A stretch of DNA of 34,720 nt, from positions 1 through 34,720 of IMG/VR virus record IMGVR_UViG_3300033233_001971, one strand, 5' to 3'. The notes under the pieces are model-generated. The model was not told the origin of the DNA and did not search any database. It saw nothing but the letters and a program-made list of their open reading frames with translations. Below, piece after piece: positions 1 through 34,720 of the stretch (position 1 is its first letter; every line of letters starts with the position of its first letter). The stretch comes from a virus. A program made the position numbers and the translations under genes.

Positions 1-411
1 ATGACAGCGGTTGAACTCAGGCACAAAGCAATAACAGGGGATGCACTGCATGAAACAATTTATAAACTTACGCAGCTTGAAGAGGCTGCATATATAACCC
101 CGTTTCTATTTCAAGTCCATGAAGCATGGCATGTATTTAATAAAAGTTCTCTACGGGACAAAGAAAGAAAAGTGTTACTTGGGTTTAATTATGCTTTCCC
201 GTTTCCGTCTCTAGGGTGGGTAGCTTTCCCTTTAGACAAAAATAAATACCTGTTTTTACAAAAGACCTCTATTGTAAAGCACAAAAACATACTTAAAAAG
301 GATATGCCGTTAGCTAACGTGCTAATTGGCTTTAAACCTAATTGTGGTATCCCGTTAGATTATTTTGAAAAAACCCTTGAATGGGCTGCTTCATCAACCC
401 TAAAGAAATGA
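1..411 (+). CDS. Hypothetical protein, 136 aa
   Basis: I do not recognise this protein. It begins at the first base of the window with ATG, so the true start could lie upstream. The sequence is a compact mixed alpha/beta type with several aromatic residues (around residues 40-75, including FPFPSLGWVAFPL), no signal peptide and no membrane segment. Its stop codon overlaps a possible tiny membrane peptide (ATGA at 408-411). It lies upstream of the excisionase-like and integrase genes, so it may belong to the lysogeny block, or, if the genome is circular, to the end of the lysis block. Function unknown. Confidence 0.6.
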   Translation: MTAVELRHKAITGDALHETIYKLTQLEEAAYITPFLFQVHEAWHVFNKSSLRDKERKVLLGFNYAFPFPSLGWVAFPLDKNKYLFLQKTSIVKHKNILKKDMPLANVLIGFKPNCGIPLDYFEKTLEWAASSTLKK

Positions 412-473
412 TACTTGCTATCGGGATTGTCCTTTCACTCACGTTAATTTATGGGGTTATATATGAGCAATAA
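381..473 (+). CDS. Possible small single-span membrane peptide, 30 aa (21 aa from ATG 408)
   Basis: An open frame in +1 relative to the first gene encodes one hydrophobic stretch (MILAIGIVLSLTLIYGVIYE from ATG 408). ATG 408 overlaps the stop of the first gene as ATGA, the usual form of translational coupling, and the frame ends inside the next gene at 473. There is no clear ribosome-binding site. It could be a small membrane peptide or chance; I rate it low. Confidence 0.25.
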   Translation: MGCFINPKEMILAIGIVLSLTLIYGVIYEQ

Positions 474-657
474 ATTGTACACACTTAAACAAGCAGCGGG
501 TTATTTGTCAATGCCGGTAAGCACGGTTAGGAGTATGTGCCACAACGGGGAAATTACCTATGTTAAGAGGCAGACCCGAAACGGCAGGGTTTTTTATATT
601 GATGTAGTTGACCTTGATTCATGGATAGAAAAGAACAAGGTTAAAAAGAGTGCTTGA
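463..657 (+). CDS. Excisionase-like HTH DNA-binding protein (AlpA/MerR-type), 64 aa
   Basis: The sequence YTLKQAAGYLSMPVSTVRSM is a typical winged helix-turn-helix start of the excisionase/AlpA family, followed by a wing (KRQTRNGRVFYID) and VVDLDSWIEKNK, the usual final helix. Such proteins bind DNA and direct excisive recombination or switch integrase expression. ATG 463 (MSNKLYT) is preferred over ATG 451 because the fold starts there, although neither has a strong ribosome-binding site. The RHH gene and the integrase follow, which supports a role as recombination directionality factor or lysogeny regulator. Confidence 0.7.
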   Translation: MSNKLYTLKQAAGYLSMPVSTVRSMCHNGEITYVKRQTRNGRVFYIDVVDLDSWIEKNKVKKSA

Positions 658-664
658 ATATATG

Positions 665-709
665 CCCCTTTTCTGGTAATCTTGATTATCAACATTATCA
701 GAAAAGGGG
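665..709 (+). promoter_or_regulatory. Inverted repeat that can hide the ribosome-binding site of the RHH gene
   Basis: CCCCTTTTCTG (665-675) and CAGAAAAGGGG (699-709) are perfect 11-bp inverted arms around a 23-base loop. The right arm carries the AAGGGG that should serve as Shine-Dalgarno for the ATG at 718, so in RNA the hairpin would cover it. As DNA it could also be an operator. It is not followed by a T run, so a terminator is unlikely. Confidence 0.6.
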
Positions 710-717
710 TATAGCAG

Positions 718-870
718 ATGAAAACAAAACCGGTGTTACTTAGGGCAGTACCTGAAGACCTTCACAAGGCGTTAAAGATAAGGGCAGCAGCAGAAGGAAA
801 GCAGCTATATGTATTAATCATTGAAATTCTTGATGCTGCTATGAAGACCAAGAAGGGCGGGAAATCATGA
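718..870 (+). CDS. Small ribbon-helix-helix (Arc/CopG-like) protein, 50 aa
   Basis: A 50-residue protein with a short beta strand (KPVLLRAVP) followed by two helices (EDLHKALKIRAAAEGKQLYV, LIIEILDAAMKTKK) fits the ribbon-helix-helix family of dimeric DNA-binding repressors; PVLLRAVPEDLH is close to the RHH strand of Arc/FitA types. An AAGGGG ribosome-binding site lies nine bases upstream of the ATG, inside a hairpin arm. The stop overlaps the integrase start (ATGA), so the two are co-transcribed and coupled, suggesting that this protein controls integration or its own operon. Confidence 0.7.
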   Translation: MKTKPVLLRAVPEDLHKALKIRAAAEGKQLYVLIIEILDAAMKTKKGGKS

Positions 871-2174
871 AAAAGATTGATTGGGCAAAGATCGAAAACG
901 AGATACAGCCTAAAAAATGGGTACGTGTGGAAAAAGGTATTTATCTTGTAAATAGGACTTATCATATTAAGTACAGCATTAAGGGTAAAGCCCAAAAGGA
1001 AACCACGGGTATTAGATTCAACGGCATTAAGGATACCAACATAGGCAAGGTAAGAGATATTTTAACCGTCAAAAAGAATGACGGGATAGTTAACAAAATA
1101 CCCGCCTTGGTTTACCAAAGAACAACCTTTGAAGACCTTGCAGCGGATTATATAACGGCAGCAAAAAACAAAGGTAATGATCTTGTTACCGCTGCAAAAG
1201 GAGTTAAACACCTTGCGGAGTTTTTCGGGGGATATAAAGCGGTTGATATTACAACGGATAAAATACAGGCGTACATCATCAGCCGTCAAAAAATATTTTG
1301 TGCCAATGGATATATAAACCGTGACCTTGCAGCATTAAGGCGTATGTTTAAATTAGGATTACACCATACCCCCGCAAAAGTGCAGACAGTTCCATATATT
1401 CCGTTTCTTATAGAAAACAATGTAAGAAAGGGATTCTTTACCACAGAGGTATATTTACAGTTTAAAGCACTGCTGCCGGATTGGTTCAAAGGTGCGTTTA
1501 TTATGGGATATTTTTTGGGTATGAGAGTAGAGGAAATTTTAAATTTAACATGGGATCACATAGACATGGAAGAGGGTCTTTTAAGACTTGAGCAAGACGA
1601 AACCAAAAACGACACGGGGCGGCAGCTAGCTTTGAATCTGTTTCCTGATTTATGGGCAGCGGTACAGACACAGCAGGTTTTAATATCACAGTACCCTAAG
1701 TGTAATTTACTGTTTCATCATGACGGGAAAAAGATAGTTGATTTTAGGGCTGCATGGGATAAAGCCCTGTTAGTAATTCAGGGACACTTGACTTACAAAT
1801 GCCGTGCATGTAATGAGGCAATCAAGATTGATTACCGGCAGATGGATAAACGCAAAGGGATAAGCTGCCCTGCATGTGGTGCCGTTAAAATGCGAAGGGA
1901 AGACAGGATTTTTCATGATCTTAGACGCACGGCATTAAGAGAAATGAGAAGGGCCGGAGTGTCAGAGGCTGTAGCTATGGCGATATCGGGTCATAAAACC
2001 TTTGAAACCTTCAGGCGGTACGATATCACAGACGGTGCAGATATCAAGCAAGCAGCACAAGCAGCAGCAGCAAGACACGCTGAAAAGATTGCAGCACTGA
2101 CACAGGAGCAGCCGGAACCCACAGGGCCAAACGTGGTTAACCTTTCGGCATTCAGGCGCAAGAAAAGCGCATAA
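867..2174 (+). CDS. int: Tyrosine-family phage integrase with zinc-ribbon insertion, 435 aa
   Basis: This is a tyrosine recombinase that would insert and excise the phage. An N-terminal arm-binding type domain (about 1-80) and a SAM-like core-binding domain (about 88-175) precede the catalytic domain. Catalytic residues are visible: R220 (in GMR), K247, H350 and R353 (HDLR), H376 (GHK) and Y385. Between K247 and H350 sits an inserted four-cysteine ribbon, C312-x2-C315 and C334-x2-C337, which most phage integrases lack. The start ATG 867 overlaps the RHH gene stop. Attachment sites could not be identified from the sequence alone. Confidence 0.95.
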   Translation: MKKIDWAKIENEIQPKKWVRVEKGIYLVNRTYHIKYSIKGKAQKETTGIRFNGIKDTNIGKVRDILTVKKNDGIVNKIPALVYQRTTFEDLAADYITAAKNKGNDLVTAAKGVKHLAEFFGGYKAVDITTDKIQAYIISRQKIFCANGYINRDLAALRRMFKLGLHHTPAKVQTVPYIPFLIENNVRKGFFTTEVYLQFKALLPDWFKGAFIMGYFLGMRVEEILNLTWDHIDMEEGLLRLEQDETKNDTGRQLALNLFPDLWAAVQTQQVLISQYPKCNLLFHHDGKKIVDFRAAWDKALLVIQGHLTYKCRACNEAIKIDYRQMDKRKGISCPACGAVKMRREDRIFHDLRRTALREMRRAGVSEAVAMAISGHKTFETFRRYDITDGADIKQAAQAAAARHAEKIAALTQEQPEPTGPNVVNLSAFRRKKSA

Positions 2175-2197
2175 CAATTAACAAGGGAGATCGAAAA

Positions 2198-2641
2198 ATG
2201 AAGACAGGGAAACAGTATTTAATCTTAATTATGGTGGTGGTAGTATTAGGCGTTATCATGGTCAAGGTACAGGCAAAACAGCCCGTTACTATACCGGCTG
2301 CAACGTATACACCTTATACCCCTAATACATCGAACACAGGGACGGCAGCAGTGAAAGCAAATGTTATAATCAGGTCAATGTTAAAAGCACCTTCTACCGC
2401 TGATTTTAGCATTACCCCAAGTATTACCGTTAAGCCCGTGACTAAGGGTAACATGACCTCTTATATTTATAGTGTTAATTCTTACGTTGATGCACAAAAT
2501 TCTTTTGGTGCAAAACTCAGAAATGACTTTACCATTATACTTGCAGAAAATATAGGTGATGCAAAGCAAAGGGGTAACTCTGATTATGATATGTTGCACC
2601 CTATTACATGGACAGTAATTGACGCAAAATTACATAAGTAA
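2198..2641 (+). CDS. Small exported or membrane-anchored protein, 147 aa
   Basis: An N-terminal hydrophobic segment (about 7-24) after MKTGK looks like a signal peptide or anchor, followed by a Pro/Thr-rich linker (27-50) and a small domain (about 52-147) with YSVNSYVDAQNSFGAKLRND. Similar domains occur in small bacterial and phage exported proteins of unknown role. A good ribosome-binding site (AAGGGAG) precedes ATG 2198, 23 bases after the integrase, and a strong terminator follows at 2661. The place next to int suggests a protein made in the lysogen, possibly altering the host envelope; that is inference. Confidence 0.65.
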   Translation: MKTGKQYLILIMVVVVLGVIMVKVQAKQPVTIPAATYTPYTPNTSNTGTAAVKANVIIRSMLKAPSTADFSITPSITVKPVTKGNMTSYIYSVNSYVDAQNSFGAKLRNDFTIILAENIGDAKQRGNSDYDMLHPITWTVIDAKLHK

Positions 2642-2660
2642 ATAACCGGTTAACCTTTAG

Positions 2661-2692
2661 GGGCTGCATCTTCACGGGTGCAGCCCTTTTTT
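2661..2692 (+). terminator. Intrinsic terminator after the integrase operon
   Basis: Stem GGGCTGCA (2661-2668) with TGCAGCCC (2679-2686), ten-base loop, followed by TTTTTT (2687-2692). It ends transcription of the 463-2641 gene block. Confidence 0.85.
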
Positions 2693-2854
2693 ATTGAAAG
2701 TTGATTAACTCTGTATTTCAGGCTTTCAAAATTGCGCTAGGATCAACAACCGAACCCCAAGACATACCACAGAAGGGGCTTGCAGTCAGGGGCTTAAATC
2801 GCTGTTTCCGGCTTACGTGCGGTTATACAGGTAATCTAACAACAAATTTAATAC

Positions 2855-2866
2855 ACTTTGTCAAGT
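2855..2866 (-). repeat. 12-base repeat ACTTGACAAAGT, copy 1 (minus strand)
   Basis: The minus strand reads ACTTGACAAAGT, identical to copies at 6311-6322 and 6772-6783. It contains a consensus -35 (TTGACA) and is followed, as at the other copies, by a 17-base spacer ending in TTGT. It may be a leftward promoter or a shared operator. Confidence 0.5.
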
Positions 2867-2891
2867 AACTCATTGAAAACAAAGCGAAAAT

Positions 2892-2921
2892 TTGACTTTA
2901 AAGCGGGAAACGTGGTATAGT
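2892..2921 (+). promoter_or_regulatory. Sigma70-type promoter
   Basis: TTGACT (2892-2897), 18-base spacer and TATAGT (2916-2921) make a near-consensus host promoter reading rightward. A start is expected near 2928, directly in front of a short terminated transcript. Confidence 0.65.
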
Positions 2922-2927
2922 ATTGAA

Positions 2928-2996
2928 GTAGTAAAGAGGTAGGAGATTATCAAGGGGCTGCAAATCGGTTAGGGGTAACCGTTGCAGCCCCTTTTG
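2928..2996 (+). ncRNA. Candidate ~70-nt small RNA
   Basis: The expected start of the 2892-2921 promoter lies only about 26 bases upstream of a long two-part hairpin: GGGGCTGCAA (2954-2963) pairs with TTGCAGCCCC (2982-2991), enclosing CGGTTA (2966-2971) paired with TAACCG (2976-2981), then TTTT. Promoter plus terminator define a transcript of about 70 nt. Its 5' part contains AGGTAGGAG, ribosome-binding-site-like but without a start codon at suitable distance. It could be a regulatory RNA or a terminated leader of the genes from 3093 on. Confidence 0.45.
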
Positions 2997-3048
2997 TATT
3001 TAATACGGGGCGCAAAAATTATTTTTTACAGGAAAACTGTGTCTCGGT

Positions 3049-3063
3049 AGTACTTATTATAAG
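3049..3063 (+). promoter_or_regulatory. Late-type motif AGTACTTATTATAAG
   Basis: Copy of the WGTAYTTATTA motif, 30 bases upstream of the ribosome-binding site of the 3093 gene. Part of the 20-copy set described in the findings. Confidence 0.6.
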
Positions 3064-3092
3064 TAGTTAATTAACTTTTGGAGGTAACACAA

Positions 3093-3284
3093 ATGGCAAG
3101 GGCAGAAAAGAAAAACAAAAGACCGAAATACGATGACCAAGAGAAGACCACAGCAACGGCATTTATTCCGGTTTGGCAGGACGACATTATACGGCAAATG
3201 GCAGATGATAACGGCATAACTTATAGCTATCAGTTACGGCTAATCATTGATACCTATTTTTCTGCATTTAAGGGGGGTAAATAA
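3093..3284 (+). CDS. Small basic protein, possible RHH regulator, 63 aa
   Basis: The protein has a lysine-rich N-terminus (ARAEKKNKRPKYDD), a strand-like segment (TATAFIPVW) and two helices (QDDIIRQMADDNGITYSYQL, RLIIDTYFSAF), a layout that fits ribbon-helix-helix DNA-binding proteins. A strong GGAGGT lies seven bases upstream of ATG 3093, which is why I use this start rather than the in-frame TTG at 3078. It forms a block with the next gene (three-base gap) and is preceded by a late-type motif. Confidence 0.6.
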   Translation: MARAEKKNKRPKYDDQEKTTATAFIPVWQDDIIRQMADDNGITYSYQLRLIIDTYFSAFKGGK

Positions 3285-3287
3285 AAA

Positions 3288-3578
3288 ATGGTTACTTACA
3301 CTAAGGTTTCAAAATCAGGTATAGCTTTTACTTACAATTTCGGTTACCCCTATCGGGGTGCCGTGCTTGAGTACGGTATGTGCTTTGATTTTGCAGGGTT
3401 CGAGATAGACGACACAGCAAAAATGAAAACGAACGTTTGTGCAATCAAGTTACCCACGCATTTAGAGATAAAGACGGCAGCGGAAAAGATACATTGCACT
3501 TATGAGTATACGCAGAGGCTAATGATTGACGGCAGAAAAGACACAATAGTTAACGGGGTGTTTGGTAGGTATCAGTAA
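3288..3578 (+). CDS. Hypothetical protein, 96 aa
   Basis: I do not recognise this protein. It has a beta-rich first half (TYTKVSKSGIAFTYNFGYPY) and a mixed second half with two cysteines (C32, C51) and a third at C70, with no signal peptide or membrane segment. A GGGGGGT Shine-Dalgarno overlaps the end of the previous gene and precedes ATG 3288, so the pair is translated from one message. No terminator follows directly. Confidence 0.65.
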   Translation: MVTYTKVSKSGIAFTYNFGYPYRGAVLEYGMCFDFAGFEIDDTAKMKTNVCAIKLPTHLEIKTAAEKIHCTYEYTQRLMIDGRKDTIVNGVFGRYQ

Positions 3579-3615
3579 CAAATAATAGCACCAGAAATAA
3601 TAAATGTGGGTTCAT

Positions 3616-3630
3616 AGTACTTATTATGTA
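3616..3630 (+). promoter_or_regulatory. Late-type motif AGTACTTATTATGTA
   Basis: Copy of the repeated motif, 26 bases upstream of the ribosome-binding site of the RHH gene at 3664. It shows that the ATG at 3604 upstream is not the start. Confidence 0.6.
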
Positions 3631-3663
3631 ATCAAAATTTATGCAAAAGAAGGAGAAGGAAAA

Positions 3664-3849
3664 ATGAAAACTAAAAAGGTGAAATATGATTGTACAGTAC
3701 CGGTAAGGATTACATCAGAGCAGATGTTAAACCTACAGGAGTTAGCCGACAGGATGCAGACAAGCAATACTACAATTTTAAGAAATGCCCTTAGTGAATA
3801 TATAGCAAAGTGTCAGCGGTATGGAATCACGAACATACCCGCTAATTAA
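3664..3849 (+). CDS. Ribbon-helix-helix (CopG-like) DNA-binding protein, 61 aa
   Basis: After a basic N-terminus the sequence YDCTVPVRITSEQMLNLQEL reads as the RHH strand plus first helix, followed by ADRMQTSNTTILRNALSEYI, a typical second helix of CopG/Arc repressors. ATG 3664 has an excellent GAAGGAGAAGG upstream; an in-frame ATG at 3604 would include the late motif and lacks a binding site. It stands alone between a late-type motif and a hairpin at 3865. Likely a phage transcription regulator; target unknown. Confidence 0.7.
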   Translation: MKTKKVKYDCTVPVRITSEQMLNLQELADRMQTSNTTILRNALSEYIAKCQRYGITNIPAN

Positions 3850-3864
3850 ACAGATAATAAAAAG

Positions 3865-3889
3865 GGGGTTACCTGTAACGGGTAACCCC
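3865..3889 (-). terminator. Hairpin, terminator-like for leftward transcription
   Basis: GGGGTTACC (3865-3873) pairs with GGTAACCCC (3881-3889). The A run lies on the left (AAAAAG before 3865), so the U run would be in leftward RNA; in the rightward direction only AAAG follows. No minus-strand gene is nearby to be terminated, so it may instead slow rightward transcripts after the RHH gene. Confidence 0.5.
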
Positions 3890-3912
3890 AAAGTAAAGAA
3901 ACACCACGGCTA

Positions 3913-3942
3913 GTGGTTGATATAATATATACTTTCAACCAC
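3913..3942 (+). promoter_or_regulatory. Inverted repeat around a TATAAT box, candidate operator-promoter
   Basis: GTGGTTGA (3913-3920) and TCAACCAC (3935-3942) are perfect 8-bp arms enclosing a segment starting with TATAAT (3921-3926). A weak -35 (GAAACA, 3898-3903) is at 17 bases. The palindrome straddles the -10 box and lies about 60 bases upstream of the helicase gene, so it may be an operator controlling replication genes. Confidence 0.5.
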
Positions 3943-4003
3943 TCTTTATAAACGAGAAATGCAATAACTGAGAATGCAGGAAATGAAGTAAGGAGTAACA
4001 TAA

Positions 4004-5545
4004 ATGTCAGGACAAGCAATTATAAACGAAGCAGGACAACCCATAACAGACCCTAACCAAAAGGGGAAATCAGATACAGGACTAACCGCAATACTAACGG
4101 AAGAACTACAGTTAAAGATTCTTGCCGAATTTATGCGTAACAAAAAATTTGCGCTGTTGGCAGTAGATAGAATAGAGGCTAAATGGTTTGGGCGGGATTG
4201 GTTCAAATATATATATGAGGCAACACGGTTATATATACAGGCATATGATACCTTACCGGCAACTAAGGGAGACTTTGCGGATCATTGGCACAGCCTTGAA
4301 GCACAGTACCCACGGTTTCAAGTTGACCCCACGGTAAAAAAGGAAATCAACACGTTAGTTGATGCACTTTATTTAAAAGATTTAGACGGCAATTACTCCT
4401 TTGATGCAGAATCAGAAATTACACGGAAAAAAATTGCACCTTATATAGAAACAAACGGGGTACTTGATGCCTTTAATACTTTCTCAAAAGCACCACAACC
4501 TAATCTTGATAAGCTAATCTATGACCTTCAGCGAGTGAAGAAAGCAGCCACAATACAACCCAAAATAGACAACGGGCTTGATTACTACAATATATGGTTA
4601 GAGGGTGCTGAAGACAGGTTGAACAACCCAACACCAAAATTAAGCACGGGAATTGAAAACCTTGACATGGTACTAAGTGGTGGTATTGATGATGGTACAG
4701 TAAGCCTTATAGGTGGTTTTCCTGGGGCAGGTAAAAGCGCACTGACATTACAGATAGTACACCATATGGCAATGCAAGGACGCAAGGTCATTATGTATAA
4801 CAGGGAGATGAGAGAAAAATCTATTTTTGACAGGATCATATCAAGGACAAATAACATACCCTTGTCATGGTTACGGGGTGGGCAGGAAGTACAGGAGACA
4901 CTAAGACGCATAAAAGCAAGCAGACCTGAAGGACTTGAAAATATATTATTTGGTGATAATAACAATATTACCATTGATAATATCCGTGAAATTGTAGAAG
5001 AGAACAGCACAGATGCACCCGCAGTGCTTCTACTTGATTACCTGCAAGTCTTCCCCACACTTCGGGGAAAAGACATAACAGACCCCCGTGTAAGATTAAA
5101 CTTTAATCTAACCCTGTTGCGTGAAATCGTCATGGACACCAATTGCATTATATTAGCTATTTCCTCATTGAATAGAGAAGGATCAAAAACAGGAGAAATA
5201 ACCATGCACAGCTTTAAGGAATCAGGTGATGTTGAATACACGGCTGATTACCTAATAGGGTTAGGATTAGCTAAAGATGATTGCGAAGAGAAAACAGGAA
5301 AACCTTACTTACGTATGTTAAACATGATAGAGATTGATGAAGCAAAAGCAGCCCAAGAAGGACAGGAAAATATAATACACATGGAAAAGCTGAAGCTGCT
5401 AAAATCAAGAAATGATTATACCGGCAACGTCAAACTTTACTTTGATATGACACACCAAAACTTTACTTCAACGCTGCCTGATATATGTTATAAACCTATG
5501 CGTAACCCACACGTAGAGGCACTATTGCAGAAGGGGGTTAAATAA
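4004..5545 (+). CDS. Replicative DNA helicase, DnaB family, 513 aa
   Basis: This is a hexameric DnaB-type helicase that would unwind DNA ahead of the host polymerase. The C-terminal RecA-like domain (about 210-490) shows Walker A GFPGAGKS at 238-245, Walker B LLLDYLQVF at 342-350 and, further on, an SSLNR segment typical of DnaB motif 4. The N-terminal 200 residues are helical and resemble the DnaB N-domain only loosely; there is no primase zinc finger or TOPRIM. GTAAGGAG precedes ATG 4004. The initiator gene follows after one base, making a two-gene replication operon. Confidence 0.9.
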   Translation: MSGQAIINEAGQPITDPNQKGKSDTGLTAILTEELQLKILAEFMRNKKFALLAVDRIEAKWFGRDWFKYIYEATRLYIQAYDTLPATKGDFADHWHSLEAQYPRFQVDPTVKKEINTLVDALYLKDLDGNYSFDAESEITRKKIAPYIETNGVLDAFNTFSKAPQPNLDKLIYDLQRVKKAATIQPKIDNGLDYYNIWLEGAEDRLNNPTPKLSTGIENLDMVLSGGIDDGTVSLIGGFPGAGKSALTLQIVHHMAMQGRKVIMYNREMREKSIFDRIISRTNNIPLSWLRGGQEVQETLRRIKASRPEGLENILFGDNNNITIDNIREIVEENSTDAPAVLLLDYLQVFPTLRGKDITDPRVRLNFNLTLLREIVMDTNCIILAISSLNREGSKTGEITMHSFKESGDVEYTADYLIGLGLAKDDCEEKTGKPYLRMLNMIEIDEAKAAQEGQENIIHMEKLKLLKSRNDYTGNVKLYFDMTHQNFTSTLPDICYKPMRNPHVEALLQKGVK

Positions 5546-5546
5546 C

Positions 5547-6308
5547 ATGCATTGGCTTGAAATAGATAATACCCCGTGGTTAGTTGAGAAAATAACAATA
5601 CAATGGATACCTAAACCCGACATTATAAAAGATATGCGGAAATATCCGTCTATGCTTGCAAGACTTCCCCTGTTTTTACCAAAGAAAAAACGGGAAACAT
5701 TGAAGGAACCTCTAATTTTAAAATGTGGTAAATATGGTACTGTTGCCTTTATGAAGCAGACACTAATTACAGCAGATGAAAGCTTGTTCATGGAGATCAT
5801 CGAGAATAGCACCCTTATAAATGACAGATATCAATATCAACTCAACCTTAAGCAACTTTGTAAAACACTCAAAAGGGGCATACTTGATATAGGGGATAGT
5901 CTCAATGCCCTTGAGCAAACCACGGTAAAAATTATTGTCCCATATGAAAAAGTAGATTATGCCGGAACCCTTATCACGGTAACTAAGATAGACGGTATAG
6001 TAACCGTTACCTTTCCGGCAGTATTCATGGTTAAGGGAGAAAAGAAGACGTTAAGGCAAACCACGTTAATTGACAGGACTATATACAATCAGCTTTCATT
6101 GTTCGGGAAAGCATTATATATGAACCTGCTATCAAATACAGGGACAGCATACTATACAGATACCATTAAGGAATGTACTAACCCGCAGAGAGATTACCCG
6201 CAATTCATACAGGATGTAAAGGAGCAAATGGAGAAAATGAAGACCCTAAAAGTAATCAAGAGTTTTACCTATAATAAGCGGATTAAGAAGCTATCCTATA
6301 TAAGATAG
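5547..6308 (+). CDS. Plasmid-type replication initiator protein (TrfA/Rep-like), 253 aa
   Basis: The protein has the pattern of iteron-binding initiators: a first winged-helix unit with YQLNLKQLCKTLKRGILDIG and SLNALEQTTVKIIVPY, and a second around TTLIDRTIYNQLSLFGKALY and the C-terminal IQDVKEQMEKMKTLKVIKSF. Related TrfA-like proteins bind origin repeats and load DnaB. The gene follows the helicase by one base and its ribosome-binding site (AAGGGGG) lies in the helicase end. Four iteron-like repeats lie about 120 bases downstream, which strengthens the call. Identification rests on sequence pattern and context, so subfamily is uncertain. Confidence 0.65.
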   Translation: MHWLEIDNTPWLVEKITIQWIPKPDIIKDMRKYPSMLARLPLFLPKKKRETLKEPLILKCGKYGTVAFMKQTLITADESLFMEIIENSTLINDRYQYQLNLKQLCKTLKRGILDIGDSLNALEQTTVKIIVPYEKVDYAGTLITVTKIDGIVTVTFPAVFMVKGEKKTLRQTTLIDRTIYNQLSLFGKALYMNLLSNTGTAYYTDTIKECTNPQRDYPQFIQDVKEQMEKMKTLKVIKSFTYNKRIKKLSYIR

Positions 6309-6310
6309 TC

Positions 6311-6341
6311 ACTTGACAAAGTTAACCAATTTTGATAATTA
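6311..6341 (+). promoter_or_regulatory. Repeat ACTTGACAAAGT, copy 2, with promoter-like spacing
   Basis: The 12-base repeat (6311-6322) contains TTGACA; 17 bases later comes an extended -10 (TGATAATTA, hexamer 6336-6341). However, the expected start falls inside the left arm of the following terminator, so a productive transcript is doubtful. It may be an operator or initiator-binding site that is shared with 2855 and 6772. Confidence 0.45.
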
Positions 6342-6342
6342 A

Positions 6343-6384
6343 GACCATCCTAACCAATGACGCTTGCGGTTAGGATGGTCTTTT
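6343..6384 (+). terminator. Strong terminator after the replication operon
   Basis: GACCATCCTAACC (6343-6355) pairs perfectly with GGTTAGGATGGTC (6368-6380), 12-base loop, followed by TTTT. It ends the helicase-initiator message. Confidence 0.85.
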
Positions 6385-6429
6385 GTACTCCAGGACTTTT
6401 TTTTTACAGAAATAAATTCCTAACATAAC

Positions 6430-6500
6430 AGGAATTTTTTTGAGGGTTTCAGGAATTATTTTAGGGGTTTTAGGAATTTTTTTGCGATTCTAGGAATTTT
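6430..6500 (+). repeat. Four iteron-like direct repeats
   Basis: AGGAATT[T/A]TTT units start at 6430, 6451, 6472 and 6492, so spacing is 21, 21 and 20 bases (two helical turns). The first two continue with TTGAGGGTTT and TTAGGGGTTT. Even helical phasing next to a Rep-like gene is typical of iterons bound by a plasmid-type initiator. Confidence 0.7.
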
Positions 6501-6549
6501 TACCCTTGTAAACCCAATACTAGAGCCACTTTACGCACCCTATACTATT

Positions 6550-6573
6550 ATATAATATTCTATAATATTATAT
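6550..6573 (+). repeat. AT-rich palindrome, possible DNA unwinding element
   Basis: ATATAATATT (6550-6559) and AATATTATAT (6564-6573) form a perfect 10-bp inverted repeat around CTAT within a run of about 45 bases that is nearly pure A/T. Beside the iterons it is the best candidate for origin melting. Confidence 0.5.
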
Positions 6574-6630
6574 AGCGTAAAATTTTTACTTACGCTTACG
6601 CTGTAAAAATGTTTACGTAAGGACTAACGC

Positions 6631-6652
6631 AACCGCAACCGTGACTTGTTAA
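6631..6652 (+). repeat. 22-base direct repeat, copy 1
   Basis: Identical to 6718-6739 over 22 bases; the core is CAACCGTGACTTGTTAA. The two copies are 87 bases apart and flank a hairpin. Possible second class of initiator or regulator sites in the origin region. Confidence 0.6.
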
Positions 6653-6717
6653 GTTAGCACATAAAGACAGAACATTCGCTTCGCTCATGTTCTAACAATC
6701 ACACACTTTGATTCACT

Positions 6718-6739
6718 AACCGCAACCGTGACTTGTTAA
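6718..6739 (+). repeat. 22-base direct repeat, copy 2
   Basis: Second identical copy of the repeat at 6631-6652, about 30 bases upstream of a partial third resemblance (TTAACGCAACTTCAACC, near 6752). Confidence 0.6.
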
Positions 6740-6771
6740 TCTCATATAGTTTTTAACGCAACTTCAACCAC

Positions 6772-6802
6772 ACTTGACAAAGTTAACTAATTTTGTGATA
6801 TC
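6772..6802 (+). promoter_or_regulatory. Sigma70-type extended promoter within repeat copy 3
   Basis: Repeat ACTTGACAAAGT (6772-6783) supplies TTGACA (6774-6779); a 17-base spacer ends in TGT and GATATC (6797-6802) follows as an extended -10. The expected start is near 6809, reading into a structured region that ends at a terminator without a gene. Confidence 0.5.
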
Positions 6803-6981
6803 AAGTAAAAGTTACTTTACCCTGATTACCTCAAATGTATATATATCATGCTGTCATTCTCTTGGTACAGATGATAGCATGTTACCTCCCTTCTTACGGG
6901 GTTGCACGTTGCGGGTTTCCTCCTTCCTCCCAATACATGCAACCCCACTTTATTATCAATCCCGACCTGATACCCTAACGT

Positions 6982-7001
6982 ACCCCCGTAAGTGTCTTAA
7001 A
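6982..7001 (+). repeat. 20-base element, copy 1
   Basis: ACCCCCGTAAGTGTCTTAAA matches 8729-8748 at 18 of 20 positions. Both copies follow pyrimidine-rich non-coding sequence. Confidence 0.4.
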
Positions 7002-7065
7002 TCGCAAATACGGGACGCACAAGGCTATATCATGAGCTAATCAACGTGGGTTCAACTTCAATAGC

Positions 7066-7106
7066 AAAAGGGGCTATGAGTGGTGTTTTTCTCATAGCCC
7101 CTTTTT
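7066..7106. terminator. Bidirectional terminator
   Basis: AAAAGGGGCTATGAG (7066-7080) pairs perfectly with CTCATAGCCCCTTTT (7091-7105). With A run on the left and T run on the right it can stop transcription both ways, separating the origin region from the minus-strand gene that ends at 7133. Confidence 0.85.
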
Positions 7107-7132
7107 GTGGGTTGCAGGTTGGTGGTGTTGCG

Positions 7133-7393
7133 TTAATTAATGCGGATCATAACCCCCTTTACTTTGGAAGCATCAAGCAAACCCAAGTAATTAGCAGCCT
7201 CATTTAAACTTGCAAAGGTTGCCTCAATGGAACCCGCAGAGGTAACCGCTTTGCGTTTCGGGCTAAACCCTTTCGGCCTACCCCCACGGTTAGGTTTTGC
7301 GGTTGCATCTGCTGCCGGTTTCCTCTTCTTCGCCGGTTTGCGTTTTGCTGCCGGTTTCTTTTCTTCTGCTACTGCTGAAATTTCTGTCTTCAT
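7133..7393 (-). CDS. Lys/Ala/Pro-rich DNA-binding protein with AT-hook-like motif, 86 aa
   Basis: This is the only minus-strand gene. Residues 10-35 are histone-H1-like (repeats of KPAAKRKPAKKRKPAA), then NRGGRPKGFSPKRK resembles an AT-hook, and the C-terminal part (ATFASLNEAANYLGLLDASK) resembles the short helical NUMOD1-type unit that contacts DNA. It should bind DNA and may act as an early regulator or nucleoid-like protein. A GGGGGT precedes ATG 7393, and a good sigma70 promoter reads into it. Transcription ends at the bidirectional terminator. Its opposite direction to the late genes is typical of lysogeny regulators, but that is inference. Confidence 0.65.
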   Translation of the reverse strand: MKTEISAVAEEKKPAAKRKPAKKRKPAADATAKPNRGGRPKGFSPKRKAVTSAGSIEATFASLNEAANYLGLLDASKVKGVMIRIN

Positions 7394-7422
7394 TTACTAC
7401 CCCCGTTAATTAGATTTAGTTT

Positions 7423-7452
7423 ACTATCCCAGAAATTAAACATGCCTGTCAA
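7423..7452 (-). promoter_or_regulatory. Sigma70-type promoter for the minus-strand gene
   Basis: On the minus strand TTGACA (7452-7447), 18-base spacer and GATAGT (7428-7423). The start would be near 7416, giving a leader of about 22 bases. The -35 abuts the rightward late-type motif at 7454, so the two may interfere. Confidence 0.65.
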
Positions 7453-7453
7453 T

Positions 7454-7468
7454 AGTATTTATTAATAC
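7454..7468 (+). promoter_or_regulatory. Late-type motif AGTATTTATTAATAC
   Basis: Copy of the repeated motif, ten bases upstream of the AAAAGGAGA of the 7494 gene and back to back with a leftward sigma70 promoter. Confidence 0.65.
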
Positions 7469-7493
7469 AACAAACTAAAAGGAGATAACAAAC

Positions 7494-7598
7494 ATGGAAC
7501 AGATAGAGACTTTAGCACAGCAGATTGAAAGTAAAATGAACGAACTAATAAACACAGTCAAGGCACTTAAGACTATCACAGACAAAGGGAGGGTTTAA
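7494..7598 (+). CDS. Small coiled-coil protein, 34 aa
   Basis: A 34-residue, wholly helical peptide (MEQIETLAQQIESKMNELIN continuing to TDKGRV) with heptad-like hydrophobic spacing. AAAAGGAGA stands eight bases upstream of ATG 7494 and the next gene starts two bases after the stop, so it is probably translated. Unknown role; it may pair with the next, also helical, protein. Confidence 0.6.
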   Translation: MEQIETLAQQIESKMNELINTVKALKTITDKGRV

Positions 7599-7600
7599 CA

Positions 7601-7804
7601 ATGGAAGTAGAACACATAGTAAGTTTTACAGATTGGGTTATGATGAAGTTTTGTGAACAGAACGAGATACTAGACAGTCTATCTGAAGAGTTAGATAGCA
7701 ATCATTGTTGCATAGATAAACTAAAGGCAATCACTATGGAACTTGAAAGGGATTTGTTACAACACTTACACATGCAACTATCTGAAAGCATGGACACAGA
7801 TTAG
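7601..7804 (+). CDS. Small acidic helical protein, 67 aa
   Basis: I do not recognise this protein. It is acidic and helical (FCEQNEILDSLSEELDSN, ITMELERDLLQHLHMQLSES) with two adjacent cysteines (C36-C37) and another at C18. The ribosome-binding site AGGGAGG lies in the end of the previous gene. The pair sits between a late-type motif and a strong terminator and thus forms a self-contained transcription unit. Confidence 0.6.
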   Translation: MEVEHIVSFTDWVMMKFCEQNEILDSLSEELDSNHCCIDKLKAITMELERDLLQHLHMQLSESMDTD

Positions 7805-7823
7805 TATATATCTTAACTCTCTT

Positions 7824-7857
7824 GGGGTTGTGGTAGGTTGCCTATCACAACCCCTTT
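7824..7857 (+). terminator. Terminator directly fused to the next late-type motif
   Basis: GGGGTTGTG (7824-7832) pairs with CACAACCCC (7846-7854), extended inward by GTAGG/CCTAT with a three-base loop; TTT follows and its last base is the first base of the motif at 7857. Confidence 0.8.
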
Positions 7858-7871
7858 GTATTTATTACATC
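7857..7871 (+). promoter_or_regulatory. Late-type motif TGTATTTATTACATC, directly before a start codon
   Basis: The motif runs straight into ATG 7872 with no Shine-Dalgarno between. If the motif is a promoter, the message would be leaderless. Confidence 0.65.
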
Positions 7872-8513
7872 ATGATAAAGGACATACAACTAACAGGAGT
7901 TTCAGACCTATTCGAGAAAGACCCTACCTTTTCGCCTGTGCTGGTTACTAAGGCTGTTAACACAGCCCTTAATAAGGCTACTGCAATGGGTAAGACAGCA
8001 GCAATGAAGGATGTAAGGGCAAGGTACAATGTAAAGCTTTCTGATATCAGCCCTAAGTTTAAAATTAATAAATCTAATTGGCAAACATTACAGGCAGAGT
8101 TAAAAGCAGAATCAAGTGATAGACCGTCAAAAGGTATAGTAGCCCGTTTACCTCTTATTGTCTTTGGTGCTAAACAATCAGGAGTTAACTATAAGAGACA
8201 AACTAAGAAGGGTGAAAAGATAAGACAGCTTAAAGTAACAGGTGCAAGGGGTGCTGTATCTGTTGAGATTATCAGAGGCAGTAGAAAGACAATAGCAGGT
8301 AATACTTTTATAACTAAGATGAAATCAGGACATATTGCAGTAATGGAAAGGACACAAGGTAAAAGGCTACCTATAAGGGAACTTACCGGCATAGATGCCC
8401 CGCTGATGTTTGCAAAGAAAGAAATAATAATAGACGTAACAGAGACAATTGAAAAAGAATTTGCAAGATTATTAATAGACCAGTACGACAGATTACAAAA
8501 TGATTCTGATTAA
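7872..8513 (+). CDS. Minor tail protein Z-like, 213 aa
   Basis: The protein matches the pattern of prophage minor tail protein Z (lambda gpZ family), involved in connecting or finishing the tail: an N-terminal helical part with LVTKAVNTALNKATAMGKTA, a central segment on VNYKRQ, then the typical NTFITKMKSGHIAVMERTQ and KRLPIRELTGIDAPLMF, and a C-terminal helix. ATG 7872 (MIKDIQL) is chosen because homologous sequence begins just after it and an upstream ATG 7743 overlaps the previous gene and runs through a terminator. It lies upstream of terS, whereas Z normally lies between FII- and U-like genes. Confidence 0.75.
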   Translation: MIKDIQLTGVSDLFEKDPTFSPVLVTKAVNTALNKATAMGKTAAMKDVRARYNVKLSDISPKFKINKSNWQTLQAELKAESSDRPSKGIVARLPLIVFGAKQSGVNYKRQTKKGEKIRQLKVTGARGAVSVEIIRGSRKTIAGNTFITKMKSGHIAVMERTQGKRLPIRELTGIDAPLMFAKKEIIIDVTETIEKEFARLLIDQYDRLQNDSD

Positions 8514-8528
8514 AACATGCTGCTAAAT

Positions 8529-8543
8529 AGTACTTATATTAAG
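8529..8543 (+). promoter_or_regulatory. Late-type motif AGTACTTATATTAAG
   Basis: Copy of the repeated motif 243 bases upstream of another copy at 8772. A small hairpin starts right after it, at the place where a transcript would begin. Confidence 0.55.
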
Positions 8544-8728
8544 CTGTATATTTTTTATACAGAAGCGAACACAGCAGCTGAAACATTTAATAAACAGGAC
8601 ATAACCCACCATAAATAAAAGGTACTTCCCAAGGCTTAACGAATGAGGGGGCGAACAGCGGGCGGAATCGAGTTAGCTACAGCCCTTTTCCTTAGCCTTT
8701 CCCTTCAGCCCTACCTACCACACATTCA

Positions 8729-8748
8729 ACCCCCGAAAGTCTCTTAAA
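8729..8748 (+). repeat. 20-base element, copy 2
   Basis: ACCCCCGAAAGTCTCTTAAA, 18 of 20 identical to 6982-7001. A looser resemblance (GGGGCTTAAATCGCTGTTTC, 2790-2809) shares CTTAAA and CTGTTTC with it. Confidence 0.4.
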
Positions 8749-8771
8749 CCCCTGTTTCTGTTGTTCTCAGA

Positions 8772-8784
8772 AGTATTTATAAGC
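8772..8784 (+). promoter_or_regulatory. Late-type motif AGTATTTATAAGC, directly before terS
   Basis: The motif abuts ATG 8785 and no Shine-Dalgarno is present, so terS may be translated from a leaderless message. It shares the preceding TTCTCAGA with the copy at 16465. Confidence 0.65.
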
Positions 8785-9267
8785 ATGAAGAAAAAAGTTA
8801 AAAAAGTACCGGTTAAACTTGGTGAAATCTCAGACCATTATTTCGGGATATCAGCAAGAAGATATAGACAGCTTGCAACCCTTGAGGTTGTACCGGCTGC
8901 AAATGATGGCTACATAGACTTTGTAGAATCAGCAGCGGCATTAATTAAATATTATCAGGGTAATAGTATTGGCAGAGAAGTTTCTTTCACGGATGAAAAA
9001 CAGCGTAAAACAAAAATAGAAGCAGACCACAAGCAATTAAAGCTTGATAAAGAGAAAAACAAGCTGATAGAAACCGCTGTAGCTTCTCAATTGTGGGCTA
9101 AAGTGGTTATGTCAGTCAGACAAAAATTACTTAACCTGCCTATGTCCTTAGCCCGTACCGTGTACGGTGCAGAATCCCTAGCGGTTACAAAAGACCTGAT
9201 TGAAAAATACATCTATGAAATTCTACGTGAGCTATCAGAACCCACACTGAAGAACCCTAAAAAATAA
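8785..9267 (+). CDS. terS: Terminase small subunit, Nu1-like, 160 aa
   Basis: The protein recognises packaging sites and activates the large subunit. An N-terminal helix-turn-helix-like part (VKLGEISDHYFGISARRYRQ) is followed by the family-typical charged helix with KTKIEADHKQLKLDKEKNKL and a C-terminal helical part. Length fits the lambda Nu1/phage 21 gp1 group. ATG 8785 is chosen over an ATG at 8761 because the late motif occupies 8772-8784; there is no ribosome-binding site. The large subunit begins one base after the stop. Confidence 0.85.
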   Translation: MKKKVKKVPVKLGEISDHYFGISARRYRQLATLEVVPAANDGYIDFVESAAALIKYYQGNSIGREVSFTDEKQRKTKIEADHKQLKLDKEKNKLIETAVASQLWAKVVMSVRQKLLNLPMSLARTVYGAESLAVTKDLIEKYIYEILRELSEPTLKNPKK

Positions 9268-9268
9268 T

Positions 9269-11287
9269 ATGGTTACTGAAGACGTAGAAGAGACAGAAAT
9301 AAACCCCGCTGATTACCCTAAAGAATTAGAAGCGGTGTTAGATGTTTGCAAGTTATTTGCCCCACCAACAAAACAGACGGTAGCAGAATGGGCTGAAGAT
9401 AATTTTATACTCAGTAGCGATTATTCCGCTGAACCTGGCCTATATAAAACAGATAAAGCACCTTATCAGAAGGGCATATTAGATGCCTTCAATGATGCAT
9501 CAATAGAAACCATTGTGTTAAAGACTTCGGCACAGGTGGGTAAGTCACTTAGCTTACAAATGATGCTTGCATACACGATAGAAAAAGACCCCGCACCTGC
9601 ATTAGTTGTACTGCCCACACTTGATAATGCAAAAGCCTTCAGCAAGGAAAGACTAAGCTGCATGTTTCGGGATATCCCCACACTTAGAGCAAAGTTAATC
9701 AACGAAGACAAGACGAAAGCAAAAGACACGGACAACACCATACTTTCAAAAAAATATAAGGGCGGGGCTATCTCTTTAGCGGGTGCAAACAGTCCCGCAA
9801 GCCTTGCAGCACGGGCGGTAAGATACCTTTTTCTGGACGAAATAGACCGTTTTGAAGTGTCTGCGGGTGCTGAAGGTAGCCCAATACAGTTAGCAATCAA
9901 GCGTACAACAACCTATTTCAACAGAAAAATTATCATGTGCAGCACCCCTACCTGCCGTGATTCAAACATAGACAAGGCTTATAATGACAGCGACCAAAGA
10001 AAATATCATGTTCCCTGCCCACATTGCGGGGAATTTCAAATTATGATGTTTGGTCAAATCAAGTTTGATACGAACGAGTACAAGCAAAAGGGAAAAATCA
10101 TCAATGCTTATTATGAATGTCCTAAATGTCAAGGACACATAACCGACAAAGATAAATTAGCCCTGCTGAATAAAGGTAAATGGATTGCAGACAAACCGGC
10201 GAACGGTACGGCAGGTTTTTGGATCAATGAATTATATTCGCCTTGGGTTTCCTTTGCGGATATCTCAACTAAATTCCTAGATGCTAAGAAACACAGGGAT
10301 TTACAGCCGTTTATGAATACTTCTCTTGCTGAATACTTTGAAAACAAGGTAGATACACTTGAAGTAAGCCCACTTTTCAACCGCAGAGAAGACTATAACC
10401 CCGCTATTGTGCCACTTGATGCCTTGTTAATCACGGCGGGTGTTGACGTACAGGAAGACAGAATAGAGGTTAGTGTGTATGCATGGGCCGAAAATATGGA
10501 ATCTTGGAACTTAGATCACAGGGTTTTTCTCGGAAATCCCGCAACCCCCGCAGTATGGGCCGACCTTGACGACTATCTAAAGACCACATATAAACATGAA
10601 TCAGGCTTAATCATGCCGATACACGCAACCGCAATTGATACGGGTGGTAGTATGACTGATGCAACATACCGATATTGCAAAGGTAAGCTTAACCGGAATA
10701 TATTTGCAATAAAGGGAAGTAGCAGCAACAACAGCCCGATATACAACAAACCATCTAAGGGCAAGACCAAAGAAGGAAGCAGGGTAAAGTTACACATTGT
10801 AGGCGTATCAACAGCAAAGGATACTATTTATAAGCGGCTGCAATTAACGGATGCAGGGGCGGGTTATTTACATTACCCAAAAGCAAGAACCTTAGATTTT
10901 TTTGAACAGTTGATAGCGGAAACCATCAAGATAAAAAAACTACATGGGCAAAATATCAGGGTATGGGAAAAGCGAACCTCAGACGCAAGGAATGAAGCAC
11001 TTGACTGTTTAGTTTACGCAATGGCGGCTTTACATATACTTAACCCGCTATGGTCAAGCCTTCTCAAGAACCATACTACAAAGGTTTATAAGCTTAAAGG
11101 TAAGGGAACCCCCGCACCTGTGATAGAAACCCCTGTAATCGAACCACAGGAAGAACTACAGGAAGAAACGCCTATTGAAACCCCTATTATCAAACCTGAA
11201 CCCACCTACACACAACAAATTATTAAGCAGCGGGTGCAGCGGATTATAAAAAAACCCCGTGGAAATTGGTTAAATAAATCTTATTAA
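9269..11287 (+). CDS. terL: Terminase large subunit, GpA family, 672 aa
   Basis: The packaging motor and cos-cutting nuclease. The ATPase domain shows a Walker A variant SAQVGKS at 87-93 and Walker B YLFLDEID at 186-193. A zinc-ribbon-like insertion has C250-x2-C253 and C284-x2-C287, as in other GpA proteins. The nuclease domain begins near 388 with TAGVDVQEDRIEVSV (D393 a probable metal ligand). The C-terminal 60 residues are Pro/Glu-rich repeats (APVIETPVIEPQEELQEE) and then basic, probably the portal-docking tail. It follows terS by one base. Confidence 0.95.
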   Translation: MVTEDVEETEINPADYPKELEAVLDVCKLFAPPTKQTVAEWAEDNFILSSDYSAEPGLYKTDKAPYQKGILDAFNDASIETIVLKTSAQVGKSLSLQMMLAYTIEKDPAPALVVLPTLDNAKAFSKERLSCMFRDIPTLRAKLINEDKTKAKDTDNTILSKKYKGGAISLAGANSPASLAARAVRYLFLDEIDRFEVSAGAEGSPIQLAIKRTTTYFNRKIIMCSTPTCRDSNIDKAYNDSDQRKYHVPCPHCGEFQIMMFGQIKFDTNEYKQKGKIINAYYECPKCQGHITDKDKLALLNKGKWIADKPANGTAGFWINELYSPWVSFADISTKFLDAKKHRDLQPFMNTSLAEYFENKVDTLEVSPLFNRREDYNPAIVPLDALLITAGVDVQEDRIEVSVYAWAENMESWNLDHRVFLGNPATPAVWADLDDYLKTTYKHESGLIMPIHATAIDTGGSMTDATYRYCKGKLNRNIFAIKGSSSNNSPIYNKPSKGKTKEGSRVKLHIVGVSTAKDTIYKRLQLTDAGAGYLHYPKARTLDFFEQLIAETIKIKKLHGQNIRVWEKRTSDARNEALDCLVYAMAALHILNPLWSSLLKNHTTKVYKLKGKGTPAPVIETPVIEPQEELQEETPIETPIIKPEPTYTQQIIKQRVQRIIKKPRGNWLNKSY

Positions 11288-11289
11288 AT

Positions 11290-11325
11290 CTCAATTAGTA
11301 GTTATATAAACAAACTAATTAGAGG
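11290..11325 (+). promoter_or_regulatory. Late-type motif (11297-11311) inside a hairpin covering the next ribosome-binding site
   Basis: Motif AGTAGTTATATAAAC is the most divergent copy. CTC plus AATTAGT (11290-11299) pair with ACTAATT plus GAG (11314-11320, 11322-11324) with a one-base bulge; the right arm ends in the AGAGG that serves ATG 11334. Confidence 0.55.
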
Positions 11326-11333
11326 TTTAAATA

Positions 11334-11573
11334 ATGGGTACACAGAACAAAACAAATAATTTTAATAAAACAAAAGCTGATACCCTATATCAGCCTATAT
11401 TTACAACCGAACAAGCAGCAGTTATAAACGGCAGCAATGCTGATAGTCTACATACTCATGATTTAAGCAGCAAGGCAGCAGCAAATATTATAACCTTTGC
11501 AGCAAATGAGACAGAAGAGACAGCAGCTTTTGATGCAGGAGCAAAAATTGTAATCAGGACAGATTTACTGTAA
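11334..11573 (+). CDS. Small fibre-like virion protein, 79 aa
   Basis: The segment NGSNADSLHTHDLSSKAAAN is common in phage tail fibres and collar fibres, where the HxH unit can bind metal in a trimeric stalk. The start of the protein (NNFNKTKADTLYQPIF) is also fibre-like. AGAGG precedes ATG 11334. It opens a five-gene cassette (11334-14443) between terL and gpW, a place where lambda has no genes. Probably a head or neck appendage component; assignment is by motif only. Confidence 0.5.
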   Translation: MGTQNKTNNFNKTKADTLYQPIFTTEQAAVINGSNADSLHTHDLSSKAAANIITFAANETEETAAFDAGAKIVIRTDLL

Positions 11574-11587
11574 GGAGATATCAGCAA

Positions 11588-12055
11588 ATGGTAAGCATAG
11601 GTAAAGGTGAATTTATAACAAAGGTTTTAGTAGAACCTGCTAACATAATTGGTTTTTTTGACCTATTAAAAAGCAAAGCAACAGATGAAATTAAGGCTGC
11701 TGAAATTGCATGGAATGAAAGCACAGAAATTCAGTTAGACAGCCCCTTTCTTCTTGGTATGGTAGATGGTTTTTTAACAGCCGGTGCTGTAAATCAAGCT
11801 GCTGTAGACCGTATGACAGCGTTAACAACTGCATTAGCCCGTGAAAAACACGCTACCGAAACACAGTTAGACCCTAAAACTATACCACTTAGAACCTTTA
11901 AGCTTAGTCTTTCAGCAGTTCCAGAAGGTGAACAGCCTTTAACATGGGTAACTAATTTTGTATCAAGTGACTGTTACCCCTATATAGAAGACGGTTTCAT
12001 AATAATTAAATTAATTGGGGTAGTTAATCACCCTGAAGCAGTGGAGGTATTTTAA
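11588..12055 (+). CDS. Hypothetical protein of the fibre cassette, 155 aa
   Basis: I do not recognise this protein. A helical first half (SKATDEIKAAEIAWNESTEI, NQAAVDRMTALTTALAREKH) is followed by a beta-rich half (SDCYPYIEDGFIIIKLIGVV). GGAGATATCAGCAA precedes ATG 11588. The stop overlaps the next start (TAATG), so it is coupled to the 301-residue protein and may be its chaperone or partner. Soluble; no signal peptide. Confidence 0.55.
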   Translation: MVSIGKGEFITKVLVEPANIIGFFDLLKSKATDEIKAAEIAWNESTEIQLDSPFLLGMVDGFLTAGAVNQAAVDRMTALTTALAREKHATETQLDPKTIPLRTFKLSLSAVPEGEQPLTWVTNFVSSDCYPYIEDGFIIIKLIGVVNHPEAVEVF

Positions 12056-12960
12056 TGTACGCAAGTTATTTTTATTCAGCAGGTGCAACAGCAGCAAACG
12101 TGCTTGCTGATATAGGGGCATTATTAACAGGCACAACAGACAAAGCTACATTATCAGCATCATGTAATCAATCAAGTACATCTATTGATGCTTCAGTTTA
12201 TACGGCTGCATGGACACTCCATGATGCTTCAGCAGGTACAAATGCGAAATGTTACAAAAGAGAATATCCTGATGACGCAACAAAATTTGCTTATTTGGTA
12301 GTTGATACAAATACATCAGGAAAAGTTCTCATGAAAGTATATGAAACATGGAATGCCGGAACTCATGCCGGAACAAACCTGTGTTATTACAGCGACCAGA
12401 CTGGGGGTTGTCCACAGGTGTCGCTTGCAGCGGGAGGCCAGATAGATATTTATTGCAATAATTATTGTGTTCTGATGGTGTCTTTATTTGGAGCAACTTA
12501 TGGTTCATCATCACAATTGGGATGGACAGGTTTATTTTTTAGAACAAGAAATTCAGCATGGGATACTGTAGCAAATGGATACCCACCATTTGCATGGGTA
12601 TGGTCATATGCAAGCAATGCTCCTTATTGTTATGCACCAAGAACCCTCAGTGCCGCAGGGGCGGATATTACAGGTGCAAACGCACCAATGAATTTATGCA
12701 CTATTTTTGGTCAAGGATTAATTGCACCTTCATTAACAGTTCCCGCAGCAGCCGATAAGACACTTAAACATTTACTGATACCTTTCTTTTTTTCATATTA
12801 TTCCACTGGAAATCTTGGGGGTGATGTTTCACAAAATGCTGATGTCTATATTACAAGTGCAAGTCTCGGCACTAATTTTGATGAATTTGAAATTGGGTCT
12901 AATAGATATGTCATATGGTCTTCTTCTTTAAATTACAGAATAGCTGTAAGAAAGGGTTAA
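12055..12960 (+). CDS. Putative virion surface or fibre protein, 301 aa
   Basis: A beta-rich protein full of Gly, Ser, Thr, Tyr and Trp (for example SAWDTVANGYPPFAWVWSYA) with six or more cysteines, as is common in receptor-binding or appendage proteins of gut phages. No signal peptide, no catalytic motif that I can name. GGAGG at 12041-12045 precedes ATG 12055, overlapping the previous stop. Being in the middle of the cassette with a coiled-coil fibre downstream, it is likely the exposed part of an appendage; this is inference from composition and place. Confidence 0.5.
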   Translation: MYASYFYSAGATAANVLADIGALLTGTTDKATLSASCNQSSTSIDASVYTAAWTLHDASAGTNAKCYKREYPDDATKFAYLVVDTNTSGKVLMKVYETWNAGTHAGTNLCYYSDQTGGCPQVSLAAGGQIDIYCNNYCVLMVSLFGATYGSSSQLGWTGLFFRTRNSAWDTVANGYPPFAWVWSYASNAPYCYAPRTLSAAGADITGANAPMNLCTIFGQGLIAPSLTVPAAADKTLKHLLIPFFFSYYSTGNLGGDVSQNADVYITSASLGTNFDEFEIGSNRYVIWSSSLNYRIAVRKG

Positions 12961-12963
12961 GTT

Positions 12964-13140
12964 ATGGCTGATTTAGGAAATATAGGCTATATGTTATCTG
13001 CACCAAACTTATCTGGTGATATATTAACCTACTATTCAATATTGTATAGCAATTCGTTTTATTGGGTAGTAACTTCTAACTCTGCTAAGGCAGGTGTTGC
13101 AAGGGTAAGAATTGACGGTGTAGTTAAGTTTTTATACTAA
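12964..13140 (+). CDS. Small hypothetical protein, 58 aa
   Basis: MADLGNIGYMLSAPNLSGDI continues as a beta-rich, tyrosine-rich chain ending in VVKFLY. An AAAGGG in the end of the previous gene lies at proper distance and the gene fills the gap between its neighbours (three bases before, 13 after), so it is probably real. Possibly a small virion part of the cassette. Confidence 0.5.
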   Translation: MADLGNIGYMLSAPNLSGDILTYYSILYSNSFYWVVTSNSAKAGVARVRIDGVVKFLY

Positions 13141-13153
13141 AGGAAATACTGAA

Positions 13154-14443
13154 ATGTTTATAAATAATATTCCATACGACAAAAATAAAACCCTTTACTG
13201 CTTACTTGCAAATACAGCATATACTGTTTTTCAGGATGTAGACGGTACTTTTAAGGCATTTGCAAGCTGTAGCAACCCCTACAAGGCAGCAGCAGAACAC
13301 AGCACCTTAAAAGGGCTTTATCAGCTTACTATAGATACATTACCTGATGGTATATACCCTCTAATAACTTATGAACAGATTGCAGGGGCTGCTAACCTAA
13401 CAACTGATATTATTTTAGGGGTAGTGGAACTTGAAGTAAAAAATAATCTTGAAGTAAGTAACACCATTATATTTGACACAACACAGACAGCCCTTAATAA
13501 CTCTACCACAACAATACAGGCAGATTTAACAGACGCACTAATAGACATTCAGGGTAGAATTACCGGAGTATCACAGGATTTAGCAGACGTACCTACTATT
13601 ACAAAACAGGAAATTGAAGCTTCTACCATGCTTGCTAAGGAAGCATCTATTAACACAGCTATTACTGCTATTGAAAATATAACCGGTGGTTCAGGTGCAA
13701 GCCTTGCTGAAATTGAAGCTTCTACAGTGCTTGCAAAGGCTTCAGCCCTTACAAGTGTAAATAATAATATTAATAGTAAACCTTCTTTAGCACAAATAGA
13801 AGCATCTAACATGCTTGCAAAAGAAAGCACTTCCCAATTTATAAAGGGTAGCGTAGTTACAACGGTAAAAACAAGTGATGCAAGATTAGCTAATCTTGAT
13901 GCAAAGATATCTGACACTATGAAAACATCAGATCATAGACTTACAAACCTTGATGCACCTATATCAGAGATACCTACTAATCCTATATTATCCGGTAACT
14001 CAACAATTGCACGTATTGCAACATTACCAACACTTGAAGAGATTCAGGCAGGGTTAACAATACCAGAAAATATAATGACTTCAACAGACCCAAGACTTGA
14101 TAACTTAGATGCCCCTGTATCCGGTATACCTGCACTTACAGACGCACTGATTAACAATGCCGGTACGGGTATTGCGTTACTTAATCATAATTACGGGGGT
14201 TCAGATGCCCTTAGATTCACAGATGATAAAGGGGCGGGAATCTATGACGGTAATATTTATGTATATCTCAAAACTGATTATGATAACGGAAACACTCAGG
14301 TTAATTTCATCAAAGCGCAAACCGAAACCGATATAGACGGCAGGTTTGTTACTGATCTTTATCTTGAGCCGTTGAAATGGTACACGCTTGTTTATACAAA
14401 GGCAGGATTTGAACCTACACACACAGAAGTTTATTTAACTTAA
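13154..14443 (+). CDS. Tail or collar fibre protein with repeated shaft, 429 aa
   Basis: The N-terminal 95 residues form a beta-type domain; 100-330 is a low-complexity coiled shaft with two internal repeat types: EIEASTMLAKEAS (153), EIEASTVLAKAS (186), QIEASNMLAKES (214), and RLANLDAKIS (244), RLTNLDAPIS (262), RLDNLDAPVS (314). The C-terminal 90 residues are beta-rich and end like a carboxypeptidase-regulatory-like fold (LKWYTLVYTKAGFEPTHTEV). Such shafts are typical of trimeric fibres. AGGAAATACTGAA precedes ATG 13154; a terminator follows. Confidence 0.7.
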   Translation: MFINNIPYDKNKTLYCLLANTAYTVFQDVDGTFKAFASCSNPYKAAAEHSTLKGLYQLTIDTLPDGIYPLITYEQIAGAANLTTDIILGVVELEVKNNLEVSNTIIFDTTQTALNNSTTTIQADLTDALIDIQGRITGVSQDLADVPTITKQEIEASTMLAKEASINTAITAIENITGGSGASLAEIEASTVLAKASALTSVNNNINSKPSLAQIEASNMLAKESTSQFIKGSVVTTVKTSDARLANLDAKISDTMKTSDHRLTNLDAPISEIPTNPILSGNSTIARIATLPTLEEIQAGLTIPENIMTSTDPRLDNLDAPVSGIPALTDALINNAGTGIALLNHNYGGSDALRFTDDKGAGIYDGNIYVYLKTDYDNGNTQVNFIKAQTETDIDGRFVTDLYLEPLKWYTLVYTKAGFEPTHTEVYLT

Positions 14444-14468
14444 CCCACAGTTACAAACCCACTTAAGA

Positions 14469-14496
14469 AGCAGGGAATAAACCCCCTGCTTTTTTT
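14469..14496 (+). terminator. Terminator closing the fibre cassette
   Basis: AGCAGGG (14469-14475) pairs with CCCTGCT (14484-14490), followed by a run of T to 14496. The next late-type motif begins at 14524. Confidence 0.8.
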
Positions 14497-14515
14497 ATTG
14501 CCTGAAATCTCTGTT

Positions 14516-14559
14516 ACCTCATGAGTATTTATTACATAACGCAAATTAATTAATGAGGT
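14516..14559 (+). promoter_or_regulatory. Late-type motif (14524-14538) between arms that pair over the gpW ribosome-binding site
   Basis: Motif AGTATTTATTACATA. ACCTCAT (14516-14522) just upstream pairs perfectly with ATGAGGT (14553-14559), which contains the Shine-Dalgarno of the gene starting at 14568. Confidence 0.65.
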
Positions 14560-14567
14560 TTCAATAT

Positions 14568-14834
14568 ATGCCAATAGTAGGACAGACACAAACACAGCAA
14601 GACGAACTAACCCACGTTACTACAGTATTAGCCAATGTTCAGGCAGTCATAGAAGGACGTGCAACCTCAGACCAACAGGCATACACAATAGCGGGCCGGA
14701 GTCTACAGAAAATGCCGATTGCAGACCTATTAATGTTGCGTGACCGTTACAAATCGGAATTAAGATCACTTCAAGCTGCTGCAAATATCGCTGCCGGTCT
14801 TGGTTCAGGTAGAAAAATAAGGTTCAGGTTCTAA
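14568..14834 (+). CDS. Head-tail joining protein, gpW family, 88 aa
   Basis: A small helical protein with the gpW pattern: a first helix (TQQDELTHVTTVLANVQAVI), a short basic turn (EGRATSDQQAYTIAGRSLQK) and a second helix (MPIADLLMLRDRYKSELRSL), with a basic tail (GRKIRFRF). In lambda gpW sits between portal and gpFII and stabilises packaged heads. ATG 14568 is preferred over 14553 because GAGGT at 14555-14559 has the right spacing for it. The portal gene follows after one base, as in lambda. Confidence 0.8.
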   Translation: MPIVGQTQTQQDELTHVTTVLANVQAVIEGRATSDQQAYTIAGRSLQKMPIADLLMLRDRYKSELRSLQAAANIAAGLGSGRKIRFRF

Positions 14835-14835
14835 T

Positions 14836-16389
14836 ATGAAAAAATCATTTAAAGAAAGACTAGCTAACCGTTTTGGATATGGCAAACAAACCCAAAAAAG
14901 AAACCGTTATGAATCGGGTTTAGTAACCCGTTTAAATAGTTCTTGGTTAACTAATAACCAGAGTGCAGACGCTGAATTATTAAACAGCCTCAATAAGACC
15001 CGTGCAAGGGCAAGAGATTTAAGCATCAATAACGATTATGCAAGAAATTATCTTAGAAGCCTTGTAACTAACACCATAGGTGCAACCGGCATAGGTTTTC
15101 AGAATAAAGCTAAAAAAAGAAATGGGGATTTAGACGAAGTAAATAACACAATTACAGAAGCAGCTTTTTCAGATTGGGGTAATGTCTCTAACTCTCCGGA
15201 TGTTACAGGTAAACTTTCTTTTCTTGATATTCAGAAAGCTGTTTTAAAAACTGTTGCCCGTGACGGTGAAGTAATCGTATTAATTAAAAAGAACTATAAA
15301 AATAAATATAAATTTAGCCTTCAGGTTTTGGAATGTGATTATTTAGACGAAACCTTAAATAAGCAGCTTGAAAACGGCAGCAGTATAAGAATGGGGGTAG
15401 AGGTTGACCAGTGGGGAAAGGTACAAGCTTATCATTTATTCCAAAATAACCCAGCTGATAACGGCTGGTTACACAGCACAGGACAGAGATATATAAGAGT
15501 ACCAGCAGCAGAGATTATACACCTTTACGATATAGAAAGGGTATCTGCTACCCGTGGGATATCATGGCTGCATAGTTCAATACAACGGCTGTACATGCTT
15601 CAGCAGTATGAAGAGGCTGAACTAACAGCAGCCCGTATATCAGCAGCTAAAATGGGCTTTTTTGAAAGCCCTGATGGTGGCGAACAATATACAGGTGATG
15701 CAGTAGACACAGACGGCAGCATAATTTCAGACGTGGAACCTGGGGCAATGGAGACATTACCAGCAGGTTATAAATTTACCGCCTTTGACCCACAACACCC
15801 AGCAGGAAACTTCAGCCCCTTCTGTAAACATCTTCTAAGAAGTATTGCAGCCGGTTTAGGTGTTTCCTATGTAGCCCTAACAGGTGATTTATCAGAAGGT
15901 AATTATGGAAATGTTAGAGCAGGTTCTATTTTAGAAAGGGATAATTTTAAAGTTGTTCAAAATTGGTTCATGCAGAACTTTATAGCCCGTGTATATGCGG
16001 AATGGTGGGCTGTATATTTAATGCTTCCTTCATGCCCTTTTAAAGTTACAGATGCAGATAGACTTTTTCAGCCTAAGTTTACAGCTAGGGGTTATCAGTG
16101 GATAGACCCGCTTAAAGACAGCAAAGCACAGGCTGAAGCCATTGCAGCCGGTCTTATAAGTAGAACGGAATTACTTGCTGAACAAGGTAAGGACTTTCAG
16201 GAAGTAGTAGAGCAGATAGCAGCTGAACACGCAACCCTTGCAGCATTAGGTTTATCTTTTGATTTATCAAATACTCTTGTTTCCGTGGAAACCATGAATA
16301 GTCAGGTAGATAAACAGGAAGAAGTGCAGGTTATTAAAGATGAGTCTGTACCGGCTGAACCTGTAAAGAAGAAAGTTAAAGCTAAATAG
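14836..16389 (+). CDS. Portal protein, lambda family, 517 aa
   Basis: Forms the dodecameric ring through which DNA passes. Typical lambda-portal features: an N-terminal R/S/N-rich start, ARARDLSINNDYARNYLRSL and TIGATGIGFQNKAK near 55-100, ARDGEVIVLI near 145, IIHLYDIERVSATRGISWLH near 230, and SEGNYGNVRAGSI near 350, then a Lys-rich C-terminal tail. Unlike phages where portal and protease are separate neighbours, the protease here is fused to the capsid, beyond an HNH insertion. The stop codon TAG overlaps a late-type motif. Confidence 0.92.
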   Translation: MKKSFKERLANRFGYGKQTQKRNRYESGLVTRLNSSWLTNNQSADAELLNSLNKTRARARDLSINNDYARNYLRSLVTNTIGATGIGFQNKAKKRNGDLDEVNNTITEAAFSDWGNVSNSPDVTGKLSFLDIQKAVLKTVARDGEVIVLIKKNYKNKYKFSLQVLECDYLDETLNKQLENGSSIRMGVEVDQWGKVQAYHLFQNNPADNGWLHSTGQRYIRVPAAEIIHLYDIERVSATRGISWLHSSIQRLYMLQQYEEAELTAARISAAKMGFFESPDGGEQYTGDAVDTDGSIISDVEPGAMETLPAGYKFTAFDPQHPAGNFSPFCKHLLRSIAAGLGVSYVALTGDLSEGNYGNVRAGSILERDNFKVVQNWFMQNFIARVYAEWWAVYLMLPSCPFKVTDADRLFQPKFTARGYQWIDPLKDSKAQAEAIAAGLISRTELLAEQGKDFQEVVEQIAAEHATLAALGLSFDLSNTLVSVETMNSQVDKQEEVQVIKDESVPAEPVKKKVKAK

Positions 16390-16402
16390 TATTTATAACA
16401 TC
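16388..16402 (+). promoter_or_regulatory. Late-type motif AGTATTTATAACATC
   Basis: Copy of the motif overlapping the portal stop codon. It is followed within 20 bases by a terminator, so any transcript from it would be about 50 nt unless read-through occurs. Confidence 0.55.
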
Positions 16403-16421
16403 AAGTAACCACTTTTCTCTA

Positions 16422-16453
16422 AAAACCCCTTAACTGCAATGGTTAGGGGTTTT
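16422..16453 (+). terminator. Terminator after the portal gene
   Basis: AAAACCCC plus TAAC pair with GTTA plus GGGGTTTT (one bulged T in the left arm). Loop sequence and arms resemble those at 19501 and 22055. Confidence 0.75.
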
Positions 16454-16464
16454 ACTTTCTCAGA

Positions 16465-16479
16465 AGTACTTATTACAGA
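16465..16479 (+). promoter_or_regulatory. Late-type motif AGTACTTATTACAGA in front of the HNH gene
   Basis: Copy of the motif, 86 bases upstream of the HNH ribosome-binding site. TTCTCAGA precedes it as at 8772. TATTACAGAG at its end resembles TATTTACAGAGG at the other side of the HNH gene (17531). Confidence 0.6.
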
Positions 16480-16572
16480 GATAGTTTTAAGTGATTACTT
16501 GATAAATACCCACCTAAAACAATCTTCACTAATTTTATTAGTTTAATTATTTTTATTTAGTGAGGTTGTACC

Positions 16573-17493
16573 ATGCCATATAAAGACCCTGAAAAAAGAA
16601 AAGCCTACAACAGAAGACCTGAAGTTAAAGAGAGAAATAATATTCGCAACAAAAAAAGGTATGCTGAAAATAGGAATACTATTCTTAGCAAAAGAAGAAA
16701 CCAATATAAAGAGGATGAAAAAACAAGGGAAAGAATATCAGTAGAGGGTAAAGCATGGAGAGATGCTAATAAAGATACCATTAGCATCAAGAACAAAGAC
16801 AATTACAATAAAAATCCTACGTTATACAATCTAAGAGCTAAACAGTATAGAGAAACTAACCCTGAAGTAGCCTTAAATTATAGAGCATCTGAAAGGACTA
16901 AATGGGTTCAGTGGTTCACTGATTTAGGTTATACATACTGTACTGATTGCAATAAAGAATACCCTTTTGCAGCTTTAGACTTTCATCATATAGAACCCAC
17001 TACTAAGACTACGGATGTAGCACGGTTATACGCTGGTCAAGCTTTTAACGCTAGAAATATAGATAGAGTCAAGGAAGAACTAAGTAAATGTGTGTGTGTC
17101 TGTAGGAATTGTCATGCTGAATATCGGGCTTTACCTGCTATGTCTCAACAACAAATAAGAAAAGAGCAGTGGTATATATGGTTAAAAAATAATGGCTATG
17201 GTGAATGCTTTAGTTGTGGGTTTGATAAATCAATGATTTCTATAGACTATCATCATATAAATATGACTGAGAAGGAATATGCAATATCAAGATTAATCAA
17301 GGTAGACCTAAATGGTAATAAAAAAAGTAAAATGCGAGAAGCTTTATATAATGAAATAAAAAAATGCATACCTTTATGTTCCTCCTGTCATGCAGTTCTT
17401 CACACAGATAAGGTTATTTCAAGTGATACAAAAAAAATAACCCTCGTAAATAAATTAACAATCATTCAGGACAGATTAAAAATAGCAGCCTAA
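16573..17493 (+). CDS. HNH endonuclease with two HNH modules, 306 aa
   Basis: A probable homing endonuclease inserted between portal and capsid. The first 110 residues are very basic and repetitive (many KR, YK and RN units), probably DNA binding. Two zinc-HNH units follow: C123-x2-C126, DFHH 136-139, C177-x2-CH 181; and C212-x2-C215, DYHHIN 225-230, C269-x2-CH 273. Each is preceded by a similar helix with W (KWVQWFTDLGY, QWYIWLKNNGY). GAGGT precedes ATG 16573. Late-type motifs lie on both sides. Confidence 0.88.
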   Translation: MPYKDPEKRKAYNRRPEVKERNNIRNKKRYAENRNTILSKRRNQYKEDEKTRERISVEGKAWRDANKDTISIKNKDNYNKNPTLYNLRAKQYRETNPEVALNYRASERTKWVQWFTDLGYTYCTDCNKEYPFAALDFHHIEPTTKTTDVARLYAGQAFNARNIDRVKEELSKCVCVCRNCHAEYRALPAMSQQQIRKEQWYIWLKNNGYGECFSCGFDKSMISIDYHHINMTEKEYAISRLIKVDLNGNKKSKMREALYNEIKKCIPLCSSCHAVLHTDKVISSDTKKITLVNKLTIIQDRLKIAA

Positions 17494-17495
17494 TA

Positions 17496-17510
17496 AGTAT
17501 TTATATCAAA
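17496..17510 (+). promoter_or_regulatory. Late-type motif AGTATTTATATCAAA
   Basis: Copy of the motif right after the HNH stop codon and 35 bases before the next copy. Confidence 0.55.
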
Positions 17511-17530
17511 GCTTAAAATTTAATCTTAAT

Positions 17531-17545
17531 AGTATTTATTTACAG
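17531..17545 (+). promoter_or_regulatory. Late-type motif AGTATTTATTTACAG before the protease-capsid gene
   Basis: Copy of the motif that runs directly into the AGAGGA ribosome-binding site of ATG 17553. Confidence 0.65.
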
Positions 17546-17552
17546 AGGATTT

Positions 17553-19487
17553 ATGAAACTAGACAAAATAACAACCGGCATACTTAATAGAAGCTTTACA
17601 TTAGATAATTCAGTAACTTCTAACTTAGATGATAGAACCCTTACCTTTACTTTTAGTTCTGAAGCTCCATGTGTTAGGACTTTTGGAATTGAAGTGCTTG
17701 ACCATTGCCCTACCTCAGTTAATCTTGATAGAGCTAACAGCGGTTCACCTTTACTCTTAGAACATGACCCATTACAACAAATAGGCATTATTGAGGCTGC
17801 ATATATTCAAGATGGTAAAGGGGTTGCGAAGGTTAGGTTTAGTAAATCTACTAAGGCTGATGAAATTTATCAGGACTGTTTAGACAACATACGTAGAAAT
17901 ATTTCCGTTGGTTACTACGTTCATGAAATGTATGAAGACGGTGCAGAAGGTGATAACCCTATATATAGGGTTACATCTTGGGAAGTCTTAGAAATATCAG
18001 TTGTATCTATCCCAGCGGATATAACAGTAGGTGTAGGCAGGGGTTTTGATGATAAGCATGAAACAATTGTTAGAAATTTAGAAATTGAAACAGAAATAAA
18101 TAATAACTCAGAAGTAATTATTAATGAAGCAGAAATTAACACAGAAACCGTTATAGAAGAAAACAGCATCTTAGATGCTGAAACCAATTTAAAAGAAGTC
18201 AACACGCTTACTGATAGTTTTAAGCCTCTTGACGATACAACAAAACCAACAGGAGGTTTTAAAATGTCAGAACAGGAAGTTAATCCCGCAGTTGAGATTT
18301 TAGAAATCGCAACTAAACACAATCAGATAGACTTAGCAAAAAGGGCTATCGCAGAAGGCAAGACAGTAGCAGAGTTTAAGGGCATGGTACTTGAGACTAT
18401 GGGAACCCCTAAACCCGCAAGCACTGTAGAGCTTACCGCAAAAGAGGAAAGACAGTACTCTATCATTAACGGTATTAATAGCAGCCTTAATAACACAAAG
18501 AGTTTTGAACGTGAAATCAGTGATGAGATAGCAAAGAAAAGCGGTAGAGAAACCCGTGGTTTGCTTATGCCTCTTACCATTGGCAACAGGGCCGGTATGT
18601 CTGTTAGTGGTTCTTCAGGTGCTGCCGGTGGTTACACTGTTGCAACTCAGACCATGCCTTTGATTGAACTTTTAAGAAATAAGCTTGCAGTTCAGACAAT
18701 GGGTGCAACTTTCCTTTCCGGTCTTCAGGGCAACATTGCTTTTCCTCGTCAGTCTTTGGCAAATACCCTTGCATGGACTACTGAAGGTGTAGACGCTAAC
18801 AATGCCGGAGCAATGGGCTTTCAAACTGTTCCTATGTCCCCCCGCACCGCTATGGCAACAACCGGTTATACACATCAGTTACTTGCACAATCAAGTATTG
18901 ATATTGAAAACCTTGTCAGACAAGACCTTGTAACAATTATGGCTCTTGGTATTGATGCTGCTGCTATCTTCGGAACCGGTGACAATGGACAGCCTTTAGG
19001 ACTTATCAACGTTGACGGTATCGGCGTAGTTGAAGCAGGTTCTTCACCTTATGCAGACGGTAATACTTTAACGTGGGCTAATGTTGTTGCCCTTGAAACC
19101 GCAGTAGCTGCAAAGAATGCTGATATTGAAAACCTTGGTTACCTCACAAATGCTAAAGTTCGTGGTTTGCTTAAATCAACCGCTAAGTATGCTAATACCG
19201 GTAACCCTATTTGGGAGAACGACACGGTAAACGGTTACAAAGCATTTGCATCTAATCAGGTGCCTTCAGACCTTTCCAAAGGTAGCAGCAACGGTATTCT
19301 TTCCGCTGCAATCTTCGGTAACTGGACTGATTTGATTGTGGGTACATGGGGAAATGCAGTTGAATTGATCGTTGATCCTTACAGCCTCAAGAAGGCAGGA
19401 CAGGTAGAGATCACAGCAATTATCCTTTGTGATGTTGCAATTGAGCACCCTGAATCATTCGCTGTATGTCTTGACATTCTCGCTTAA
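17553..19487 (+). CDS. Prohead protease-major capsid protein fusion, 644 aa
   Basis: Residues 1-165 are an HK97-type (U35) prohead protease: LLLEHDP with H71, RNISVGY with S118 and WEVLEISVVSIPAD with E147 as the likely catalytic triad. An acidic, Asn/Glu-rich linker (about 175-235) leads to the capsid part: delta-like helical scaffold (240-330), then HK97 coat (about 345-644) with GGYTVATQTMPLIELLRNKL, PRQSLANTLAWTTEG and GDNGQPLGLINVDG. Protease and coat genes are usually separate. An internal AGGAGG and ATG 18264 (residue 238) can yield coat alone. Confidence 0.92.
   Translation: MKLDKITTGILNRSFTLDNSVTSNLDDRTLTFTFSSEAPCVRTFGIEVLDHCPTSVNLDRANSGSPLLLEHDPLQQIGIIEAAYIQDGKGVAKVRFSKSTKADEIYQDCLDNIRRNISVGYYVHEMYEDGAEGDNPIYRVTSWEVLEISVVSIPADITVGVGRGFDDKHETIVRNLEIETEINNNSEVIINEAEINTETVIEENSILDAETNLKEVNTLTDSFKPLDDTTKPTGGFKMSEQEVNPAVEILEIATKHNQIDLAKRAIAEGKTVAEFKGMVLETMGTPKPASTVELTAKEERQYSIINGINSSLNNTKSFEREISDEIAKKSGRETRGLLMPLTIGNRAGMSVSGSSGAAGGYTVATQTMPLIELLRNKLAVQTMGATFLSGLQGNIAFPRQSLANTLAWTTEGVDANNAGAMGFQTVPMSPRTAMATTGYTHQLLAQSSIDIENLVRQDLVTIMALGIDAAAIFGTGDNGQPLGLINVDGIGVVEAGSSPYADGNTLTWANVVALETAVAAKNADIENLGYLTNAKVRGLLKSTAKYANTGNPIWENDTVNGYKAFASNQVPSDLSKGSSNGILSAAIFGNWTDLIVGTWGNAVELIVDPYSLKKAGQVEITAIILCDVAIEHPESFAVCLDILA
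18198..18266 (+). promoter_or_regulatory. Internal stem-loop leader and strong ribosome-binding site for separate capsid synthesis
   Basis: GTCAACACGCTT (18198-18209) can pair with AAGCCTCTTGAC (18222-18233) with two C-C mismatches; AGGAGG (18251-18256) follows and ATG 18264 is in frame with the fusion. The same stem halves and a GGAGG stand before the tail-tube gene (21019-21067). The protein linker encoded here is not conserved-looking, which fits a former intergenic leader. Confidence 0.65.
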
Positions 19488-19500
19488 TTAACCCTTAACA

Positions 19501-19535
19501 AAAACCCTCTTAGCCTAACGGTTAAGGGGGTTTTT
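19501..19535 (+). terminator. Terminator after the capsid gene
   Basis: Fifteen paired bases: AAAACCCTCTTAGCC (19501-19515) with GGTTAAGGGGGTTTT (19520-19534), including two G-U pairs, loop TAAC, followed by T. Confidence 0.85.
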
Positions 19536-19538
19536 ATT

Positions 19539-19564
19539 TCTCGTTTGTATTTATTTAAAGGAGA
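19539..19564 (+). promoter_or_regulatory. Late-type motif (19546-19560) in the loop of a hairpin over the next ribosome-binding site
   Basis: Motif TGTATTTATTTAAAG. TCTCGTTT (19539-19546) pairs with AAAGGAGA (19557-19564) apart from one mismatch; the right arm is the Shine-Dalgarno of ATG 19574. Confidence 0.6.
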
Positions 19565-19573
19565 CTAACAAAC

Positions 19574-19843
19574 ATGGAAATACTGATTAAAGAATGTTGC
19601 ATGGTTAACGGTGAATCTGTAAAAGCAGGTGAAATAGTTGAAACCTCAGACAAGACCGCACGGTTATTAATATCAATTGGTAGGGCTGAAGCTTTCACGG
19701 GACAAATGATAATGCAGCCGTTAAAAGAAATCACCGTGGTTCTACCCGCAGAGATTAAAGCAGAGTTTGAAGCAATCAAGGAACATGAGAAAGCACAGCA
19801 GATAGAACCCCATAAGAATAAACGCAAAGGTAAGCATAAATAA
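19574..19843 (+). CDS. Small post-capsid protein, 89 aa
   Basis: A short beta-type domain (VNGESVKAGEIVETSDKTAR, LLISIGRAEAF) and a basic C-terminal tail (HKNKRKGKHK). Small proteins with this KAGEIV-DKTA-LLIS-GRAE layout are common just after the capsid gene in siphoviruses and may be head accessory or connector proteins; their function is not settled. AAAGGAGA precedes ATG 19574, and the stop overlaps the next start (TAATG). Confidence 0.6.
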   Translation: MEILIKECCMVNGESVKAGEIVETSDKTARLLISIGRAEAFTGQMIMQPLKEITVVLPAEIKAEFEAIKEHEKAQQIEPHKNKRKGKHK

Positions 19844-20127
19844 TGAGCTTCACAGAAGACTTAGCAAACATGATATACGGCGACTTTTCTACCGTTGCGA
19901 CTATAGGAAACAACCCCGTTAAGTGTATCTTCAATGCACCTTACAAAGCGGTGAACATGGCGACAGGACAGCTTGAAACAACCGCACCTGAAGCACACTG
20001 TTTAGCTGCTGATGTAGCAGCCGTGAAACATAAGGACACGGTAATAATCAACGGGGTTACATACAAAATCAAAGGTATTGAACCTGATGGAAACGGAATC
20101 ACAGTGCTGATTCTGTCAAAGGACTAA
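19843..20127 (+). CDS. Head-tail connector, FII-like, 94 aa
   Basis: Size, position and pattern fit the gpFII-type joining proteins: N-terminal helix with FTEDLANMIYGDF, then a small beta barrel with VKCIFNAPYKAV, then HKDTVIINGVTYKIKGIEPD and VLILSKD, the usual final strands. It would cap the portal-gpW ring and receive the tail. Starts in the stop of the previous gene; the next gene begins two bases after its stop. Confidence 0.65.
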   Translation: MSFTEDLANMIYGDFSTVATIGNNPVKCIFNAPYKAVNMATGQLETTAPEAHCLAADVAAVKHKDTVIINGVTYKIKGIEPDGNGITVLILSKD

Positions 20128-20129
20128 CA

Positions 20130-20603
20130 ATGGAAACAATCAGACAGCAGATTATTAATTATCTCGATACAATCTTTAAGGGTATTCAAGTAGACCCCGA
20201 CCCTTACGCACCCACGAATTATAACTATTCTATTGATGAAGTTTTCTGTTGGGCGACAGATTACATACCCCGTGAAAGTACAATCACGCTGCTTTACAGG
20301 GACACAGACGAAACCACAGAACCCTTAACCATTGGCAGGGGCAGCTTTGACCAACACAGGTTAACTGTAGAGGTAGATATTATCTCTGCTTTAGTCAATA
20401 ACACGGCTGCTGATGCACGGTTGATGCTTGCAGACCTAAACAAGGCAATAGGGCAGGACTTTAGCCTTGGTGGTCTTGCACAGTCTACAAGTGTTACAAG
20501 CAATACAATTAGCGTGATGAAAGAGGAAACGCAGATTGTAAACCTGTCTGTAAATCTACAAATAACGTATATAACCAAGTCATATAATCTGTATGAAAAG
20601 TAA
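20130..20603 (+). CDS. Tail terminator-like protein, 157 aa
   Basis: By position (after the connector, before the tube) and by mixed alpha/beta layout with a long central strand pair (HRLTVEVDIISALVNN) followed by a helix (AADARLMLADLNKAIG) and two final strands (IVNLSVNLQITYIT), this looks like a tail terminator of the gpU type, which ends tail growth and joins tail to head. The primary sequence alone is not decisive. The end overlaps a late-type motif copy. Confidence 0.55.
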   Translation: METIRQQIINYLDTIFKGIQVDPDPYAPTNYNYSIDEVFCWATDYIPRESTITLLYRDTDETTEPLTIGRGSFDQHRLTVEVDIISALVNNTAADARLMLADLNKAIGQDFSLGGLAQSTSVTSNTISVMKEETQIVNLSVNLQITYITKSYNLYEK

Positions 20604-20613
20604 TTATTACAGG
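20599..20613 (+). promoter_or_regulatory. Late-type motif AGTAATTATTACAGG
   Basis: Copy of the motif that overlaps the stop of the previous gene and the AGGAG ribosome-binding site of ATG 20628. Confidence 0.55.
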
Positions 20614-20627
20614 AGATAAATTTAACT

Positions 20628-20822
20628 ATGAAGATTCAATTTTGCAGCGGAAACGATGTAGTAACAGTAGGGAAGTATACCTTCAGGCTTTGCGAGATCA
20701 AGGAAATTCCTGCTGATATTGCAGAGGCACTTTTAAAGAAGACTTCTAACAAGTTTATTAAGGTTGAAGAAGTGGTAGAGGTAAAGGAAAAAAAGGAGAC
20801 AGGAAAAGGTGCTACTAAGTAA
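20628..20822 (+). CDS. Small hypothetical tail-region protein, 64 aa
   Basis: Not recognised. A small beta-type domain (VVTVGKYTFRLCEIKEIPAD), a helix (IAEALLKKTSNKF) and a Lys/Glu-rich tail. The layout echoes the 89-residue post-capsid protein (domain, LL-containing helix, charged tail), so the two could be distant relatives. AGGAG precedes ATG 20628. Confidence 0.55.
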   Translation: MKIQFCSGNDVVTVGKYTFRLCEIKEIPADIAEALLKKTSNKFIKVEEVVEVKEKKETGKGATK

Positions 20823-20994
20823 AGAAGATTATGAAACTAGGGACAGGTTAACAGAATTATTGAACCCCGTTAATTTAACGGATGTAGAGAAAGATCAAGT
20901 TTACCGTTTGTTAATTGGATTAGTAAGGATTCAATCAAGGCAGGATGCAAAGGTACAGCAGCAGTTAATTAAGATTATAACAGAGAGTTTTTAA
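20809..20994 (+). CDS. Small helical protein, 61 aa (GTG start)
   Basis: Not recognised. An acidic helical protein (SKEDYETRDRLTELLNPVNL, VEKDQVYRLLIGLVRIQSRQ). It starts at GTG 20809 inside the previous gene, with AAGGAG about 11 bases upstream, so coupled translation is likely. It ends before the tail-tube leader hairpin. Confidence 0.5.
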   Translation: MLLSKEDYETRDRLTELLNPVNLTDVEKDQVYRLLIGLVRIQSRQDAKVQQQLIKIITESF

Positions 20995-21018
20995 AACTCT
21001 TCATTAAAACAAGAAACA

Positions 21019-21067
21019 GTCAACACGCTTTTTAAGCCTCTTGACATATAACGGAGGCTATAAAATG
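21019..21067 (+). promoter_or_regulatory. Stem-loop leader and ribosome-binding site of the tail-tube gene
   Basis: GTCAACACGCTT (21019-21030) pairs with AAGCCTCTTGAC (21034-21045) around TTT, with two C-C mismatches, followed by CGGAGG (21052-21057) and ATG 21065. It is the twin of the element inside the protease-capsid gene at 18198. Confidence 0.65.
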
Positions 21068-22030
21068 GCACAAGCAATGGGCAGCAAAGGACAGTTAGGA
21101 ATACAAATAGAAACGGCTTTTAATACAAATCCGGTTACCCCTGATTTGCAGTTAATCAACTTCACAACAGAGTCTGTGAAGTCAAGTCAAACCCTTAACG
21201 ATTCAAAGGTTATAAGGTCTTCACGTAACCCTATGAAACCTGTTATAGGTAAGAAGGAAATCAGCGGGACTATTAGCACAGAATTAAATTCAAGTATCGG
21301 CACACTTTTACATTGTGCATTAGGTGCAGTGACTACAACCGGTGCAGGATCACCTTATACGCACGTTGTTAAAATCGGTACTTCTTTACCTTCATTTGTA
21401 CTTGAAAAAGGTTTTACGGATATTTCCCAATTTGCACTTTACACAGGCTGTAAGATCAATAAAATGACTATGGGTGCAAAGGGTGATAGTTTTGATGATA
21501 TTTCCTTTGACCTCTTAGGAGCTAAGGAAACAATTTCAGGAACAAGCTTTGATGCAACCCCTACAGCTATAACCTTTGCACCTTTCAGCGGTTTCAGTGC
21601 AGCTATAGAAGAGGGTGGAAGCACCATAGCAAACGTTATAGAGATCGGGACAATTACCGTAGAGAATAACCTTGACGGTAACGTGTACTGTCTTGGTAGT
21701 AACGGCGAACGTGTAAGCCTTCCTGAAGGGGCTGTTAAGGTATCCGGTTCAATGGCTGCTATGTTTGAAAACCTTACCCTTTTGAACAAGGCAAAAAACA
21801 GCACAGAATCAAGCCTTAAGATCACATGGAGCAACGGAACAGGAGCAGGAACAGTAGGTAATGAGTCTTTAGAGATATTCATACCTGAACTTATCTACAG
21901 CCCTTCAACCCCGACTATTACGGGTGCAACGGGTATCAGAGTGGAACTGTCTTGGGTTGCGTTTTACGACAACAATGCAGATGCAACAGCTATTAAGGCT
22001 ACCCTCATGTGTCCACAGGCTGTTATCTAA
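21065..22030 (+). CDS. Major tail tube protein, 321 aa
   Basis: The sequence begins MAQAMGSKGQLGIQIETAFN and continues with NDSKVIRSSRNPMKPVIGKK and EISGTISTELNSSIGTLLHC, the pattern of the phage tube protein family with a beta-sandwich that polymerises into the tail tube; a second half (PFSGFSAAIEEG, NLDGNVYCLGSNGERVSLPE) and a C-terminal WVAFYDN strand complete it. ATG 21065 has GGAGG at ideal distance; the in-frame TTG at 21041 lies inside the leader hairpin and is rejected. A terminator follows at 22055. Confidence 0.85.
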   Translation: MAQAMGSKGQLGIQIETAFNTNPVTPDLQLINFTTESVKSSQTLNDSKVIRSSRNPMKPVIGKKEISGTISTELNSSIGTLLHCALGAVTTTGAGSPYTHVVKIGTSLPSFVLEKGFTDISQFALYTGCKINKMTMGAKGDSFDDISFDLLGAKETISGTSFDATPTAITFAPFSGFSAAIEEGGSTIANVIEIGTITVENNLDGNVYCLGSNGERVSLPEGAVKVSGSMAAMFENLTLLNKAKNSTESSLKITWSNGTGAGTVGNESLEIFIPELIYSPSTPTITGATGIRVELSWVAFYDNNADATAIKATLMCPQAVI

Positions 22031-22054
22031 CCCACGTTTATTAATCCTTACCTG

Positions 22055-22088
22055 AAACCCTCTTTACTGCAACGGTAAAGAGGGTTTT
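22055..22088 (+). terminator. Terminator after the tail-tube gene
   Basis: AAACCCTCTTTAC (22055-22067) pairs perfectly with GTAAAGAGGGTTT (22075-22087), followed by TT. It closely resembles the terminators at 16422 and 19501. Confidence 0.85.
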
Positions 22089-22099
22089 TCTTTGTCAAT

Positions 22100-22114
22100 T
22101 GTATTTATTACATA
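22100..22114 (+). promoter_or_regulatory. Late-type motif TGTATTTATTACATA
   Basis: Copy of the motif 12 bases after the tail-tube terminator and about 60 bases before the tail-chaperone start. Confidence 0.65.
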
Positions 22115-22175
22115 GTCACGTATCTTTTAGATACCCCGCTATGAAGCACAAAAAAAGGTAGGAGAACAACAGAAC

Positions 22176-22556
22176 ATGCTGAAGCTTAAACAGGTAACGT
22201 TAGACACGGTAGGGGAATGGGTAGAGTATGGAGCAACACAGGACGGTATCAAATTTCAGATAAGACCGTTAACCGGAAACACAATCAAGGAACTTAGAAA
22301 GCAGTGTGTAACCACAAAGACTATTTTTGTACAAGGTAAACCCACAAAGCAGGAAACCCTCAATGAAGAACAATTTGAACTTGCGGTGCGTGATTACATC
22401 TTGCAGGATTGGCAGGGTTTAGGTAATGAAGCAGGGGAAGTATTAGTAGTAAATGAAGCAAACAAAGCCCTTGTATTTGACAACCTCGAATTAAACGATT
22501 TTCTATTCACAGCGTCAAAATCCTTAGACATGGTAGAGGAAAAAAAAATAGTTTAA
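22176..22556 (+). CDS. Tail assembly chaperone, G part, 126 aa
   Basis: By position between tube and tape-measure genes this is the lambda gpG equivalent, which coats the tape measure during tail assembly. The protein is mixed, with a beta start (LKLKQVTLDTVGEWVEYGAT) and helices (GNTIKELRKQCVTT). Its last codons, GAA AAA AAA ATA, form a nine-A slippery run (22540-22548). GGAGAACAACAGAAC precedes ATG 22176. The downstream frame opens in -1 at the slippery run. Confidence 0.75.
   Translation: MLKLKQVTLDTVGEWVEYGATQDGIKFQIRPLTGNTIKELRKQCVTTKTIFVQGKPTKQETLNEEQFELAVRDYILQDWQGLGNEAGEVLVVNEANKALVFDNLELNDFLFTASKSLDMVEEKKIV
22540..22548 (+). other. Programmed -1 frameshift site (nine A)
   Basis: GAA AAA AAA ATA in the G frame gives the heptamer A AAA AAA; slipping back one base leads into the open T frame. 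This is the same arrangement as the lambda G-GT pair, where a slippery run near the end of G gives a low level of GT. Confidence 0.8.
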
Positions 22557-22888
22557 TTGCCTATACGCAATTCTTGTACGGTGATAAAGGTAAATTCTGC
22601 ATAGCTTGCAGGAAGACCGCAGACAAGTTACAGAAAGAATTAGATTGTGATACATGCCCTGATAAGCAACCTGATATTGACGATGATATCAGGTTGCTTA
22701 TCAGGGTTTTTAATTTATGTGATTCACAAGTAAGGGTTGCAATGAGTGGGGTTTTTGCTTTGGATTGGCCCACGGTAATAATTGTAGCGCAAGCACATGA
22801 CATAGAAATTAACTCTGACTTCTTTCAATACCTCAGATTGTTTGAGCAAACCTATATTGCAGAGACAACCAAGAAGAAACCCACATAA
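22541..22888 (+). CDS. Tail assembly chaperone, T extension, made by -1 frameshift
   Basis: The reading frame is -1 relative to the G gene, open from the A run and has no ATG or ribosome-binding site at its beginning (first possible start a TTG at 22574), so it is best read as the C-terminal part of a G-T fusion of about 237 residues made by slippage on A AAA AAA. The encoded part has four cysteines in zinc-like spacing (FCIACRK, CDTCPDKQ) and a helical end. A perfect 21-bp inverted repeat lies inside it (22657-22706). Confidence 0.75.
   Translation, partial: KKNSLIAYTQFLYGDKGKFCIACRKTADKLQKELDCDTCPDKQPDIDDDIRLLIRVFNLCDSQVRVAMSGVFALDWPTVIIVAQAHDIEINSDFFQYLRLFEQTYIAETTKKKPT
22657..22706 (+). 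repeat. Perfect 21-bp inverted repeat with T run, inside the T coding frame
   Basis: Left arm 22657-22677 (starts CCCTGATAAGCAAC), eight-base loop 22678-22685, right arm 22686-22706 (ends GGTTGCTTATCAGGG), no mismatch; TTTTT follows at 22707-22711. In RNA it would be an extremely stable hairpin of terminator type within an open frame. Confidence 0.85.
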
Positions 22889-22895
22889 CCCTAAA

Positions 22896-22910
22896 AGTAT
22901 TTATTGATAG
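22896..22910 (+). promoter_or_regulatory. Late-type motif AGTATTTATTGATAG before the tape-measure gene
   Basis: Copy of the motif just after the T stop codon and 43 bases before ATG 22939. Confidence 0.6.
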
Positions 22911-22938
22911 AGTAAATAAACATCAAGGATAAAACATA

Positions 22939-25900
22939 ATGGCAGATTCTAAGCAAGTTAAATTAATCATAAAAGGCGATAGTTCGGACGTTGTAGCTAG
23001 TCTTACGGAAATCAGGAATAAGCTACAAGACCTTGAAAAGCATAATAACAGCATAACCGGCAAGATTAAAGCCTCTTGGGTTAATGTTGCTGCCGGTATT
23101 ACCATTGCACAGGAAGCAGCAAGCAAATTTAAGGAGTTATTAGAATCTGCTTTTCACGCTGCTGAATACCTAGAGCAGTTTCAAAACCTTGATAACCTCG
23201 CTAAGAAGTACAACACCACAGCAGCAGACATAATGCAGATTATGGAGAAGATGACTAACCATCAGGTAGAGAAAGCTGAACTTATGAAAATGTCTTTAAT
23301 GGGCATTGGTAAGGGTCTTTCACCAAAGATGTTTACAGACCTTGCAGAGGCTGCATTTACTTACTCAAAAGTAGTAGGTGGGTCTGTAACGGAAAATTAC
23401 GGCAAGCTTGTTAACGCTATCGCTATGGGCAAAGAAAAGGGTGCTGCTGCCTTGGTGGGTATGATTGACTTAAAAGATAAAATGGGGGAAATGGGAGACA
23501 AGACAAACAAGGCAGGAACAGCCCTTGAATTATATAACCTTGTTATGCAGGATGCCCATAGCAAACAAAAACAACTTGGTGAAGGTGCAGACAGTTCAGC
23601 AGATAAGTTAGAGCAGCTTCTAACAATGTGGAAGAACTTTACCCACCATTTAGCACAGATTGCTGTACCTGTCATCTTTGGTATCATTACCGCTTTTCAA
23701 CTTCTGAAAGAAAAGTTTCTTACAATCGGGCTTGCTATCGTTTATCCATTTGCTTTGATCGAGAAGGGCTTAAACAGCCTTGGTATAACAACCTCGACCG
23801 TACTTCAAGACACGGTAGCAGAACAAGCAAGGATGATTGAGGATACACAGAAGGCGGGTATTAAGTCTGCAAACGACTTCATGCAATCCGTTGATGAAAT
23901 ACACAAGGCAGGGGAAAAAGCTTCAGGTAAAGGTGTAGGCAGCGGTAAGAGCAAGCTTGAGGAAATGGCGGGAACTAAAGCAGGGGAAGGTGCAGAAGAA
24001 ATGCTAAGGCAGTATAAAGCAGCACTTGAAGCACTCAAGCTAAACGGTGAACAGCTTACCAATGAATTAACAAGACAGAATCAACTTAATGCAGTACTTA
24101 GGGCAACCGATACAGATAATTTAAAAGCTAATCTTGATGACCAAGTACAGGTATTAGATTATCAATATGAAAATGAATTAGTTTCCGTATCCGCTTACTA
24201 TGATAAGAAACGTGAATTAGCCCTTACTCAGTATTCACAGGAGCTTTCAGACGCTACCAAGAATACAGAGGAAATGAAGGCTATTACACAAAGCAAAATT
24301 GACGCTGCTATAAATCAGTATGCCCTACTTAATAAGCAGATCATGAGTTTAGGCGGGACAGAGAAAGAACGTATTGCTTCAAGTAACCTTACCAATGAAT
24401 TAACAAAAATTGGTATGACCATAGAGGCATTGCAACCTGAAGTTGAAAAGCTTGACGCAGAAGGAAATAAAACTATTGATGCCCTTGGTAATGCACTGTC
24501 AAAGACAATCAAGGCTTTTAATTTAAAACAGCCGACAGACGAAGTTAAAAAGCTATATGACCAATTAAAGAAGAACAACGATTTAACTAAAACCATAGTA
24601 AGCACAGAGAAAGAAATAACGGATGCTATGGGTAAAACCGCTGAATCTAAAAAGCTTGATATTGAGTTATCCAAGCTTGAGACAGAAGCACGGTTATTAG
24701 ATAATCAGGCACAAATTGAAACCATACACACGTTAATTGAATCGGATGGTTTAAACCCCGCACTTGAAAAAGAACTTGAGTTAAGGAAAAAGTTAACCGG
24801 ACTTATCAAAGCAGCGGGACAAGCCAAAGATGACGACATGCAGCTTGACGCTATCAGCAAGGGTATCAAAGAGGTAGAAAAATCATGGCATGATTATGAA
24901 ACCATTGTGCAAAAGACAGCAGAGACGGCATACCAAGACGCAGCAACAGCCTTTTCTGATATCTTCTATGATTCAATCACCGGTAAGTTAAAAAGTATGG
25001 GTGATTACTTCAAGAATATGTTTAATAACATACTCAGAAGTTTCACGGATATGTTAGGAAGAATGGTAGCAGAGTCAGTAGCAAAACCTATTTTCTTACA
25101 GATTATAGGAACAGTAGGGGGTGCTTTAGGTGGTGCTGCTACAGCTTCAGCAGCTTCAGGCGGTGTTAACCTTGCACAGGGTTCAGGGGCTTTAGCAGGT
25201 TTAGGACAGTATGCCCCGTTAGCACTTCCTTTAGGTGCATTACTCAACGGTAATTATGCGGGTGCTGCCGGTGGTGTAGCGGGGTTTGCATTGGGAAGCA
25301 TGGCAGCAGCCCCTATTACCTCTTTTCTATCCGGTGGTATGGGTTTAATGAGTACGGCAGCGGGTACGGTTGGTACTACGATGCTTACAAGTGCTGCCCT
25401 TTCTGTAATCCCTATTATAGGCACTGTCATAGGTATGGCTTTAGGTGGTCTTATCGGTAAAATGTTCCAAGGTGATGATAACTTAGGCATACACATTAAC
25501 CCAACAGGCAGAGGTGCAGCCTATTACAAGGATGATACACAAATAGGGAGCAGGGAAACGGGTGCAGGATGGACGCACCACAACGCCGGTGACGGTTGGT
25601 ATGCTACCACTGATAACATGGGTTCTGCACCGTGGGCTTTACAGCTTATTCAAGGCTTCAGGAAGACTTCTAACAGCATTGAAAGCGTGATGGGTAAACT
25701 TGGGCTTGATACTTCAGGGTTCGGTAAAGAGTTTAACAAAACTACTGAATGGGCAGCAGGTAAGGGTACACCTGAAGAAATGGCAGCAACCCTTGAAACG
25801 TGGTTTGGTGAATGGATTACACAGGCTACTAATCTTAACTTTGCACAGTTCAGCAAAGACGGTGAAACGCTTACCGTTACCATTACCCGCATTCTTAATT

Positions 25901-26967
25901 CACTCGGTCAAATCAACGGGGTTAAAGATATTGATGTTAGTAAGGTATTCGCTGATATAAACCTTAAGGCTAAAACGCTATCTGAAGGTCTTCAAGATGC
26001 AGATAAAAATATCTATGAAATGATAGACGGTTTATCTGAATTAACGGGGGCTGAATTTGGTGATAAGCTTACAGAGATTGCTACAGCTTTTGTTGATAGA
26101 ATCAAGCTGGTGAATGATTACCTTATCTTCACTAAGCAGCTACAACAGGACATAGACACAGATGTTAAAAACAGGATGGAACAATACCGCACGGTTAATA
26201 TGACTTCAAGTGAACGGTGGGAAGACACACTAAGTAAGGGCTATGCTGCTTATGGTAGATTCATTGCTGAAGTTACGGCAGCAGAACCGGACGCATCAAA
26301 AATTAAACAGGCTTACAATGATACGGCAACCCTCTTTGATGCCATATATAACGGTATCATGCAGCTTAAGGGTGTATCTAATTCTATGGGTGATACCATC
26401 AAGAAAGTTACAGATGATATTGCACTAGCGGGAATTGAAAGCAAGTATCAAGGAGATACAGAGAAAATCAGGACAAGTAAAATAGACTACTTCAACGGCG
26501 AATTAAAGCGGTTGCAAGAAGACCTAATGAAAAGTGGGGTTGCAGATGATCCTGAAAAGGTTAAAGCAATATGGCAGCAGATGCAGCAATACTCTTCGGC
26601 GGGTTGGGGTATGATGACCGCTGAAGAAAAGGTAACGTATGGTGAAGACTTTAAAGCATACTTGCAGACAAGTCAAGATCACGTAAACGAAATACTTAAC
26701 GTTGCTACCACGAATGCCCAAACGTTTTGGACTTCTATGCAGCAGGACGCAGACACGGCGATTAATACAATCATTGCAAAACAGCAAGAGGCAATGGACA
26801 AGTTATCAGAAGCAGCAGACAAGGTAACAGCAGCTTTTGCAATTATGGGTGCAGCAGCAGTGCAGACGGCAGGGGAATTGACGACAATCAAATCAGATAC
26901 TACTAATTTTGTAGTTGGCGTAATACAAAACAACCCTGATTTAGTTTCAGAACCTTCCTATGGTTAA
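22939..26967 (+). CDS. Tape-measure protein, 1342 aa
   Basis: The longest gene, fixing tail length. An N-terminal coiled part (KQVKLIIKGDSSDVVASLTE onward), a region similar to prophage tail-length proteins (about 75-220, with SMGIGKGLSPKMF-like helices), a hydrophobic stretch (about 235-275), long coiled coils (330-720), a Gly/Ala-rich membrane-like segment (about 735-835), and a helical C-terminus. At the usual ~0.15 nm per residue this predicts a tail near 200 nm. AAGGAT precedes ATG 22939. It is followed by a hairpin with embedded late-type motif. Confidence 0.92.
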   Translation: MADSKQVKLIIKGDSSDVVASLTEIRNKLQDLEKHNNSITGKIKASWVNVAAGITIAQEAASKFKELLESAFHAAEYLEQFQNLDNLAKKYNTTAADIMQIMEKMTNHQVEKAELMKMSLMGIGKGLSPKMFTDLAEAAFTYSKVVGGSVTENYGKLVNAIAMGKEKGAAALVGMIDLKDKMGEMGDKTNKAGTALELYNLVMQDAHSKQKQLGEGADSSADKLEQLLTMWKNFTHHLAQIAVPVIFGIITAFQLLKEKFLTIGLAIVYPFALIEKGLNSLGITTSTVLQDTVAEQARMIEDTQKAGIKSANDFMQSVDEIHKAGEKASGKGVGSGKSKLEEMAGTKAGEGAEEMLRQYKAALEALKLNGEQLTNELTRQNQLNAVLRATDTDNLKANLDDQVQVLDYQYENELVSVSAYYDKKRELALTQYSQELSDATKNTEEMKAITQSKIDAAINQYALLNKQIMSLGGTEKERIASSNLTNELTKIGMTIEALQPEVEKLDAEGNKTIDALGNALSKTIKAFNLKQPTDEVKKLYDQLKKNNDLTKTIVSTEKEITDAMGKTAESKKLDIELSKLETEARLLDNQAQIETIHTLIESDGLNPALEKELELRKKLTGLIKAAGQAKDDDMQLDAISKGIKEVEKSWHDYETIVQKTAETAYQDAATAFSDIFYDSITGKLKSMGDYFKNMFNNILRSFTDMLGRMVAESVAKPIFLQIIGTVGGALGGAATASAASGGVNLAQGSGALAGLGQYAPLALPLGALLNGNYAGAAGGVAGFALGSMAAAPITSFLSGGMGLMSTAAGTVGTTMLTSAALSVIPIIGTVIGMALGGLIGKMFQGDDNLGIHINPTGRGAAYYKDDTQIGSRETGAGWTHHNAGDGWYATTDNMGSAPWALQLIQGFRKTSNSIESVMGKLGLDTSGFGKEFNKTTEWAAGKGTPEEMAATLETWFGEWITQATNLNFAQFSKDGETLTVTITRILNSLGQINGVKDIDVSKVFADINLKAKTLSEGLQDADKNIYEMIDGLSELTGAEFGDKLTEIATAFVDRIKLVNDYLIFTKQLQQDIDTDVKNRMEQYRTVNMTSSERWEDTLSKGYAAYGRFIAEVTAAEPDASKIKQAYNDTATLFDAIYNGIMQLKGVSNSMGDTIKKVTDDIALAGIESKYQGDTEKIRTSKIDYFNGELKRLQEDLMKSGVADDPEKVKAIWQQMQQYSSAGWGMMTAEEKVTYGEDFKAYLQTSQDHVNEILNVATTNAQTFWTSMQQDADTAINTIIAKQQEAMDKLSEAADKVTAAFAIMGAAAVQTAGELTTIKSDTTNFVVGVIQNNPDLVSEPSYG

Positions 26968-26977
26968 GCAGTAACAG

Positions 26978-27025
26978 AAACCCTCATTAGTATTTATCTA
27001 TATCAAATACTAATGAGGGTTTTTT
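26978..27025 (+). terminator. Perfect 18-bp hairpin: terminator, late-type motif and ribosome-binding-site lock in one
   Basis: The left arm 26978-26995 includes CCCTCATTAGTATTT, the right arm 27005-27022 includes AAATACTAATGAGGG, with a nine-base loop and six T. The motif AGTATTTATCTATAT (26989-27003) lies in the left arm and loop. The right arm holds the GAGGG Shine-Dalgarno of ATG 27027, so the T run lies between ribosome-binding site and start codon. Confidence 0.8.
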
Positions 27026-27026
27026 A

Positions 27027-27650
27027 ATGAAAAGTTTAACACAAGCCTTACAGACCGAAAAAGCAAAAGCAAATGTAACCACGTTTTTCTTAATCAATCT
27101 TGGTGGTTTATATGGCTTCACAGATTGTAACGTAACCATAAATTATAATGGGCTTGATTACCTCCCATGCCCTTTACAGGTTAATGGGTTTTCTGTTTCT
27201 AACACGTCTAATCTTGACGGTGGGTCTATCTCTTTCGGCAATATAACTAACCTGTTTTCAAGTCTTGTTCTTAATAATGACTTGCGGGACATGGAAGTAG
27301 AAATATATGAACAGTGGTTTGATTCTGCAAACACAGTGATTGATACAGAAGTAGTTTATATAGGTAAAGTATCGGGGCGACCCTCACTTAATGAACAGTG
27401 GTGCAGTGTGACCGTACAAAGTCACAAAAACCCGTGGACAATCAGAACCCCAAGAAGACGTATAACAAAGACTTGTGGTTTCCTTTTCAAAGACGGTGAT
27501 TGTAAATACAGCGGGGGTAGTACTACCTGTAACAAGACCTATGAGAATTGCACCACATTAAGCAATACCGCTAATTTCGGCGGGTTCAGATTCTTACCGG
27601 CACGGGGAACTAAATTCACTTGGAATAATACGATAATCACAATCAAATAA
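27027..27650 (+). CDS. Minor tail protein L-like (DUF2163/gpL type), 207 aa
   Basis: Located directly after the tape measure. The N-terminal beta domain (TTFFLINLGGLYGFTDCNVT) and the C-terminal four-cysteine unit C150-x8-C159-x8-C168-x6-C175 ending in NFGGFRFLPARGTK match the lambda gpL/GTA Gp13-like pattern; the lambda gpL cysteines are reported to bind an iron-sulfur cluster. The protein would join tail tube and tip. The start codon follows a hairpin T run (TTTTTTAATG), with GAGGG eight bases upstream. Confidence 0.75.
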   Translation: MKSLTQALQTEKAKANVTTFFLINLGGLYGFTDCNVTINYNGLDYLPCPLQVNGFSVSNTSNLDGGSISFGNITNLFSSLVLNNDLRDMEVEIYEQWFDSANTVIDTEVVYIGKVSGRPSLNEQWCSVTVQSHKNPWTIRTPRRRITKTCGFLFKDGDCKYSGGSTTCNKTYENCTTLSNTANFGGFRFLPARGTKFTWNNTIITIK

Positions 27651-27659
27651 CGTGGGTAG

Positions 27660-27702
27660 CCTCATTAGTAATTATTCATATAAACATTAATTACTAAAGA
27701 GG
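27660..27702 (+). promoter_or_regulatory. Late-type motif (27667-27681) in a hairpin covering the next ribosome-binding site
   Basis: Motif AGTAATTATTCATAT. CCTCATTAGTAATTA (27660-27674) pairs with TAATTACTAAAGAGG (27688-27702) with one A-A mismatch; AGAGG is the Shine-Dalgarno of ATG 27710. No T run follows, so this is not a terminator. Confidence 0.7.
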
Positions 27703-27709
27703 TTATACA

Positions 27710-28282
27710 ATGTCGATTTTTCCTGATTTGGATATAAGCTATCAATACAGCATTACCCCGCAGTTTAAGACAATCAAACTCGCACAGAATGACCTGAATT
27801 TCCAACAGCGCAGACGTAAGACACTTACGCCTATACATAAGTTTACCCTGAAGCTGAATAACATCAATGCAGCAGCCGTGCAGACCCTTTATGATTTTTT
27901 TGTTGCAAGATCAGGAAGCTATGAACCTTTCGTTTATTTCTGTCAAGACCCACAGCGTATTTATTCCCCTACCATTGGAACAGGGAACGACAGCACAACA
28001 GTATTTGATCTAGGGGCAAAATCAACGGCGGGCCTTGTAATAAAGGTGAACGGGGTAACAAAGACCCTTACCACAGATTACACGGTTTCTGCTGATACCG
28101 GAACCAATGGACAGGATAAAATCACGTTTGGGGTTGCACCTACAGCAGGGCAAGCAATCACCGCAAGTTACACGGGCCGGAAATACTACCCCGCCTGTAT
28201 ATTCGAGTCAGACAGCCTTGATATAAACAACTTTGATTACAAGATGTATTCAACCGGTTTAGTAATTCTTGAGGTTGTATAA
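27710..28282 (+). CDS. Minor tail protein (M-like/DUF2460-type), 190 aa
   Basis: The start with SIFPDLDISYQYSITPQFKT, the run QQRRRKTLTPIHKFTL, the YDFFVARSGSYEPFVYF segment and the final strand TGLVILEVV are typical of minor tail proteins near the tip (gpM-like or DUF2460 distal tail proteins). A central 60-residue insertion (VIKVNGVTKTLTTDYTVSAD) resembles repeat units of fibre proteins. The stop overlaps the J-like start (TAATG), so the two tip proteins are coupled. Confidence 0.65.
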   Translation: MSIFPDLDISYQYSITPQFKTIKLAQNDLNFQQRRRKTLTPIHKFTLKLNNINAAAVQTLYDFFVARSGSYEPFVYFCQDPQRIYSPTIGTGNDSTTVFDLGAKSTAGLVIKVNGVTKTLTTDYTVSADTGTNGQDKITFGVAPTAGQAITASYTGRKYYPACIFESDSLDINNFDYKMYSTGLVILEVV

Positions 28283-30876
28283 TGGCAACCCTCGTTAATT
28301 ATAAAGACCCGTTAGGTTACCTGCCTTCTAAACCAATAACGGTACAGCCTACAGCACCTTCAAGCCCTGCTATCCCTGCTACACCATCTATCAGAGAAGT
28401 GAATGTAAGCCCTGCTGATGGTGTTGTACCGCTTGCATATGGTAGACGTAAGCTACAGGGTAAGTTTGTATACCTGAATGTCTTAAACGGCAATTTACAC
28501 GCTATTTACATATTCTGTGAAGGTGAAATAGCGGGGTTTGAAAGCATCTATCTTGATGACAAACCTATTAGCGGTTTTGGCGGGGTTACCTATGAGGTAA
28601 AAACAGGGGCAATAGATCAAAACGTTTGCAGTCTTCATAGTTATGATTCAGGATGGAATGAAAACCTTAGAGGGACAGCTTACGTTTATTTAATTATCCC
28701 TTCAGGGTCTGAACTTAATGACCTACCAAAAGTATCGGCAATTGTTCAGGGTAGGAAAGTATATGATTATAATTATGATCCTACCTTAACAGCTACCGTG
28801 TATTCTACAAACCCTGTACTGCATTTGATTGATTTACTGATAGACAAACGCACGGGCGGCAGGATACCTAAGACTAAAATAAATTGGACTGCTGCAAAAG
28901 CTACACAGCTTTATTGTGAAAGCCTATATACTTGCGGGTTTGTCTTTGAAACAGCTTCGACATTGAAAGAAGTAATTGACGTGGTTAAGGTTCATTTCTT
29001 GGGTGCTGTGCTATTCGAGAACGGCAATTATAAAATTGATTGCGGAAGGCCCGACAGGTTAACACTTACTTCATTTAGTGACGCAGAAATCAGCGGGGTT
29101 AATATCCCTGCCGTATCATCTAAAGACCTGATTAACCGGATTACATGGACTTACCTAGACCCTGTTACATTTGAGACAGTAAACCAAAATTTAGAAAGTG
29201 CTACCATTGCTGCAAATGATGCAGAGATAGCAGAGGCAAATTATAATTTAGTTGGTTTTACTTCTCTTCAACAGTCAACGGCTATAGCTACATTCTTACT
29301 TAATCAAAGGCTGTCTGATTTAACGGTTACCTTTAACACTCATAATTCAAAGGGTTTGATGCCTCTTGATATATTCACGCTTACGCACTCGATAGGCTTA
29401 ACAGCAAAGAAAATGTATTGCATGGATATTAAGGAAAATGCAGATGGTTCATGGAGTATAACCGCAAAAGAGTATGATGAAGCTTTCTTTTCAAGCACGG
29501 TGATTGATGAGCCGTGCTATCCTGATACGGCATTGCCCGACCCTTACAGCATACCTGATGACGTTGTACAGGATACCCCGACTGAAGACTTAGTACAGCT
29601 TCTTGATAGCACATGGATAAGCAACCTTAACTTTTCTTGGTCTTGTTCCTTCCCGTGGGTTAAACACTACGAAGTATGGATTAAGCAGGATTCAGGCAGC
29701 TATGCATTAAAAGGAACTACAACAACTACTTCATGGCAAATAACAGCAGCAAAGGAACTATCTTATTTTTCTGTAAAGATCATTGCTGTATCGCAATGGA
29801 ATATTAAATCAGCGGGGGGAACCACGGCAATTAAAACGGTTCAGGCAATCGGTAAAGGATACCCGCCTGTGTGGAAAGGTGGTGCAGCACTGACAGTGCA
29901 GGAAAGCGGTGATATTGTTTTCCTTCAATGGTTCATGCCTGATAACACAGACCCTGCTACAGATATAGATATATCCGGTTATGAAATCAGAAGGGGCAGG
30001 AGTACCGACACATGGGAAACAGCAGCCTTTGTAGACCGTGTTAAAGCCCTTGCATATCAAGATAGAAATTGTCCTTCCGGTGATTGGGTTTATTTTGTAA
30101 AGTGTGTGGATACCGTGCGAAATTACACAACGACAGCTTTAACAGCTTCGGTTACCGTTACTTTAAATCCTTTCTTGGGGTTTCAACAGGTACGGCAGCT
30201 TGACCTAGCAGGAAGCACGGGTAGCAATATTATTGTTTTCGGCGGGGATACAATCGCACCAATTACCGCAAGTTATGACATGCTAGGCGAAAGGTTCAAC
30301 GGTACTTTGTTGGGTGATGGTGTAGGCGGTGCTTATACGTACCTTGTTAATCCTTCAGCAAGTACTGCTGATGCAACTACCCCTGATGCTACTAAAGTTG
30401 ATTTAGGGGCTGTTGTAGGCGGTAAATGGACACTGTACTACACAGCACCTAAGATAGGCAGCGGTACAGCTTCAGTAACCCCACATTTGCTTTTATCTAA
30501 TGATGGTAGCAGCTGGACTGATTATAATGCATCTTCTGCTGTTGCTGCTTCTGCTAGGTATTGTAAAGCAAAATTTGTTTTTAGTTCATCTGCATTAGAT
30601 TCTACATACACGGTGCAAGAACCCGTATATATAAACATCAAGGCAGACCCATTACAGGAATATGGAGAAGCAACGGTAACAGGTTCAGGCAGCATTGCTA
30701 TTACTTTTAATAAATCTTTTGTCAGCATTGAGAAAATACAGCTTACGGCAGCGGGAACAGCAGCCCGTATAGCTACGTATGACAATCTAACCTTAACTGG
30801 ATTTACCTTAAAGCTGTATGACCAAGCAGGAACGGCTGTAGCAGGTACGGTTAAATGGATTGTAGACGGTTATTAG
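28282..30876 (+). CDS. Tail tip attachment protein J-like, 864 aa
   Basis: The central tail-tip protein that would contact the host receptor. The N-terminal half has the TipJ/phage-tail hub layout: VPLAYGRRKLQGKFVYLNVL near 50, a long hub region with VYSTNPVLHLIDLLIDKRTG near 175, and CMDIKENADGSWSITAKEYD near 375; then fibronectin-III-like units (about 440-620) with repeated W and Y, and a C-terminal beta-rich domain that probably binds the host. Shorter than lambda gpJ (1132 residues). No NlpC/P60 gpK gene precedes it. The stop overlaps a late-type motif. Confidence 0.85.
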   Translation: MATLVNYKDPLGYLPSKPITVQPTAPSSPAIPATPSIREVNVSPADGVVPLAYGRRKLQGKFVYLNVLNGNLHAIYIFCEGEIAGFESIYLDDKPISGFGGVTYEVKTGAIDQNVCSLHSYDSGWNENLRGTAYVYLIIPSGSELNDLPKVSAIVQGRKVYDYNYDPTLTATVYSTNPVLHLIDLLIDKRTGGRIPKTKINWTAAKATQLYCESLYTCGFVFETASTLKEVIDVVKVHFLGAVLFENGNYKIDCGRPDRLTLTSFSDAEISGVNIPAVSSKDLINRITWTYLDPVTFETVNQNLESATIAANDAEIAEANYNLVGFTSLQQSTAIATFLLNQRLSDLTVTFNTHNSKGLMPLDIFTLTHSIGLTAKKMYCMDIKENADGSWSITAKEYDEAFFSSTVIDEPCYPDTALPDPYSIPDDVVQDTPTEDLVQLLDSTWISNLNFSWSCSFPWVKHYEVWIKQDSGSYALKGTTTTTSWQITAAKELSYFSVKIIAVSQWNIKSAGGTTAIKTVQAIGKGYPPVWKGGAALTVQESGDIVFLQWFMPDNTDPATDIDISGYEIRRGRSTDTWETAAFVDRVKALAYQDRNCPSGDWVYFVKCVDTVRNYTTTALTASVTVTLNPFLGFQQVRQLDLAGSTGSNIIVFGGDTIAPITASYDMLGERFNGTLLGDGVGGAYTYLVNPSASTADATTPDATKVDLGAVVGGKWTLYYTAPKIGSGTASVTPHLLLSNDGSSWTDYNASSAVAASARYCKAKFVFSSSALDSTYTVQEPVYINIKADPLQEYGEATVTGSGSIAITFNKSFVSIEKIQLTAAGTAARIATYDNLTLTGFTLKLYDQAGTAVAGTVKWIVDGY

Positions 30877-30889
30877 TATTTATTGTATC
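30875..30889 (+). promoter_or_regulatory. Late-type motif AGTATTTATTGTATC
   Basis: Copy of the motif overlapping the J stop codon, 12 bases before the AAGGAG that serves ATG 30917. Confidence 0.65.
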
Positions 30890-30916
30890 AAGTTAAATTT
30901 AAGGAGTTAATTATAT

Positions 30917-31243
30917 ATGGCTTTTAATGTTGCATCACCTACATATCCTTCAGATACAGTTGTTCAGGCTTTCGATTCAATTAAGGAAAATTTTAATTGG
31001 ATTAGGCGTAATTGGATGCAAAGCGGATGTATTCCGATACATGGTGCAACTATCAGCTATACGTATGTTTCAGGAAATATAACCGCTATAACTTTCGGGG
31101 GTACACTTGCAGGAAGTGCGGCATTTACTTATTCAGGGGCTGATTTGGTTACTGAAGTTTGGACACTTTATTCGGTGGTAACAACAATCACACATACATA
31201 TAGCAGCGGGACGCTTACAGGTTCTTCTGTAACGGTGGTTTAA
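30917..31243 (+). CDS. Small tail-tip associated protein, 108 aa
   Basis: Not recognised as a named family. The first 40 residues are helical (SDTVVQAFDSIKENFNWIRR), the rest is a Gly/Ser/Thr-rich beta structure with repeated turn units (YTYVSGNITAITF, FTYSGADLVTEV, HTYSSGTLTGSS). The repeats suggest a small tail spike or adhesin part. AAGGAG precedes ATG 30917. The GIY-YIG gene begins directly at its stop. Confidence 0.55.
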   Translation: MAFNVASPTYPSDTVVQAFDSIKENFNWIRRNWMQSGCIPIHGATISYTYVSGNITAITFGGTLAGSAAFTYSGADLVTEVWTLYSVVTTITHTYSSGTLTGSSVTVV

Positions 31244-31867
31244 ATGCAAGGTATTTATAAGATAGAAAACGTAATTAATGGTAAGTGCTACATAGGTAGC
31301 TCTATACATTGTGGCAAAAGAGAAAAAGAACATAAGGCTATGCTTATCAAGGGTTGTCATCATTCCATTAAATTACAAAATTCTTTTAATAAAAATGGCA
31401 TTGATAGCTTTAAGTTTGAAGTTATAGAGGAAGTTGAAAACTCTTTTGACCTTGTTAAAAGAGAACAGCATTATATGGATACTATGGACACTGTTAAAAA
31501 TGGTTATAACATATCATTAACTGCAAGTATGCCTATGTTAGGTAGGAAACATTCAACTGAATCTAAAAATAAAATATCAGAATCGGGAAAAGGCAAGATT
31601 GTGTCAGAAGAAACTAAATTGAGAATGTCTAAAGGTCAACGAAGTAAAGTAGTTTCTTTAGCTGCATTAGTTAATATGTCAAAAGCACAAAAAGGCAAAA
31701 AAGCATCTATGGAAACAAGAGCTTTATTATCAAGGCAGAGGATAGGGAATACTTACGGTTCAGGTAATAAGGGCAGTAAATGCCCTGAAGAAAGAAAAAG
31801 AAAAATAGCAATGAGTAATAGAATTACTAAAACCATGAAAAATATTAATTGGGTTCAAGTAGCATAA
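31244..31867 (+). CDS. GIY-YIG homing endonuclease with NUMOD3-like units, 207 aa
   Basis: Catalytic GIY-YIG fold with G3-I4-Y5, Y16-I17-G18, R26 and the catalytic E74 in VKREQHY. Beyond residue 95 come NUMOD3-like DNA-contact units (GRKHSTESKNKISESGKGK, SEETKLRMSKGQRSK, SMETRALLSRQRIGN, CPEERKRKIAMSN). The layout is that of Seg-type mobile endonucleases. It starts directly after the previous stop (TAAATG) with no strong ribosome-binding site and without its own late-type motif, so it is probably translated by coupling within the tail operon. Confidence 0.9.
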   Translation: MQGIYKIENVINGKCYIGSSIHCGKREKEHKAMLIKGCHHSIKLQNSFNKNGIDSFKFEVIEEVENSFDLVKREQHYMDTMDTVKNGYNISLTASMPMLGRKHSTESKNKISESGKGKIVSEETKLRMSKGQRSKVVSLAALVNMSKAQKGKKASMETRALLSRQRIGNTYGSGNKGSKCPEERKRKIAMSNRITKTMKNINWVQVA

Positions 31868-31880
31868 GGAGATATAGAAA

Positions 31881-32606
31881 ATGATTGCAGCTTTAATGTC
31901 AAAACTTACACAGCTTAGAACAGGCTTAACAGATGCAAGGATGGGCTACATTGATAAGTTAAATCTTACGGGGAAAGCTACAGATGATTCTATCTATACT
32001 TCAGCCCGTGCTACAAAGATAGATAACTTAGACGCTGCTATTAGTACACGTGCAGCAGCGTCTACTGCCCTTTCTAATGTGCAGTATACAACCGCACGGG
32101 CCGCACGTATGGATAATATTTTCCCCCAATTTGGGAAAGTAAAAGTTGAAGCTAATGCACTTGCGTATGCTTCAGGTATGGTTGTTACATCAAGGACAGA
32201 TTACACTGCCGGATTTTCATTGCCAGGATGGTCAGCAGGTAACCTGATAGCGGATAGAAAACTAGGTTACAGGATGGTAGGCAGCAACAGCACAGCAACA
32301 GATTTTGATGTACTTAATGTCTCAGGTGTTTCAGGTTGGTTATTAGGAGTATGCACAGTTAATAGCCATGCATCAACGGCTTATAATTCAACAAACGTAA
32401 AACTAACGGTTGATGGCACGTTGATGATAAATTCAGGCAGTACTAGCGTTGTAGCAAAAAGTGCAATTATCCCTTTTGGGTGGTCTGATGGAAACTTAAT
32501 ATTTCCTATGTATTGGATGGGTATTAGGTTTGAATCAAGCTTGAGGTTGCAGACCACAATGGCGAATGCTTCACTGCTTAATTATTGTGTTTACTTATTG
32601 GATTAA
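31881..32606 (+). CDS. Tail fibre-like protein, 241 aa
   Basis: The N-terminus is a helical shaft (LTQLRTGLTDARMGYIDKLN) followed by SARATKIDNLDAAISTRAAA and YTTARAARMDNIF, the same type of LDNLDA-rich repeat seen in the 429-residue fibre at 13154. The C-terminal 150 residues are a beta-rich domain with many Gly and Ser. AAGGAG precedes ATG 31881. Likely the tail fibre or side spike that works with the J-like tip. Confidence 0.7.
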   Translation: MIAALMSKLTQLRTGLTDARMGYIDKLNLTGKATDDSIYTSARATKIDNLDAAISTRAAASTALSNVQYTTARAARMDNIFPQFGKVKVEANALAYASGMVVTSRTDYTAGFSLPGWSAGNLIADRKLGYRMVGSNSTATDFDVLNVSGVSGWLLGVCTVNSHASTAYNSTNVKLTVDGTLMINSGSTSVVAKSAIIPFGWSDGNLIFPMYWMGIRFESSLRLQTTMANASLLNYCVYLLD

Positions 32607-32620
32607 GGAGAAAAATATAA

Positions 32621-32965
32621 ATGGCAAATTTAATTTCAAGTTCAGAAGTAATAGAAGGTGAAAATATTTTTATAGTAGAGGTTTATGACAACGGTGGTAC
32701 TATAAAGTATGTTAAACCCGCTGTTGTTGTTGAAACCACAGTAAGGGTTATTACCCGCTATGCATTTAGGACAAGGTTTACAACCGCTGAAATGGTAGGA
32801 CTATACACGGCAGCAGGTGCAGACCCCGTATTAAAAATGTTTATAGATGATGTAACGGTAGCAGACAATATTAATTTAGATGAAGCAAGGGTTTCAGAGG
32901 GTCTTGATTATTTAGTGAGTCAGGCGATAATTACCGCAGAGAGAAAAGCGGAAATCTTAAGTTAA
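32621..32965 (+). CDS. Hypothetical protein after tail fibre, 114 aa
   Basis: Not recognised. A small beta start (FIVEVYDNGGTIKYVKPAVV) is followed by helices (EMVGLYTAAGADPVLKMFID, LDEARVSEGLDYLVSQAIIT). Position right after the fibre gene suggests a fibre chaperone or small virion component. TAAGGAG precedes ATG 32621. Soluble; no membrane segment. Confidence 0.6.
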   Translation: MANLISSSEVIEGENIFIVEVYDNGGTIKYVKPAVVVETTVRVITRYAFRTRFTTAEMVGLYTAAGADPVLKMFIDDVTVADNINLDEARVSEGLDYLVSQAIITAERKAEILS

Positions 32966-32985
32966 GGGATTGGGGATAGATAATC

Positions 32986-33321
32986 ATGGATACAGCAAAA
33001 ATAATTGAAATAGCGGTGTTAGTTCTCTTCTCAATTGTGGGGTTTCTTGCTTCCCGCACCTTGGTAGGGATTGACAAGAATCAGCGGGACTTGACCGAAA
33101 AACTAGCCAAAATGGAAACCCGATTTGATACGCATATAGAGACTATACCCCGTGAATTTGTTACTAAGATTGAGTGCAGACTATCTAAAGAAGAGTGTGT
33201 AGGCAAAGGGTGGGTTGCAGCAGTGCAGCGGTTAGAGGATTCATTTAATCATAAATTCGATGAACTGAATAAAACGATGCATGATTTTACTCTAGCGGTT
33301 ATGGCAATCATAAAGGATTAG
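32986..33321 (+). CDS. Membrane-anchored coiled-coil protein, lysis region, 111 aa
   Basis: An N-terminal membrane segment (about 5-25, IIEIAVLVLFSIVGFLASRT) is followed by charged coiled coil (RDLTEKLAKMETRFDTHIET) with two cysteines (C64, C71) and a second helix. The layout fits holin-associated or XhlA-like proteins, but not enough to name it. GGGGATAGATAATC precedes ATG 32986; the holin-like gene starts one base after its stop, so it is part of the lysis operon. Confidence 0.6.
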   Translation: MDTAKIIEIAVLVLFSIVGFLASRTLVGIDKNQRDLTEKLAKMETRFDTHIETIPREFVTKIECRLSKEECVGKGWVAAVQRLEDSFNHKFDELNKTMHDFTLAVMAIIKD

Positions 33322-33322
33322 T

Positions 33323-33589
33323 ATGAAGAGATTAAAGCGGGTATGGTTTGACGTGTGCATGTTTGCCTTTGTTGGTTTCATGCTGTTTACATTCCCCACA
33401 GAAAAACAGGGTTTGCAGTTATTCCTTTATAAAGCCCTGTTAGTCAATGCCGGTTTTCTCCATTGTCATATAACAAGGAAGTTGTGTTTTCCGTACATTG
33501 ATTTTAGATCAGAAAAGGAATGGTCTAATAACCTGTTAGTTATATCTTTATATATCGTTTTCATTTGGGCATATGCAAAGGGCGGGTAA
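33323..33589 (+). CDS. Putative holin, 88 aa
   Basis: A basic start, then two or three membrane segments (about 8-24, 30-48 and 68-85) and the run YKALLVNAGFLHCHITRKLCFPYIDF, which resembles a group of phage holin-like proteins. It would permit the transglycosylase to reach the peptidoglycan. It begins one base after the previous stop and overlaps the endolysin start by 17 bases, the usual holin-endolysin coupling. Confidence 0.7.
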   Translation: MKRLKRVWFDVCMFAFVGFMLFTFPTEKQGLQLFLYKALLVNAGFLHCHITRKLCFPYIDFRSEKEWSNNLLVISLYIVFIWAYAKGG

Positions 33590-34190
33590 ATTGGCAATGG
33601 CAGCAGTCTTTATACTGTTGGTAGCTGTAAAGGTATCGGCTTTAGATCGCTGTCAGGAATTTGTGCAGGAAGTCAGGACAGCAAACACTTTTTACAATGG
33701 CTTAAATTATCCGTATTGGTACGGGGTAGGGCAGCTTAAAACGGAATCAGGATGCAGGTCAGACCTTACCGCCTTTGATGGTGGGCAAGGGTTAGCGCAA
33801 TTCATGCCGGTTACTATGGCAGCTATTAACAAAATCTGTACCCGCTGTCATTTGCAAAAGCTGAACCCTTACAAACCCGCTGATTCTATAAAGGCTGCTG
33901 CATATCTGATAGCACAAAACCACAGGACTAATTTTGCACCTGATAAACCCATGTGGATTGATTACCAAAGTTATAACGGTGGGGCTGCATTGCTTAAAAA
34001 GGAATATCAACGGGCGGGGAAAGCAAACCATGAATTAATGCGGGTACAATGCAAGCGCAACATAATAACGCTGAAGTCAGGGAAGTTACTTAATTTGTGT
34101 GATGTAAATTATGACTACTCACGGCACATTTATGATTATGCAAAACCCTACCGATTGACCACAGATCAAACCCCCTTTAATTTCTGGTAA
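33573..34190 (+). CDS. Lytic transglycosylase endolysin with N-terminal signal or anchor, 205 aa
   Basis: An SLT/goose-lysozyme-type muramidase that breaks the glycan strand. The N-terminal hydrophobic segment (9-24) reads as signal peptide or signal-anchor. The catalytic region has YWYGVGQLKTESGCRSD with E58 as the likely catalytic acid, then GGQGLAQFMP (70-79) and YQSYNGG near 133. Start is uncertain: ATG 33573 overlaps the holin; TTG 33591 and ATG 33597 are alternatives closer to GGGCGGG. Two further cysteine pairs are consistent with a periplasmic enzyme. Confidence 0.85.
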   Translation: MQRAGKLAMAAVFILLVAVKVSALDRCQEFVQEVRTANTFYNGLNYPYWYGVGQLKTESGCRSDLTAFDGGQGLAQFMPVTMAAINKICTRCHLQKLNPYKPADSIKAAAYLIAQNHRTNFAPDKPMWIDYQSYNGGAALLKKEYQRAGKANHELMRVQCKRNIITLKSGKLLNLCDVNYDYSRHIYDYAKPYRLTTDQTPFNFW

Positions 34191-34191
34191 C

Positions 34192-34228
34192 CCTTGTTTG
34201 TATTTATTACATCAAATACACAAGGAGA
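34192..34228 (+). promoter_or_regulatory. Late-type motif (34199-34213) in a hairpin covering the next ribosome-binding site
   Basis: Motif TGTATTTATTACATC. CCTTGT and GTATTT (34192-34197, 34200-34205) pair with AAATAC and ACAAGG (34214-34225), with a two-base bulge; AAGGAG (34223-34228) is the Shine-Dalgarno of ATG 34236. Confidence 0.65.
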
Positions 34229-34235
34229 ATAAAAA

Positions 34236-34391
34236 ATGAACACACTATTTATTATCGTACTTATTATCGCTGTTGCTGTTGGTGTCTTCCTCTTCGTCAA
34301 AAACAACCCGAACAAATCACAGGCTATTGCTGATGCAGCAACTAAGGCTGCAAAAGATGCAGAGCAAAAGATTAAGGACAAAATAAAATAA
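34236..34391 (+). CDS. Small membrane protein with amphipathic tail, 51 aa
   Basis: One membrane segment (4-21, LFIIVLIIAVAVGVFLFV) and a charged helical tail (AIADAATKAAKDAEQKIKDK). AAGGAG lies eight bases upstream of ATG 34236 and its stop overlaps the spanin start (TAATG). In the lysis region this could be an accessory holin, antiholin or pinholin-like protein; the sequence does not decide. Confidence 0.65.
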   Translation: MNTLFIIVLIIAVAVGVFLFVKNNPNKSQAIADAATKAAKDAEQKIKDKIK

Positions 34392-34720
34392 TGGGTAAAT
34401 TGTATATAGGGGCTGCAATCATAATTATTATAGCGTTATGTGGTGCGTATTGGTTAGGGCAGCAAAGGGTAAACGCTGAAGCAATCAGGCTTGAGAAAAT
34501 CAGGCTTGAGCAAACCTATAACGCACAAATGATAGCAAAAGATGAAATGATAGCAGCCCATGCAAAAAACATTGATGACCTCCAAAGCAAATATACATTA
34601 CTGCTTAATAAGCTTAAAGCAAAGGCAGCGGAAAAAGAGATTGTACAAACCCCCAAGACAAAACAGGAAATCATAGAAAGGTTTATAAGGTTAGGTTATG
34701 CACCGTATGAAAAAATATAG
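34391..34720 (+). CDS. Rz-like inner-membrane spanin, 109 aa
   Basis: An N-terminal membrane anchor (4-23, LYIGAAIIIIIALCGAYWLG) followed by a long coiled coil (QRVNAEAIRLEKIRLEQTYN onward) and a C-terminal linker is the form of Rz i-spanins, which bridge to an outer-membrane partner and fuse the membranes at lysis. Coupled to the preceding membrane protein. No outer-membrane lipoprotein partner (Rz1) is visible nested in another frame; it may lie beyond the window. The gene ends exactly at the last base. Confidence 0.65.
   Translation: MGKLYIGAAIIIIIALCGAYWLGQQRVNAEAIRLEKIRLEQTYNAQMIAKDEMIAAHAKNIDDLQSKYTLLLNKLKAKAAEKEIVQTPKTKQEIIERFIRLGYAPYEKI

Follow-up and report, generated by a model that had tools for sequence, protein, structure and literature searches.

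Promoter-like motifs within predicted ribosome-binding-site-hiding hairpins at about three genes of a temperate siphophage

The window, the whole 34,720-nucleotide stretch of DNA analysed here, belongs to a temperate siphophage whose head and tail genes are of the lambda type. At several of its gene starts the bases around a short recurrent motif can pair with the following Shine-Dalgarno (SD) sequence. This raises the question whether the phage, like T4 at gene e, silences read-through RNA by building promoters into hairpins that hide the next ribosome-binding site. The first-pass annotation had proposed such a lock at six genes. All six complementarities are readable in the DNA, but their strength is very uneven (z from -5.96 to -0.09), and according to control shuffles and predicted folds a T4 gene e-like architecture is partly confirmed, at about three genes and not as a general timing system.

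The motif itself is real and longer than first described, with 16 bp of consensus [C/G]TnAnWAGTA(T/C)TTATT. At a profile score of at least 17, 19 copies are found on the coding strand of the whole window and none on the opposite strand. The pattern GTANTTAT is enriched in intergenic DNA (p about 4e-15), and the motif occupies 14 of the 15 intergenic gaps of at least 40 nt to the right of position 6308. In addition to those in the hairpins described below, the following copies and variants were located:

3043-3058, plus strand: motif copy (GTACTTAT at 3050), before early-region gene 3093
3610-3625, plus strand: motif copy (GTACTTAT at 3617), before early-region gene 3664
7448-7463, plus strand: motif copy (7455), before gene 7494; a minus-strand sigma-70-like promoter (7452-7423) crosses it
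7851-7866, plus strand: motif copy (7858), between terminator 7824-7854 and ATG 7872
8523-8538, plus strand: motif copy (8530)
8766-8781, plus strand: motif copy (8773), with the terS ATG at 8785
16382-16397, plus strand: motif copy (16389), over the portal stop codon and followed by the HNH-cassette terminator (16427-16449)
16459-16474, plus strand: motif copy (16466), behind terminator 16427-16449 and before HNH gene 16573
17490-17505, plus strand: motif copy (17497), before protease-capsid gene 17553
17525-17540, plus strand: motif copy (17532), with SD GAGG beginning 5 nt later
18107-18122, plus strand: motif-like copy (GTAATTAT at 18114, score 17.0), within the protease-capsid gene, upstream of the internal capsid start at about 18265
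20593-20608, plus strand: motif variant (GTAATTAT at 20600), with the SD 3 nt past it
22094-22109, plus strand: motif copy (22101), behind terminator 22054-22088
22890-22905, plus strand: motif copy (22897), before tape-measure gene 22939
30869-30884, plus strand: motif copy (30876), over the stop codon of the gene ending at 30876 and before gene 30917

Five copies (7858, 14525, 16466, 19547 and 22101) lie directly behind intrinsic terminators. At 7858 the gap between the terminator end at 7854 and the ATG at 7872 leaves room for the motif only, and the terminator end plus motif at 22101 is 85% identical to 19517-19555. An SD or ATG start follows at least 3 nt past the motif in every case, and position +7 after it is a purine in 17 of 20 copies (p=0.005 before correction for the positions looked at). 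The best reading of the motif, judged from the sequence, is a promoter element of the -10 type, and we infer that it acts as a promoter lacking a -35 box, transcription probably starting about 5-7 nt past it. Some copies overlap upstream stop codons, namely those at 16389 (portal) and 30876. The ATG at 7872 is exactly at +7 after its motif, which would make that message leaderless if the motif is a promoter.

Strand bias, placement and the upstream terminators agree with the promoter-like character that had been suggested, but the label "late-type" does not hold. Copies at 3050, 3617 and 7455 stand before genes of the early region, and the motif looks like a T4-like ATAAATACT element in reverse complement rather than the element itself; its coding-strand core is GTA(T/C)TTAT and not the TATAAATA of gp55-read T4 late promoters. 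Sigma-70 promoters for the structural genes were considered and rejected, as a scan returned fewer sites than shuffled sequence and listed no plus-strand sigma-70-like site in the five gaps that combine terminator and motif. Neither a recognisable phage sigma factor family nor a single-subunit phage RNA polymerase was matched among the proteins scanned against Pfam and PHROGs, which were a subset of the ORFs of a possibly incomplete record. Searching the literature for phage promoters with this motif returned nothing usable.

The same distribution would also suit a repressor site: about 20 asymmetric copies, all facing one way with respect to transcription, lie in short gaps between the genes of a temperate phage, before early and late genes alike. 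Such a site, of the stoperator or operator kind known from mycobacteriophage L5, would shut off transcription in the lysogen and would not be a promoter. Like translational coupling (below), this is a rival to be reckoned with, although we regard it as quite unlikely. The five copies just behind intrinsic terminators would add a needless second block and leave the genes after them without a promoter, while the AT-rich TATTTAT core, the purine at +7 and the minimum distance to SD or ATG have the look of a start site. In addition, no proven L5-type repressor protein was found.

Three hairpins combine the promoter-like motif with a predicted lock, firm at the first two and probable at the third:

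26978-27024, plus strand: strongest lock, an 18-nt perfect inverted repeat AAACCCTCATTAGTATTT/AAATACTAATGAGGGTTT (26978-26995/27005-27022) followed by a T-run; the left arm carries motif GTATTTAT (26990-26997) and the right arm the SD of gene 27027, GAGG (27015-27018)
27657-27705, plus strand: second lock, an 18-nt inverted repeat with 89% complementarity (27657-27674/27688-27705); z -5.02; the left arm carries motif variant GTAATTAT (27668-27675) and the right arm the SD of gene 27710, GAGGT (27699-27703)
11284-11330, plus strand: third lock, 16 pairs with one bulge (11284-11299/11314-11330); z -3.50; motif variant GTAGTTAT (11298-11305) at the edge of left arm and loop, SD GAGGT (11322-11326) of gene 11334

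The hairpin at 26978-27022 reaches a z of -5.96 against 200 shuffles. In a stricter control the extended motif and the stretch from SD to ATG were held fixed and everything else was shuffled; only the sites at 26990 (p=0.001), 27668 (p=0.001) and 11298 (p=0.05) exceeded it. In the predicted folds, the probability that the SD is unpaired is 0.00 at all three sites when the left arm is present, and rises to 0.42 (26990), 0.39 (27668) and 0.67 (11298) in RNA beginning about 6 nt past the motif. The proposal that read-through RNA hides the SD and motif-started RNA frees it is hence borne out by prediction at these three genes; at 14525, 19547 and 34200 the pairing remains at control level. We firmly assign a predicted lock at 26990 and 27668, and a probable one at 11298. 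The GTAATTAT variant at 27668 is accompanied by a matching right-arm change (TAATTAC, compared with AAATAC at 26990), which on sequence grounds is a compensatory difference between two similar sites. A divergent promoter pair was rejected for these hairpins, because the right arms do not preserve an intact reverse motif (best score 14.0). No known RNA family and no tRNA was found.

The 18-bp G+C-containing stem at 26978-27024 with its T-run also has the build of an intrinsic terminator, and the base of the stem, AAACCCTC/GAGGGTTTTT, agrees with that of the canonical terminators at 19500 and 22054. It could accordingly be a plain terminator that abuts a start codon by chance, with the other hairpins being degenerate terminators and the SD pairing a by-product. 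We hold this reading to be decidedly improbable, since the hairpins at 11298 and 27668 lack a U-tract and the motif lies inside the arm, whereas at the other boundaries it comes after the terminator.

The remaining three sites gave weaker results:

34192-34227, plus strand: weak candidate lock, CCTTGT..GTATTT/AAATACACAAGG with 12 pairs (34192-34205/34214-34225), -10 kcal/mol, z -0.93, control p=0.31; motif 34200-34207, SD AAGGAG (34222-34227) of the lysis-region gene 34236 for a small membrane protein
14516-14559, plus strand: weak candidate lock, 7-bp clamp ACCTCAT/ATGAGGT (14516-14522/14553-14559) with a 30-nt loop, z -0.09, control p=0.63; motif 14525-14532, SD (14555-14559) of head-tail joining gene 14568
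19539-19564, plus strand: claimed lock, unsupported in context, 7 pairs with a mismatch (19539-19546/19557-19564), control p=0.14; motif 19547-19554, SD AAGGAG (19558-19563), directly behind terminator 19500-19535

An intrinsic terminator at about 14467-14494, with a folded stem of -14.7 kcal/mol, lies just upstream of the 14525 hairpin. At 19547 the SD is 65% unpaired in its 70-nt natural context because the terminator at 19500-19535 is in the way. The left arms pointed out by the first-pass annotation (CTC, CCTCAT, TCTC) largely coincide with the motif's own conserved 5' half, so a match to the SD comes for free. Locks could in this manner arise without selection, the conserved CT(C)A half simply matching GAGG. 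This explanation stands for 14525 and 19547 and probably for 34200, where pairing is no better than in the shuffles with motif and SD fixed, and the sites at background level elsewhere agree with it. It is refuted for 26990 and 27668, where it cannot account for the 18-nt inverted repeats (p=0.001 each), and as an account of the locks in general we give it very little credence.

Across 15 sites, upstream and downstream arms paired more strongly with each other than with swapped arms (mean -7.3 vs -4.6 kcal/mol, p=1e-4), but the nine motif sites outside the originally proposed six showed no excess pairing (p=0.36). Furthermore, four locked starts have no motif in the arm, among them the internal capsid start at about 18265 within a continuous reading frame. 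Both observations speak against a general timing system and also weigh against the promoter-in-hairpin proposal as such. SD locks of this kind would be expected from translational coupling, in which the SD stays hidden in the hairpin until the left arm is melted by ribosomes coming to the end of the upstream gene. The downstream product would then need upstream translation, and the motif would be a promoter in its own right that lies in the arm only incidentally. Consistent with this, the left arms begin 0-11 nt after the upstream stop codons at 11287, 26967, 27650 and 34190, and that of the 11284-11330 hairpin overlaps the terL stop codon (11285-11287); at 11298, 26990 and 27668 a terminating ribosome could open them. 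Coupling nevertheless leaves unexplained why the left arm should contain the motif and the right arm its complement, and at 26990 the T-run would terminate RNA whose hairpin stayed unopened. We consider it unlikely.

No homologues with the motif were found in IMG/VR, GTDB or INPHARED in searches with TerL, portal, DnaB, tail and capsid proteins. Some of these searches returned no relative; the relatives found are distant (terL identity at most about 46%, 53% in one short fragment) and lack a strand-biased motif, and motif-pattern scans of IMG/VR returned mostly single, chance-like matches. L244 was rejected as a case of homologous use; its several TAGTATTTAT copies run opposite in sense to most L244 genes, amounting to a T4-like ATAAATACTA reading toward the genes.

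Our preferred reading combines a directional promoter element with three promoter-in-hairpin locks, and we give it an even chance of being correct. The 16-bp element would serve as a directional promoter at almost every transcription-unit boundary. At 11298, 26990 and 27668 it would be built into the left arm of a hairpin whose right arm carries the next SD, so that RNA reading through from upstream would fold and hide the SD, and at 26990 might also terminate, while RNA started at the element would lack the left arm and be translated. The three hairpins would thereby insulate the downstream gene from read-through, a task performed by a separate terminator at five other boundaries. The motif, its strand bias, its placement and the hairpins are seen directly in the sequence, while promoter activity, the start point and the effect on translation are deduced from it. 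The hairpin at 26978-27022 may, on the other hand, simply be a terminator. A more far-reaching version, tentative and in our view rather doubtful, is that the motif defines a one-box class of promoter, not described before, that serves nearly every gene block, that promoter, terminator and translational lock are fused in one hairpin at selected boundaries, and that each locked gene has its own start as the sole source of expression, with no contribution from read-through. If true, a single hairpin can act as terminator, promoter and translational lock, and the genome-wide one-box motif would be a new class of phage promoter.

Compared with the terminator-then-promoter boundaries of this phage (19500-19555, 22054-22109), the hairpin at 26978-27022 shares stem base and motif, but the element at 26990 lies inside the stem and not downstream of it. 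Translational coupling hairpins likewise bury the SD in a stem, with the left arm next to the stop codon of the upstream gene; a promoter-like element in the arm, as seen here, is outside that scheme. In mycobacteriophage L5, also temperate, more than 20 asymmetric stoperators all point the same way relative to transcription and occupy short intergenic gaps (PMC9283540), and the roughly 20 sites described here match them in these respects. The sites of this phage differ in sequence, in lying behind terminators with start-site-like spacing and in that no L5-type repressor was identified. The promoter-in-hairpin trick itself is already known from phage T4: in T4 e, soc, 49, I-TevI/II/III and segB, and in Aeh1 mobE, a late promoter lies inside the 5' strand of a hairpin that hides the ribosome-binding site (PMC3014915, PMC2988022). 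As in e, soc and I-TevI, a promoter-like element is located in the left arm and the SD in the right arm, the SD is predicted to lie within a helix in read-through RNA at 26990, 27668 and 11298, and RNA started at the element would lack the left arm and free the SD. Unlike in T4, the element is TAGTATTTAT-like and not TATAAATA, it precedes early as well as late genes, one of the hairpins is terminator-shaped as well, and the evidence consists of sequence and predicted folds. If the reading is correct, a temperate siphophage unrelated to T4 acquired the same arrangement independently, using another type of promoter.

The 34,720-bp IMG/VR virus record is that of a temperate siphophage with distant protein relatives only, and no nucleotide relatives were found among 50,697 phage records.

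Genes assigned in the phage, by extent or start coordinate
867-2174, integrase
4004, DnaB-like helicase
9269, gpA-type terminase
14836, lambda-type portal
17553, fused S78 protease-capsid
28282, tail J-like protein
33573, SLT lysozyme
34391, Rz-like spanin (weak match)

A directional motif recurs between the genes, with GTAYTTAT occurring 21 times on the + strand and twice on the - strand, and WGTAYTTATW 16 times and not at all, respectively. Alignment of 20 intergenic copies, named here by the start of their core, gave the extended form [C/G]T-n-A-n-W-A-GTA(T/C)TTAT-T; as the copies were picked by the core, its perfect conservation is partly a matter of definition, that of the flanking CT and A is not. 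All 19 windows with a profile score of at least 17 are forward, and the top reverse-strand window (14.0) is the right arm of the hairpin at 26990. Right of 6308, all but one of the 15 gaps measuring 40 nt or more contain the motif, and no -35 region emerges from its copies. The label "late-type" in the first-pass annotation is not justified, because the early-region genes 3093, 3664 and 7494 have the same element upstream.

Placement and spacing point to a promoter function of the motif. Copies 7858, 16466, 19547, 22101 and 14525 each follow directly on a terminator, and the first of these is the sole candidate in the stretch from the terminator end (7854) to the ATG (7872). A purine is found at +7 past the motif in 17/20 copies (p=0.005, uncorrected), and an SD or ATG never starts less than 3 nt after it; for copy 7858, position +7 coincides with the ATG, and this message would be leaderless. 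A stoperator-like repressor site is a serious rival, as L5 also has >20 asymmetric, co-oriented intergenic sites (PMC9283540).

With the motif as a putative promoter, six hairpins had been proposed as locks, in which bases just upstream of the motif pair with the SD of the next gene. The RNA of each site was folded with and without the left arm.

Unpaired probability of the SD with and without the left arm
11298: 0.00 with, 0.67 without
14525: 0.00 with, 0.52 without
19547: 0.49 with, 0.94 without
26990: 0.00 with, 0.42 without
27668: 0.00 with, 0.39 without
34200: 0.23 with, 0.97 without

Release on truncation alone is no proof of a lock, since the SD is likewise freed at some other sites (3050, 22101). 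When the upstream arms were swapped among sites, own-arm pairing exceeded expectation (p=1e-4) owing to the six proposed sites, the nine remaining ones giving p=0.36. In a stricter control, in which the extended motif and everything from SD to ATG stayed fixed and all else was shuffled, 26990 (p=0.001), 27668 (p=0.001) and 11298 (p=0.05) passed, while 34200, 19547 and 14525 did not, because the conserved CT(C)A of the motif can by itself pair with GAG(G). The 19547 lock is also outcompeted by the upstream terminator when folded within 70 nt of native sequence. The observation is confirmed in part, with predicted promoter-in-hairpin locks at about three of the six proposed sites, and a general timing system built on six parallel cases is unsupported.

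The hairpin at 26978-27022 shares its stem base AAACCCTC/GAGGGTTTTT with the terminators at 19500 and 22054, which argues for a terminator whose stem has taken in the putative promoter element. Translational coupling is a real rival to locking: the upstream stop codon lies 0-11 nt before the left arms at 11298, 26990, 27668 and 34200, so that terminating ribosomes could open them. Strongly hidden SDs without a motif in the arm occur at 4004, 16573 (HNH gene), 18265 and 21065.

The capsid internal start (18190-18285) and gene 21065 (21005-21085) have a common leader, GTCAACACGCTT...TTTTAAGCCTCTTGAC..., whose GCCTC pairs with a downstream GGAGG; the two form a second SD-hiding hairpin family, with the motif absent from the arm. 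Protease and capsid are one fused reading frame (17553-19487). Their junction, ~18265, has nevertheless kept a complete SD (AGGAGGT) together with an ATG in frame, and motif copy 18114 lies upstream, which suggests that the capsid is also made separately.

The HNH endonuclease cassette (16389-17540), with its own terminator, motif copies at both flanks and a hairpin over its own SD (z -2.4), appears to be an insertion behind the portal gene and resembles T-even homing endonuclease cassettes. A 15-nt inverted repeat at 16389-16509 (ATCAAGTAACCACTT / AAGTGATTACTTGAT, spacing 74 nt) flanks the terminator and the 16466 motif, and its right copy contains reverse GTATTTAT.

Elsewhere, at 2892-2995, a terminator hairpin of very high stability (z -5.1) comes no more than ~70 nt after a good sigma-70-like promoter (TTGACT-18-TATAGT), with no ORF and no match in Rfam; this is a candidate small RNA. 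Repeated AGGAATTTTTTTG-like units at 6308-7100 adjoin a helicase and an unassigned 253-aa protein, two near-identical CACTTGACAAAGTTAAC sequences lie at ~6310 and ~6772, and the region is likely a replication origin. A perfect 21-nt inverted repeat followed by GTTTTT (22657-22706) is terminator-like within the coding sequence of ORF 22574-22888. In L244, an unrelated phage contig met in a motif-pattern scan of IMG/VR, a long perfect hairpin CCCTCATTAGTATTTATC...GATAAATACTAATGAGGG (10030-10110, z -6.25) precedes a possible start; here the TAGTATTTAT/ATAAATACTA element is intact in each of the two arms, probably as divergent T4-like promoters.

According to two reports (PMC3014915, PMC2988022), the SD or AUG of the T4 genes e, soc, 49 and I-Tev is in a helix only in upstream-initiated RNA, and the 5' strand of this helix holds a late promoter. 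The proposed likeness to gene e control stands in part: provided the motif is a promoter, ca. three genes of this phage would work in the same way, but not through a T4-type late system, as T4's TATAAATA element fails here.
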